The notes beneath the pieces were generated by a model. That model was given only the letters and a program-made list of their open reading frames with translations. It ran no database searches and was not told where the DNA came from. A program made the translations under genes and the position numbers. This document shows positions 1-44,230 of a stretch of DNA of 44,230 nucleotides, one piece after another. The DNA is from Neoroseomonas soli. Its GTDB lineage: Bacteria; Pseudomonadota; Alphaproteobacteria; Acetobacterales; Acetobacteraceae. Location of the stretch: the NCBI RefSeq assembly GCF_018129065.1, contig NZ_JAAEDM010000038.1:1-44230 (forward strand), written 5' to 3'. Positions within the stretch are counted from its first letter, which is position 1; every line of letters begins with the position of its first letter.

Positions 1-2133
1 GCCGGGGCGGCGCCGGCCGGTGCGCCCGGCGCCGCCCCGGCGCAGGACCAGCCCGTCACCTTCACCGCCGAGGAGGTGGAATACGACCAGAACCGCGCCC
101 TCGTGGTCGCGCGCGGGCGGGTCGAGGCCTGGCAGGGCAACCGCATGGTGCGCGCGGACGAGTTCACCTACGACCGCAACACCGGCGTCGCCACCGCGCG
201 CGGCAACGTCCAGCTCATCGAGGCCGACGGCCAGGTCATCTTCGCCGACAGCGTGGTGCTGGAGAACCAGTTCAAGGACGGCGTGCTGGAAGGGTTGCGC
301 GGCCTGCTGGCGCAGAACGGGCGCGTCGCCGCCGCCGGGGCGCGGCGCACCGGCGGCAACCTCTTCGACCTCAGCCGCGTGGTCTATTCATCGTGCAATG
401 CCTGCCAGGACGATCCGCTCGCCCCGCCTGTCTGGCAGCTGCGCGCGCGCACCGCGACGCTCGACCAGCAGGCGCGCCAGGCGCGCTACCGCGACGCGGT
501 GGTGGAATTCGGCGGCGTGCCGGTGTTCTGGACGCCCTACCTGCAGCACCCGGCGGGCACCGCGCCGCGCCAGTCGGGCTTCCTCAGCCCGACCTTCGGC
601 ATCACCGGCTATCTCGGCGCCTTCGTCGAGACGCCCTACTACTGGGCGATCGACGAGCAGCAGGAAATCGTGCTGCGGCCGCAATTCGCGACGCGCCAGG
701 CGCCGAACCTCGGGCTCGAATACCGCCGGCGCTTCAACTTCGGCGAGATCGAGGCCGACGGCTCCGTCGGCTACCTGAACGGCGATTCCAACACCGAGCG
801 CGGCTTCGCCGGGCACATCTTCTCGCGCGGGCGCTTCTCGATCGACGAGACCTGGCGCACCGGCTTCGACTTCAACCGCGCGAGCAGCGAGGACTACCTG
901 CGGATCTACCGCTACGGTGCGCGGCGGCTGCTGAACTCCAGCGTCTTCACCGAGGGATTCTGGGGCACGGATGCCTATGCGCGGCTCGATGCCCGCGTCT
1001 TCCAGGGCCTGCGCGCGACGGACAACAACAGCCAGATCCCCTTCGTCCTGCCCAACCTCTACTTCGACTGGCACTCGCAGCCCGATTCGCTCGGCGGCAC
1101 CTTCACCTTCGACACATGGAACTTCGCGGTCTTCCGCGACCAGGGCACCGATACCCAGCGTGGCGCGGTGCGGCTCGGCTACAGCCTGCCCATCACCGAC
1201 GCGCAAGGCGGGATCTGGACGCTGCGCGCGCAGTCGGACCTCGCCGCCTATGCCTTCACCGATCTCTCGGGCGCGCCGAACTACTCGACGGCGGCCAATA
1301 ACGGCACGACGGGCATGGCCAATATCCGCGCGGCGCTCGACTGGCGCATGCCCTTCGTGCGCAGCGCCGGGGAATACGGCCAGCAGGTGATCGAGCCGCG
1401 CATCCAGTTCGTCGGCGGGCCGCTGACCGGCAGCCAGGCCGGCGTGCCGAACGAGGACAGCATCGACTTCGAGTTCACCGACGCCAACCTGTTCAACCTG
1501 AACCGCTTCGGCGGGCGCGACCGGCAGGAAGGCGGCACGCGGGTGGACTATGCGCTGCGTGGCGCCTGGTACTTCCCGAATGGCGGCATGCTCGAGGGCC
1601 TCGCCGGCGGATCCTACCGCACGCAGCGCGACGGCGGGCCCTTCTTCACCGGCAGCGGGGTCGAGGACCGCGCCTCCGACTACGTCGCGCGGGCGCGTGT
1701 CATGCCTGTGCCCTGGCTGGAGTTCCTCGGCCGCGGGCGCTTCGACAACGAGAACGGCGCGACGCGCTTCCTCGACCTCTCGACCAGCGTCAACTTCGAC
1801 ACCGGCACGGCGGTCACGGGCGGCTACCTCTATACCCCCGCCGCGCCCTACCTGACGCCGGTGCGTGATCGGAACGAAGTCGCCGCCGGCGTCACGCAGC
1901 GCGTCGGTTTCTGGCGCTTCAGCGCCTATGGCCGCTACGACATCGACATCAACCGCCCGGTCGCGATCAGCGCCTCGGTGGCCTACGAGGACGAGTGCCT
2001 GCTGCTCGAGGCGCGGTTCTTCAAGCGCTTCGCGGAAGATCCGTCGACCGGCAACCTCTACCCGGCGAACACGATGCTGCTGTTCCGCATCGGCCTGAAG
2101 ACGATCGGCGATGTCGGGTTCCGGGCGATTTGA
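1..2133 (+). CDS. lptD: LPS-assembly protein LptD (5' partial)
   Basis: Outer-membrane beta-barrel that inserts lipopolysaccharide into the outer leaflet, working with LptE at the end of the Lpt bridge. The frame is open from base 1, so the signal peptide lies outside the window. An N-terminal OstA/LptA-like beta-jellyroll (about the first 130 visible residues, with repeats such as VEAWQGNRMVRADEFTYD) is followed by a long barrel region rich in aromatic and Asp/Asn strand turns. It ends in strand-like MLLFRIGLKTIGDVGFRAI. A Cys pair in the SSCNACQDD stretch and a Cys in YEDECLL near the C-terminus fit the disulfides that link the two LptD domains. surA follows on the same strand after 109 bp, the classic order. 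Identification is firm; only the N-terminus is missing. Confidence 0.95.
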   Translation, partial: AGAAPAGAPGAAPAQDQPVTFTAEEVEYDQNRALVVARGRVEAWQGNRMVRADEFTYDRNTGVATARGNVQLIEADGQVIFADSVVLENQFKDGVLEGLRGLLAQNGRVAAAGARRTGGNLFDLSRVVYSSCNACQDDPLAPPVWQLRARTATLDQQARQARYRDAVVEFGGVPVFWTPYLQHPAGTAPRQSGFLSPTFGITGYLGAFVETPYYWAIDEQQEIVLRPQFATRQAPNLGLEYRRRFNFGEIEADGSVGYLNGDSNTERGFAGHIFSRGRFSIDETWRTGFDFNRASSEDYLRIYRYGARRLLNSSVFTEGFWGTDAYARLDARVFQGLRATDNNSQIPFVLPNLYFDWHSQPDSLGGTFTFDTWNFAVFRDQGTDTQRGAVRLGYSLPITDAQGGIWTLRAQSDLAAYAFTDLSGAPNYSTAANNGTTGMANIRAALDWRMPFVRSAGEYGQQVIEPRIQFVGGPLTGSQAGVPNEDSIDFEFTDANLFNLNRFGGRDRQEGGTRVDYALRGAWYFPNGGMLEGLAGGSYRTQRDGGPFFTGSGVEDRASDYVARARVMPVPWLEFLGRGRFDNENGATRFLDLSTSVNFDTGTAVTGGYLYTPAAPYLTPVRDRNEVAAGVTQRVGFWRFSAYGRYDIDINRPVAISASVAYEDECLLLEARFFKRFAEDPSTGNLYPANTMLLFRIGLKTIGDVGFRAI

Positions 2134-2242
2134 GTCCCGGCGCGGGGCGGCCCGACCGCGTGAAGCACTTCGTGGCACGGAGGGGCCGCCGTGCCGTTCC
2201 GCGCTTCCCCGCGAACCCGGCAGGTCCTAAAGAGGCGGTGCC

Positions 2243-3592
2243 ATGACAGCCGTGACGCTCCCCCCCGCCCGGCGCCCCCGGCGCTTCGCGGCCCTGCCGG
2301 CCGCCCTGCTGCTCGGCCTGCTCGCCGTGTCGCAGCCGGCCTCCGCGCAGCGCGCCAACCGCGTCGCCGCGGTGGTGAACGGCGACGTCGTCACCCTGCA
2401 GGAGGTCGAGAGCCGCCGCCGCCTGCTCGCGCTGACCGCCGGCATGACCGGTGAGGTGGGCGGCCGCGCCAACGACCAGATCCTGCGCCTGCTGATCGAC
2501 GAGCGCCTGCGCACGCAGGAAGTCGCGCGCCGCCGTATCGCCGTGACCGACCAGGACATCGCCAACGCCGTCGGCGAGATCGAGACGCGCAACGGGCTGC
2601 CCACCGGCGGCCTGCGGGATAACCTGCGCCGCGCCGGCATCGACGCGCGCGTGCTCTACGACCAGATCCGCGCCCAGATCGGCTGGAACCGGCTACTGCG
2701 GTCCCAACTCGGCGGCCAGGCCAACGTCGCCCAGGCCGAGATCGACGAGGGCGTCGCCGCCGCCCGCGCCCGCACCGGCCAGCCGGAATTCCTCGTCTCG
2801 GACATCTACATCCCCGTCTCCAACCCGGGGCAGGAGGCGGAGGTCCAGCGTTTCGTCGCCGACATCATCGTCCGCCTGCGCCAGGGCGCGCCCTTCGCGA
2901 TGGTGGCGACGCAGTTCAGCCAGTCCCAGACGGCGATGCTCGGCGGCGACCTCGGCTGGATCCAGCCCGACCGGCTGGACCCGGAGGTCGCCACTATCGT
3001 CCGCCAGATGCCCGAAGGCGCGATCTCCAACCCGATCCGCGTGCCCGGCGGCTTCGTCATCGTGACGCTGCGCCAGAAGCGCATCGCCGGCCGTGACATG
3101 GCGACCATGCTGACGCTGCGCCAGGCCTTCTTCCCCTTCGAGGGGCAGGTGAACCCGACGGCGCCGACGGCCCAGCAGCTCCGCCAAGTGGAACGTGCGC
3201 AGTCGCTGTCCGAGGGCGCGCGGTCCTGCGACGCGATCGAGGCCGCCTCCCGCGGCAGCCCGCGGCCCGCCGACCCCGGCCAGATCCGCCTCGAGACGGT
3301 GAACCCGCCGGAACTGCGCGACCTCCTGGCCAACCTGCCGATCGGCCGGCCGTCGCAGCCCATCGTCTCGCCGGACGGCGTGATGATCATCGCCGTCTGC
3401 GCGCGGGAACAGCGCAACCTCGCCGAGATCACGCCCGACCAGGTGCGCGACCGGCTGCTGCGCGAGCGCGTGGAACTCATCTCCCGCCAGGTGCTGCGCG
3501 ACCTCCAGCGCCGCGCCCAGATCGACATCCGCAGCGAGCCCACCCCCGCCCGCGAAGCGCCCGCCGCGAGCCAGCCGCAGCGGCGCGGCTGA
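2243..3592 (+). CDS. surA: Periplasmic chaperone and peptidyl-prolyl isomerase SurA
   Basis: Periplasmic chaperone for outer-membrane proteins, including LptD encoded just upstream. At 449 aa it has an N-terminal signal peptide (Arg-rich start, hydrophobic core AALLLGLLAV, cleavage near PASAQR). A SurA N-domain follows (starting RVAAVVNGDVVTLQEVE), then one clear parvulin/PPIC domain around residues 175-285 with LGGDLGWI. The C-terminal part (about 330-440) resembles a second, degenerate PPIC region plus the returning helix. The ATG is preceded by AAAGAGGCG. A stem (GGCACGG at 2174 pairing with CCGTGCC at 2189) sits in the gap after lptD. rsmA begins 10 bp after the stop, so the two are very likely cotranscribed. 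pdxA, often found between surA and rsmA, is absent. Confidence 0.93.
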   Translation: MTAVTLPPARRPRRFAALPAALLLGLLAVSQPASAQRANRVAAVVNGDVVTLQEVESRRRLLALTAGMTGEVGGRANDQILRLLIDERLRTQEVARRRIAVTDQDIANAVGEIETRNGLPTGGLRDNLRRAGIDARVLYDQIRAQIGWNRLLRSQLGGQANVAQAEIDEGVAAARARTGQPEFLVSDIYIPVSNPGQEAEVQRFVADIIVRLRQGAPFAMVATQFSQSQTAMLGGDLGWIQPDRLDPEVATIVRQMPEGAISNPIRVPGGFVIVTLRQKRIAGRDMATMLTLRQAFFPFEGQVNPTAPTAQQLRQVERAQSLSEGARSCDAIEAASRGSPRPADPGQIRLETVNPPELRDLLANLPIGRPSQPIVSPDGVMIIAVCAREQRNLAEITPDQVRDRLLRERVELISRQVLRDLQRRAQIDIRSEPTPAREAPAASQPQRRG

Positions 3593-3602
3593 CGCCTCGG
3601 CC

Positions 3603-4439
3603 GTGACCGGGCCCGACCTGCCGAGCCTGCGCGAGACCGTCGCGCGGCACGGGCTCGATGCCCGCAAGTCGCTCGGCCAGCACTTCCTGCTCGACCCCGC
3701 GGTCTGCGCGCGCATCGCGGCGCTGGCGGGCGCGCTCGACGGCCGCCACGTCATCGAGGTCGGGCCCGGCCCGGGCGGGCTGACGCGCGCGCTGCTCGCC
3801 TCCGCGGCCGCGGAGGTGGTCGCGGTGGAACTCGACCGCCGCGCGGTCGCCGCCCTGGCGGAACTCGCCGCTGCGCATCCGGGCCGGCTGCGGGTGGTCG
3901 AAGGCGACGCGCTGAAGGTCGATCCCGGCGCGCTGGTCCCGGCGCCGAGGAAGATCGTCGCCAACCTGCCCTACAATGTCGCGACGCCGCTTCTGGTCGG
4001 CTGGCTGCGCGGCGCCGCGGCGCTGGAAGGCATGACGCTGATGTTCCAGCAGGAGGTCGCGGAACGCATCTGTGCCGCGCCGGGGGCCGAGGCCTATGGG
4101 CGGCTGTCCGTTCTCGCGCAGTGGCGCTGCCGCTGCGACATGCTGCTGCGCCTGCCGCCGGGCGCCTTCAGCCCGCCGCCCAAGGTCTGGTCGGCGGTGG
4201 TGGGGCTGACGCCGCATGCGGAGGACCCCGGGTCGGTGCTCTTCGCCGCGATGGAACGCACCACGGCGGCGGCCTTCGGACAGCGGCGGAAGATGCTGCG
4301 CGGGGCGCTGAAGTCGCTGGGCGATGCGGAAGGGCTGCTGGCGGCCGCCGGGATCGACGGGACGCGGCGGGCGGAGACGCTGACGGTCGCGGAGTTCGAC
4401 ACACTGGCGCGGGTCGTGATGAAGGTCGGGGGGAGGTGA
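3603..4439 (+). CDS. rsmA: 16S rRNA (adenine1518-N6/adenine1519-N6)-dimethyltransferase RsmA (KsgA)
   Basis: Dimethylates the two adjacent adenines in the loop of helix 45 of 16S rRNA using S-adenosylmethionine, late in 30S assembly. The 278 aa are normal for the family. Visible motifs are the N-terminal KSLGQHFLLD, SAM motif I VIEVGPGPGGLTRALL (about residues 50-65), the acidic EL of motif II, and catalytic ANLPYNV (about 120). The C-terminal helical domain contains FGQRRKMLR. The start is GTG, 10 bp after surA. The TGA stop (4437-4439) lies in the loop of a 10-bp GC hairpin annotated separately. Confidence 0.95.
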   Translation: MTGPDLPSLRETVARHGLDARKSLGQHFLLDPAVCARIAALAGALDGRHVIEVGPGPGGLTRALLASAAAEVVAVELDRRAVAALAELAAAHPGRLRVVEGDALKVDPGALVPAPRKIVANLPYNVATPLLVGWLRGAAALEGMTLMFQQEVAERICAAPGAEAYGRLSVLAQWRCRCDMLLRLPPGAFSPPPKVWSAVVGLTPHAEDPGSVLFAAMERTTAAAFGQRRKMLRGALKSLGDAEGLLAAAGIDGTRRAETLTVAEFDTLARVVMKVGGR

Positions 4440-4483
4440 ACTCCCCCCGATCCCCCCTCCTTCTTTGGATTCCTGGGGACTGA
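4426..4483 (+). repeat. Terminator-like dispersed repeat, family 2, copy 1
   Basis: A perfect 10-bp stem TCGGGGGGAG (4426-4435) / CTCCCCCCGA (4441-4450) with loop GTGAA holds the rsmA stop codon. It is followed by CCCCCCTCCTTCTTTGG and ends TGGGGACTGA. The same order of blocks recurs on the minus strand at 21253-21307 downstream of cfa, so this is a repeated element and not a one-off terminator. The position right after rsmA fits transcript termination or 3'-end protection. No long T-run follows. Confidence 0.65.
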
Positions 4484-4550
4484 CGTCGAAAAGGGGGGCG
4501 GGCGTCGCGCGGGCCGTCGCGGCGGCGCTTCCCGGGGCGTGCTGCGCCGC

Positions 4551-5411
4551 TCAGCCGAGGCCGGCGGGCAGTCCTGCCCAGACCTCGTCGATGCTCATCT
4601 TCCGCGGCAACAGCCCCTGTTCGAGCGCGTAGCGCATGGCGACCACGATCGCCGGATCGAGCGCGGCACGCCCCCGCGGCAGCGCCGCGTCACCGGCCGC
4701 GACGCCGAACAGGCGCAGCAATTCGGTCACGATCTCCGGCCGGTCCCGTGCCATCGCGGCCTTCACCACCACCAGATGGTTCACCGGGACGAAGCCGTGC
4801 GCGGCCCGGAAGGCGCGACCGGCGGCATCCGGGTCCGGGAAGACCGGGCGCAGCCCGGCATCCCCCGGCAGGTCGTAGCCGAAGATCGCGGCGTCGAGTT
4901 CGCCCGCCCGCAGCATCGCGAGCATGTCCTTGCCCGGCGCGGCACGCTCGACGAAGGGCGGGTCGCGGTATTCGGCGACATGGGCGTCCTCGAAGGTGAC
5001 CCAGGCGACGTCCTGCGGCGCGACGCCGTGCGCCTCCTGCATCCGTCCGCGCAGCCAGAGGCCCGTGGTCTGCGAATAGGCGCGCACGCCGACGCGCCGG
5101 CCGCGCAGGTCTTCCGGTCCGCGGATCCCGCTGTCGGCGCGGCAGAGCAGCGCCGGTTCCTGGAAGCGCGCCGCGACCGCGACCGGCAGCAGCACCAGTT
5201 CCTTCCCCCAGGCCTTCGCCATCAGGAAGGTCGCGATCGCCATCTCGCTGACGTCGAAGCGCGATTCCCGCACCATCGGCGCGAAGGCGCGGGAGATCGG
5301 CTTCACCTCGACCGGATCCAGCGCGAGCAGCGGAGAGGCGACGCGCCCATCCAGCAGCGCCGCCGTGTGCGGGTAGCGCCCGAGCGCGGTGCTGAGCCGG
5401 ATCACGTTCAT
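4551..5411 (-). CDS. 4,5-dihydroxyphthalate decarboxylase-like (Pht5 family, periplasmic-binding-protein fold)
   Basis: 286 aa from the ATG at 5411 (MNVIRLSTALG); upstream codons in this frame are Arg/Ser-rich and non-protein-like. The segments ESRFDVSEMAIATFLMAK, LVLLPVAVAARFQEPALL, GPEDLRGRRVGVRAYSQTTG and LWLRGRMQEAHGV follow the pattern of Pht5-type decarboxylases and related NMT1/ABC-type substrate-binding domains. There is no signal peptide, which favours a cytoplasmic enzyme over a transporter component. It starts 13 bp after the PIG-L/GalB-like gene, so the two form a probable operon. Aromatic-acid metabolism is the natural guess for the pair, but the true substrate cannot be read from sequence. 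It is somewhat shorter than Pht5 (about 330 aa as I recall). Confidence 0.7.
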   Translation of the reverse strand: MNVIRLSTALGRYPHTAALLDGRVASPLLALDPVEVKPISRAFAPMVRESRFDVSEMAIATFLMAKAWGKELVLLPVAVAARFQEPALLCRADSGIRGPEDLRGRRVGVRAYSQTTGLWLRGRMQEAHGVAPQDVAWVTFEDAHVAEYRDPPFVERAAPGKDMLAMLRAGELDAAIFGYDLPGDAGLRPVFPDPDAAGRAFRAAHGFVPVNHLVVVKAAMARDRPEIVTELLRLFGVAAGDAALPRGRAALDPAIVVAMRYALEQGLLPRKMSIDEVWAGLPAGLG

Positions 5412-5424
5412 CCGCGCCGGCCCC

Positions 5425-6144
5425 TCAGGCCAGGCTTTCGACGACGTGGGGGAAGACCGACTGATAGCCCTCGCCCCAGGTGATCTTCTTGTCGGAGTTG
5501 CGCGCCGCCTGCGCGCCACGCTGCTGCGCGACGCGGGTATAGTATTCCCAGAGGTGCTCCTGCCCCTCCATGCACTCGATCGCCGCGCGCTTCTTCGCCC
5601 AGACGCTGCCGATGTCGAGCAGCACGTCCGGCTTCCAGTTGCACTGCTCGGGCTGGTGCGGCTCGAACAGGAAGACCGGCGGCGCGCCGAGCACCTTCTG
5701 TTCCGGATTGTGGCCGTGCGCCTGCGCGGTGATGCGCGCGTTCTGCGCCCAGGCCGACACCGCCGGATGGTCGTGGTTGTAGAGGTCTTCCTTGCTGTGC
5801 GTCAGCATGAAGGCGGGGTGGATCGCGCGGTACACGTCCACCAGCCGGAAGAAGGCGGCCTCCGTCAGGTTGATCGGGTAGTCGCCGAGGTCCCAGAACT
5901 GGATGTCGTGCACGCCGAGGACGTCGGCTGCCTTCTTCGCCTCGGCCTCGCGCGAGGTCTTCACGCGCTCCATCGTCATCCCGGATTGGCGCCAGAGCTT
6001 CGCGCTCTCCCCGCGCTCGCCGTAGGAGAGGCAGACCACCGTCACCTGGTAGCCCTTCTCGGCATGCAGCGCGATCGCGCCGCCGCAGCGCCAGACGAAG
6101 TCGGCGGAATGGGCGCTGACGACGAGGGCGGTCTTCGTGCTCAT
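5425..6144 (-). CDS. PIG-L family metal hydrolase/hydratase, GalB-like (possible 4-oxalomesaconate hydratase)
   Basis: 239 aa, ATG at 6144 after an AACAAGTG leader. The N-terminus ALVVSAHSADFVWRCGGAI carries the zinc-site His12 and Asp15 of the PIG-L/LmbE fold, and NHDHP at about 124-128 supplies the later His. From memory the N-terminal half is very close to GalB of Pseudomonas putida, which hydrates 4-oxalomesaconate in the gallate pathway. A deacetylase role (the generic family label) is therefore less likely. No signal peptide. The gene is downstream of an AEC-type carrier (107-bp gap) and 13 bp upstream of a Pht5-like gene. No gallate dioxygenase or aldolase gene is present in the window, so the pathway is inferred. 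Confidence 0.7.
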   Translation of the reverse strand: MSTKTALVVSAHSADFVWRCGGAIALHAEKGYQVTVVCLSYGERGESAKLWRQSGMTMERVKTSREAEAKKAADVLGVHDIQFWDLGDYPINLTEAAFFRLVDVYRAIHPAFMLTHSKEDLYNHDHPAVSAWAQNARITAQAHGHNPEQKVLGAPPVFLFEPHQPEQCNWKPDVLLDIGSVWAKKRAAIECMEGQEHLWEYYTRVAQQRGAQAARNSDKKITWGEGYQSVFPHVVESLA

Positions 6145-6251
6145 CACTTGTTGTTCCTGTCCGGGAAGCAGGGGCGCGCCGCGCGTGTGGAAGCCTTCAG
6201 GCTCCAAGGCTGGCGATTCTTTCGCTCGCTGTCGATCCGCACGCCGGCCTC

Positions 6252-7175
6252 CTACCCCTGCACCCAGGCGAGCACTGCGGCGAGGGTGAAGACCGAGATC
6301 ACAGTGGAGACGAGCACCGTCGCCCCGGAGCGGTCCGCCCCCGTCGCGTAGCGGCGCGCCAGCAGGAAGGCATTCGCCCCGGTCGGCAGCGCCGCCGTCA
6401 TCACCGCGACGCCGGTTTCCAGCGGCGAGAGCGCGAGCAGGACGCAGCCGCCCCAGACCATCAGCGGCAAGGCCGCGAGCTTCAGGACCGTCGCCCAGGC
6501 GACTTCCCGCCAGGATTGCCCGGTGCTGAAGACCGCAAGCGATCCGCCGAGGCAGAACAGCGCCACTGCCGGCGTCGCCGCGCCGAGCATCTCCAGCGTG
6601 CGGCGCATCGGGCCGGGCACCGGCAGGCCGATCGTGCTCCAGCCCAGCGCGACGAAGACCGTCACCACCACCGGGTTGCGCGCGATGCCGGCAAGCGTCG
6701 CGCCGACGATCCGCCGCCACGGCGCGTGCCGGTGCAGGCCGAACTCCGCCACCACGGTGCCGAGCGTCAGCAGCACCATCGAATGCAGCGCGATGATGGT
6801 GATGAGGATGCTCAGCCCCGCCTGGCCGAAACTCGCCGCGATCAGCGGGATGCCCATCATCACCGTGTTGCCGAAGGTGCAGTTCAGCGCGAAGAGCCCC
6901 GCCTCGCCGAGCGGCATTTCCATGCGCCGCGTCCCCAGCCACAGCGCCACGCCGTACAGCACCACGGCCGCGGCGAAGAAGGCGAAGGCCGCCGGCCCGC
7001 CGCCGGCATGGCCCGCCGTGCCGCCGGCGAAGAGCAGCGCCGGCGCGGCGAGGTTGAAGGCGAAGGAATTCAGACCGCGGAAGCCCGCCTCGTCGATCAG
7101 CCGCCGTGCCGCCGCCAGGTAGCCGAGGCCGACGATGGCGAAGACGGGCGCGACGATCCCGAGGATGGCGCCCAA
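6252..7175 (-). CDS. AEC (auxin efflux carrier) family transporter
   Basis: About 307 aa if the TTG at 7175 is the start (LGAILGIVAPVFAIVGLGYLA). The long in-frame extension further upstream is Arg/Ser-rich shadow of gmk, so I reject it. The protein is almost entirely hydrophobic with roughly 8-10 membrane segments. It has the family pattern RGLNSFAFNLAAPALLFAG near the N-terminus, CTFGNTVMMGIPL in the middle and ALPTGANAFLLARRY near the end. Family members export or import small organic acids such as malonate or malate. The start is 4 bp past the gmk stop, implying coupling. The substrate is unknown; the downstream GalB-like and Pht5-like genes suggest an organic or aromatic acid. Confidence 0.82.
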   Translation of the reverse strand: MGAILGIVAPVFAIVGLGYLAAARRLIDEAGFRGLNSFAFNLAAPALLFAGGTAGHAGGGPAAFAFFAAAVVLYGVALWLGTRRMEMPLGEAGLFALNCTFGNTVMMGIPLIAASFGQAGLSILITIIALHSMVLLTLGTVVAEFGLHRHAPWRRIVGATLAGIARNPVVVTVFVALGWSTIGLPVPGPMRRTLEMLGAATPAVALFCLGGSLAVFSTGQSWREVAWATVLKLAALPLMVWGGCVLLALSPLETGVAVMTAALPTGANAFLLARRYATGADRSGATVLVSTVISVFTLAAVLAWVQG

Positions 7176-7179
7176 GCCG

Positions 7180-7815
7180 TCAGCCCGCCAGCAGCCGAGC
7201 GATGAAGCCCGCCATGCCGGGCTGGCGGCGCCGCTCGCTGCGGGCGGCATGCAGGATGGAGCGGACCTGGGCGACGGTCGCGGCGAAGTCGCGATTGACC
7301 ACGACGTGGTCGAACTCGTCCCAGTGGGTGATCTCCTCGCGCGCCGCCGCCATGCGCTTGGCGATCTCCTCCGGGCTGTCCTGGCCGCGGCCACGCAGGC
7401 GCGCCTCGAGGTCGGGCAGGGAAGGGGGCAGCAGGAAGATGCCGACCACGTCCTCGGGCAGCGTCGCCTTCATCTGGCGATGGCCTTGCCATTCGATGTC
7501 GAACAGCACGTCGCGGCCCGCGGCGAGCGCCGCTTCCACCGGCCCGCGCGGCGTGCCGTAGGACCGGCCGAGGAAGCGCGCATATTCGAGGAATTCGCCG
7601 CGTTCGGCCATGGTGTCGAACTCGTCGGGCGTCTTGAAGAAGTAGTGCACCCCTTCCTGCTCGGCGGGGCGCGGCGCGCGCGTGGTCGCGCTGATGGAGA
7701 GCGACAGGGCGGGCTCGGTTTCGAGCAACGCCCGCGAGACCGAGGTCTTGCCCGCCCCCGGCGCCGCCGCGAGCACCAGGCAGAGGCCGCGCCGCGCGAT
7801 GCCGTCATTCGACAT
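7180..7815 (-). CDS. gmk: Guanylate kinase
   Basis: Phosphorylates GMP to GDP with ATP in the cytoplasm. The 211 aa match the family. The P-loop is APGAGKTS (residues 18-25), where most family members have PSGAGKS; this is a conservative variant. The GMP-binding region contains SATTRAPRPAEQEGVHYFF and YGTPRGPVEAAL. The lid region RLRGRGQDSPEEIAKRM and the closing DEFDHVVVNRD are intact. The gene begins 11 bp inside the 3' end of yicC, a pairing seen in many proteobacteria. Confidence 0.95.
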   Translation of the reverse strand: MSNDGIARRGLCLVLAAAPGAGKTSVSRALLETEPALSLSISATTRAPRPAEQEGVHYFFKTPDEFDTMAERGEFLEYARFLGRSYGTPRGPVEAALAAGRDVLFDIEWQGHRQMKATLPEDVVGIFLLPPSLPDLEARLRGRGQDSPEEIAKRMAAAREEITHWDEFDHVVVNRDFAATVAQVRSILHAARSERRRQPGMAGFIARLLAG

Positions 7816-8710
7816 TCGCGGACTGCTCCTTGAGCCGTTCGATCGCCGCCTTGAGTTCCAGCCCGATGCGCGTCAGCGCCGTGCTGGACGACTTGCTGCA
7901 CAGCGTATTGGCCTCGCGCACGAATTCCTGGGTGAGGAAGTCGAGCTTGCGGCCGATCGCCTCGCCGGAGTTCAACAGCCGCCGCGCCTCGGAGATATGG
8001 GCGGAGAGGCGGTCGAGTTCCTCGCGGACATCGGATTTCGTCGCCAGCAGCGCGACTTCCTGCGCGAGCCGTTCCTCCGGCACGCGGCGCTCGCCTTCCA
8101 GCAGCGCGGCGAGGCTTTCGAGCAGCCGCTGCCGGTGCAGTGCCGGCTGGTCGGCCGCTTCCTTCGCCGCGAGTTCGTGCAGCGCCGCCACTTCGTCCAG
8201 CAGCACGCCGAGGATGTCGGCCAGCTTCCCGCCTTCCGTCCGGCGCGATGCCACCAGTCCGTCGAGCGCGGCGGCGAAGGCGGCGGCGATGGTGGCGCGT
8301 TTCGCCTCTTCCTCGGTCTCGTCCGGTTCGGTCACTTCGGCGCGCAGCACGCCGGGCAGGGTCAGCAGCGCCTCGGCGCGCGGCGGCGGGCAGCCGGGGA
8401 TGCGGGCGGCGAGGTCGAGGGCGATCTTCAGCGCCTGGTCCAGCGCCGCCGGGTCGGGCGTCAGGCGCGCGGCCGTCCGTTCTTCTCGCTTCACGGTCAG
8501 CGTGGCGGAGACATTGCCGCGCTTCAGCACGCGCCCCGCCGCCTCCTTCAGTGGCGACTCCAGCGCGTCGAGGCCGCCCGGCAGGCGCAGCCGCACATCG
8601 AGCCCCCTGCCGTTGACGCTGCGCACTTCCCAGAGGAAGGAGGAACCGTCCGGCAGCGTGCCGCCCTCGCGGGCGAAGCCGGTCATGGAGGACAGGGGAG
8701 ACTTGGCCAT
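7805..8710 (-). CDS. yicC: YicC/YloC family endoribonuclease
   Basis: 301 aa from the ATG at 8710 (MAKSPLSSMTGFAREGG). It has the family opening SSMTGFARxxG, the central EVRSVNGRGLDVRLRLP, and the C-terminal hallmark LDFLTQEFVREANTLCSKS followed by TRIGLELKAAIERLKEQ. The family is now regarded as an endoribonuclease acting in RNA decay, and its gene is often beside gmk, as here. It is the first gene of the minus-strand run and diverges from the SDR gene with only 30 bp between the starts. Confidence 0.9.
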   Translation of the reverse strand: MAKSPLSSMTGFAREGGTLPDGSSFLWEVRSVNGRGLDVRLRLPGGLDALESPLKEAAGRVLKRGNVSATLTVKREERTAARLTPDPAALDQALKIALDLAARIPGCPPPRAEALLTLPGVLRAEVTEPDETEEEAKRATIAAAFAAALDGLVASRRTEGGKLADILGVLLDEVAALHELAAKEAADQPALHRQRLLESLAALLEGERRVPEERLAQEVALLATKSDVREELDRLSAHISEARRLLNSGEAIGRKLDFLTQEFVREANTLCSKSSSTALTRIGLELKAAIERLKEQSANVE

Positions 8711-8740
8711 GGCGCCGCTTCTCCCCCGTGGAGGGGACTG

Positions 8741-9535
8741 ATGCAACCCACCTGGGACCATGTGCTGATCACCGGGGCGTCCTCCGGCCTTGGGCGCGCG
8801 CTGGCCGAGGCCTGCGCCCGCCCGGGGGCGGTGCTGCACCTGTCCGGCCGCGACGCCACCCGGCTGGAGACAGTTGCCGCCGCCTGCCGCGCGAAGGGCG
8901 CGGAGGTGCGGCCGGTCGTGCTCAGCGTGACCGATGCCGCCGGCATGGCGGGGTGGATCGCCGGCGCCGGGCGGCTGGACCTGGTCATCGCGAATGCCGG
9001 CATCTCGGCCGGCACCGGCGACGGCACCGAACCGCCCGCTCAGTCCCGCGCCATCTTCGAGACCAACGTGACCGGCGTGCTGAACACGGCGCTCCCGGCC
9101 ATCGAGGCCATGGCTGCCCAGGCGCCGGGGTCGGACGGGGTGCGCGGGCGGGTGGCGGTGATCGCCTCGCTCGCTGCCTTCGTCGCCGCGCCCGGCGCAC
9201 CCGCCTATTGCGCCACCAAGGCGGCGGTGCAGCGCTGGGCGGAGGCGCTGGACGGGACCGAGCGCCACCGCGGCATCCGCCTGCACGCGGTCTGCCCCGG
9301 CTATGTCCGCACGCCGATGACGGCGCACAACACCTTCCCCATGCCCTTCCTGATGGACGCCGAGGAGGCGGCGCGGCGGACGCTGGCCGGCATCGCGCGC
9401 GGGCGGGTGCGCATCGCCTATCCCTGGCCGACCTATGCCCTGGCGCGCCTGGCGGGGGCCCTGCCGCCGGGGCTGCGGTCCTGGATCTTCTCCCGCATGC
9501 CGGCGAAGGGCCGGGCTAGCGACGACGCGTCGTGA
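8741..9535 (+). CDS. SDR family NAD(P)-dependent oxidoreductase
   Basis: 264 aa from the ATG at 8741 (MQPTWDHVLITGASSGLG). Classical short-chain dehydrogenase layout: glycine motif TGASSGLG (residues 11-18), NAG motif LVIANAGIS (about 84), catalytic Ser in IASLAAFVAAPGAP, and YCATK (Tyr-x3-Lys, about 156-160), then PGYVRTPM. The C-terminal tail WPTYALARLAGALP looks membrane-associating, as in DltE/YqjQ-type SDRs. Substrate unknown. The upstream gap to yicC is short, so the two probably share a divergent promoter. The last 20 bp overlap the convergent EamA gene. Confidence 0.88.
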   Translation: MQPTWDHVLITGASSGLGRALAEACARPGAVLHLSGRDATRLETVAAACRAKGAEVRPVVLSVTDAAGMAGWIAGAGRLDLVIANAGISAGTGDGTEPPAQSRAIFETNVTGVLNTALPAIEAMAAQAPGSDGVRGRVAVIASLAAFVAAPGAPAYCATKAAVQRWAEALDGTERHRGIRLHAVCPGYVRTPMTAHNTFPMPFLMDAEEAARRTLAGIARGRVRIAYPWPTYALARLAGALPPGLRSWIFSRMPAKGRASDDAS

Positions 9536-10400
9536 CCAGCCAGACGGCGGCGAGCACCACGGCGCCGCCGGCAAGGACGCTCCAGGACGGCACCTCGCCC
9601 AGCCACAACACCGCGATGGCGGTGGCGAAGACCGGCTGCAGGTAGCCCACCATCGCCGCGTCGGCCGCTCGCGCTCGCGTCGCCAGGCCGAGGAACATCG
9701 TCAGCGGCACCGCGGTCGCGAAGACGGCGAGGATGACCGCCACCACCCAGACCTCCGGCGGCTGCACCAGCGCCCCCGGCCCATCGACGGCCAAGGCGAG
9801 GCTGCCCGAGAAGATCGCCGACACCGCCTGCTGCCCGAGCGCGAGCGCCGCCGCCGGCCCGCGCGGTGCCATGCGCACCCAGACGGTGCTGACCGCGTAG
9901 GAGAAGGTCGCGCCGAGGACCAGCAGCGCGCCGAGCGCCGAGCCGCCGCCGAGACCCCCCGGCCCGACCACGATCGCGATGCCCAGGAACCCCGTGCCGA
10001 TGCCGGCCAGCATGCGTGGCGTCGGCTTCTCCCCCGGCAGGAAGATCGCGGCGAGCAGCGTGACCATCAGCGGCCCCGCCGCCTGCACGAGGGAGGCCGG
10101 CGCCGCCTCCATCCGCTGCAGCGCGAGGGGGATCAGCGTATTGGGAATGACGCCGCTGAGGGTGCCGAGCACCACCGCCGCCAGCAGCACGCCGCGCGAG
10201 ATGCCGTCCAGTTCGCGCCGGAACCACAGGAAGACGAACACCGCCACCGCCGCCAGCGTTCCGCGCACGCCCGCCAGCGCGAAGGGCGGCAGATGGGCGG
10301 CAAGGAAGCGGATCAGCGGAAAGGCCGCGCCCCAGAGCGCGGCGATGACGAGTAGCCGGGCCCAGAGCGCCGCACCCGACAGCGGCGCCTGTCCGTTCAT
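9516..10400 (-). CDS. EamA/DMT family transporter
   Basis: 294 aa, about ten predicted membrane helices in two EamA repeats (approximately 15-145 and 155-290), with typical elements ALWGAAFPLIRFLA in the first and ATFSYAVSTVWVRMAP in the second. Members export amino acids, metabolites or drugs. The ATG overlaps the nitroreductase stop as ATGA (10397-10400), showing translational coupling, so it is the last gene of the dihydroorotase-nitroreductase-EamA operon. Its substrate is unknown. The 3' end overlaps the convergent SDR gene by 20 bp, with no room for a separate terminator. Confidence 0.87.
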   Translation of the reverse strand: MNGQAPLSGAALWARLLVIAALWGAAFPLIRFLAAHLPPFALAGVRGTLAAVAVFVFLWFRRELDGISRGVLLAAVVLGTLSGVIPNTLIPLALQRMEAAPASLVQAAGPLMVTLLAAIFLPGEKPTPRMLAGIGTGFLGIAIVVGPGGLGGGSALGALLVLGATFSYAVSTVWVRMAPRGPAAALALGQQAVSAIFSGSLALAVDGPGALVQPPEVWVVAVILAVFATAVPLTMFLGLATRARAADAAMVGYLQPVFATAIAVLWLGEVPSWSVLAGGAVVLAAVWLVTTRRR

Positions 10401-11083
10401 CCGAACCCGTGGAAGTCGCAGAACTCCCGCGCGGGGACGCGTTCCGTCACCAGGCCGTTCTCCGGTGCCTCCGGATCCGCATGGCCGAGCGCCATGCCGC
10501 AGACCACCACTTCCTCCGGCGTGATCGGCAGATGCGCGCGGATGGTGCCGTGATGCGGGGCGAAGGCCGCCATCGGGCAGGTGTCGAGGCCCATGCCGCG
10601 CGCCGCGACCATGAAGTTCTCGAGAAACATGCCGTAGTCGAGCCAGGACCCGATCTCGAGCCGGCGGTCGATGGTGAAGACCAGCCCGGCCGGCGCGCCG
10701 AAGAAGTCGAAGTTGCGTGCGTGCTGGCGCTTCATCTTCTCCGTCTCGCCCTTGGCGATGCCGAGCCGGCCGTAGAGGTCCCAGCCCACCTTGCGGCGGC
10801 GGGCGAGGTAGGGCTCGAAGAACTGCGCGGGGTAGTAGCGGTATTCCGCCTCTCCGGGGCGTCCGGCCATGTGCTCGGCGACCAGCGCGGCGGAAAGGCG
10901 CTTCAGCGCTTCCCCGGCGAGCGCATAGGCCCGCCAGGGCTGCATGTTGGTCCCCGAGGGCGCGCGGGCGGCGATGTCGAGCAGGCGCTCCACCGTCTCC
11001 CGCGGCACCGGCACCGGCAGGTAGGCGCGGATGGAGTGGCGGGAGGTGATCGCCGCCGCGACCGGGTCCGCGATGCCGTGCAT
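10397..11083 (-). CDS. Nitroreductase family protein
   Basis: 228 aa FMN-dependent nitroreductase-like enzyme. The FMN-phosphate-binding N-terminus is RHSIRAYLPVPVPRE, followed by ARAPSGTNMQPWRAYAL. The dimer/FMN region is WLDYGMFLENFMVAARGMGLDTCPM, and VCGMALGHADPEAPEN lies near the C-terminus. This pattern is typical of the proteobacterial NfsB/PnbA group. The start codon and the dihydroorotase stop share one base (TGATG at 11081-11085), and the stop overlaps the EamA start by 4 bp. The physiological substrate (nitroaromatic, quinone or other) is not readable. Confidence 0.87.
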   Translation of the reverse strand: MHGIADPVAAAITSRHSIRAYLPVPVPRETVERLLDIAARAPSGTNMQPWRAYALAGEALKRLSAALVAEHMAGRPGEAEYRYYPAQFFEPYLARRRKVGWDLYGRLGIAKGETEKMKRQHARNFDFFGAPAGLVFTIDRRLEIGSWLDYGMFLENFMVAARGMGLDTCPMAAFAPHHGTIRAHLPITPEEVVVCGMALGHADPEAPENGLVTERVPAREFCDFHGFG

Positions 11084-12420
11084 CAGGCGCGCGCCGTGTC
11101 GGCGAAGGCGACCGGGCGGCCGACCGGCGCGCCGAGCACCTCGTCCTCCCGCATCACCACGTTGCCGCGCACGATGGTCATCATCGGCCAGCCGGTGCAG
11201 CGGTGCCCGGCGAAGGGCGTCCAGCCGCAGGGGGAGACGATCCAGGATTCCTCGATCGTGCGCTGGCGCTTCATGTCCACCACCGTCACGTCGCCATCGT
11301 AGCCGACCGCGAGCCGCCCCTTGTTGAGCGCGCCATAGACGCGCGCCGGGCCGGTGCCCATCAGGTCGGCAAGGCGCGGCAGGGACAGTCGCCCCGCGCT
11401 GACATGGTCGAGCATCAGCGGCACGATGGTCTGCACGCCGGTCAGGCCGGCGGCGGTGGTTGGCCAGGGGCGTTCCTTGGCCTCGCGCGAATGCGGCGCG
11501 TGGTCGGATCCGACGCAGTCCACCCGCCCGTCGCGCACCGCCGCCCAGGCGGCTTCGAGGTGCCGCGCATCGCGGATCGGCGGGTTCATCACCGCATAGC
11601 CGCCGAGGCGGTCATAGGCCTCGTCGGTCTGCGTCAGGTGGTTGAGCAGCACCTCGCAGGTCGCGATGTCGCGGTAGTCGGAGAGGTAGTCGAGTTCCTC
11701 CGCCGTCGAGACGTGCAGGATGTGCGCCGGTCGCCCGGTCCTGCGCGCGATCGCCATCAGCCGACGCGTGCCGAGGAAGGCGGCCTCCACGTCGCGCCAG
11801 ACCATGTGGTTGCGGTGCGGCATGCCCGGCGTGAACATCGGCTTGCGCGCCTGGAGGCGATACTCGTCCTCGGAATGGTAGGCGATGCGGCGGCGGCCCG
11901 CGCGCATCACGCGCTCGAGGTTCTCGTCGTCCTCCACCATCAGGTCGCCGGTCGAGGAACCGGCGAAGACCTTGATGGCGCAGACATTCGGCTGGTGTTC
12001 GAGGTCCGCGAGCCCGGCGATGTTCGTCTTGGTCGCGCCGACATAAAGCCCGACATCGCAATGCGCGACGCCCGCGAGCCCCGCGCGCTTCGCATCCAGC
12101 CGCGTCGTGTCGGTGATGGCGGGCGAGGTGTTCGGCATGTCGAACACCGCCGTCAGCCCGCCGAGCACGGCGGCCTTCGTCCCGGTCCCGATGGTCTCCA
12201 CCTTCGCATCGCCCGGATCGCGCAAGTGGACATGCGGGTCGATCAGCCCGGGCAGGACGTGCAGGCCCTTGCAGTCGATCACCTGCGCGGCCTCGGCCCG
12301 GCGCAGGTCGCCGATCGCAGCGATGCGGCCGGCGCGGATGGCGAGGTCGGCTTCCTCCACGCCCCAGGGCATCACGACATGGCCGCCACGAAGCAGAAGG
12401 TCGAAGCGTTCGGCAGTCAT
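11083..12420 (-). CDS. Dihydroorotase (amidohydrolase superfamily, type I)
   Basis: 445 aa from the ATG at 12420 (MTAERFDLLLRGGHVVMP); upstream in-frame codons lack protein character. Zinc-site signatures are GLIDPHVHLRDPGD (HxH), the probable carboxylated Lys in AIKVFAGSSTGDLM, HILHVSTAEE, and CVGSDHAPHS with the catalytic Asp. The family interconverts carbamoyl aspartate and dihydroorotate. Close paralogues are allantoinases and hydantoinases, and a second DHOase usually exists in these genomes, so pyrimidine synthesis is likely but not certain. It leads a three-gene operon and diverges from the patatin gene across a 144-bp gap. Confidence 0.82.
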   Translation of the reverse strand: MTAERFDLLLRGGHVVMPWGVEEADLAIRAGRIAAIGDLRRAEAAQVIDCKGLHVLPGLIDPHVHLRDPGDAKVETIGTGTKAAVLGGLTAVFDMPNTSPAITDTTRLDAKRAGLAGVAHCDVGLYVGATKTNIAGLADLEHQPNVCAIKVFAGSSTGDLMVEDDENLERVMRAGRRRIAYHSEDEYRLQARKPMFTPGMPHRNHMVWRDVEAAFLGTRRLMAIARRTGRPAHILHVSTAEELDYLSDYRDIATCEVLLNHLTQTDEAYDRLGGYAVMNPPIRDARHLEAAWAAVRDGRVDCVGSDHAPHSREAKERPWPTTAAGLTGVQTIVPLMLDHVSAGRLSLPRLADLMGTGPARVYGALNKGRLAVGYDGDVTVVDMKRQRTIEESWIVSPCGWTPFAGHRCTGWPMMTIVRGNVVMREDEVLGAPVGRPVAFADTARA

Positions 12421-12497
12421 GGCGGGGCTCCTCGCAGGTTCGGCGCCGTTGTCGCACCGTGCCGCGCGGGCCGGAAGACCCGGGGGTGTTTGTGTGT

Positions 12498-12507
12498 GTT
12501 GCGCAAC
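12498..12507. promoter_or_regulatory. Perfect 10-bp palindrome in divergent promoter region
   Basis: GTTGCGCAAC lies in the 144-bp gap between the divergent dihydroorotase operon and the patatin gene, next to a GT-rich stretch (12485-12500). A dimeric repressor site is possible. No regulator gene is nearby and I recognise no named consensus. Confidence 0.25.
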
Positions 12508-12557
12508 GAAAACGGTCCTGGCGGCTTGTGATGCCGCGCCCGGCTCCCCAGATGTCT

Positions 12558-12572
12558 TGCTGCAATGCAGCA
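12558..12572. promoter_or_regulatory. PhaR-type palindromic operator over the patatin start codon
   Basis: TGCTGCA-A-TGCAGCA is a perfect 15-bp palindrome containing CTGC-N3-GCAG. That is the half-site spacing I recall for the polyhydroxybutyrate repressor PhaR in Rhodobacter. Its centre is the A of the patatin ATG (12565). Binding there would block transcription or initiation directly. The match is seen in sequence; PhaR binding is inferred. Confidence 0.5.
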
Positions 12573-13524
12573 TAATTTCGATCCTACGGCCCGCCCCGTT
12601 GCCCTGGCGCTGCAGGGCGGCGGGTCCTTTGGCGCCTTCACCTGGGGGGTGCTGGACCGGCTCCTGGCCGAGCCCTCCCTGCCGCTCGCCGCGGTCAGTG
12701 GCGCCAGTGCCGGCGCCGTGAATGCGGTGCTGATGGCCGACGGCCTGCTCGCCGGCGGGCGGGAGGAAGCGCGGGCGCGCCTGGCGCGGTTCTGGCGCCT
12801 GCTCTCGGACCGGGCGGGGCTGGCCGGGTATCCGGTGATCGGCTCGGTGCTCGCCGCCGCGAACCTGCCCGTGCTGCCCTTCACCCTTGCGCTGCCGGGG
12901 ACGGACCCGTTGCGCGACCTGCTCGGCGACCTGGTGGATTTCGAACGGTTGCGCGCGGAACGCCCCCTTCCGCTGCTGATCGCCGCGACCCGCGTGCGCG
13001 ACGGCGAGGCCCGCATCTTCCGCGAGCACGAGATCACGCTGGAGACGGTGCTCGCCTCCGCCTGCCTGCCCATGCTGCGCGAGGCCGTGGAAATCGACGG
13101 CGAGCCCTATTGGGATGGCGGCTACAGCGCCAATCCGCCGCTGTGCGACCTGATCCGCGCCACCACGGCACAGGACCTGATCCTGGTGCAGCTCAGCCCG
13201 GATGAACGGGAGGGCAGCCCGCGACTGCGCCAGGACATCCGCAATCGCTCGATGGAGATCGCGTTCTCAGCGCCTCTCAAGCGTGAGTTGCAGGCGATCG
13301 AGGACATGCGGGCGCTGTGCAAGGAAAGCGGGCTCACGCGCCCACGCCGCTGCCGGCACCTCGAACGACTGCGGCTGCACCGGCTGTCACTGTGGGACGC
13401 GGACACCGACACCGCCGACGCCAATCCCGCGAACGTGACCTGGCCGTTCCTGACCCGCCTCGCGGACGCCGGGCGCGCGGCGGCGGAACGCTGGCTGGCG
13501 CCGGCGCGGATGGCGGCGGAGTAG
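12565..13524 (+). CDS. Patatin-like phospholipase
   Basis: 319 aa lipid acyl hydrolase with a Ser-Asp dyad. The oxyanion loop is LQGGGSFGAF (17-26), the nucleophile elbow GASAG carries Ser48, and the catalytic Asp184 is in YWDGGYSANP. The C-terminal part (PLKRELQAIEDM, then RLRLHRLSLW and NVTWPFLTRL) resembles the patatin group often encoded beside poly-3-hydroxybutyrate genes in alphaproteobacteria. There is no signal peptide, so it is cytoplasmic or granule-associated. No Shine-Dalgarno is visible before the ATG, and a 7-codon ORF (12552-12575, MSCCNAA) overlaps the start in another frame. A double-hairpin repeat follows the stop by 9 bp. Confidence 0.87.
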   Translation: MQHNFDPTARPVALALQGGGSFGAFTWGVLDRLLAEPSLPLAAVSGASAGAVNAVLMADGLLAGGREEARARLARFWRLLSDRAGLAGYPVIGSVLAAANLPVLPFTLALPGTDPLRDLLGDLVDFERLRAERPLPLLIAATRVRDGEARIFREHEITLETVLASACLPMLREAVEIDGEPYWDGGYSANPPLCDLIRATTAQDLILVQLSPDEREGSPRLRQDIRNRSMEIAFSAPLKRELQAIEDMRALCKESGLTRPRRCRHLERLRLHRLSLWDADTDTADANPANVTWPFLTRLADAGRAAAERWLAPARMAAE

Positions 13525-13533
13525 CGCGGTGCG

Positions 13534-13625
13534 CCGGAGAGGGGCTTTGCCCCCCTCCGGGCCTCCCCCCACCAAAGGCCGAAAGGCCTTTGGAAACCGT
13601 GAGATTCAATCGGGGGGTTCGGGAG
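13534..13625 (+). repeat. Double-hairpin dispersed repeat, family 1, copy A
   Basis: Stem 1 is CCGGAGAGGGGC (13534-13545) / GCCCCCCTCCGG (13549-13560), loop TTT, with one mismatch. Stem 2 is CCAAAGGCC (13572-13580) / GGCCTTTGG (13585-13593), perfect, with a GAAA tetraloop. A conserved tail follows (GGAAACCG, then TTCAATCGGG and TTCGGG). Copies B and C at 37820-38040 share the whole layout. It sits between the convergent patatin and tauD-like genes, so a bidirectional terminator role fits. Confidence 0.8.
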
Positions 13626-13685
13626 GGGGCAGGATGCGCCTTTCGCGCAGGGGCCGCGCGTAGGCCTCTCCCGTCGCTCGCCGCC

Positions 13686-14570
13686 CTATGCCGCCGCCTG
13701 CTCAAGCGTGGGTGCCACGTCCTGCAGCGTCACGCGCCGCATGTCGCGGGGGTAGGTGCTGTCCTCGAAGGGCCGCGCGCGGTGCAGGGTGCAGCGGTTG
13801 TCCCACACCACCAGGTCGTTCTGCGTCCAGCGATGGCTGTGGACGAACTCCCGCTGGGTCGCGAATTCCGTCAGGTCGCGGATCATGGCCATCCCTTCCG
13901 GCACCGGCATGCCCTCGACGCGCCCGATGTGGGAGGAGAGGTAGATCGACACCCGCCCCGATCCCGGATGCCGGCGCACCATGCGCTGCGGCACCGGGGC
14001 GAAGGCCTTCTTCTCCTCGGGCGTGTATTCGTCGAAGCCGAGCTGCGCGCGCGAGTAGATCAGCGAGTGCCAGGCCACGAGATCCTTCAGCTTCGCCTTG
14101 GCCTTGTCCGGCAGCGCGTCCCAGGCCGCGCGCATGTCGGCGAATTCGGTCTCGCCGCCTTCGGGCGGGATCACCCGCGCGTGCAGCATGGAATACATCG
14201 CCGGCGTCGGCTTGAATGACGAATCCGAGTGCCAGAGCCGGTTGCCGAGGGCGAACATCCGCCGCCGGTCGTCCGCGGCGAGCAGCTTCCCGTCCGTGTC
14301 GAGGTTGGAGATGTCGTTCATCTCCTGGTGCTTGAGCCGGTGCTTGTGCGCGTCCACCGTGCCGCGCGTGGGTTCGAGCGTGCCGAGCTGCCGGCCGAAA
14401 TCCATCTGCTGGTCGTCGTCGAGCGCCTGGCCGGGGAAGACGAGCACCGCGTACTGGTCCATGGCGCGATGGATCTCTTCCGCGATGCCCGGGGGCAGGG
14501 GTTGGCGGAGGTCCACGCCCGTCGCCTCGGCGACGAATAGCGGGTGCAAGGGCCTGAGCGTGAGCGGCAT
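13686..14570 (-). CDS. TauD/TfdA family Fe(II)/2-oxoglutarate-dependent dioxygenase
   Basis: 294 aa from the ATG at 14570, which has a strong GGAGG 8 bp upstream. The 2-His-1-carboxylate iron site is LWHSDSSFK (His114, Asp116) and TLHRARPF (His263); Arg275 in YPRDMRRVTL should bind 2-oxoglutarate. Length and the FxRQLGTLEP segment fit the TfdA/TauD family, whose members cleave taurine, alkyl sulfates or aryloxyacetates. The WVDNRCTLHRA-like stretch points to the TfdA side (2,4-D or related ethers), but specificity is uncertain. Transcribed alone, with two tandem leader hairpins annotated separately. Confidence 0.87.
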   Translation of the reverse strand: MPLTLRPLHPLFVAEATGVDLRQPLPPGIAEEIHRAMDQYAVLVFPGQALDDDQQMDFGRQLGTLEPTRGTVDAHKHRLKHQEMNDISNLDTDGKLLAADDRRRMFALGNRLWHSDSSFKPTPAMYSMLHARVIPPEGGETEFADMRAAWDALPDKAKAKLKDLVAWHSLIYSRAQLGFDEYTPEEKKAFAPVPQRMVRRHPGSGRVSIYLSSHIGRVEGMPVPEGMAMIRDLTEFATQREFVHSHRWTQNDLVVWDNRCTLHRARPFEDSTYPRDMRRVTLQDVAPTLEQAAA

Positions 14571-14587
14571 GGCGGTTTCCTCCAACC

Positions 14588-14632
14588 AGCCCGGTCCCGG
14601 TCGGCCGGGCTTTTGGGGCGAAGCGTCGCCCC
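14588..14632 (-). promoter_or_regulatory. Tandem hairpins in the 5' leader of the TauD/TfdA gene
   Basis: On the minus strand, stem GGGGCGA / TCGCCCC (14615-14632, 4-nt loop) is followed by AAAA and then stem AGCCCGG / CCGGGCT (14588-14611, 10-nt loop). The second stem ends about 5 nt before the ribosome-binding site. The arrangement could gate translation. On the plus strand the second stem is followed by TTTT, like an intrinsic terminator, but no plus-strand gene precedes it. Confidence 0.35.
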
Positions 14633-14782
14633 GGCCGGGGAGGGGGGTCAAGATGGGCCGCGCGACGGCCCGCAGTTGCAGCGAGGATTTCGCAGGACAT
14701 CGTGGCACCGGCCCCCGTCCCTGCGCGACAATGCACGGGCCCGGAACGGTCCGGGCGCGCGAAACGCGACTGGAGGTGGCCC

Positions 14783-15289
14783 ATGGAAGGCGGATGCGGC
14801 TGCGGGCGGCTGCGCTACCGGGTGGAAGGCGCGCCGCTGATCGTCCATGCCTGCCATTGCACCTGGTGCCAGCGGGAGACGGGCACGGTGCATGCGCTCA
14901 ATGCCCTCTATGAGGCAGACCATGTCGTCCATACGGCCGGGGAGCCCGAGATCGTCTACACGCCCTCGGCCAGCGGCCGGGGGCAGCTGATCGCGCGCTG
15001 CCCGGCCTGCAAGGTGGCGATCTGGAGCAACTATGCGCAGGCCGGTCCCGCCGTCCGCTTCGTGCGGGTCGGCACGCTGGACACGCCCGGGCGTTGTCCG
15101 CCGGACATCCACATCTACACCTCCACCAAGCTGCCCTGGGTGGTGCTGCCGCCGGGCGCAAAGGCGGTCGCGGAATTCTACGACGTCGCCGCCGTCTGGC
15201 CTGCCGGAAGCCGCGATCGGGTCCGGGCCATGCGGCAGCGCCTGCGCGAGCAGGCGGCGGCGCCCGATCCCGCCGACCCCGGTAGTTGA
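14783..15289 (+). CDS. GFA (glutathione-dependent formaldehyde-activating/CENP-V) domain protein
   Basis: 168 aa from the ATG at 14783, preceded by CTGGAGGTGG. Zinc ligands of the GFA fold are in place: CGC at Cys5/Cys7, CHCTWC at Cys24/26/29 and CPAC at Cys73/76. The family was named for S-hydroxymethylglutathione synthase, but most members have no proven activity. This one carries an extra C-terminal tail (about residues 120-168) without known motifs. Transcribed alone and convergent with ahpD across a 10-bp-stem hairpin. Confidence 0.87.
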   Translation: MEGGCGCGRLRYRVEGAPLIVHACHCTWCQRETGTVHALNALYEADHVVHTAGEPEIVYTPSASGRGQLIARCPACKVAIWSNYAQAGPAVRFVRVGTLDTPGRCPPDIHIYTSTKLPWVVLPPGAKAVAEFYDVAAVWPAGSRDRVRAMRQRLREQAAAPDPADPGS

Positions 15290-15313
15290 GGGAGCGGGGG
15301 GGGCGGAACGACA

Positions 15314-15338
15314 GATGGCGGCCACAGGGGCCGCCATC
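15314..15338. terminator. Bidirectional terminator-like hairpin between GFA gene and ahpD
   Basis: Perfect 10-bp stem GATGGCGGCC (15314-15323) / GGCCGCCATC (15329-15338), loop ACAGG, between two convergent stop codons. No T-run flanks it. Placement and stability are the evidence. Confidence 0.55.
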
Positions 15339-15366
15339 CGATAGTCTCGATGCCGGGGTGCCGGGC

Positions 15367-15903
15367 TCAGGCCGCGGCGGCCAGCGCGTCCTCCGCATCC
15401 AGCACGCCGGCGACGGCATGCACCACGGCGGCGATGCGGACGGCAGCCTGGACGGCTTCCTTCGAGAGGCCGCCATGGAGGACGACCTTCTCATGCGACT
15501 CCATGCACATGCCGCAGCCGTTGATGGCGGAGACGGCGAGCGACCAGAGCTCGAAATCCACCTTCTCCACGCCCGGCTTCGCCATGACGTTCATGCGCAG
15601 CTTCGCCGGCAGGTTGACGTAGTCGCCGCCGACCAGGTGCGTGAAGCGGTAATAGACGTTGTTCATGCCCATGATGGCGGCCGCGGCCTTGGCGGCGCCG
15701 AGCGCTTCGGGGGAGAGCTTCGGGCCGAACTCCGCCAGGATGGCGCGCGTCACCTCGGCATTGCGGGAGGCGATAGCGCTGGCGATGAATGTGCCGGCAA
15801 GCTGCTGCTGGGTCAGCACCGGCTCCGTGGCCAGCGAGCCGAGGTTCAGCTTCAGGTCCTTGGCGTGTTCCGGCAGGCGGGCGCGCAGGGCTTCGAGGGA
15901 CAT
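15367..15903 (-). CDS. ahpD: Alkyl hydroperoxidase/adaptor AhpD (carboxymuconolactone decarboxylase family)
   Basis: 178 aa from the ATG at 15903. The CMD-fold redox site is C130-G-M-C133-M-E-S-H137, with Glu118 in DFELW. These positions coincide with Cys130, Cys133, His137 and Glu118 of Mycobacterium tuberculosis AhpD, which has 177 aa. In that organism AhpD is reduced by lipoamide and dihydrolipoamide succinyltransferase and then reduces AhpC. The gene lies 171 bp downstream of ahpC on the same strand, separated by stable hairpins, so it is probably a partly uncoupled operon member. Confidence 0.93.
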
Positions 15904-16012
15904 GGGGGCCTCCAGTCGAGACGTGTCCCGCGGGCCCAGGGGGCCGCGCGGGACCGGGGGGTCCATGGGGGCTCACTACCCCCAATGCGCCAGGCAGGTC
16001 GGTTGACGGGCA

Positions 16013-16036
16013 CCCGTCGCGGCTATCCGCGACGGG
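16013..16036 (-). terminator. Intergenic hairpin between ahpC and ahpD
   Basis: Perfect 10-bp stem CCCGTCGCGG (16013-16022) / CCGCGACGGG (16027-16036) with a 4-nt loop. It is nested inside AGGCAGG (15992-15998) / CCTGCCT (16051-16057). A further near-perfect stem (GTCCCGCG / CGCGGGAC, about 15924-15953) lies closer to ahpD. This could attenuate or process the ahpC-ahpD transcript. Confidence 0.5.
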
Positions 16037-16074
16037 ACCCCCGTTTCGCGCCTGCCTCGCGGCGCGGGCGGCCG

Positions 16075-16650
16075 TCAGGCGGCCTTGCTGAACAGCGCGT
16101 CCGGGTTCAGGACGTCCTTGCCCTTCTCCCAGTTGCAGGGGCAGAGCTCGTCCGTCTGCAGCGCGTCGAGCACGCGCAGCACTTCCTGCGGGTTGCGGCC
16201 GACGTTCAGGCCGTTCACCGAGGCCCACTGGATCGTGCCGTCCGGGTCCACGATGAAGGTCGCGCGCAGCGGCACGCCGGCGGCCTTGTCGAGGATGCCG
16301 AGGCCCGAGGACAGCTCGCGCTTGATGTCGGCCAGCATCGGGATCGGCAGGTCGCGGATGTCGTCGTTGTGGACGCGCCAGTTCAGGTGGACGAACTCGC
16401 TGTCCGTTGAGACGCCGTAGACCACCGCGTCGCGGTCGGCGAACTCACCGGCGAGCTTGCCGAAGGCGGCGATCTCGGTCGGGCAGACGAAGGTGAAGTC
16501 CTTCGGCCAGAAGAAGACGATCTTCCACTTGCCGGCATCGGTCTGGTCGGTGATCTCGGTGAAGGACACGCCGGGGCCGCCGAGGCCCTCCTTGCCGCCC
16601 TTCACGGCGGTCAGGGCAAAGGCTGGGAACTTGTCGCCAACGGTCAGCAT
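16075..16650 (-). CDS. ahpC: Peroxiredoxin AhpC (alkyl hydroperoxide reductase subunit C)
   Basis: 191 aa from the ATG at 16650 (MLTVGDKFPAFAL), with GAGGAGCG upstream. Peroxidatic Cys56 is in DFTFVCPTEI. The C-terminal ELCPCNWEKG carries Cys170 and Cys172, the three-cysteine arrangement of mycobacterial AhpC (Cys61, 174 and 176). That arrangement, together with the downstream ahpD, says the electron donor is AhpD and not AhpF; no ahpF is present here. It reduces organic peroxides and peroxynitrite in the cytoplasm. The upstream region has two kinds of direct repeats (16689-16714 and 16754-16798) that may be regulator sites. Confidence 0.95.
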   Translation of the reverse strand: MLTVGDKFPAFALTAVKGGKEGLGGPGVSFTEITDQTDAGKWKIVFFWPKDFTFVCPTEIAAFGKLAGEFADRDAVVYGVSTDSEFVHLNWRVHNDDIRDLPIPMLADIKRELSSGLGILDKAAGVPLRATFIVDPDGTIQWASVNGLNVGRNPQEVLRVLDALQTDELCPCNWEKGKDVLNPDALFSKAA

Positions 16651-16688
16651 GGGGTCGCGCTCCTCGGGGTTGCGGGCCGGATGGCCTG

Positions 16689-16714
16689 TTGTGCGGTGCA
16701 CCTTGTGCGGTGCA
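16689..16714 (-). repeat. Two 12-bp direct repeats upstream of ahpC
   Basis: TTGTGCGGTGCA occurs at 16689-16700 and again at 16703-16714 (period 14 bp), 39-64 bp before the ahpC start. It is either a regulator-binding pair or part of the promoter/leader. No protein is encoded here. Confidence 0.45.
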
Positions 16715-16753
16715 GCAGATGCCCTCGGGGCGGGATTCTGTCCAACCGATTTC

Positions 16754-16798
16754 TTCGAAGGGTTCGATCGAGGAATTCGATTTGATCGGTTTGATCGA
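16754..16798. repeat. Five-unit array with 9-bp period upstream of ahpC
   Basis: Consecutive nonamers read TTCGAAGGG, TTCGATCGA, GGAATTCGA, TTTGATCGG, TTTGATCGA. The TTYGA core recurs in register, and the stretch is clearly poorer in GC than its surroundings. It lies 104-148 bp upstream of ahpC and just after the mlaF stop. The layout suggests cooperative binding of a regulator, but no known OxyR half-site (ATAG-N7-CTAT) is obvious. Confidence 0.5.
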
Positions 16799-16825
16799 GC
16801 GCAAGGACACGCGCGCCGAATAGTT

Positions 16826-17617
16826 CTAGCGGCGCAACTCCATCTGGATCGGGCCTTCCCGTTCCCCGCGGGCGAACTGGTCCACCAGCGGATTGCCGGT
16901 ATTGCCGAGCGCCGCCGCCGCTCCGGTCCAGACGATCTTCCCCCTGTGGATCATCGCCGCGTCGTCGCCGATGCGTCGCGCGCTCGCCATGTCGTGCGTG
17001 ATCGAGACGGCCGTCGCGCCCAGCCGCTTCACCACGTCCACGATCAGCCCGTCGATCACCGCGCCCATGATGGGGTCGAGGCCGGTGGTGGGCTCATCGA
17101 AGAAGATGATGTCGGGCTGCGCCGCGATGGCGCGCGCCAGGCCTACGCGCTTCTGCATGCCGCCCGAGAGTTCGGCCGGGGAAAGGTCGCCCACGGAGGC
17201 TGCGAGGCCCACCTGCGCCAGCACCTCCGCCGCCTTGTCGCGGGCGGCGCCGCGCGTGATGCGCTTCTGCGCCAGCAGCTTGAAGCAGACATTCTCCCAG
17301 ACGGGCAGAGAATCGAAGAGCGCGCCATTCTGGAAGAGCATGCCGATGCGGTCGTTCAACTCCTCCCGCTCGCGGCGGCCCATGGCCAGCACGTCGCGGC
17401 CGTCGATCTCGATCGTGCCGGCATCGGGCTGGATCAGGCCGAGGATGCACTTGATCGTCACCGACTTGCCGGAGCCCGACCCGCCGAGGATCACCATCCC
17501 GTGCCCGGCCCGGATGTCGAGATCCACGCCGTCCAGCACCTTCTTGTCGCCGAAGGCCTTGGAGAGGCCGCGGAGGCGGATCTTCGGAACGCCATCCACA
17601 TGCGCCTTGGTATCCAC
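16826..17617 (-). CDS. mlaF: ABC transporter ATP-binding protein MlaF (outer-membrane lipid asymmetry)
   Basis: 263 aa from a GTG at 17617 (VDTKAHVDGVPKIRLRGL), chosen because GAGGGG lies 6 bp upstream. An ATG at 17650 in frame is possible. Walker A is GGSGSGKS, the Q-loop LFQNGALFDSLPVWENV (typical of Mla/Ttg2A ATPases), signature LSGGMQKR, and Walker B IIFFDEPTTGLDP, with switch His in SITHDM. It energises phospholipid traffic between the membranes together with MlaE, which is encoded 137 bp upstream. A 42-codon ORF occupies that gap. mlaD, mlaC and mlaB are not in the window. Confidence 0.9.
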   Translation of the reverse strand: MDTKAHVDGVPKIRLRGLSKAFGDKKVLDGVDLDIRAGHGMVILGGSGSGKSVTIKCILGLIQPDAGTIEIDGRDVLAMGRREREELNDRIGMLFQNGALFDSLPVWENVCFKLLAQKRITRGAARDKAAEVLAQVGLAASVGDLSPAELSGGMQKRVGLARAIAAQPDIIFFDEPTTGLDPIMGAVIDGLIVDVVKRLGATAVSITHDMASARRIGDDAAMIHRGKIVWTGAAAALGNTGNPLVDQFARGEREGPIQMELRR

Positions 17618-17628
17618 GAAAGCGCCCC

Positions 17629-17757
17629 TCAAGCGCCGGCCGCCGCACATCCGTGCGGCTTGGCTTCGCGGTACTTGCCGCGGGCCGCGATCGCGGCCTC
17701 GGCCCGCGTCGTGGCCGCGGGCGGCATGTCGGAACCGTGTGTGATCGGCTGGGTCAT
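17629..17757 (-). CDS. Small ORF (42 aa) translationally coupled to mlaE
   Basis: The ATG overlaps the mlaE stop as ATGA (17754-17757), which is normally a sign of a real next gene. It encodes MTQPITHGSDMPPAATTRAE and 22 further residues ending KPHGCAAAGA, then stops 11 bp before the mlaF GTG. I recognise no domain. It may be a coupling leader that carries ribosomes to mlaF, a small protein, or the original N-terminus of MlaF cut off by a frameshift. Ala-rich composition gives little help. Confidence 0.35.
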   Translation of the reverse strand: MTQPITHGSDMPPAATTRAEAAIAARGKYREAKPHGCAAAGA

Positions 17758-18578
17758 TGCGCGAAGAACATCTCGGTCAGCACGTAGTCGAGCGCGAGGA
17801 TGAGGATGGAGGAGGAGACCACCGCCATCGTCGTCGCGGCACCGACGCCCTGCGCGCCGCCCTTGCTGTAGTAGCCGCACCAGCAGCCCATCAGCGTGAT
17901 GACGAAGCCGAACACGGCGGCCTTCACCAGGCCCGACACGACGTCTATCACTTCGAGGAAATCCAGCGTCGCCTTGAGGTAGCCGGCCGAATTGAAGCCG
18001 AGCTTCGTGGTGCCGATCAGCCAGCCGCCCATGACGCCGAGGATGTCGGCCACTGCGACCAGGAAGGGCAGGGCGATCACCCCCGCGAGCAGCCGCGGCG
18101 TGACGAGGTATTTCATCGGGTTGGTGGACAGCGTCGTCAGCGCGTCGATCTGGTCGGTGACGCGCATGGTGCCGATCTCGGCGGCGAAGGAGGCGCCGAT
18201 GCGCCCCGCCACCATCAGGCTCGCGATGACCGGGCCGAGTTCGCGCGTGATGGACAGGACCACCACGTTCGCCACCGCCCCTTCGGCGTTGAAGCGGACG
18301 AAGCCCGTGTAGGATTGCAGCGCCAGCACCATGCCGGTGAAGATCGCCGTCAGCGCCACCACGGGCAGCGAGAAATAGGCGATCTCGGCCAGGTGGCGCA
18401 GGAACTGCCGCGCATAGAAGGGCGGCCGCAGCAGGTGGGACAACGCCTCCAGCGCGAAAAGCACCAGCGCGCCCACTTCGCGGCAGGCCGAAAGGACGGC
18501 CCGCCCGATCGCGGCGACGGGGTTCAGCACCAGGTCCAACCGCTCAGCCCCGGATGTAGTCGCGGGCGTAGCGCGCAC
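17754..18578 (-). CDS. mlaE: MlaE-type ABC transporter permease
   Basis: 274 aa from the ATG at 18578, which overlaps alr by 35 bp. A TTG at 18539 just after the alr stop is an alternative start. The MlaE core is clear: FTGMVLALQSYTGF, the EQ-loop-like region ITRELGPVIASLMVAGRIGA followed by FAAEIGTMRVTDQIDAL, and PRLLAGVIALP, with 5-6 membrane helices. With MlaF it forms the inner-membrane core of the Mla lipid transporter, which keeps phospholipids out of the outer leaflet. Last clear member of the dnaB-alr-mlaE chain. Confidence 0.9.
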   Translation of the reverse strand: MRATPATTSGAERLDLVLNPVAAIGRAVLSACREVGALVLFALEALSHLLRPPFYARQFLRHLAEIAYFSLPVVALTAIFTGMVLALQSYTGFVRFNAEGAVANVVVLSITRELGPVIASLMVAGRIGASFAAEIGTMRVTDQIDALTTLSTNPMKYLVTPRLLAGVIALPFLVAVADILGVMGGWLIGTTKLGFNSAGYLKATLDFLEVIDVVSGLVKAAVFGFVITLMGCWCGYYSKGGAQGVGAATTMAVVSSSILILALDYVLTEMFFAQ

Positions 18579-19656
18579 CGAGGGAGGTCAGCACCTCGTA
18601 GCCGATGGTGCCCGCGCGCGCGCCCACCTCGTCCGGGCTGCAGCCGGCGCCGCCGATCAGCGTCAGGCGGTCGCCGGGGGCGATCTCCGGCAGGTCGGTC
18701 ACGTCGAAGGTCGTCAGGTCCATGGACACCCGTGCCACGAGAGGGACGGGCCTGCCACGGAAATCCGCCACGGCCTTGCCCGAGAGGCTTCTCAGGTAGC
18801 CATCCGCATAGCCCACCGCAACCGTCGCGATCCGCGTGGGGCGCGGTGCGGTCCAACTTGCCCCGTAGCCGACCGGGGTTCCGGCCGGGATCTCCCGCAC
18901 CTGGAGCACCGGCGCATCGAGCCGCGCCACCTGCCGCATCGGGTTCGGCCGGTCCGGCGTCGGATTGATGCCGTAGAGCGCGCAGCCCGGCCGCGACAGG
19001 TCCGAGGCGAAGTCCGGCCCGAGGAACATGCCGGAGGAATTGGCGAAGGACCGCCGCGCCATGGGCAGGTCCGAGCACGCTTCCGCGAAGCGTTGCGCCT
19101 GCGCCGCGTTCATCGGATGCGCCGGCTCGTCCGCGCAGGCGAGGTGCGTCATCACATAGAGAAGCTCGATTCCCGCCAGCAGCGAATGATCGGCCGAGAG
19201 CCGCGCGCGTTCCGCCGCATCCAGCCCCAGCCGCGCCATGCCGGTATCGACATGCAGGATCGCCCGCCGCGCCACGCCGGACGCCCGCGTCGCCGCCGCA
19301 TGCGCCGCGACATCGGCGAGTGAGTTCATCACCGGCACCAGCCCGGCATCGCCATCCGCGCCAGGCGGGAAGCCGCCGAGCACGGCGATCATCGGCCCGG
19401 CGCCGATCGCCGCCCGCAGCGCGATGCCTTCCTGCAACTGCGCCACGAAGAAGTGGCGGCAGCCTGCCGCGCGCAAGGCTCGCCCGACCTCGGCCGCGCC
19501 AAGGCCGTATCCATCCGCCTTCACGACTCCTGCCACCGCGCCGGGCGCGCCGCGGGCCGCGAGGTCCTTCCAGTTCGCGACGATGGCCGGCAGGTCGATG
19601 GTCAGGACCGCGCGTGTCGTGTCGGCGAAGCGTGAAGCCGGTGTGCCGTCATTCAT
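18544..19656 (-). CDS. alr: Alanine racemase
   Basis: PLP enzyme making D-alanine for peptidoglycan. 370 aa from the ATG at 19656. The PLP-binding Lys46 is in AGVVKADGYGLG. The second catalytic base is the Tyr in TPVGYGASWTAP (about 265), and the MTHLACADEPAHPMN region matches Alr. The start overlaps the dnaB stop by 8 bp, giving tight coupling. alr beside dnaB is a common order in alphaproteobacteria. Confidence 0.94.
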   Translation of the reverse strand: MNDGTPASRFADTTRAVLTIDLPAIVANWKDLAARGAPGAVAGVVKADGYGLGAAEVGRALRAAGCRHFFVAQLQEGIALRAAIGAGPMIAVLGGFPPGADGDAGLVPVMNSLADVAAHAAATRASGVARRAILHVDTGMARLGLDAAERARLSADHSLLAGIELLYVMTHLACADEPAHPMNAAQAQRFAEACSDLPMARRSFANSSGMFLGPDFASDLSRPGCALYGINPTPDRPNPMRQVARLDAPVLQVREIPAGTPVGYGASWTAPRPTRIATVAVGYADGYLRSLSGKAVADFRGRPVPLVARVSMDLTTFDVTDLPEIAPGDRLTLIGGAGCSPDEVGARAGTIGYEVLTSLGARYARDYIRG

Positions 19657-21163
19657 AGGGCGGCGGCTCCTCGTGATGGGTGTCGAGGTCGCCGAAGCGG
19701 GTGAACTCGGCCTCGAAGAACAGCCTGATGGTGCCGGTCGGGCCGTGGCGCTGCTTGGCGATGATCAGCTCGGCCTTGTTGTGGGCCATCTCCATGTCCT
19801 TCTGCCACTTCTCCGTCGCCTCGTGGAACTTCTCCGGGTTGTCGAAGTTGAGTTCCTTGGGCTGGCGCGCCTGAAGGTAGTAGTCGTCGCGATAGACGAA
19901 CATGACGACGTCGGCGTCCTGCTCGATCGAGCCGGATTCGCGCAGGTCGGAGAGCTGCGGCCGCTTGTCCTCGCGCGATTCCACCGCGCGCGAGAGCTGC
20001 GACAGCGCGATCACCGGCAGGGAGAGCTCCTTGGCGATCGCCTTCAGGCCCTGGGTGATCATCGAGATTTCCAGCACGCGGCTTTCCGGGCGCGTGCCGG
20101 CGGCAGGGCGCATGAGCTGGAGGTAGTCCACCACCACCAGGTCGAGCCCCTTCGTGCGCTTCAGCCTGCGGCAGCGCGTGCGCAGCGCGGAGATGGTGAT
20201 GGCCGGCGTGTCGTCGATCCAGAGCGGCAGGGCGGAGATCTCGCGGCTCACCTCGACGAAACGGTCGAAGTCGCGCTGGCCGATCTCGCCGCGGCGGATG
20301 CGGTCGCCGGAGATGCGGGCTTCCTCCGACAGCAGGCGCGTCGCGAGCTGGTCCGCGCTCATTTCCAGCGAGAAGATCGCGACGCCGGCCTTGGGCACCG
20401 CATTGGGGTCGTTCTCGCGCGCCGCGCGCAGGAGGGACTTGGCCGCGCCGAACGCGACCTTGGTGGCGAAGGCCGTCTTGCCCATGCCGGGGCGGCCCGC
20501 GACGATCAGAAGGTCCGACGGATGCAGGCCGCCCATCTTGGCGTCGAGGTCGCGCAGCCCCGTCGTCAGGCCGGAGACGCCGCCCGGCGTGGTGAAGGAC
20601 TTCTCCGCATTCTGCACGGCGACGGTCAGCGCGCGCTCGAAGGAGACGAAGCCGCCGTCGCCGGCGCCGCCTTCCTTCGAGAGTTCGAACAGCGCCTGTT
20701 CCGCGGCTTCGAGCTGCCCCTTGGCGTCGAGTTCCGGCTCCGCGCCGAAGGCGCGGTTCACCACCACCTCGCCGAGGTCGATCAGCTGCCGGCGCAGATA
20801 GGCGTCGTAGACGACGCGGCCGTATTCGCCGGCATTGATGATGCCGACCATGGCCGAGAGGAGCTGCGCCAGGTAGGCGGGCCCGCCGACTTCCTCGAGC
20901 AGACCGGAATGCTCGAACTCTGATCGCAGCGTGACGACGTCGGCGAGTTGGCCGGCTTCCACCCGCCGCTGGATGGCCTGGTAGATGCGCCCGTGCACCG
21001 GGTCCGCGAAGTGTTCCGGCGCGAGGAACTCGGAGACGCGCTCATAGGCCTTGTTGTTGGCGAGGAGGGCGCCGAGCAGCGCCTGCTCCGCCGTCAGGTT
21101 GGACGGCGGAAGGCGCTGCGACAGGCCGAGCAGGCCGCCCGCAGCGGGGTCGATTTCGTTCAT
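19649..21163 (-). CDS. dnaB: Replicative DNA helicase DnaB
   Basis: Hexameric 5'-3' helicase at the replication fork. 504 aa, full length. The N-terminal primase-interacting domain starts LPPSNLTAEQALLGALL. Walker A is AGRPGMGKTAFATK, preceded by the linker GLTTGLRDLDAKMGGL. Walker B is LDLVVVDYLQLM, and ALSQLSRAVESREDKRPQLS is the DnaB-specific H4 region. No intein. A consensus DnaA box lies 39 bp upstream, and a family-2 repeat separates it from cfa. The gene therefore likely has its own promoter and heads the dnaB-alr-mlaE-mlaF operon. Confidence 0.96.
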   Translation of the reverse strand: MNEIDPAAGGLLGLSQRLPPSNLTAEQALLGALLANNKAYERVSEFLAPEHFADPVHGRIYQAIQRRVEAGQLADVVTLRSEFEHSGLLEEVGGPAYLAQLLSAMVGIINAGEYGRVVYDAYLRRQLIDLGEVVVNRAFGAEPELDAKGQLEAAEQALFELSKEGGAGDGGFVSFERALTVAVQNAEKSFTTPGGVSGLTTGLRDLDAKMGGLHPSDLLIVAGRPGMGKTAFATKVAFGAAKSLLRAARENDPNAVPKAGVAIFSLEMSADQLATRLLSEEARISGDRIRRGEIGQRDFDRFVEVSREISALPLWIDDTPAITISALRTRCRRLKRTKGLDLVVVDYLQLMRPAAGTRPESRVLEISMITQGLKAIAKELSLPVIALSQLSRAVESREDKRPQLSDLRESGSIEQDADVVMFVYRDDYYLQARQPKELNFDNPEKFHEATEKWQKDMEMAHNKAELIIAKQRHGPTGTIRLFFEAEFTRFGDLDTHHEEPPPYE

Positions 21164-21201
21164 GCCGCCATTCTAGCCCGACGGCGGAGTCGCGCGCCCC
21201 C

Positions 21202-21210
21202 TGTGGATAA
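21202..21210 (-). promoter_or_regulatory. Consensus DnaA box upstream of dnaB
   Basis: Read on the minus strand the site is TTATCCACA, an exact match to the strongest DnaA box, 39 bp before the dnaB ATG. A 9-mer this AT-rich is rare in a roughly 70% GC genome. It suggests DnaA control of dnaB transcription. One box alone does not make an origin. Confidence 0.6.
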
Positions 21211-21252
21211 CGGGGATGACGGGGACGGCCGCACCCAAACCACCCCGCGCCA

Positions 21253-21307
21253 TCAGTTCCCAACGGCCAGAGAAGGGAGGGGGTCCGGGGGAGGTTCTCC
21301 TCCCCCG
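21253..21307 (-). repeat. Terminator-like dispersed repeat, family 2, copy 2
   Basis: On the minus strand: 9-bp stem CGGGGGAGG / CCTCCCCCG around AGAA (plus-strand arms 21286-21294 and 21299-21307), then GGACCCCCTCCCTTCTCTGG, then TGGGAACTGA. Block order and wording match 4426-4483. It sits downstream of cfa and upstream of dnaB, where it could end the cfa transcript. Confidence 0.6.
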
Positions 21308-21396
21308 CCCTTCCCATCGCCGCGAAACGGTTCGCCGCCGAGCGGGCAGCCCCGATCCGCGTCGGTGCGAGCCGTCGAAACGGCGATCAGCCCCTC

Positions 21397-21494
21397 CGCG
21401 TTCCGCTGTCAGGCCGAGAGCCGAGGCCGCCGCGCCGCCTCGCGTTCCGCTGTCAGGCCGAGAGCCGAGACCGCCGCGCCGCCTCGCGTTCCGC
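21397..21494. repeat. 44-bp tandem duplication across the 3' end of cfa
   Basis: Two full 44-bp units (21397-21440 and 21441-21484) differ at a single base (G/A at unit position 30). A third partial unit of 10 bp runs to 21494. The second unit contains the cfa stop codon (21453-21455), and the first contains a duplicate of it (21409-21411). 44 is not a multiple of 3, so the extra unit is non-coding 3' sequence. Confidence 0.9.
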
Positions 21495-22682
21495 CTCGGC
21501 AATGTAGTCGCGCGTGAGCGGCACCGCGTCCGGCTTGTGCGCAAGCTGCATCTGCCAGACGAAGTGGCCGCCATGGCGGAAGGTCAGCTCGCAGCCCACC
21601 AGGTAGAACTCGAACATGCGGCAGAAGCGCTCGTCGTAGAGGCTCGCGATGGCGTCGCGGTTGCCGGCGAAGCGCGACCGCCAGTGGGTGATGGTCTCGG
21701 CATAGTGCATGCGCAGGACCTCGATGTCGGTCACGTGCAGCAGGTTCTTCTCGACCGCCGGCAGCACTTCCGACAGCGCGGGCGAGTAGCCGCCGGGGAA
21801 GATGTACTTCGCGAGCCAGGGATTGGTGGAGGCAGGGCCCTCGTAGCGCCCGATGGCGTGGACCAGGGCGACGCCGTCCTCCTTCAGCGCGTCCTTCACC
21901 ACGCGGAAGAAGCGCCGGTAGTGGTCGATGCCGACATGCTCGAACATGCCGACCGAGACGACGCGGTCCACCGGCCTGTTCCAGGTGCGGTAGTCCATCA
22001 GCTCGAAGCGCACGCGGTCGGCGAGGCCGGCCTCGTGGGCGCGGGCGCGCGCGACCTCGATCTGCTCGGTCGAGAGTGTGATGCCGGTGACGTGCGCCCC
22101 GTATTCGCGCGCCAGCGTCAGCGCCATGCCGCCCCAGCCGCAGCCGATGTCGAGCACCTCGAGCCCAGGCCGGTCGAGACAGAGCTTGGCCGCGATGTGG
22201 CGCTTCTTGGCCACCTGCGCTTCCTCGAGTGTCTCCTGCCCGGTCGGGAAGTAGCCGCAGGAATACTGGCGGTCGCGATCGAGGAAGAGGGCGTAGAGCC
22301 GCCCGTTGAGGTCGTAGTGGTGGGCGACGTTGCGCTGGGCCCGGTGGGCCGGGTTCAACTGGTCGAAGCGGCGGCGCAGCTTCCGCAGCATCTCCATCGC
22401 GCGTTCCGCCGGATGGGTGCCGCCCGACATCAGGTTGATCATCAGCAGTTCGAGAAGCTGGTAGAGCGTGCAGCCCTCGGGCCGGATACCCCCGTCCATG
22501 TAGCCTTCGCCCATGGCGAGCGCAGGGTTGAAGGTCATGCCGCGGAGCGCGCGCGCGGTCGCGATGTGCATGCCCGCCTCGGGACCAGGCCCGCCGCCGT
22601 AGGTCCGCACCACCCCATCGGGATAGCGCACCCGGAGCGTGCCGATGCGGATCAGGCGCCTGAGGGCGAGGTCAAACAGCAT
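21453..22682 (-). CDS. cfa: Cyclopropane-fatty-acyl-phospholipid synthase family methyltransferase
   Basis: Transfers a methylene group from S-adenosylmethionine to the double bond of membrane phospholipid acyl chains. 409 aa from the ATG at 22682 (MLFDLALRRLI). An N-terminal lipid-binding domain (about 1-110) contains MGEGYMDGGI. The catalytic domain has YDLNGRLYALFLDRDRQYSC, SAM motif I VLDIGCGWGG, GITLSTEQ, SVGMFEHVG, and YIFPGGYSPALSE. Its C-terminus (EREAARRSRLSA) lies inside the 44-bp tandem duplication. It sits between rplI and dnaB, an insertion into an otherwise common order. Confidence 0.92.
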   Translation of the reverse strand: MLFDLALRRLIRIGTLRVRYPDGVVRTYGGGPGPEAGMHIATARALRGMTFNPALAMGEGYMDGGIRPEGCTLYQLLELLMINLMSGGTHPAERAMEMLRKLRRRFDQLNPAHRAQRNVAHHYDLNGRLYALFLDRDRQYSCGYFPTGQETLEEAQVAKKRHIAAKLCLDRPGLEVLDIGCGWGGMALTLAREYGAHVTGITLSTEQIEVARARAHEAGLADRVRFELMDYRTWNRPVDRVVSVGMFEHVGIDHYRRFFRVVKDALKEDGVALVHAIGRYEGPASTNPWLAKYIFPGGYSPALSEVLPAVEKNLLHVTDIEVLRMHYAETITHWRSRFAGNRDAIASLYDERFCRMFEFYLVGCELTFRHGGHFVWQMQLAHKPDAVPLTRDYIAEAEREAARRSRLSA

Positions 22683-22813
22683 GCTGCGTTCTCCTGGCCG
22701 GGAGGGGCACAGCATTGCAGATCATGCATCTGACAGGGAAGCCTCACATGCCGCAGTGCGGCATGGCGCCGGCGGGGCGGCGCGGCGGCCCGGCCCGAAG
22801 GGCGCGGACCGCG

Positions 22814-22842
22814 CGGCGCGGGGGCGAGGCGCGCCCCCGCGC
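22814..22842 (-). terminator. Terminator-like hairpin after rplI
   Basis: Perfect 12-bp stem GGCGCGGGGGCG (22814-22825) / CGCCCCCGCGCC (22831-22842), loop of 5, starting 9 bp past the rplI stop. No T-run. It probably marks the end of the ribosomal-protein operon. Confidence 0.55.
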
Positions 22843-22850
22843 CGGTCGGA

Positions 22851-23420
22851 TCAGCGTTCGGACTCGGCCTGGCCGGCGGCCAGCTCGGCGGCCAGCTCGG
22901 CCTCGAGGGAAGCCTGCTCGGCCTCCGCCTCGGCCTCGACGCGCTCGCCGCGCGCCTGCTTCTCGGCCTCTTCCGGCGAACGGGCGACGTTCACCACCAC
23001 GGGGATGGAGACCTCCGGGTGCAGGGCGACCCGCACGGTGGTCAGGCCGACCGACTTGATGGCGTGCGGCAGCAGCACCTGGTCGCGGTCGACGGTCAGG
23101 CCGGCCGTGGTGCAGCCCTCGGCGATGTCGCGCGTGGAGACGGAGCCGTAGAGCGCACCGCTCTCGCCCGCCTGGCGGATGACCGTGATGGACAGGCCAT
23201 GGACGCGCTCGGCGACGCGCTCGGCCTCCTCGCGGCGCTTGAGGTTCTGGGCCTCGAGCTGGGCGCGCTCGCGCTCGAAGCGCTCGAGGTTGGACTTGTT
23301 GGCGCGGATCGCCTTGCCCGACGGGATCAGGAAGTTGCGCGCGTAGCCGGGGCGCACCTTCACCAGCTCGCCCATCTGGCCGAGCTTGTCCACGCGCTGC
23401 ATGAGGATGAGTTCGATCAT
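22851..23420 (-). CDS. rplI: 50S ribosomal protein L9
   Basis: 189 aa from the ATG at 23420, with GGAGG 7 bp upstream. The L9 signature is [20 protein letters not shown] followed by [11 protein letters not shown]. The linker helix [20 protein letters not shown] leads to the C-terminal domain with [14 protein letters not shown]. An acidic, Glu/Ala-rich tail (about residues 150-189) is typical of alphaproteobacterial L9. The start overlaps the DUF2232 stop as ATGA (23417-23420). Confidence 0.96.
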
Positions 23421-24340
23421 GTTGTGCCTCCGGGCGGGCCTGCGCGCCGCCCCCATTGCTCGTAGAAACCGAAGGCCGTCACCGCGATGGCGGCCGGCAC
23501 GCTGAGGATGACGAGCCCGGCGTAGAACACGCCGAGCATGAAGTTCCGCCCCGGGCGTCCGGCGGAATACCGATGGACCGCGGCAATGCCCTGCAGGAAG
23601 ACCGGCAGGAGCAGCACCAGCAGCACGGAGAGCAGGGCGGCCTCGCCCTCCTCGCCGAACAGCAGCCAGGCCAGCGCCCCGGCCCCCGGCAGCACCGGGT
23701 ACCAGGCCGGCAGCCGCGCTTCGCTCCAACGCGGGGAGGGCGCTATCGCGATCCCCTTGCGGGCCAGCGCGGACTGCGCCGCCGCCGCGTTCACCGAAAG
23801 CGAGACCGCCGCCCAGAAGCCGAGCGCCGCGGGCATGACCTGCACCAGCTCCTCGACCAGGGAGACGGAGGTGCCGCCGCCCATGCGCGCGAGGCCATGT
23901 TCCACCGTGGCGCGAAGCGTGCCCGAGAGCCCGCCCGGCGCGCCGGAGAAGTAGGCCGCCGCGGCCAGGATGCAGATGGCGGGCCAGATGCCGAGGAGCG
24001 CCAGCGGCACGCCGGTGTCGATCCGGCCGCCGCGGAACCCCGCGATCACCATCGCCACCGCCGGGATCCCGAAGGCGACCAGGAAGACGACCATCGGCAG
24101 CGTGCCGGCGACGACCACATGGATCACCGCGGCGATCCCCGCCGCACCCGCCGCAGCACCCGGGCCGAAGCCCAGGCCGGCGGCGAAGAGCGGCAGCGGC
24201 GCCAGCCAGAAGGCGGCGAAGCCGAGCGGCAGGCCGCGCATTGCCCACAGCGACAGCGTCGCGGCCATCAGGCCGCCCGCCGTCGCCGCAAGCCAGCGCG
24301 GGTCACGCAGGATGTCCTGCCCTGACATCGCCTCGGCCAT
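23417..24340 (-). CDS. DUF2232 family integral membrane protein
   Basis: 307 aa with about eight hydrophobic segments, e.g. [20 protein letters not shown] and [22 protein letters not shown]2232 (YybS-like) proteins resemble the membrane parts of ECF-type uptake systems and are regularly found between rpsR and rplI in alphaproteobacteria. Function is unproven. Met1 or Met5 could be the start. Downstream overlap with rplI is 4 bp, so expression follows the ribosomal operon. Confidence 0.8.
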
Positions 24341-24364
24341 GCCTCCCTGCCCGGAGCCCCGTCC

Positions 24365-24643
24365 TCAGTCGTTGATGACGTAGGGCAGCAGCGCCAGGAA
24401 GCGGGCGCGCTTGATGGCCTGGGCCAGCTCGCGCTGCTTCTTGCCGGACACCGCCGTGATGCGGGACGGGACGATCTTGCCGCGCTCGCTCAGGAAGCGG
24501 GACAGCAGGCGCACGTCCTTGTAGTCGATCTTCGGCGCCTGCGGCCCGGAGAAGGGGCAGGACTTCTTGCGCCGGTAGAAGGGGCGCCGGGCGCCGACGG
24601 CCGGGCGGCGGGCGGCGGGCGTCAGGTCGGTCGTGTCGGACAT
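24365..24643 (-). CDS. rpsR: 30S ribosomal protein S18
   Basis: 92 aa. The core [20 protein letters not shown] followed by [20 protein letters not shown] and [12 protein letters not shown] is diagnostic. It binds S6 and the central domain of 16S rRNA. It begins 6 bp after the rpsF stop and is followed after 24 bp by DUF2232. Confidence 0.97.
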
Positions 24644-24649
24644 GATCGA

Positions 24650-25123
24650 TTACTCCTCGGTGCCCTGCTGGCCGTCCGCGTCGTCGCGCGGGCGGGCGCG
24701 GAATTCCTCGCGGTCGTCGCCGCGCTCGCGGCCGCGGCCGGAGCCGAAGCGGCCGGCCGGGCGGGGGCCGCGGAAGCCGCGGTCGCGCTCACGGTCGTCG
24801 CCACGCTTGGCGAGCACCGCCGACGGCGCCTCGTCGATCGCCTCGACGCGGATCGTCAGGGAGCGGAGCACGTCCTCGTTCAGGCCGAGCTGGCGCTCGA
24901 CCTCCGGCAGGGCGGTGGCCGGGGCGTCGATCCCGAGGAGCATGTAGTGCCCCTTGCGGTTCTTCTTGACCTTGTAGGCGAGGCCGCGGAGGCCCCAATA
25001 CTCGCGCTTCTTAACCTCTCCACCGCCTTCGGCGATGAGGGTCGCGACCTGCTCGGCGATCGTTTCGACCTGCTGCTGGGTGACGTCGTTGCGCGCGATG
25101 AACACGCATTCGTAGAGCGGCAT
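24650..25123 (-). CDS. rpsF: 30S ribosomal protein S6
   Basis: 157 aa from the ATG at 25123 (MPLYECVFIARNDVT), GGAGATCAC upstream. The S6 fold covers residues 1-100 (EYWGLRGLAYKVKKNRKGHY, then MLLGIDAP). The last 45 residues are an Arg/Asp/Gly-rich disordered tail (RGDDRERDRGFRGPRP and on), longer than in E. coli but common in alphaproteobacteria. It heads the rpsF-rpsR-DUF2232-rplI operon, with a 9-bp-stem hairpin in the leader. Confidence 0.96.
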   Translation of the reverse strand: MPLYECVFIARNDVTQQQVETIAEQVATLIAEGGGEVKKREYWGLRGLAYKVKKNRKGHYMLLGIDAPATALPEVERQLGLNEDVLRSLTIRVEAIDEAPSAVLAKRGDDRERDRGFRGPRPAGRFGSGRGRERGDDREEFRARPRDDADGQQGTEE

Positions 25124-25182
25124 GTGATCTCCCTGTGGCTGTCTCAGCCCTGGCCCCGGAATGAGGCGCGCAAACGGGCATA

Positions 25183-25207
25183 GCCGGGCGCTTGCCTTGC
25201 GCCCGGC
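25183..25207 (-). promoter_or_regulatory. Hairpin in rpsF 5' leader
   Basis: Perfect 9-bp stem GCCGGGCGC (25183-25191) / GCGCCCGGC (25199-25207) with a 7-nt loop, 60 bp upstream of rpsF. Leaders of rpsF in other bacteria carry an S6:S18-binding structure for autoregulation. Whether this stem is its counterpart is not shown. Confidence 0.4.
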
Positions 25208-25219
25208 AGGGGAGGGCGG

Positions 25220-25248
25220 CGTAAAGCACGCGCGGCCCCCGATTTCAA
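25220..25248 (-). promoter_or_regulatory. Possible rpsF promoter
   Basis: Minus-strand TTGAAA, 17-bp spacer, TTTACG. The -35 is good, the -10 weak. Its placement upstream of the leader hairpin is sensible. Confidence 0.3.
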
Positions 25249-25331
25249 GCGCGAAGCGTGGGGAAGGGGGGTGCGGACCGGCACGGCACGTGCTGCACTC
25301 CATCGGAACGACGCCGCGGGAGACGTCTCGG

Positions 25332-26306
25332 ATGAACCGTCGCAGCGCCCTGGTCCTGCCCTTCGCCACCTTCGCGGCCGCACGGCCGGGCCTCGCCCAG
25401 GCGGTCTGGTCCCCCTCGCGGCCGGTGGTGCTGGTGGTCCCCTTCGCCCCCGGTGGCCCGAACGACCTCGTGGCCCGGCTGGTGGCGCCGCACATGCAGC
25501 AGGCCCTTGGCCAGAACGTGGTGGTGGAAAACCGCCCCGGCGCGACGGGGGCCATCGGCGCCCGCCATGTCGCGGCCGCGGCGCCGGACGGCCACACCCT
25601 GCTTGTCGCCGCCTCGGGGACCATGACCATCAACCCGGCGGTCATGGCGCGGCCCGGCTATGACCCGGAGAAGGATTTTTCTCCTGTCTCCCTCGCCATG
25701 ACCGTCCCGAACATGCTCGTCGTCCACCGGGAGGTGCCGGCGCGGACGGTCGCCGAGGTGATCGACTGGCTGAAGCGGGAAGGTGGGCGCGTCGCCTATT
25801 CCTCGGGCGGCGTCGGATCGACCGAGCAACTCGGCATGGAACTCTTCCTGCGCGCGACCGGAACGAGCGCGACGCATGTTCCCTTCCCCGGCGGGGCGCC
25901 GGCCGTGACCGCCATGATCCAGGGTCAGTGCCAGGCGAGCATCCTCAACGCGGCGACCGTCCGGCCGCATGTCGTCTCCGGCGCGCTGCGCGGCATCGCC
26001 ATTGCCATGCCGCGCCGCTTCTCCGGCCTGCCGGAGGTGCCGACCATGGCCGAGGCCGGCTACCCGCAGGTGGTCTCGGCCTCCTGGTCCGCCTTCCTCG
26101 CCCCCGCCAACACTCCGCCGGCGGCGGTCGCGCGGCTGAGCCAGGCCATCACCGCCGCCCTGCGCCAGCAGGAGGTGGCCGACCGCCTGACCTCGGCCGG
26201 CTTCACCATCGACGCCAGCTCGCCGGAGGAACTTGGCCGCACGATCGCCACCGAGCTTGCGCGCTGGAAGCGCGTGGTGCAGGACGCCGGCATCCAGATG
26301 AACTGA
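25332..26306 (+). CDS. Bug/TctC family tripartite tricarboxylate transporter substrate-binding protein
   Basis: 324 aa from the ATG at 25332. Twin-arginine-like signal peptide MNRRSALVLPFATFAAARPG ending near LAQA. Bug signatures: RPVVLVVPFAPGGPNDLVAR, VVVENRPGATGAIGA, then AAPDGHTLLVAASGTM and YSSGGVGSTEQLGMELF, and the closing EELGRTIATELARWKRVV. It binds a small carboxylate in the periplasm. No TctA/TctB membrane subunits are nearby, as is usual for the many orphan Bug proteins in Acetobacteraceae and Burkholderiales. The ligand is unknown. Transcribed divergently from rpsF. Confidence 0.92.
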   Translation: MNRRSALVLPFATFAAARPGLAQAVWSPSRPVVLVVPFAPGGPNDLVARLVAPHMQQALGQNVVVENRPGATGAIGARHVAAAAPDGHTLLVAASGTMTINPAVMARPGYDPEKDFSPVSLAMTVPNMLVVHREVPARTVAEVIDWLKREGGRVAYSSGGVGSTEQLGMELFLRATGTSATHVPFPGGAPAVTAMIQGQCQASILNAATVRPHVVSGALRGIAIAMPRRFSGLPEVPTMAEAGYPQVVSASWSAFLAPANTPPAAVARLSQAITAALRQQEVADRLTSAGFTIDASSPEELGRTIATELARWKRVVQDAGIQMN

Positions 26307-26370
26307 GGGCCAGGCCGCCTTCGTGCCGATCACACCTTCCTTCCCCGCCGAACCCGGCTGGGAACCGCCC

Positions 26371-27099
26371 ATGAACCTCGAGGAGAGGTTCAAGGCGGCT
26401 TTCATACCGCCGCGCCTGCAACTGCGCTGGCTGGTCGCGCGGGAGCGCGCGCGGGGGGAGCGCGAACTCGCCCTCGTGCCGCGCCTGGCGCGGCGTGACC
26501 GGGTTTCCCTCGATATCGGCGCCAATCGCGGCGTCTGGTCCGAGGTCATGCGCCGCCATTCCGCCGCCGTGCATGCCTTCGAGCCGAATCCGAAGATGTT
26601 CCGCGAACTGGCCCGCGCCGCCGGGCCGGGCGTGACGGTGCACCGCATCGCGCTGTCGGACCGCAGCGGCACGGCGGAGCTCCTCGTTCCCCGCGGCACG
26701 CGGGGATATTCGAACCAGGGCGCTTCCCTCAGCGCCGGCAAGATCGGGGCGGCGGAGCATCGTGCCGTCACGGTTGAGGCGCGACGGCTCGACGATCTCG
26801 ACCTCGGCGAGATCGGCTTCATCAAGATCGACGTCGAGGGGCACGAACTCGCGGTGATCGAGGGCGCGCGGGAGACGCTGCGCCGCTGCCGCCCCAACCT
26901 GATCGTCGAGATCCAGGAAGTCCACGCCGGCCGCCCGATCGGCGAGGCGCTGGCCGCCGTCTGCGCCCATGGCTACGCCGCCTTCGCGCTGGACGGGGGC
27001 GAATTGCGGCCGGTGGCTGAGATCGACCTGCCCGCCCGCCACGGCCCGGGCATCCCGCGGGACCGCTACCTCTTCAACTGGGTGTTCCTGCCCGCCTGA
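26371..27099 (+). CDS. FkbM family SAM-dependent methyltransferase
   Basis: 242 aa if the ATG at 26371 (MNLEERFKAAFIPPRLQLRW) is used; a GTG at 26323 would add 16 mostly Pro-rich residues. SAM motif I is SLDIGANRGVWSEV, with FEPNPKMFREL after it. The FkbM hallmark FIKIDVEGHELAVIEGA is complete. Such enzymes O-methylate sugars or polyketides. No glycan cluster surrounds it, so the substrate is open. It starts 64 bp after the Bug gene stop (16 bp for the GTG) and could be cotranscribed. Confidence 0.83.
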   Translation: MNLEERFKAAFIPPRLQLRWLVARERARGERELALVPRLARRDRVSLDIGANRGVWSEVMRRHSAAVHAFEPNPKMFRELARAAGPGVTVHRIALSDRSGTAELLVPRGTRGYSNQGASLSAGKIGAAEHRAVTVEARRLDDLDLGEIGFIKIDVEGHELAVIEGARETLRRCRPNLIVEIQEVHAGRPIGEALAAVCAHGYAAFALDGGELRPVAEIDLPARHGPGIPRDRYLFNWVFLPA

Positions 27100-27190
27100 C
27101 GGCGGCCCGTGTATGGTTCGAAGCCGCAATATCCTGCCTCGCGGCGTCGCCCCATGCCAGGGTGGCCGGCACGACCGCGCGGAGGACGCC

Positions 27191-28000
27191 ATGGCCGTTT
27201 CCTCGACCTTCGTTGCCACCGACGGGGACGCCTACGAACAGCAGATGGGGCGCTGGAGCCGCCTGCTCGCCGAGCCGTTCCTCGATTTCGTCGGGCCGGT
27301 CGGGGCGGGGCGCGTACTCGACCTCGGCTGCGGCACCGGCAGCCTTGCCTTGGCCCTCGCCGCGCGCGCGCCGGCCTGCCGGATCTTCGGGGTGGATTTC
27401 TCCCCGGCCTATGTCGAGCACGCGCGCCGCCGTACGGCGGATCCGCGCCTCGACTTCCAGGTCGGGGATGCCTGCGCCATCCCTTTCGCGGCGGCGAGCT
27501 TCGACCACGTCCTCTCGCTGCTGATGCTGCATTTCGTGCCGCGCACCTCGGACGCCGTCGCCGAGATGAGGCGCGTCGCCCGCCCGGGCGCGGTGGTCGC
27601 CGCTTCCGTCTGGGATGCCCGTGGCGGTTTCGTCGCGCAGCGCATCGTCCTCGATACGGCGGCGGCGATGGACCCGAAGGCCGACGCCCTGCGCGCCCAG
27701 AACTGCACCCGGCCGATGACGCGCCCCGGCGAACTCGCCGCGGCCTGGCGAGTCGCGGGCCTCGCCGACATCCATGAGACCGCGCTGACCATCCGCATGG
27801 ACTACGCGGATTTCGACGATTTCTGGGCCCCCTATCTCGGCGGGCAGGGGCCTGCGGCGGGCTATGTCGGCGGGCTGGAGGCGGAGGCGCGGGACCGGCT
27901 GCGCGGCGCCGTCCGCCGGGCCTATCTCGACGGCGAGCCCGACGGTCCCCGGTCCTATGCCGCCACGGCCTGGGCGGTGAGAGGCGTCGCGCCGGGCTGA
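27191..28000 (+). CDS. Class I SAM-dependent methyltransferase (methyltransferase-11 type)
   Basis: 269 aa from the ATG at 27191 with GGAGGACGCC before it; the upstream in-frame extension overlaps the fkbM-like gene and is rejected. SAM motif I is VLDLGCGTGSLALAL, then IFGVDFSPAYVEHA, DACAIPF for the adenine loop, and SFDHVLSLLMLHFV for motif IV. The C-terminal half lacks features that would name a substrate. It may be cotranscribed with the FkbM gene (91-bp gap). Confidence 0.85.
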   Translation: MAVSSTFVATDGDAYEQQMGRWSRLLAEPFLDFVGPVGAGRVLDLGCGTGSLALALAARAPACRIFGVDFSPAYVEHARRRTADPRLDFQVGDACAIPFAAASFDHVLSLLMLHFVPRTSDAVAEMRRVARPGAVVAASVWDARGGFVAQRIVLDTAAAMDPKADALRAQNCTRPMTRPGELAAAWRVAGLADIHETALTIRMDYADFDDFWAPYLGGQGPAAGYVGGLEAEARDRLRGAVRRAYLDGEPDGPRSYAATAWAVRGVAPG

Positions 28001-28087
28001 CCGCCCCGCCGCGGCGGTTGACAAGCGCCGGCCCGGGCCGCATCCCGCGCGGCCATATCGAACGAAACAGCACGGAAACGCGCGAAC

Positions 28088-29047
28088 ATGGCTTTCGCCT
28101 TCGTCTTCCCCGGCCAGGGCAGCCAGGCCGTCGGCATGGGCCGCGACCTGGCGGACGCCTTCCCCGCCGCCCGGCACGTCTTCCAGGAAGTGGACGACGC
28201 GCTGTCCCAGAAGCTCAGCAAGCTCATGTGGGAAGGCCCGCAGGAGGAACTGACGCTCACCGCCAATACCCAGCCGGCCCTGATGGCCCATTCGCTGGCC
28301 GTCATCCGCGCGCTGGAATCCGAGGGCAGCTTCCGCCTCGCCGAGAAGGTCGCCCTCGTGGCGGGCCATTCGCTGGGTGAGTACAGCGCCCTGACGGCCG
28401 CCGGCGCCTTCGACGTCGCCACCGCCGCCCGCCTGCTGCGCCTGCGCGGCGAGGCGATGCAGAAGGCGACCCCGCCCGGCACCGGCGCGATGGCCGCCCT
28501 GCTCGGCGCCGAGCTGGACCAGGCCAAGGCCATCTGCGCCAAGGCCGCGACCGACCCCGAGACCGGCAAGGCCGAGGTGGTGGAAACCGCCAACGACAAT
28601 GGCGGCGGCCAGGTGGTGATCTCCGGCGCCAAGGCCGCCGTCGAGCGCGCCATCGAGATCGCCAAGGCGGACGGCGTGAAGCGCGCCATGCTGCTGCCGG
28701 TTTCCGCCCCCTTCCACTGCGCCCTGATGGCCCCGGCGGCTGACGCGATGGCAGAGGCGCTGGCCAAGGCCGACCTCCGCGCCCCGGTGGTGCCGGTGGT
28801 GGCCAACGTCACCGCTGCCAAGGCGACGGACCCGGTCGCGATCCGCGACCTGCTGGTCAAGCAGGTGACCGGCACGGTGCGCTGGCGCGAATGCGTCGCC
28901 GCCATGGCGGCCATGGGCTGCGACCGCTTCGTCGAGGTCGGCGCCGGCAAGGTGCTGACCGGGCTGATGAAGCGCAACGCGCCCGAGGCCACCGCCCTGT
29001 CCATCGGCACCGCTGCCGATGTCGAATCCTTCCTGAAGTCCCTCTGA
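28088..29047 (+). CDS. fabD: ACP S-malonyltransferase
   Basis: Loads malonyl groups from CoA onto acyl carrier protein for fatty-acid synthesis. 319 aa. The opening FVFPGQGSQAVGMG, nucleophile Ser95 in GHSLGEYSAL, the arginine region LRLRGEAMQ, catalytic His in VSAPFHCALM (about 209) and the closing GAGKVLTGLMKR are all present. fabG follows after 13 bp on the same strand. The usual next genes acpP and fabF are not here. Confidence 0.95.
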   Translation: MAFAFVFPGQGSQAVGMGRDLADAFPAARHVFQEVDDALSQKLSKLMWEGPQEELTLTANTQPALMAHSLAVIRALESEGSFRLAEKVALVAGHSLGEYSALTAAGAFDVATAARLLRLRGEAMQKATPPGTGAMAALLGAELDQAKAICAKAATDPETGKAEVVETANDNGGGQVVISGAKAAVERAIEIAKADGVKRAMLLPVSAPFHCALMAPAADAMAEALAKADLRAPVVPVVANVTAAKATDPVAIRDLLVKQVTGTVRWRECVAAMAAMGCDRFVEVGAGKVLTGLMKRNAPEATALSIGTAADVESFLKSL

Positions 29048-29060
29048 GGAGACGCGAGCC

Positions 29061-29801
29061 ATGTTCGACCTGACCGGCAAGACCGCGCTCGTCACGGGTG
29101 CGACAGGTGGCATCGGGGAAGCCATCGCCAAGGCGCTGCACGCGCAGGGCGCGACCGTCGCCATCACGGGCCGGCGCGAGGCGGAACTTGCCCGCGTGGC
29201 GGAAGCCCTCGGCGGCGCGCGCGTGATCGTCGCGCCCGCCGACCTCACGGACCCGGAGGCGCCGGCGGCGCTGGTGGAGAAGATCGAGGGCGAGGCCGGC
29301 GGCCTCGACATCCTGGTCAACAATGCCGGCTTCACGCGCGACATGCTGGCGCTGCGCATGGGCGACGCCGACTGGAACGCGGTGCTGGAAGTGGACCTGA
29401 CCGCGCCCTTCCGCCTGGCGCGCGCGGCGCTGCGCGGGATGATGAAGAAGCGCCATGGGCGCATCGTCTCCATCGCCTCGATCGTCGGCGTCACCGGCAA
29501 TGCGGGGCAGGCGAACTACGCCGCGGCCAAGGCCGGGCTGATCGGCATGTCGAAGTCGCTGGCGCAGGAAGTCGCGACGCGCGGCGTGACGGTGAACGTG
29601 GTCGCACCCGGCTTCGTGAAGACGGCGATGACCGATGCGCTGAACGAACAGCAGAAGACCACGCTGCTCTCCCGCATCCCGACGCAGCGCATGGGCACGC
29701 CGGAGGATATCGCGGCGGCGGTGGTCTACCTGTCCTCGACGGAGGCCGGCTGGGTCACGGGCCAGACCATCCATGTGAATGGCGGCATGGCGATGATCTG
29801 A
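29061..29801 (+). CDS. fabG: 3-oxoacyl-[acyl-carrier-protein] reductase
   Basis: NADPH-dependent second step of each fatty-acid elongation cycle. 246 aa. The cofactor motif is TGATGGIGEAIAKAL, then LVNNAGFTRD, Ser in IVSIASIVGVTGNAG, and the catalytic NYAAAKAGLIG (Tyr-x3-Lys). VAPGFVKTAMTDAL and the C-terminal TIHVNGGMAMI are typical FabG. GAGGAGACGCGAGCC precedes the ATG. It pairs with fabD in a two-gene operon, followed by a 355-bp gap with stem-loops instead of acpP. Confidence 0.95.
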   Translation: MFDLTGKTALVTGATGGIGEAIAKALHAQGATVAITGRREAELARVAEALGGARVIVAPADLTDPEAPAALVEKIEGEAGGLDILVNNAGFTRDMLALRMGDADWNAVLEVDLTAPFRLARAALRGMMKKRHGRIVSIASIVGVTGNAGQANYAAAKAGLIGMSKSLAQEVATRGVTVNVVAPGFVKTAMTDALNEQQKTTLLSRIPTQRMGTPEDIAAAVVYLSSTEAGWVTGQTIHVNGGMAMI

Positions 29802-30156
29802 CGGGCCGGCCGGCCGCCCGCTTGTTGCTGATGCAGGGCGCGGCCGCGACGGGGATCGGCACGGCATATCCCCGTGACAGGGGTGTTTCGCGCAGTGCCG
29901 GCCCTTCCCGCGCCGGTCCGGCAGCGCGGCCCCAATTGCTTGCGGAGCCACGAGGTCGAAGGCCGGCGGCAGGGCGCTGCCCGCCCTGCCGGCACGGTCG
30001 CGCTCCGTCGCCGGAGCGATTTCCACAAGAGTCGAAACCGCTCCAGCCATATTTGAGCGGGCATCGTCACGCAGACAGCTGATTCCAGCCGCATGCGATC
30101 TGCTCTAGCCTCTCGCCCAACGCGGCACGCACGCCGCGACGAGGGGAGAGAAGCGC
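29802..30156 (+). other. 355-bp intergenic region with several stem-loops
   Basis: No ORF with protein character and no tRNA. Stems seen: ACGGGGAT (29849) / ATCCCCGT (29868); GCAGGGC (29969) / GCCCTGC (29983); CGCTCCG (30001) / CGGAGCG (30012) followed by ATTTCC, the best terminator candidate for fabDG; and GGAGCGATTTC (30013) / GAAACCGCTCC (30034) with one mismatch, overlapping and competing with the previous stem. The right part should hold the promoter of the downstream Bug gene, and a GAGGGGAGAG ribosome-binding site precedes its ATG. Confidence 0.5.
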
Positions 30157-31125
30157 ATGATCACACGGCGGAGCCTCGCGCTCGCGACGGCGGGCCTGTC
30201 ACTCGCGGCGACCGCACGGGCCCAGGGCGCCTGGCCGGAGAAGCCCGTCCGCCTGATCATCGGCTACCCGGCCGGCGGGCCCACGGATTTCGGCGGCCGC
30301 CTGCTGCAGGATCCCCTCTCACGTCTCTGGGGCCAGCCCATCGTCATCGAGAACCGCCCCGGTGCCAGCCAGGTGATCGCAAGCGAGGCCGTCGCGCGCT
30401 CGCCGGCCGATGGCTACACGATCTTCCTCGCGGCCAGCACCCATGCCAGCAACGCGGCGGTCTATGCGCGGCTGCCCTATGACACGGTCAACGACTTCAC
30501 GCCGATCGTGAACATCTATGCCTCGCCGACCGTGCTCTTCGTCGGGCGGGACTCGCCCTACCGCAGCGCCGCGGAACTGGTGGCGGCGGCGAAGCGGGAC
30601 CCTGGCGGCATGGCCTTCGCCTCCTCGGGCAACGGTTCCTCCGGCCACTTCGCGCTGGAGATGTTCCGCCGCAGGGCCGGCATCGAGGTGACGCACGTCG
30701 CCTTCCGCGGCGCCGCGCCCGCCTTGCAGGAGGTGATGGCGGGCCGCGTGCCCGCGACCTTCAGCACGCTCTCGGGCGCCATCGGGCTCGCCCGCGACGG
30801 CGGCCTGCGCCCGCTCGCCGTCGGCGGGCCGAACCGCGTCGAGGTGCTGCCCGGCGTGCCGACCCTCGAGGAAGCGGGCCTCGGCATTCCCGACACCAGC
30901 CCCTGGTACGGCTTCATCGGCCCCAAGGGGCTGCCGCGCCCGGTGGTGGACCGGATCGCGAGCGACGTGCTCGGCCTGCTCAGGGACATGTCGATCGCCC
31001 GGCGCATCGCGGAAGCGGGCGGGATCGTGATCGCCGAGGAGCCGGAGGCCTTCGAGGCGCGCATCCGCCGCGAACTCGCCGAGAACGCGGTCATCGCGCG
31101 AGAGGCCGGCATCCGCGTCGAGTAG
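30157..31125 (+). CDS. Bug/TctC family tripartite tricarboxylate transporter substrate-binding protein
   Basis: 322 aa, second Bug protein of the window. Signal peptide MITRRSLALATAGLSLAATA with a twin-Arg start. Family features: KPVRLIIGYPAGGPTDFGGR, IVIENRPGASQVIA, then ASEAVARSPADGYTIFLAAS and SSGNGSSGHFALEMF. It differs clearly from the Bug protein at 25332, so it is not a recent duplicate. No TctAB genes are present. The ABC-type binding protein 103 bp downstream suggests a shared uptake role, but the ligand is unknown. Confidence 0.92.
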   Translation: MITRRSLALATAGLSLAATARAQGAWPEKPVRLIIGYPAGGPTDFGGRLLQDPLSRLWGQPIVIENRPGASQVIASEAVARSPADGYTIFLAASTHASNAAVYARLPYDTVNDFTPIVNIYASPTVLFVGRDSPYRSAAELVAAAKRDPGGMAFASSGNGSSGHFALEMFRRRAGIEVTHVAFRGAAPALQEVMAGRVPATFSTLSGAIGLARDGGLRPLAVGGPNRVEVLPGVPTLEEAGLGIPDTSPWYGFIGPKGLPRPVVDRIASDVLGLLRDMSIARRIAEAGGIVIAEEPEAFEARIRRELAENAVIAREAGIRVE

Positions 31126-31228
31126 CGCCCCGCGCACGGGATTGACCGCGCGCGCCCGCTCTGGGACCGTTCCTGCGACCACAAGGCGGCGCCCCGCGCA
31201 GAGCGCCCCGAGGTCTGGAGGAAACAAC

Positions 31229-32446
31229 ATGTCCATCCGTTCCGGCGCCTTCGCGCTGTTCGTGGCGCTCGGCCTGGTTCCGGCCGTCGCATCCGCCCAG
31301 CAGGTCTCGGACGACATCGTCCGCGTTGGCGTGCTGACCGACATGACCGGGCCCTACGCGGATTTCGCCGGCCCGGGTTCGGTCGTCGCCGCGCGGCTGG
31401 CGGTGGAGGACCACGGCGGCCGCGCGCTCGGCCGGACGGTCGAGGTCGTATTCTCCGACCACCAGAACCGCCCCGATGTCGGCGCCGCCACGGCGCGTCG
31501 CTGGATCGACACCGAGCGCGTGGACATGATCATCGACATGCCGAACTCGGCGGTCGCGCTCGCCGTGCAGCAGATCGGGCGGGAGCGGAACCGCGTCATC
31601 ATCAATACCTCCGCCGCGTCGACGGAACTGACGGGGCGACAGTGCTCCCCGGTCGGCTTCCACTGGGTGTCGGACAGCTTCGCGCTGTCCACCGGCACCA
31701 CGCGCGCGGTGATGGAGCAGGGTGGGCGGTCCTGGTTCCTCCTGACGGTGGACTACGAGGGCGGCTACGCGCTCGAACGCGCATCCGAGGCCGCGGTGCG
31801 CGCCGGGGGCGGCACCGTGGCGGGGCGGGTGCGGCATCCGCTCAACGCGCCGGACTTCTCCTCCTTCCTGCTGCAGGCGCAGGCGTCGCGCGCACAGGTG
31901 GTGGCGCTGTCCAACGCCGGCACCGACACCATCAACGCCATCAAGCAGGCCGGCGAATTCGGCCTGACGCGACGCGGCCAGCGCCTGGTCGGCATGTTCG
32001 TCAACATCACCGACATCCGCGCCCTCGGCCTCGCGACGGCGCAGGGCGTGGTGGCGACCGAGGCCTGGTACTGGGACCAGAACGACGACACCCGCGCCTT
32101 TGCGCGCCGCTTCGCCGAACGCCACCGCGGCGCCATGCCGACGCAGTACCAGGCGGGCATCTATTCCGCGGTGCGCCACTACCTGCGCGCCATCGATGCC
32201 GCGGGCACGGATGATGGTCCGGCCGTGGCGGCCAAGATGCGCGAACTGCCGGTCAACGACATGTTCACCCGCAACGGTCGCGTGCGGGAGGACGGGCGCC
32301 ACGTCCACGACATGTTCCTGGTCGAGGCCAAGCGCCCCGAGGATTCGCGCGGCGAGTGGGACCTCTACCGCATCCTCGCCACCATCCCGGCCGAGCAGGC
32401 CTTCCGCCCGCTCGCCGAGGGCGGCTGCCCGCTGGTGCGCCAGTGA
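31229..32446 (+). CDS. ABC transporter substrate-binding protein (LivK/branched-chain amino acid type)
   Basis: 405 aa from the ATG at 31229, preceded by CTGGAGGAAACAAC. Signal peptide SGAFALFVALGLVPAVASAQ. The mature part opens VRVGVLTDMTGPYADFAGPG, the Peripla_BP_6 pattern, with later LTVDYEGGYALERASEAAV and ARRFAERHRGAMPTQYQAGI. Members bind amino acids, amides or aromatic acids. No permease or ATPase genes follow. Instead the stop overlaps a dehydrogenase GTG by 4 bp, tying ligand uptake to that enzyme. Confidence 0.9.
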   Translation: MSIRSGAFALFVALGLVPAVASAQQVSDDIVRVGVLTDMTGPYADFAGPGSVVAARLAVEDHGGRALGRTVEVVFSDHQNRPDVGAATARRWIDTERVDMIIDMPNSAVALAVQQIGRERNRVIINTSAASTELTGRQCSPVGFHWVSDSFALSTGTTRAVMEQGGRSWFLLTVDYEGGYALERASEAAVRAGGGTVAGRVRHPLNAPDFSSFLLQAQASRAQVVALSNAGTDTINAIKQAGEFGLTRRGQRLVGMFVNITDIRALGLATAQGVVATEAWYWDQNDDTRAFARRFAERHRGAMPTQYQAGIYSAVRHYLRAIDAAGTDDGPAVAAKMRELPVNDMFTRNGRVREDGRHVHDMFLVEAKRPEDSRGEWDLYRILATIPAEQAFRPLAEGGCPLVRQ

Positions 32447-33348
32447 GCGCGAATGTCCTGACGGTCGGCTTCGTCGGCCTCGGCGCGATGGGTGGGCCGA
32501 TGGTCGAGCGGCTGATCGCCGCCGGGCATCGCCTGCTGGTGCATGACGTCAACCAGGCCGCGCTGGCGCAGGTGGTGGCGCTGGGCGCGACCGCCATGCC
32601 CTCGCCGTCGGCGGTGGCCGATGCCGCGCCGGTCGTCTTCGTCAGCCTGCCGACGCCGGATGTGGTGCGGCAGGTGGCGCTGGGTGCCGGCGGGTTGGTC
32701 GAGGGCGCGGCGATGCGGATCTACGCCGACCTTTCGACCACCGGCGCCCGCGTGGCGCAGGAGGTGGCGGCGGGGCTGTCCGCCAATGGCGTCGCGGTGC
32801 TGGATGCGCCGGTTTCCGGCGGCGTGGCGGGGGCGAAGGCGGGGACGCTGTCGGTCATGGCCTCCGGCGACCGCGCGGCCTTCGAGCAGGTGCGCAGCCT
32901 GCTCGAGACCATCGGCCGCAACACCATCCATGTCGGGGACGGGGTGGGGCAGGGGCAGACGCTCAAGCTGGTCAACAACCTGATCGCCGCCACGGTCTGG
33001 GCGGCGACGGCCGAGGCGATGGTGATGGGTGCCAAGGCCGGGCTCGACCCCGCGGTGATGCATTCCGTGGTGGCCAAGAGCAGCGGCCGGTCCTTCTCCA
33101 CCGAGGTCTTCATGCCCAAGGCGGTGCTGGAACGGACCTTCGACTTCGGCTTCCGGCTGGAACTGATGCGCAAGGACGTGCGCCTCGCCCTGGCGGAGGC
33201 GGAGGCCCTCGGCACCACCATGCTGACCTGCACCACGGCCAAGCAGCTCTACGACCACGCGCTGGCCCATGGCGGGGAGGGGCAGGACGTCACCGCCCTG
33301 ATCCGGCTGCTGGAATCCTGGGGCGGGGCGGAGGTTTCGGCGAAGTAG
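32443..33348 (+). CDS. NAD(P)-dependent 3-hydroxyisobutyrate/tartronate-semialdehyde reductase family oxidoreductase
   Basis: 301 aa from a GTG in the GTGA overlap with the upstream binding-protein gene. Beta-hydroxyacid dehydrogenase family: Rossmann GFVGLGAMGGPMVERL, APVSGGVAGAKAGTL for substrate binding, and catalytic Lys in GQTLKLVNNLIAATV, then LRKD-like LELMRKDVRLAL near the C-terminus. The family oxidises or reduces short hydroxyacids. Coupling to a periplasmic binding protein suggests the ligand or a product is a hydroxyacid. A strong terminator stem follows at 33354. Confidence 0.88.
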   Translation: MSANVLTVGFVGLGAMGGPMVERLIAAGHRLLVHDVNQAALAQVVALGATAMPSPSAVADAAPVVFVSLPTPDVVRQVALGAGGLVEGAAMRIYADLSTTGARVAQEVAAGLSANGVAVLDAPVSGGVAGAKAGTLSVMASGDRAAFEQVRSLLETIGRNTIHVGDGVGQGQTLKLVNNLIAATVWAATAEAMVMGAKAGLDPAVMHSVVAKSSGRSFSTEVFMPKAVLERTFDFGFRLELMRKDVRLALAEAEALGTTMLTCTTAKQLYDHALAHGGEGQDVTALIRLLESWGGAEVSAK

Positions 33349-33353
33349 CCCGC

Positions 33354-33384
33354 CCGGCGCCGGCTCTCCGCGAGTCGGCGCCGG
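33354..33384 (+). terminator. Strong terminator-like hairpin after the dehydrogenase gene
   Basis: 13-bp stem CCGGCGCCGGCTC (33354-33366) / GAGTCGGCGCCGG (33372-33384) with one G-T pair and a 5-nt loop, beginning 5 bp past the stop. No T-run. Confidence 0.6.
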
Positions 33385-33418
33385 ACCCCGCCTGCTTCAA
33401 GGTGTTGTGTGCCGATGG

Positions 33419-33446
33419 TTGCTGCGCCTACCACAAATGGTAGAAA
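33419..33446 (+). promoter_or_regulatory. Possible nrdB promoter with overlapping 16-bp palindrome
   Basis: TTGCTG (33419-33424), 16-bp spacer, TAGAAA (33441-33446). Inside lies CTACCA-CAAA-TGGTAG (33428-33443), a perfect inverted repeat of the size expected for a NrdR box, though not its consensus. A repressor there would block the promoter. Confidence 0.4.
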
Positions 33447-33479
33447 CGCCGACCACGACAGCAGGGATGGGGCAGCAAC

Positions 33480-34532
33480 ATGGCTGACGGAATCGCGACC
33501 GACGAATTGCCGGTGAAGTTCGACCTTCTCACCGCCAACCCGGTCTACAAGCCGTTCCGCTACCCCTGGGCCTATGACGCCTGGCTGACCCAGCAGCGCA
33601 TCCACTGGCTGCCGGAGGAAGTCCCGCTCGCGGACGACGTGAAGGACTGGCAGAAGACCCTGACCGAGGCCGAGCGGAACCTGCTGACGCAGATCTTCCG
33701 CTTCTTCACCCAGGCCGATGTCGAGGTGAACAACTGCTACATGAAGCACTATTCCCAGGTGTTCAAGCCGACGGAAGTGCTGATGATGCTGTCCGCCTTC
33801 TCGAACATCGAGACAGTTCATATTGCCGCTTATTCCCACCTTCTCGACACGGTGGGCATGCCGGAAGCGGAGTACACGGCCTTCCTCAAGTACAAGGAGA
33901 TGAAGGACAAGTACGACTACATGCATAACTTCACGGTGGAGAACAAGACGGAGATCGCCAAGACCCTGGCGGCCTTCGGTGCCTTCACCGAGGGGCTGCA
34001 GCTCTTCGCCTCCTTCGCGATCCTCATGAACTTCCCGCGCTTCAACAAGATGAAGGGGATGGGCCAGATCATCTCCTGGTCGGTGCGCGACGAGACGCTG
34101 CACTGCCTGTCCGTCATCCGCCTCTTCCGCACCTTCGTGCAGGAGAACCCGGAGATCTGGACGGAGGAGCTGCGCCGCGACCTCTATCTGATCTGCGCGA
34201 CCATCGTGGACCACGAGGACGCCTTCATCGACCTCGCCTTCGAACTGGGCGGCGTGCAGGGCCTGGATGCGGCGCAGACCAAGCAGTACATCCGCTTCAT
34301 CGCCGACCGCCGGCTGCAGCAGCTTGGCCTCGAGCCGATCTACCACATCGAGAAGAACCCGCTGCCCTGGCTCGACGAGATGCTGAACGCGGTCGAGCAC
34401 ACCAACTTCTTCGAGAACCGCGCGACGGAGTATTCCAAGGCCAGCACCGCCGGCACCTGGGAAGAAGCCTTCGCGGATTCCGTCTTCTCCTCCCCCCAGC
34501 CGGAAGGCGCGATCGAGGGCGTGCGTCACTGA
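33480..34532 (+). CDS. nrdB: Class Ia ribonucleotide reductase beta subunit
   Basis: Holds the di-iron/tyrosyl radical that starts ribonucleotide reduction on NrdA. 350 aa. Metal ligands: Asp in FFTQADVEVNN, Glu and His in NIETVHIAAY, Glu in FTEGLQLFASF, and Glu/His in SVRDETLHC. The radical Tyr is present at the right spacing (E-x6-Y in ETVHIAAY), so this is the canonical tyrosyl type and not a class Ic variant. nrdA is not adjacent on either side in the window. It has its own likely promoter and a 9-bp-stem terminator. Confidence 0.95.
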   Translation: MADGIATDELPVKFDLLTANPVYKPFRYPWAYDAWLTQQRIHWLPEEVPLADDVKDWQKTLTEAERNLLTQIFRFFTQADVEVNNCYMKHYSQVFKPTEVLMMLSAFSNIETVHIAAYSHLLDTVGMPEAEYTAFLKYKEMKDKYDYMHNFTVENKTEIAKTLAAFGAFTEGLQLFASFAILMNFPRFNKMKGMGQIISWSVRDETLHCLSVIRLFRTFVQENPEIWTEELRRDLYLICATIVDHEDAFIDLAFELGGVQGLDAAQTKQYIRFIADRRLQQLGLEPIYHIEKNPLPWLDEMLNAVEHTNFFENRATEYSKASTAGTWEEAFADSVFSSPQPEGAIEGVRH

Positions 34533-34539
34533 TGGTCAG

Positions 34540-34563
34540 GCGGGGCGCCCTTGCGCGCCCCGC
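34540..34563 (+). terminator. Terminator-like hairpin after nrdB
   Basis: Perfect 9-bp stem GCGGGGCGC (34540-34548) / GCGCCCCGC (34555-34563), 6-nt loop, 7 bp past the nrdB stop and before the SCO gene. Confidence 0.55.
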
Positions 34564-34589
34564 GCCGCACGGCCTATCTGCGCTGCATC

Positions 34590-35264
34590 ATGCTTCGCAC
34601 CGTTCGCCTTCTCGCCCTGGCCTTCCTCGTTCTGCTCGCGGGCGCCTGGGGGCTCGCCTGGTTCGGCCGCGAGCCCGGCGAGTCGATCGCGGATGCCTTC
34701 CTGCGCCGCATCGCCGCCATCACCGGCACGGAGATGCCCGCGCCGTCGGCCGGCGGCATCCAGCTTGCCCAGGGCGTTTCGCTCGGCGGGCCCTTCGCCC
34801 TGGTCGACCATACCGGCCGCACCGTGACCGAGCGCGACTACGCCGGCCGGCTGATGCTGATCTATTTCGGCTATACCTATTGCCCGGACGTCTGCCCGAC
34901 CGAGCTCGGCACCATGGCCGCCGCGCTCGATGCCATGGGCGCGGCTGGCGAGCGTGTGACGCCGGTCTTCATCACCGTCGATCCGGAACGCGACACCCAG
35001 GCCGGCATGGCCGACTACGTCTCCCGCTTCCATCCGCGCTTGGTGGGGCTGAGGGGCAGCGCCGAGCAGACCGCGCAGGTCGCGCGCGCCTTCCGCGTCT
35101 ATTACGCGAAGGTGCAGCCGCGCGACACAACCGAGTACCTGATGGATCACTCGTCGTTCATCTACCTGGTCGGGCCGGACGGCCGGGTGCGCAGCCTGTT
35201 CCGCCCCGAGACCCCGCCCGAGTCCATCGCCGCCGCGGTGGCCGCACAGCTTCGCGCCCTGTGA
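34590..35264 (+). CDS. SCO1/SenC family copper chaperone (thioredoxin-fold)
   Basis: 224 aa from the ATG at 34590. N-terminal membrane anchor LLALAFLVLLAGAWGLAWF. Copper/redox site YCPDVCP (Cys98, Cys102) with the distant His187 in LMDHSSFIYLVGPDG, exactly the Sco ligand set. It delivers copper to the CuA site of cytochrome c oxidase in the periplasm. No oxidase genes are nearby. It starts 57 bp after nrdB, across a hairpin. Confidence 0.92.
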   Translation: MLRTVRLLALAFLVLLAGAWGLAWFGREPGESIADAFLRRIAAITGTEMPAPSAGGIQLAQGVSLGGPFALVDHTGRTVTERDYAGRLMLIYFGYTYCPDVCPTELGTMAAALDAMGAAGERVTPVFITVDPERDTQAGMADYVSRFHPRLVGLRGSAEQTAQVARAFRVYYAKVQPRDTTEYLMDHSSFIYLVGPDGRVRSLFRPETPPESIAAAVAAQLRAL

Positions 35265-35363
35265 GACACGGGGTTCCGCAATACAGGCGCGGCTTGTATG
35301 TTCGCGCCGCCGGAATCGTTAAACCGTCAAAAGTACGGCCGGGCGCAGCGGCGGAGGGCCTGA

Positions 35364-35651
35364 ATGACTGAGGACGACAACGAGGGAGGCGGTGCTCCGG
35401 AAGCCGGCCGCGGTGCCGCGCCGGCGCCTCGGCATACGCGCCGCCTGTCGGACAAGATCCTCATCGCCTTCCATCACGCCTGCGACCAGGCGGATTTCGA
35501 GGTGGCGGAGGAACTGCTCCGTATCCTCGAGATGATGCTGACCCGCCGTCCGGCCTCGCCCGACGCCAACCGGCGCAAGAACCTCGAGAGCCTGGTGGCG
35601 GCGCATGAGCGGCTCTGGCTGCTGCGCCACCCCGAGGTGAAGGACCAGTAG
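35364..35651 (+). CDS. Conserved small hypothetical protein (95 aa)
   Basis: Function not recognised. The N-terminal 27 residues are acidic and then Ala/Pro-rich (probably disordered). The rest, RLSDKILIAFHHACDQADFE followed by VAEELLRILEMML and NLESLVAAHERLWLLRHPE, should form two or three amphipathic helices. It resembles short proteins I recall downstream of other genes in Rhodospirillales, with no named domain. The 99-bp upstream gap holds an ATACA-N9-TGTAT inverted repeat (35281-35299) and GTTAAAC, so it may have its own promoter. Confidence 0.72.
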   Translation: MTEDDNEGGGAPEAGRGAAPAPRHTRRLSDKILIAFHHACDQADFEVAEELLRILEMMLTRRPASPDANRRKNLESLVAAHERLWLLRHPEVKDQ

Positions 35652-35669
35652 GTCCGGGAACAGATCCCG

Positions 35670-35689
35670 ATCAGGTGGAATCACCTGAT
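35670..35689. terminator. Bidirectional terminator-like hairpin
   Basis: Perfect 8-bp stem ATCAGGTG (35670-35677) / CACCTGAT (35682-35689), loop GAAT, between the convergent 95-aa gene and the TrmN6-like gene. It is AT-richer than other stems here. Confidence 0.5.
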
Positions 35690-35756
35690 TGGGTGACGAT
35701 GCTCGCAAGGCGGTGGACTGAAGCGATTTCCCTGAGCGGGGCGAACGGAAGCCGCG

Positions 35757-36491
35757 CTACGCCGTCGTCTCCAGCGCGGCGGCGTGGCGCAGCACCGCCT
35801 CCGCGGCCGGGGTGAAGGTGCCGTCTTCCGCGTGCAGCGCCATCGGCGGCAGCAGCCGCGCCGGCCCGCGGCCACCCTTGCGGCCGCGCAGCAGGACGCG
35901 CTTCGCCGCCTCGCCGGCGCGCGGCGCAAGCGGCAGCATCACCAACGACCCGCAGCCCGCCGACCGCAGCGCGGCGACCCCGGCATCGAATCGCGCGGCG
36001 GGCAGCACCAGGTTCGCCGTGCCGCCCGTGCTCAGCGCCGCGGCGAGGAACCGCGCCCAGGCATCGAGTCCCGCGCCGTGCTCATGCGTCGCCGCGCGCC
36101 GCACCGCGCCCGGCGGCGGCGTGCCACCCGGCCAATAGGGCGGGTTGGCGAAGGCGTGGTCGCAGGGGCCGAGCGCACGCGCCAGCGCCGCATCCGCGAC
36201 ATCGCCCTCCGTTATCTCCGCCGCGACGCCGTTGGACGCCGCGTTCTCCCGGGCCAGCGCGGCCATGGCCGGTTCCCGCTCGACCGCGACGACCGCCACC
36301 CCCGGCACGCGCGCCGCGAGGCACAGGAAGGCCGCGCCGCTGCCGCAGCCGGCCTCCAGCACACGCTGCCCCGGCCGCACCGGCACGAAGGCGGCCAGCA
36401 GCAGCGCATCCAGCCCGGCGCGGAATCCCTTCACCGGCTGGCGCAGCCGCACCCGGCCGCCGAGCAGCAGATCCTCGGTCGTATCGCTCAC
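35757..36491 (-). CDS. TrmN6-like methyltransferase (tRNA1(Val) adenine-37 N6 type)
   Basis: 244 aa from a GTG at 36491 (SDTTEDLLLGGRVRLRQPVK). SAM motif I is VLEAGCGSGAAFLCLAA, then VAVEREPAMAALA. The catalytic FANPPYWPGG (about 114-123) is the NPPY motif of adenine-N6 methylases, and QPVKGFRAGLDALLLAAF is the YfiC/TrmN6 opening. It would methylate A37 of tRNA(Val) or a related RNA. The start overlaps the DUF2007 stop as GTGA. Divergent polyprenyl synthase next door is a frequent alphaproteobacterial arrangement. Confidence 0.85.
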   Translation of the reverse strand: MSDTTEDLLLGGRVRLRQPVKGFRAGLDALLLAAFVPVRPGQRVLEAGCGSGAAFLCLAARVPGVAVVAVEREPAMAALARENAASNGVAAEITEGDVADAALARALGPCDHAFANPPYWPGGTPPPGAVRRAATHEHGAGLDAWARFLAAALSTGGTANLVLPAARFDAGVAALRSAGCGSLVMLPLAPRAGEAAKRVLLRGRKGGRGPARLLPPMALHAEDGTFTPAAEAVLRHAAALETTA

Positions 36492-36700
36492 GCCGTCGCC
36501 TCGCCGGCCTCCGTCAGCACGGCGCGTGCGCGCTGCTCGTCGTCGGTCGCCACCGCCAGGCGTCGCGGAAAGGCGCCGATCCCGCCTTCGACCGCGCTGA
36601 TATGGGCGTCGAGCACGACGCTCCCAATTCCCGCATCGGCGAGCAGCGCACGCAGGAAGGACAGCCGGACCGGGTCAGTGGTGGTGGCGACGATGCGCAT
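36488..36700 (-). CDS. DUF2007 domain protein (putative signal-transducing protein)
   Basis: 70 aa from the ATG at 36700 (MRIVATTTDPVRLSFLRALL). A single DUF2007 domain: DPVRLSFLRALLADAGI, VVLDAHISAVEGGIGAFPRR, then LAVATDDEQRARAVL. This is a small ferredoxin-like fold with proposed regulatory binding. Overlaps the TrmN6-like start by 4 bp, so the pair is cotranscribed. The biochemical role is unknown. Confidence 0.85.
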   Translation of the reverse strand: MRIVATTTDPVRLSFLRALLADAGIGSVVLDAHISAVEGGIGAFPRRLAVATDDEQRARAVLTEAGEATA

Positions 36701-36787
36701 TCCGCTAGCGAATCCCTTGTTTTTCCGGCGCTTGCCGCCCCGGCGGGCCGCCACTATGGTGCGCGCCGCATCAGGAGAAGAGCAAGG

Positions 36788-37813
36788 GTGAGCGCTTCCG
36801 CCACACCGCTTGTCGCCCCGCCGGCGCCGCGCGGGGAGGACGCGCTGAGCGCGTTGATATCGCTGCTGCGCGACGATATCGAGGCCTGCAACCGCCTCAT
36901 CGTCCAGCACATGCAGAGCGATGTCGCGCTGATCCCGCAACTCGCGGCGCATATCGTCGCCGCCGGCGGCAAGCGGCTGCGTCCGCTGCTGACGCTCGCC
37001 GCCGCGCGGCTCTGCGGGTATCGCGGGGAGCGGCATGTCGGCCTCGCCGCCTGCGTGGAGTTCATCCACACCGCGACGCTGCTGCACGACGACGTGGTGG
37101 ACGAAAGCGCGCTGCGCCGCGGCCAGGCCTCCGCTAATGCGCTGTGGGGCAACAAGGCCTCGGTGCTCGTCGGCGACTTCCTGTTCTCGCGCGCCTTCCA
37201 GTTGATGGTCGAGGACGGCTCGCTCGAGGTGCTGCGCATCCTTTCTTCCGCCTCCGTGACCATCGCGGAAGGCGAGGTGCTGCAACTCATGACGCAGAAC
37301 GACACCACGACGACCGAGGACCAGTACCTCAAGGTCATCGAGGGCAAGACCGCCGCGCTCTTCGCCGCGGCGACCGAGGTGGGCGCGGTGGTGGCCGAGC
37401 AGCCGGCGGCCGCGCAGGCCGCGATGCGGGATTTCGGCATGGCGCTCGGCGTCGCCTTCCAACTGGTGGACGACGCGCTCGACTACAGCGCGGACCAGCA
37501 GGCGCTCGGCAAGACCGTGGGCGACGATTTCCGCGAGGGGAAGATCACCCTGCCGGTGCTCTTCGCCTTCGCCCGCGGGGACGAGGCCGAACGCAGCTTC
37601 TGGCGCCGCACGCTGGAAGAGCGCGAGCAGAAGGACAGCGATCTCCCCGAGGCGCTGGCACTGATGCGCAAGCATGGCGCGTTTGCCGACACCATTGCCC
37701 GGGCCCGGATCTACGGGGACCAGGCGCTGGCGGCACTCGCCGCTTTCCCGGACAACGCGGAGAAGCGGGCGCTGGCGGCGGTGGTGGATTTCGTGATCGA
37801 GCGGGCGCGGTAG
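36788..37813 (+). CDS. ispB: Long-chain polyprenyl diphosphate synthase (quinone side chain)
   Basis: 341 aa from a GTG at 36788 with AGGAG about 12 bp upstream. The first Asp-rich motif is ATLLHDDVVDES and the second is LVDDALDY, with GGKRLRPLL for IPP binding and GKTVGDDFREGKITLPVL near the C-terminus. Ala in place of an aromatic residue five positions before the first motif fits long (C40-C50) products. It makes the ubiquinone tail; decaprenyl is likely in this group, so ddsA would be an equal name. Followed after 6 bp by family-1 repeat B. Confidence 0.9.
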   Translation: MSASATPLVAPPAPRGEDALSALISLLRDDIEACNRLIVQHMQSDVALIPQLAAHIVAAGGKRLRPLLTLAAARLCGYRGERHVGLAACVEFIHTATLLHDDVVDESALRRGQASANALWGNKASVLVGDFLFSRAFQLMVEDGSLEVLRILSSASVTIAEGEVLQLMTQNDTTTTEDQYLKVIEGKTAALFAAATEVGAVVAEQPAAAQAAMRDFGMALGVAFQLVDDALDYSADQQALGKTVGDDFREGKITLPVLFAFARGDEAERSFWRRTLEEREQKDSDLPEALALMRKHGAFADTIARARIYGDQALAALAAFPDNAEKRALAAVVDFVIERAR

Positions 37814-37819
37814 GGCGCG

Positions 37820-37910
37820 CCGGAGAGGGGCGCCGCCCCTCTCCGGACCTCACCCCGCCAAAGGCCGAAGGGCCTTTGGAAACCGATTTCAATCGGGCTG
37901 TTCGGGGAGG
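37820..37910 (+). repeat. Double-hairpin dispersed repeat, family 1, copy B
   Basis: Stem 1 CCGGAGAGGGGC (37820-37831) / GCCCCTCTCCGG (37835-37846), perfect 12 bp, loop GCC. Stem 2 CCAAAGGCC (37858-37866) / GGCCTTTGG (37871-37879), loop GAAG. Stem 3 CCGAT-TTCA-ATCGG (37883-37896). Then GGGCTGTTCGGGGAGG. It faces copy C, and ATCGGGCTGTTCG (37892-37904) can pair with CGAACAGCCCGAT (37957-37969). Confidence 0.85.
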
Positions 37911-37954
37911 CGCGTCGCGGGCGCGACCTTGATCGCGTGCGGGCCATGCCCCTC

Positions 37955-38040
37955 TGCGAACAGCCCGATCAATTTCCGGGTTCAAAGGGCCCTTCGGCCC
38001 TTTGCGGGAGGGGTCTCGGGGAGGGCAGGGCCCTCCCCGG
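37955..38040 (-). repeat. Double-hairpin dispersed repeat, family 1, copy C (inverted)
   Basis: Read on the minus strand: stem 1 CGGGGAGGGC / GCCCTCCCCG (arms 38030-38039 and 38017-38026), then stem 2 CAAAGGGCC / GGCCCTTTG (38004-37996 and 37991-37983) with loop GAAG, then CCCGGAAATTGATCGGGCTG. Relative to A and B, stem 2 keeps pairing through paired changes. The element encodes the last residues and the stop codon of the O-antigen ligase. Confidence 0.85.
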
Positions 38041-39231
38041 CAGCGCCACGCACACCGCGGCCGCAAGCATCATCGCCGCCACCCACCACGCCTGCCACGC
38101 CCCGAAGGACAGCATCGCCGTCACGGCCGCCGAGGCCAGCGCACCCGCTGCCGCCGGCGAGCACGGCACCCGCGTCGCCGCCACGCCGAGCAGCCACGCC
38201 AGCGCCGCCGCGATCAACGCGCCCACGGCGCCGAGTTCCAGCCAGACCTGCAGCGCGCCGTTGTGCGGGTGCAGCGGCAGGATGTTGATGTGCGGCTCCG
38301 CGAACCAGCGCAGCAGCGCCGGGTCCGTCACGCGCATCCGCGCCAGGGCTTCCGGCGAGGGATTGTCCCGCCCGCCGGGCACCGTGCGGCTCGCTTCCAT
38401 GCCCCAGCCGAGCAGGGGCCGCTCGGCGATCCGCTCCGCGGTGAAGTCCCAGATCAGCATGCGGTGCAGGGCGGACCCGGGAAGTCGCTCGACCGGCAGG
38501 GTCGGAATTGCAGCGACGAGCAGCGGCATGACGAGGATCGTCGCGGCGATGCCCGCGCCGAGCAGCCGTGGCACCAGGCGCGGCGCCAGCGCCGTCGCTC
38601 CGGCGACGACCAGGCCGAGAACCGCGGCGATCTTCGCCGTGTCTCCCGGCAGCGCCACCAGCACGGCGGCGCCGGCCAGCAGCAGCAGCGCGCGCGGCAG
38701 GAAGGGCCAAGGCAGGGCGACCGCGAGCGGCAGCAGCAGCGCCATCACCGAGGCCGCCGGCTTCAGCCCGAAAACGAGCGTCGCCGGCACGTCCCGCAAC
38801 CCGCGCACACCGGCGCGGATGGCATTGCCGGTCAGCGCGTCGATCGCCGCCGCCGAGAGGCCGAGAACGAGGCCGATGGCGAGCGCCAGCACCAGCCGCC
38901 GCCGCGTCGCGTCGTCGATGTCCCGCACGGCAGTCGCGGCGCTGCCGGCGAGCAGCGCCATTGCGGCCATGGACAGGCCCGTGCCGATCGCCCGGCCCGG
39001 CTCGATGGCCCAGAGCGCGCTGACGGCAGCCCACAGCCCGAGCGCCGCGGCAGCCGCGACGACCGGCCCGCGCGGCCAGGGCAGGCTGCGCGTCGCGCGC
39101 AGATGCGCGATCACCGCGAAGGCGAGGGCCACCAGCCCGACCGGCGCCATGGCCTTGGACTGCAATACCACGACGAAGGGCGCGACGATCAGCGCGACCG
39201 CGAGTGGGAAGGCGGGGGAGGTGAGGGTCAC
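37969..39231 (-). CDS. O-antigen ligase/polymerase (Wzy/WaaL) family membrane protein
   Basis: 420 aa from a GTG at 39231, with about ten membrane helices. A large soluble loop (about residues 255-325) contains LIWDFTAERIAERPLLGWGM and PLHPHNGALQVWLELGAVGA. The RPLLGWG and HPHNxxLQxWLELG patterns define the Wzy_C/O-antigen ligase family, which joins or polymerises glycan at the periplasmic face. No glycosyltransferase cluster is nearby, so it is isolated. The C-terminal 20 residues (PSPRPLPQRAEGPFEPGN) come from repeat copy C and are unlikely to be ancestral protein sequence. Confidence 0.82.
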   Translation of the reverse strand: MTLTSPAFPLAVALIVAPFVVVLQSKAMAPVGLVALAFAVIAHLRATRSLPWPRGPVVAAAAALGLWAAVSALWAIEPGRAIGTGLSMAAMALLAGSAATAVRDIDDATRRRLVLALAIGLVLGLSAAAIDALTGNAIRAGVRGLRDVPATLVFGLKPAASVMALLLPLAVALPWPFLPRALLLLAGAAVLVALPGDTAKIAAVLGLVVAGATALAPRLVPRLLGAGIAATILVMPLLVAAIPTLPVERLPGSALHRMLIWDFTAERIAERPLLGWGMEASRTVPGGRDNPSPEALARMRVTDPALLRWFAEPHINILPLHPHNGALQVWLELGAVGALIAAALAWLLGVAATRVPCSPAAAGALASAAVTAMLSFGAWQAWWVAAMMLAAAVCVALPGRALPSPRPLPQRAEGPFEPGN

Positions 39232-39245
39232 GCGGGGAAAGGGGT

Positions 39246-39272
39246 GGCCCCGGCGCGCGCGGCGCCGGGGCC
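39246..39272 (-). terminator. Terminator-like hairpin after the aminotransferase gene
   Basis: Perfect 11-bp stem GGCCCCGGCGC (39246-39256) / GCGCCGGGGCC (39262-39272), 5-nt loop, 8 bp past the aminotransferase stop and before the ligase start, so the ligase gene probably has a separate start of transcription. Confidence 0.55.
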
Positions 39273-39280
39273 TTCGGCGG

Positions 39281-40684
39281 TCAGACCGCCGCGATGCTCT
39301 CGCGGCGCAGGTCCACGGCCAGCGCGTCGAGCGACTTGCCGACGCGGTCCAGCATCTCGTTCACCTCGTCCTTGGTGATGATGAGCGGCGGGGAGAAGCC
39401 CATGCTGTCGTTCATCATGGCGCGCAGGATCACGCCGTTCTCCTCGCCCAGCTTGCACAGCCGCGCGCCGGCCTTCTTCGCTGGGTCGATGGGCTTCCTG
39501 GCGGCCTTGTCGGAGGTCAGCTCGATCCCCGCGATCAGGCCCACGCCGCGCACCTCGCCCACCAGCGGATGATCGGCGAAGCGGCGGCGCATCTCCGCCT
39601 GCATATGCGCGCCGACCTCCGCCGCATGCGCGACGATGTTGGTCTCGTCGTAGATCCTCAGCGTCTCGATCGCGACGGCGGCGGCAACCGGATGGCCCGA
39701 ATAGGTGAAGCCATGGCCCCAGGTGCCGACGGCGGACGAGCCCTCGGCGATGCCCTGGAACACCGTCTCGTTCACCATCACCGCCGAGATCGGCAGGTAG
39801 GAGGACGACAGCGCCTTGGCGCAGACCAGGATGTCCGGCTGGATGTTGAAGGTCTGCGCGCCCCAGTAGTTGCCGGTGCGCCCGAAGCCGCAGATCACCT
39901 CGTCCACCACGAAGAGCATGTCGTACTTCTTCAGCACGGCCTGGATCTTCTCGAAGTAGGTCTTCGGCGGGACGATCACGCCACCGGCGCCCATCACCGG
40001 CTCGGCCCAGAAGGCCGCGCATTCCTCGGCGCCACCTTCCTCGATGATGCGGGCTTCCAGTTCTTCCGCGAGGCGCGTCGCGAAGGCTTCCTCGGTCTCT
40101 CCCGGCTTGGCCTCGTGGTAGTGGTGCGGCGTGCCGACATGGCAGAAGCGGCCGCCCGCGATCGGCGCGTCGAACAGCTTGTGGTTGGCGGGCAGGCCGG
40201 TCAGCGAGGCAGCGGCGAGCGTGATGCCGTGATACGCCTTCAGCCGCGCGAAGACCTTCTTCTTCTTCGGCCGGCCGAGCGCATTGTTCATGTACCAGAC
40301 CATCTTGAGGGCCGAATCATTGGCCTCGGATCCGGAATTGCCGAAGAACACCTTGCTCATCGGCGCGGGGGCGCGCTCGATCAGCATCTCGGCCAGGTCG
40401 ATCATCGGCTCGTGCGACTTGGCCGTGAACGAATGGTAGAAGGGCAGCTTCCGCATCTGGTTGGTCGCGGCCTGCACCAGGCGCTCGTTGTCGAAGCCGA
40501 GCGAGGCGCACCACAGCCCGGCCAGCGCCTCGATGTATTCCTTGCCCTGCTCGTCGTAGATGCGCACGCCCTTGCCGCGGGTGATGACCAGCGGGCCGTT
40601 CTGCAGGTGCGCCTTGGCGTCGGTGTAGGGGTGCAGCACGTTCGCGATGTCGCGAGCGGCGTTGGAATTGCGCGGCGGTGTCAT
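39281..40684 (-). CDS. Class III (omega-amino acid) aminotransferase
   Basis: 467 aa PLP enzyme of fold type I. FFGNSGSEANDSALKMVWY binds the cofactor phosphate, Asp261 is in FVVDEVICGFGRTG, and the Schiff-base Lys290 is in ILVCAKALSSSYLPIS. GTWGHGFTYSGHPVAAAVAI follows. The sequence type is that of beta-alanine/putrescine/aromatic-amine:pyruvate transaminases. The exact amino donor cannot be told. Start ATG at 40684. It diverges from the molybdoenzyme gene across 123 bp. Confidence 0.9.
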   Translation of the reverse strand: MTPPRNSNAARDIANVLHPYTDAKAHLQNGPLVITRGKGVRIYDEQGKEYIEALAGLWCASLGFDNERLVQAATNQMRKLPFYHSFTAKSHEPMIDLAEMLIERAPAPMSKVFFGNSGSEANDSALKMVWYMNNALGRPKKKKVFARLKAYHGITLAAASLTGLPANHKLFDAPIAGGRFCHVGTPHHYHEAKPGETEEAFATRLAEELEARIIEEGGAEECAAFWAEPVMGAGGVIVPPKTYFEKIQAVLKKYDMLFVVDEVICGFGRTGNYWGAQTFNIQPDILVCAKALSSSYLPISAVMVNETVFQGIAEGSSAVGTWGHGFTYSGHPVAAAVAIETLRIYDETNIVAHAAEVGAHMQAEMRRRFADHPLVGEVRGVGLIAGIELTSDKAARKPIDPAKKAGARLCKLGEENGVILRAMMNDSMGFSPPLIITKDEVNEMLDRVGKSLDALAVDLRRESIAAV

Positions 40685-40807
40685 GCGTCTGGACCTTCCT
40701 CGGCGGGCGGAAGCGACACTCTAGGCCCGGAAGTCCTGCCGCCCAAGGGGCCGCGGTTGCCGCGCGGCCCGGCCCGCGCCACCTTTCCGGGCGAAGGAGC
40801 CCGCGCA

Positions 40808-43123
40808 ATGACCGAACTCAAGCCGCATGCTGCCCATTGGGGCAGCTACGACGCCGTGGTGCGGGACGGCCGCGTTGTCGGCGTGCGTCCCTTCGAACGC
40901 GACCCCTTTCCCGGCAGTCTGATCGAGGCCGTGCCGGACATCGTCCACGCCCCCTGCCGGGTAGACCGGCCCTACATCCGCAAGGGCTGGCTGGAAGGCA
41001 AGCGGAAGGGCCATTTCCGTGGCGGCGATCCGTTCGTGCCGGTCTCCTGGGACCGCGCGGCGCGGCTGGTCGCGGAGGAAACGCGCCGCGTCCGCACCGA
41101 GCACGGGCCGACCTCGATCTTCGGCGGCTCCTATGGCTGGTCCTCGGCCGGGCGCTTCCATCACGCGCGTTCGCAGTTGCAGCGCTTCCTCGGCCTCGGA
41201 GGCGGCTACACCGGGCAGGTCAACGCGTATTCCTACGCGGCGGCGCAGGCGCTGCTGCCGCATATCCTCGGCACCAACGAGGTGCTGCTCGGCCGCACCA
41301 CGGACTGGGCGGCGATCATCCGCTATTCGAAGGCGATGCTCTGCCTCGGCGGTTTGCCGCTGCGCAACGGCTTCGTCACCTCGGGCGGCGCCGGGCAGCA
41401 CACCAACGAGATGAACATGCGCGCCGCGGCGGCGGCCGGGCTGCGCTTCATCCAGGTCTCGCCCAACCGCGGCGACGTGCCGGAATGGTGCAACGCCGAA
41501 TGGATCCCGATCCGGCCGGGCACCGACACCGCGCTGCTGCTCGCCATGGCGCACGCGATCGTGACCGCGGGGCGGGAGGACTGCGACTACCTCGCCACCC
41601 GTTGCGTCGGCTGGGACAGGCTGCGCGCCTACGTCATGGGCGAGAGCGACGGCGTCGCGAAGACGCCCGAATGGGCGGAACCCATCACCACCATCCCTGC
41701 CGCGACCATCCGCCGGATCGCGATGGAACTCGCGGACCAGCCGGCGATGCTGACGGCCACCTGGTCGCTGCAGCGCGCCGACTACGGGGAACAGCCCTAT
41801 TGGATGCTCGCGGCGCTCGCTGCGATGCTGGGAAAGATCGGCAAGCCGGGACAGGGCGTGGCCTATGGCTATGGCAGCGTGAACGGCATGGGCCAGCCGC
41901 GCCGCGAGGTTCCGTCCTTCTCCATGCCCGCGACGCGCAACCCGACGGCGCTCTTCATCCCCGTCGCGCGCATCACCGACATGCTCGAGAATCCCGGCGG
42001 CGGCTACGACTTCAACGGGCGGGAACAGCGCTACCCCGACACGCGCATCGTCTGGTGGGCGGGCGGCAACCCGTTCCATCACCACCAGGACCTCAACCGC
42101 ATGATGCGCGCCTGGGCGAATGCCGAGACGGTCATTGTGCAGGAACAGCACTGGACCGCCGCCGCCCGCCATGCCGACATCGTGCTGCCGGCGACCACCA
42201 CGCTCGAACGCAACGACATCGCGAGCAGCGGCCGCGACCGCTTCCTGCGCGCCATGCACAAGGCGATCGAACCGGTGGCGCAGGCGCGCAACGACCACGA
42301 CATGCTCGCCGACATCGCCGAGGAACTCGGCTTCCGCGACCGCTTCACCGACCAGCGCAACGAAGATGCCTGGCTGCGCCACCTGTTCGAGCAGTGGCGC
42401 CAGAACTGCGCGCGCATCGGCGTCGAGACGCCGGACTTCGACAGTTTCTGGGCCAAGGGCTGGTGGGAGGCCGAGGCCCCCGCGCGCGGCGAGGAATACA
42501 CCCAGTTCGCCGAATTCGCCGCCGACCCGGAGGAACACCCGCTCGACACGCCGACCGGCAAAGTGGAACTGTTCAGCGAGACCATCGCCTCCTTCGGCTA
42601 TGACGACGCGCCGGGCCATCCGGTGTGGATCGCGCCGCGCGAATGGCTGGGCGCGGAGGCCGCGAAGCGCTTCCCGCTGCACCTGCTCTCCTACCAGCCG
42701 GCGACGCGGCTGCACGGGCAGCTCGACCCCGGCCGCGTCGCCGCGGCGGACAAGATCGAGGGCCGCGAACCGATCGTGCTGAACCCGGAGGACGCCGCGG
42801 AACGCGGGCTGAAGCCCGGCGACATCGTGCGCGTCTTCAACGACCGCGGTGCCTGCCTCGGTGGGCTGCGCACCGACCCGGGGCTGATGCGCGGCGTCGC
42901 CATGATGGCGACGGGCGCCTGGTTCGATCCCCTGGAACCGGGCGTGCCCGGCAGCATGTGCGTGCACGGCAATCCGAACGTGCTGACGCCGGATATCGGC
43001 ACCTCGCGCCTGGGGCAGGGGCCATCGGCGCAGTCCTGCATGGTGCAGGTGGAAAAGTGGACCCGGGCGCTGCCGCCCGTCCGCGCCCACCTGCCGCCCG
43101 CGATCGAGGAGGCTTCCGAATGA
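40808..43123 (+). CDS. Molybdopterin-dependent oxidoreductase of the DMSO/TMAO/biotin sulfoxide reductase family
   Basis: 771 aa from the ATG at 40808, with GAAGGAGCC before it. Tyr109 and Trp111 in GGSYGWSSAGRFHHA, and Ser142 in NAYSYAAAQALLPHI, correspond to Tyr114, Trp116 and the Mo-ligand Ser147 of Rhodobacter DMSO reductase, with the same spacing of 33. No Tat signal and no N-terminal 4Fe-4S cysteines are present, so it is a single-subunit cytoplasmic enzyme like BisC. It likely reduces a sulfoxide or N-oxide. Its stop overlaps the start of the PhoX-like gene (ATGA), giving strong coupling. Confidence 0.88.
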   Translation: MTELKPHAAHWGSYDAVVRDGRVVGVRPFERDPFPGSLIEAVPDIVHAPCRVDRPYIRKGWLEGKRKGHFRGGDPFVPVSWDRAARLVAEETRRVRTEHGPTSIFGGSYGWSSAGRFHHARSQLQRFLGLGGGYTGQVNAYSYAAAQALLPHILGTNEVLLGRTTDWAAIIRYSKAMLCLGGLPLRNGFVTSGGAGQHTNEMNMRAAAAAGLRFIQVSPNRGDVPEWCNAEWIPIRPGTDTALLLAMAHAIVTAGREDCDYLATRCVGWDRLRAYVMGESDGVAKTPEWAEPITTIPAATIRRIAMELADQPAMLTATWSLQRADYGEQPYWMLAALAAMLGKIGKPGQGVAYGYGSVNGMGQPRREVPSFSMPATRNPTALFIPVARITDMLENPGGGYDFNGREQRYPDTRIVWWAGGNPFHHHQDLNRMMRAWANAETVIVQEQHWTAAARHADIVLPATTTLERNDIASSGRDRFLRAMHKAIEPVAQARNDHDMLADIAEELGFRDRFTDQRNEDAWLRHLFEQWRQNCARIGVETPDFDSFWAKGWWEAEAPARGEEYTQFAEFAADPEEHPLDTPTGKVELFSETIASFGYDDAPGHPVWIAPREWLGAEAAKRFPLHLLSYQPATRLHGQLDPGRVAAADKIEGREPIVLNPEDAAERGLKPGDIVRVFNDRGACLGGLRTDPGLMRGVAMMATGAWFDPLEPGVPGSMCVHGNPNVLTPDIGTSRLGQGPSAQSCMVQVEKWTRALPPVRAHLPPAIEEASE

Positions 43124-44230
43124 TGTCCCGCCGCGCGCTGCTCGCGGCCCCGGCGCTGCTCGCCGCGCCGGCCGTGGCGCAAGCGCAGTCCCTGGCCATC
43201 CGCCAGGACGACCAGGTCGCCGCCGGCTGGACCCGCGGCGTGCTGATCCGCTGGGGCGACCGCGTCACCTTCGACGCCGTCGCCTGGAACCCGGTGCAGC
43301 CAAGCGCCGACCAGGCCGCGGCGCAGTTCGGCTGGGATGCGCGCATGATCGCCGTCGTGCCGACGCCGGGTGCGGCGGACGGCATTCCCCGCGCCCTGCT
43401 GGTGGTCGGCCACCCGACCGTCGAGGCGCGCATGGCCTTCCCCGGCGGGCGCGACAATCCCGGGATCGCCGGTGCCATGCAGGGCGCGAGCCTGCTCAAC
43501 CTCGAGAAGAGCAGTGGCGCCTGGAAGGTCGTCGATGGCGGCTACCAGAACCGGCGGCTGACGGCGACGACACTCTGCCGCCTCGGCGCGGAGGGCGGGC
43601 CGGCGACCGGCATCGTCGGCGTCACTGGCGGCTGCGCCACGCCCTGGGGCAGCGTGCTGCTGGCCGAGGGCGCGGCGGCCCTCTGGCGCGGCCGGCTGCC
43701 GGGGCTCGATGCCGGCACGAGCGGGCTGGTGACGGAGGTCGATCCATCCGACCCCGGATCGGTGCCGGTGAAGCGCGCGGAGCTCGGTCGCTTCGGGGCG
43801 GTGGATGCGGCCGCGGCGCTCGCCGCCGATGGGCGTGCCGTGGTCTGGCTGGTCGATGGGCGGCAGGGTGGCTTCCTCTATCGCTTCGTCTCCGACGGCA
43901 CGGCCGGCGCGACGGCGCTGGATGCCGGGCGCATGACGGCGGCGCGCATCGAGGGCGGATCCCTGCGCTGGCTGCCGCTGGCCGAAGGCGATCCGCTGGC
44001 GGCTGCGCGGTCCGCCGGCGCGACGGGTTTCGACCGCCCGGCTGGCCTCGCCTTCGATGCGGCGCGGAAGCGGCTGTGCCTTGCCGTCAATGGCGGCGCC
44101 GGGCGCGTGCTGGAATTCCGCGCCGCCGCCGGCGACGCCGCCAGCGAGACCGGCGTCGCGGAGGTGCTGCTGCAGGGCCGCGAGGCACCGCCTGCCGAGC
44201 GCGGCGGGCAGGCAAGCGCAGCGCCCGCCT
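43120..44230 (+). CDS. PhoX/DUF839-like protein, Tat-exported (3' partial)
   Basis: The frame is open to the window end (370 codons). The start ATG at 43120 overlaps the molybdoenzyme stop; the next ATG at 43123 is an alternative. Signal peptide MMSRRALLAAPALLAAPAVA has a twin-Arg. PhoX-type landmarks are weak but ordered: GGCATPWGSVLLAEGA where PhoX has a CAGGxTPWGTWLxCEE-like block, ELGRFGAVDAAAAL for the LGRFxHE block, FLYRFVSDG, and FDRPAGLAFDAARKRLCLAV. The Cys is shifted and the second Glu and the His are replaced, so phosphatase activity is doubtful. Confidence 0.68.
   Translation, partial: MMSRRALLAAPALLAAPAVAQAQSLAIRQDDQVAAGWTRGVLIRWGDRVTFDAVAWNPVQPSADQAAAQFGWDARMIAVVPTPGAADGIPRALLVVGHPTVEARMAFPGGRDNPGIAGAMQGASLLNLEKSSGAWKVVDGGYQNRRLTATTLCRLGAEGGPATGIVGVTGGCATPWGSVLLAEGAAALWRGRLPGLDAGTSGLVTEVDPSDPGSVPVKRAELGRFGAVDAAAALAADGRAVVWLVDGRQGGFLYRFVSDGTAGATALDAGRMTAARIEGGSLRWLPLAEGDPLAAARSAGATGFDRPAGLAFDAARKRLCLAVNGGAGRVLEFRAAAGDAASETGVAEVLLQGREAPPAERGGQASAAPA

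Follow-up and report, generated by a model that had tools for sequence, protein, structure and literature searches.

The window analysed here, a stretch of 44,230 nt from Neoroseomonas soli (contig NZ_JAAEDM010000038.1, assembly GCF_018129065.1), carries three copies of a double-hairpin module, and the question is what kind of element they represent. A first-pass annotation had described the copies (A, B and C), noted that stem 2 differs between A/B and C, and proposed a dispersed family lying immediately 3' of genes, with a terminator, mRNA 3' protection or a small non-autonomous mobile element as options. The three modules were found where they had been placed, and the stem-2 difference is genuine; the stem-2 pattern occurred three times in the window, compared with none in 100 shuffles. 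A search of Rfam 15 gave no match in the window at gathering score, in line with the statement that no named family has this structure. At E values up to 1, three matches were seen around B-C and five around A, all far below gathering score. A plasmid search with 37780-38050 gave no match. The cmsearch scores of 81.9 (A), 83.3 (B) and 74.0 (C) bits are expected by construction, because all three modules are among the 16 training sequences of the covariance model. The modules and their parts are as follows.

13532..13598, + strand: module A, solitary, with stem 1, mirror linker, stem 2 and AAACC (cmsearch)
13536..13570, + strand: predicted triplex unit of module A, GGAGAGGGG / CCCCCCTCC / CCTCCCCCC (generic mirror-hairpin scan)
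13572..13593, + strand: stem 2 of module A, CCAAAGGCC GAAA GGCCTTTGG (sequence, pair counts)
37818..37884, + strand: module B, left end of the B-C composite (cmsearch)
37822..37856, + strand: predicted triplex unit of module B, GGAGAGGGG / CCCCTCTCC / CCTCACCCC (mirror-hairpin scan)
37858..37879, + strand: stem 2 of module B, CCAAAGGCC GAAG GGCCTTTGG (sequence, pair counts)
37892..37904, + strand: left arm of the central inverted repeat, ATCGGGCTGTTCG (sequence, composite fold)
37957..37969, - strand: right arm of the central inverted repeat (sequence, composite fold)
37978..38043, - strand: module C, right end of the B-C composite (cmsearch)
37983..38004, - strand: stem 2 of module C, CAAAGGGCC GAAG GGCCCTTTG (sequence)
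38006..38038, - strand: predicted triplex unit of module C, GGGGAGGG / CCCTCCCC / CCCCTCCC (mirror-hairpin scan)

Module A starts 7 nt past the stop codon of gene 12565-13524 and module B 4 nt past that of gene 36788-37813, as the proposed location would have it, but module C sits in frame within ORF 37969-39231, at its 3' end; about 24 C-terminal residues of this ORF, together with its stop codon, are encoded by the composite. The C-terminal tail that results is absent or shorter in homologues without the element. Both stems of the double hairpin are present; the module is, however, half of an inverted pair and not a free-standing unit. B and C form the inverted termini of a single palindromic composite of ~230 bp (folding z = -10.3), joined by a 13-bp inverted repeat (37892-37904 with 37957-37969), and the ATCGGG...GTTCG tail reported earlier is one arm of that repeat.

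The first-pass annotation had asked for a covariance-model search and held that the family would fall if only three copies were found genome-wide, or if a larger alignment lacked an excess of compensatory over one-sided changes. With a model specific for this family (family 1), the search found at least 149 copies in the genome; up to 150 candidates were scored in the own genome, up to 134 in each relative and up to 52 in each genome of the family, and larger counts are lower bounds. Across 150 aligned copies, stem pairing was kept in 98.4% of the cells, with 256 two-sided against 9 one-sided changes, so that pairing is conserved through changes on both sides. The shuffle mean was 68.9 two-sided cells, and none of 500 shuffles reached 256. 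Neither of the two outcomes named as fatal to the family was therefore seen. From 194 local matches, 170 copies were kept at E ≤ 3.4 × 10−5, and these fell into 108 clusters, of which 62 were ordered "+-" and none had any other mixed order. All 42 neighbouring pairs lying up to 500 bp apart were likewise ordered + then -. The composites thus carry terminal inverted repeats, and a central inverted repeat is often present within the module pair. As 42 of the 62 composites lie between tandem genes, an origin of the pairs solely from convergent genes was ruled out.

The linker, described earlier as C-rich, is indeed so, but it also repeats the stem-1 3' arm in mirror form, a feature that had been missed. 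It mirrors the pyrimidine arm of stem 1 much as a bottom-strand third strand would, placing G over G-C and A or T over A-T. Among the 136 distinct copies in the alignment, and with the mirror centre picked to favour matches, arm C faced linker C in 856/872 instances, and arm T (n = 156) faced T in 92, A in 53, G in 5 and C in 6; the maximum over 1,000 permutations was 40%. The mirror matching excluded the linker as a mere RNA spacer, and a reversed-linker control, in which A or T stood at arm T in only 22/156, excluded it as an alternative Watson-Crick partner of the stem-1 5' arm. In the window, the unit of module A reads R-Y-H on the + strand, so that the bottom strand has the class I order (RH-R-Y), and that of module B has one A over an A-T pair.

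Selection of the hairpins without reference to the matched letters gave a similar picture. In congener hairpins picked blind to the T positions, arm T faced T in 56, A in 38, C in 5 and G in 3. A further 225 intergenic hairpins were picked blind to the linker, with the spacer fixed at 3 nt and the side set by C content alone; in this set, 137 members of which come from the window and from loci chosen for holding elements, C faced C in 91% and T faced A or T in 79% on the C-richer side, compared with 42% and 36% on the other side. In the 147 hairpins with C at every C position, the partners of T were T (131), A (80) and G (7), and never C. Fully matched arm patterns numbered 20/37, against a permutation mean of 4.4 and a maximum of 9 in 5,000. 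An 800 kb portion of the congener G003 held 63 class I/III units, 61 of them intergenic, while controls in the same 800 kb gave 11 direct-repeat units, one class II/IV unit and none in three Markov shuffles. New matched patterns were seen in other genera (e.g., CCCTCCTC/CTCCTCCC); in the genus G110, the direct-repeat control was not negligible, at 7 versus 9 units. The mirror-hairpin scan also located two units of a second family in the window.

4428..4459, + strand: predicted triplex unit of the second family, GGGGGGAG / CTCCCCCC / CCCCCCTC
21276..21306, - strand: predicted triplex unit of the second family, GGGGGAGG / CCTCCCCC / CCCCCTCC

The former closes gene 3603-4439 (RrnaAD, Pfam), the stop codon of which is in the hairpin loop, and the latter is a right-hand end with an inner arm, GTTCCC, alongside. 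The triad rule is common to two families of differing sequence and to several genera. The three-way covariation obeys the purine-motif triads G.G-C, A.A-T and T.A-T. Two Watson-Crick stems do not describe the structure in full, since the linker takes part in the covariation as a third strand. The strand taken as folded also requires revision: the occurrence of both A and T over A-T is what fits a DNA triplex of the purine motif on the opposite strand. The earlier observation holds; its interpretation is partly supported and needs changing.

With genes called by a codon-usage script, 34 of the 42 tandem composites lay ≤15 nt from a stop codon (overlaps counted), and 15/19 convergent composites abutted stops on both sides. 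This placement favours the main rival, a terminator or mRNA-protection role, in which the element would be a bidirectional transcription boundary, with RNA hairpins ending or protecting the 3' end of the preceding gene and the inverted pair serving both strands. In G003, convergent regions were enriched, as for terminators (18 clusters in 75, versus 22 in 270 tandem regions; p = 4 × 10−4) and divergent regions avoided (2 clusters in 90). Sites are also often kept between the congeners: 11/17 syntenic sites had a strict-scan match in G003, against a background of 42 clusters over 435 intergenic regions, and one kept slot holds a different element family (L064 versus G003 C1:339839). Among the other six sites, two held elements that looked degraded by eye (both L076), two were ambiguous (L102:2211, L104:1521) and two were empty (L077, L103), which could be gains or losses. 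Shared sites of this frequency are as compatible with old insertions, or with a function for the host, as with mobility. Against a boundary, AAACC or AACCC follows stem 2 with no T run past either stem, and a terminator scan of 37000-39000, the region of B and C, found nothing at either module, which makes an intrinsic terminator a weak candidate. Moreover, in the tandem composites one half is wrongly oriented, two elements of the own genome, of 231 and 195 bp, occupy spots where the G003 genes lie 4 and 2 bp apart, and ten congeners of 2.6-4.1 Mb carry only 0-6 copies. A reading in RNA leaves A over A-T pairs unexplained, and the analogous PIT motifs of E. coli reportedly showed no promoter or terminator activity, a result that PMC4666352 cites from another paper. 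On balance, a transcription boundary is considered unlikely, although worth keeping in view.

The third-strand pattern itself admits three other readings. It is very improbable that the mirror symmetry serves a bottom-strand G-quadruplex and not a triplex. G runs are present on the bottom strands (e.g., GGGAGGGG..GGGGAGGG), and Holder et al. 2015 (PMC4666352) discuss the same competitor for TM-ECO; four runs of at least three G in the two purine strands, however, occurred in only 26/140 rule-obeying hairpins, and a quadruplex requires neither mirrored interruptions nor a paired pyrimidine arm. A pyrimidine-motif triple helix (U.A-U, C+.G-C) in the 3' end of the mRNA would account for the R-Y-H order of the top strand and for the matching C and T. 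It would make a mismatch of every A over A-T (53/156, 38/102 and 80/218 triads), its stem would be broken at the 24 triads in which a top-strand A stands opposite C, where the other strand offers a G.T pair, and C+.G-C triads need acid; it too is highly unlikely. Copies related by descent are not independent, so that the cells of the alignment are not either, and a few chance mirror subtypes could have been amplified as a neutral by-product, with the third strand unselected. This is extremely unlikely given the pattern-level permutation and the two sequence-distinct families and several genera that obey the triad rule. Copying between repeats, moreover, gives direct or inverted repeats and not mirror repeats, so the position-by-position third-strand match, in which A and T can replace each other over A-T, is the trace that selection on a purine-motif triplex would be expected to leave.

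The closest known elements are the BoxC/PIT/TM-ECO motifs and REPINs. Like the units here, which hold three mirror or complement domains with purine-motif triads, the former are described in PMC4666352 as G/C-rich intrastrand triplex units of ~9+9+9 nt, intergenic and dispersed, with some inverted pairs and a copy number highly variable between relatives. The same source reports 23 TM-ECO copies in E. coli MG1655 with an "extraordinary degree of identity", commoner upstream than downstream of ORFs. The TM-ECO order is Y-R-RH (class II), whereas the bottom strand here has RH-R-Y (class I), and, on that description, the second hairpin, the fixed inverted composite, the strong stop-codon position and the third-strand covariation are peculiar to the present family. 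REPIN/BIME/REP elements, as described in PMC3116915 and PMC3733652, share the inverted doublet unit, the >100 copies, the intergenic location and the capacity to fold as ssDNA, whereas the present elements have triplex tips, lack a RAYT and show no GTAG or CGTC tag at the two ends of the consensus module (16 copies, by inspection). CGTC repeats are listed there as missing from families including Acetobacteraceae (PMC3733652). On the REPIN feature of doublets that are more conserved than singlets, the result is mixed: by model rank, doublet members (n = 124) were not better conserved than singlets (n = 46; p = 0.25), and the better member of each doublet was (p = 0.019).

Copy number is patchy, ranging from 0 to at least 134 per congener. 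No Y1 transposase (PF01797) was found in the own genome, and only 1/35 genomes of the genus (own included) had a match, with the control positive in 5/14 known genomes. A RAYT-mobilised REP was thereby rejected, and the search yielded no mobiliser. MITEs are likewise short, non-coding elements with terminal inverted repeats; here, in contrast, no parent transposon was identified in the search for Y1 transposases, and target-site duplication was absent among the 62 composites (longest shared flank word, mean 4.10 versus 4.07 permuted; p = 0.45). Lichenicola cladoniae is a member of the Acetobacteraceae. Many REPs are listed for this species in PMC12306157. Among the literature matches listed, there was nothing on such Acetobacteraceae repeats or on third-strand covariation in bacteria.

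The reading we prefer, with a probability of about 0.6, is that family 1 is a REPIN/BIME-like non-autonomous interspersed repeat with purine-motif intrastrand triplexes as its ends, abutting stop codons and operating without a RAYT. Of the three options put forward at the outset, we judge the small non-autonomous mobile element to be the best. The unit would be the inverted module pair, often with its central inverted repeat, and each module, from the outside in, would comprise a triplex-capable hairpin and then the second hairpin. The purine arm on the bottom strand would take the purine-rich third strand in reverse-Hoogsteen fashion (class I: third strand, purine, pyrimidine), probably when that strand is single-stranded, through lagging-strand replication or the relief of supercoiling. 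A trans-acting DNA-processing activity may recognise the folded ends and copy or move the element, and copies may persist beside stop codons as the places where they are least harmful. More tentatively, and less likely than not, the elements could constitute a new Acetobacteraceae class of non-autonomous mobile DNA, with ssDNA-triplex ends (class I, bottom strand) recognised by a putative non-RAYT enzyme.

Bacterial genomes commonly contain intrastrand triplex motifs, to which, according to PMC4666352, no function has been assigned. In vivo footprinting in E. coli is given there as negative; the lack of DMS protection of a related motif counts against the preferred reading. A three-stranded DNA fold in living bacteria has so far been hard to prove; here, the letters at the tips of the element change in threes, as if the fold were preserved. 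The question of a triplex in vivo becomes testable by substitution, since a T to A change in the linker would be harmless and a T to C change would not. If the elements move, the enzyme that recognises them would be new, and the three-way covariation, if true, would be the first comparative evidence, to our knowledge, of bacteria keeping an intrastrand triplex.

The three double-hairpin modules of family 1, each comprised of stem 1, a linker and stem 2, lie in the window where the first-pass annotation had placed them:
13532-13598, plus strand, module A
37818-37884, plus strand, module B
37978-38043, minus strand, module C
The stem-2 pattern was matched three times in the window, compared with 0 matches in 100 shuffles, and no Rfam family matched the window at the gathering score. 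A covariance model trained on 16 copies from the same genome gave at least 150 matches in its 5.24 Mb (149 at E 2.6e-5 or better), a lower bound with 150 candidates scored. The proposed dispersed element is thus not limited to three copies genome-wide. Across the 150 aligned copies, 98.4% of the cells were paired, and 256 cells were changed two-sidedly versus 9 one-sidedly, in rows that were fitted to the covariance model and so lean towards its structure. Shuffled controls had a mean of 68.9 two-sided cells, with none of 500 reaching 256, and slid controls gave 5 to 57. This compensatory excess agrees with the annotation's view that pairing is selected.

The 3′ pyrimidine arm of stem 1 is mirrored by the next 9-10 nt, the linker, as in these examples of arm, spacer and linker:
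CCCCTCTCC-GGA-CCTCTCCCC
CCCTCCCC-GAGA-CCCCTCCC
CCCCCCTCC-GGG-CCTCCCCCC
TCCCTCTCC-GGT-CCTCTCCCT
TCTCCCCC-GCG-CCCCCTCT
Among 136 distinct copies, the linker carried C in 856 of the 872 triads with an arm C; in the 156 triads with an arm T it carried T in 92, A in 53, G in 5 and C in 6. A reversed linker placed A/T at 22 of the 156 arm T positions, and linkers swapped among copies reached at most 40% A/T in 1,000 permutations, versus the 93% observed. As the 136-copy alignment is biased to mirror matches, the test was redone without that bias on 225 intergenic perfect purine/pyrimidine hairpins, selected with the linker ignored and given a fixed 3-nt spacer. On the C-richer side, C faced C in 91% and T faced A/T in 79% (T 158, A 98, C 52, G 15); the values on the opposite side were 42% and 36%. 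The T partners in the 147 hairpins with C at all C positions were T 131, A 80, C 0 and G 7, and a full match was seen in 20 of 37 distinct arm patterns (permutations: mean 4.4, maximum 9 in 5,000). Similarly, 68 hairpins from the congener G003, picked on C positions only, had T partners of T 56, A 38, C 5 and G 3. Judged by these triads, the linker reads as the third strand of a predicted triplex.

A over A-T would be mismatched under the pyrimidine motif, whether on the top strand or in RNA; the canonical triads of the antiparallel purine motif are T.A-T, A.A-T and G.G-C. Top-strand A over A-T becomes T.A-T when read on the bottom strand. In a subtype with a top-strand A opposite C and a linker C (24 triads), the top-strand stem is broken at that position; the bottom strand has a G.T pair there and retains G.G. 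From these bottom-strand readings, what is conserved is most probably a class I fold of the bottom DNA strand, in the order third strand, purine, pyrimidine.

With no family sequence as input, a further scan looked for a purine arm followed by a loop, a pyrimidine arm and a third strand mirroring it. From the window it returned A, B and C, together with two second-family units:
4428-4459, plus strand, second-family unit whose hairpin loop contains the RrnaAD stop codon
21276-21306, minus strand, second-family unit
The second family has GAA-type loops and inner arms CTGGGGACTGAC / CAGTTCCC; its stems differ from those of family 1 and its triplex tips are alike. A 44-bp head-to-tail direct repeat (21390-21433 and 21434-21477, 91% identical) lies between the second-family unit at 21276-21306 and the next gene. 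In 800 kb of G003 (long contigs read in successive tiles, and a single 20-kb tile chosen for the polyprenyl-synthase site), the scan gave 63 class I/III units, 61 of them intergenic where gene calls span 89% of the DNA; controls gave 11 direct repeats, 1 class II/IV unit and 0 in three Markov shuffles. Eight units were found in 80 polyprenyl-synthase neighbourhoods of GTDB genomes (437 kb), of which Bombella contributed one (L200) and four other loci the remaining seven (L144, L146, L169, L170), with 1 direct, 1 class II/IV and 0 Markov controls. In 334 kb from four further genera of the family, taken around known matches, all 22 of 22 units were intergenic and brought new patterns of matching, among them CCCTCCTC/CTCCTCCC and TCCCCCTC/CTCCCCCT; the controls gave 10 direct repeats, of which G110 supplied 7, and 2 class II/IV units, each from G101. 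The congener G010 (60 kb) had 2 units, 1 called intergenic, with 2 direct and 0 class II/IV controls.

The repeat unit is a pair of modules. Neighbouring modules up to 500 bp apart were in plus-then-minus order in 42/42 pairs, and a local search of the genome gave 194 matches (E up to 0.01), of which the 170 with E no higher than 3.4e-5 formed 108 clusters: 62 plus-minus pairs, 29 single plus, 17 single minus and 0 of any other order. Neighbouring units in G003 were plus-minus 20 times and minus-plus once. In the window, B and C form one such pair, or composite, with a 13-bp inverted repeat between their tails and a DNA fold over 233 nt of -96.2 kcal/mol (shuffle mean -59.0; z -10.3); A stands alone and, on visual inspection, retains a left inner arm. 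Where the modules were 40 bp or more apart (43 composites), 16 had a central inverted repeat whose length exceeded that in every one of 100 shuffles (maximum 24 bp), and inter-module spacings group near 0-2, 14-19, 38-51 and 77-96 bp.

Composites adjoin gene ends. A stop codon lies within 15 nt (overlaps included) of 34/42 tandem composites in the N. soli genome and a start codon within 15 nt of 16/42; stops adjoin both sides of 15/19 convergent composites, and the stop is closer than the start in 40 of all 64 tandem clusters. Counting intergenic regions of at least 25 bp, G003 had 18 clusters over 75 convergent regions, 22 over 270 tandem ones and 2 over 90 divergent ones. Module C lies in frame within the ORF at 37969-39231 (minus strand), which is O-antigen-ligase-like (Pfam Wzy_C), and the B-C composite encodes approximately its last 24 residues and stop. 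Element-free homologues stop sooner at this end, by ~9 residues in L259 and by ~14-19 in five others (L263-L266, L272).

Family 1 was matched in 21 of 22 congeners (1 to at least 134 each; 0 in the other), and among these genomes (G001-G022) the number of copies follows genome size or clade. Matches were found in 19/99 genomes of other genera of the family (one genome per genus, stricter filters) and in 0/16 genomes of other families. Ten congeners of 2.6-4.1 Mb had 0-6 copies, the 11 that reach 5 Mb all had 19 or more, up to at least 134, while G004, at 4.2 Mb, had 51. The polyprenyl synthase is 88% identical to its N. eburnea counterpart; at its site, some congeners carry pairs with differing stem-2 sequences (L251, L252), G003 carries a longer pair (L248), and no element is present in other congeners (L259, L263-L267). 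Both flanks of 17 of the 108 clusters were present in the G003 stretches. A strict scan gave a G003 unit at 11 of these 17, where some spans are wide and a few may be neighbours; the remainder were two degraded elements (by eye), two empty sites, whose flanking genes are separated by 4 and 2 bp, and two unclear. One convergent slot (L064; G003 C1:339839-339986) holds family 1 in N. soli and the second family in G003.

We favour a non-autonomous REPIN/BIME-like repeat whose tips would be maintained as single-stranded triplexes; the fold may be selected by spread of the element or by use in the host. Insertion fits the C-terminal tail and the operon-like empty sites, as well as the inverted-pair unit and the variable copy number. 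Counting against it, a Y1 transposase was matched in none of the N. soli sequence and in 1/35 genomes of the genus, no target-site duplication was found at composites, and doublet members were not better conserved than singlets (p 0.25); the better member of each doublet was (p 0.019). Position is on the side of the rival reading, in which the elements act as terminators or in 3′ protection; however, no T run follows the modules in the window, and this reading leaves both the tandem composites and the triad rule unexplained.

Among known kinds, the structure nearest to the favoured repeat is TM-ECO/BoxC/PIT (PMC4666352). It forms a triplex in vitro and showed no DMS protection in vivo; the discussion of that paper ascribes to it neither promoter nor terminator activity. 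Those elements are class II, whereas family 1 is most likely class I on the bottom strand, and their E. coli copies are reported there to be highly alike. CGTC repeats are reported missing from Acetobacteraceae (PMC3733652). The nearest organisation is that of REPINs (PMC3116915). Family 1 therefore joins a TM-ECO/BoxC/PIT-type structure to a REPIN-type organisation, and, set beside these accounts, it is the combination that is new.
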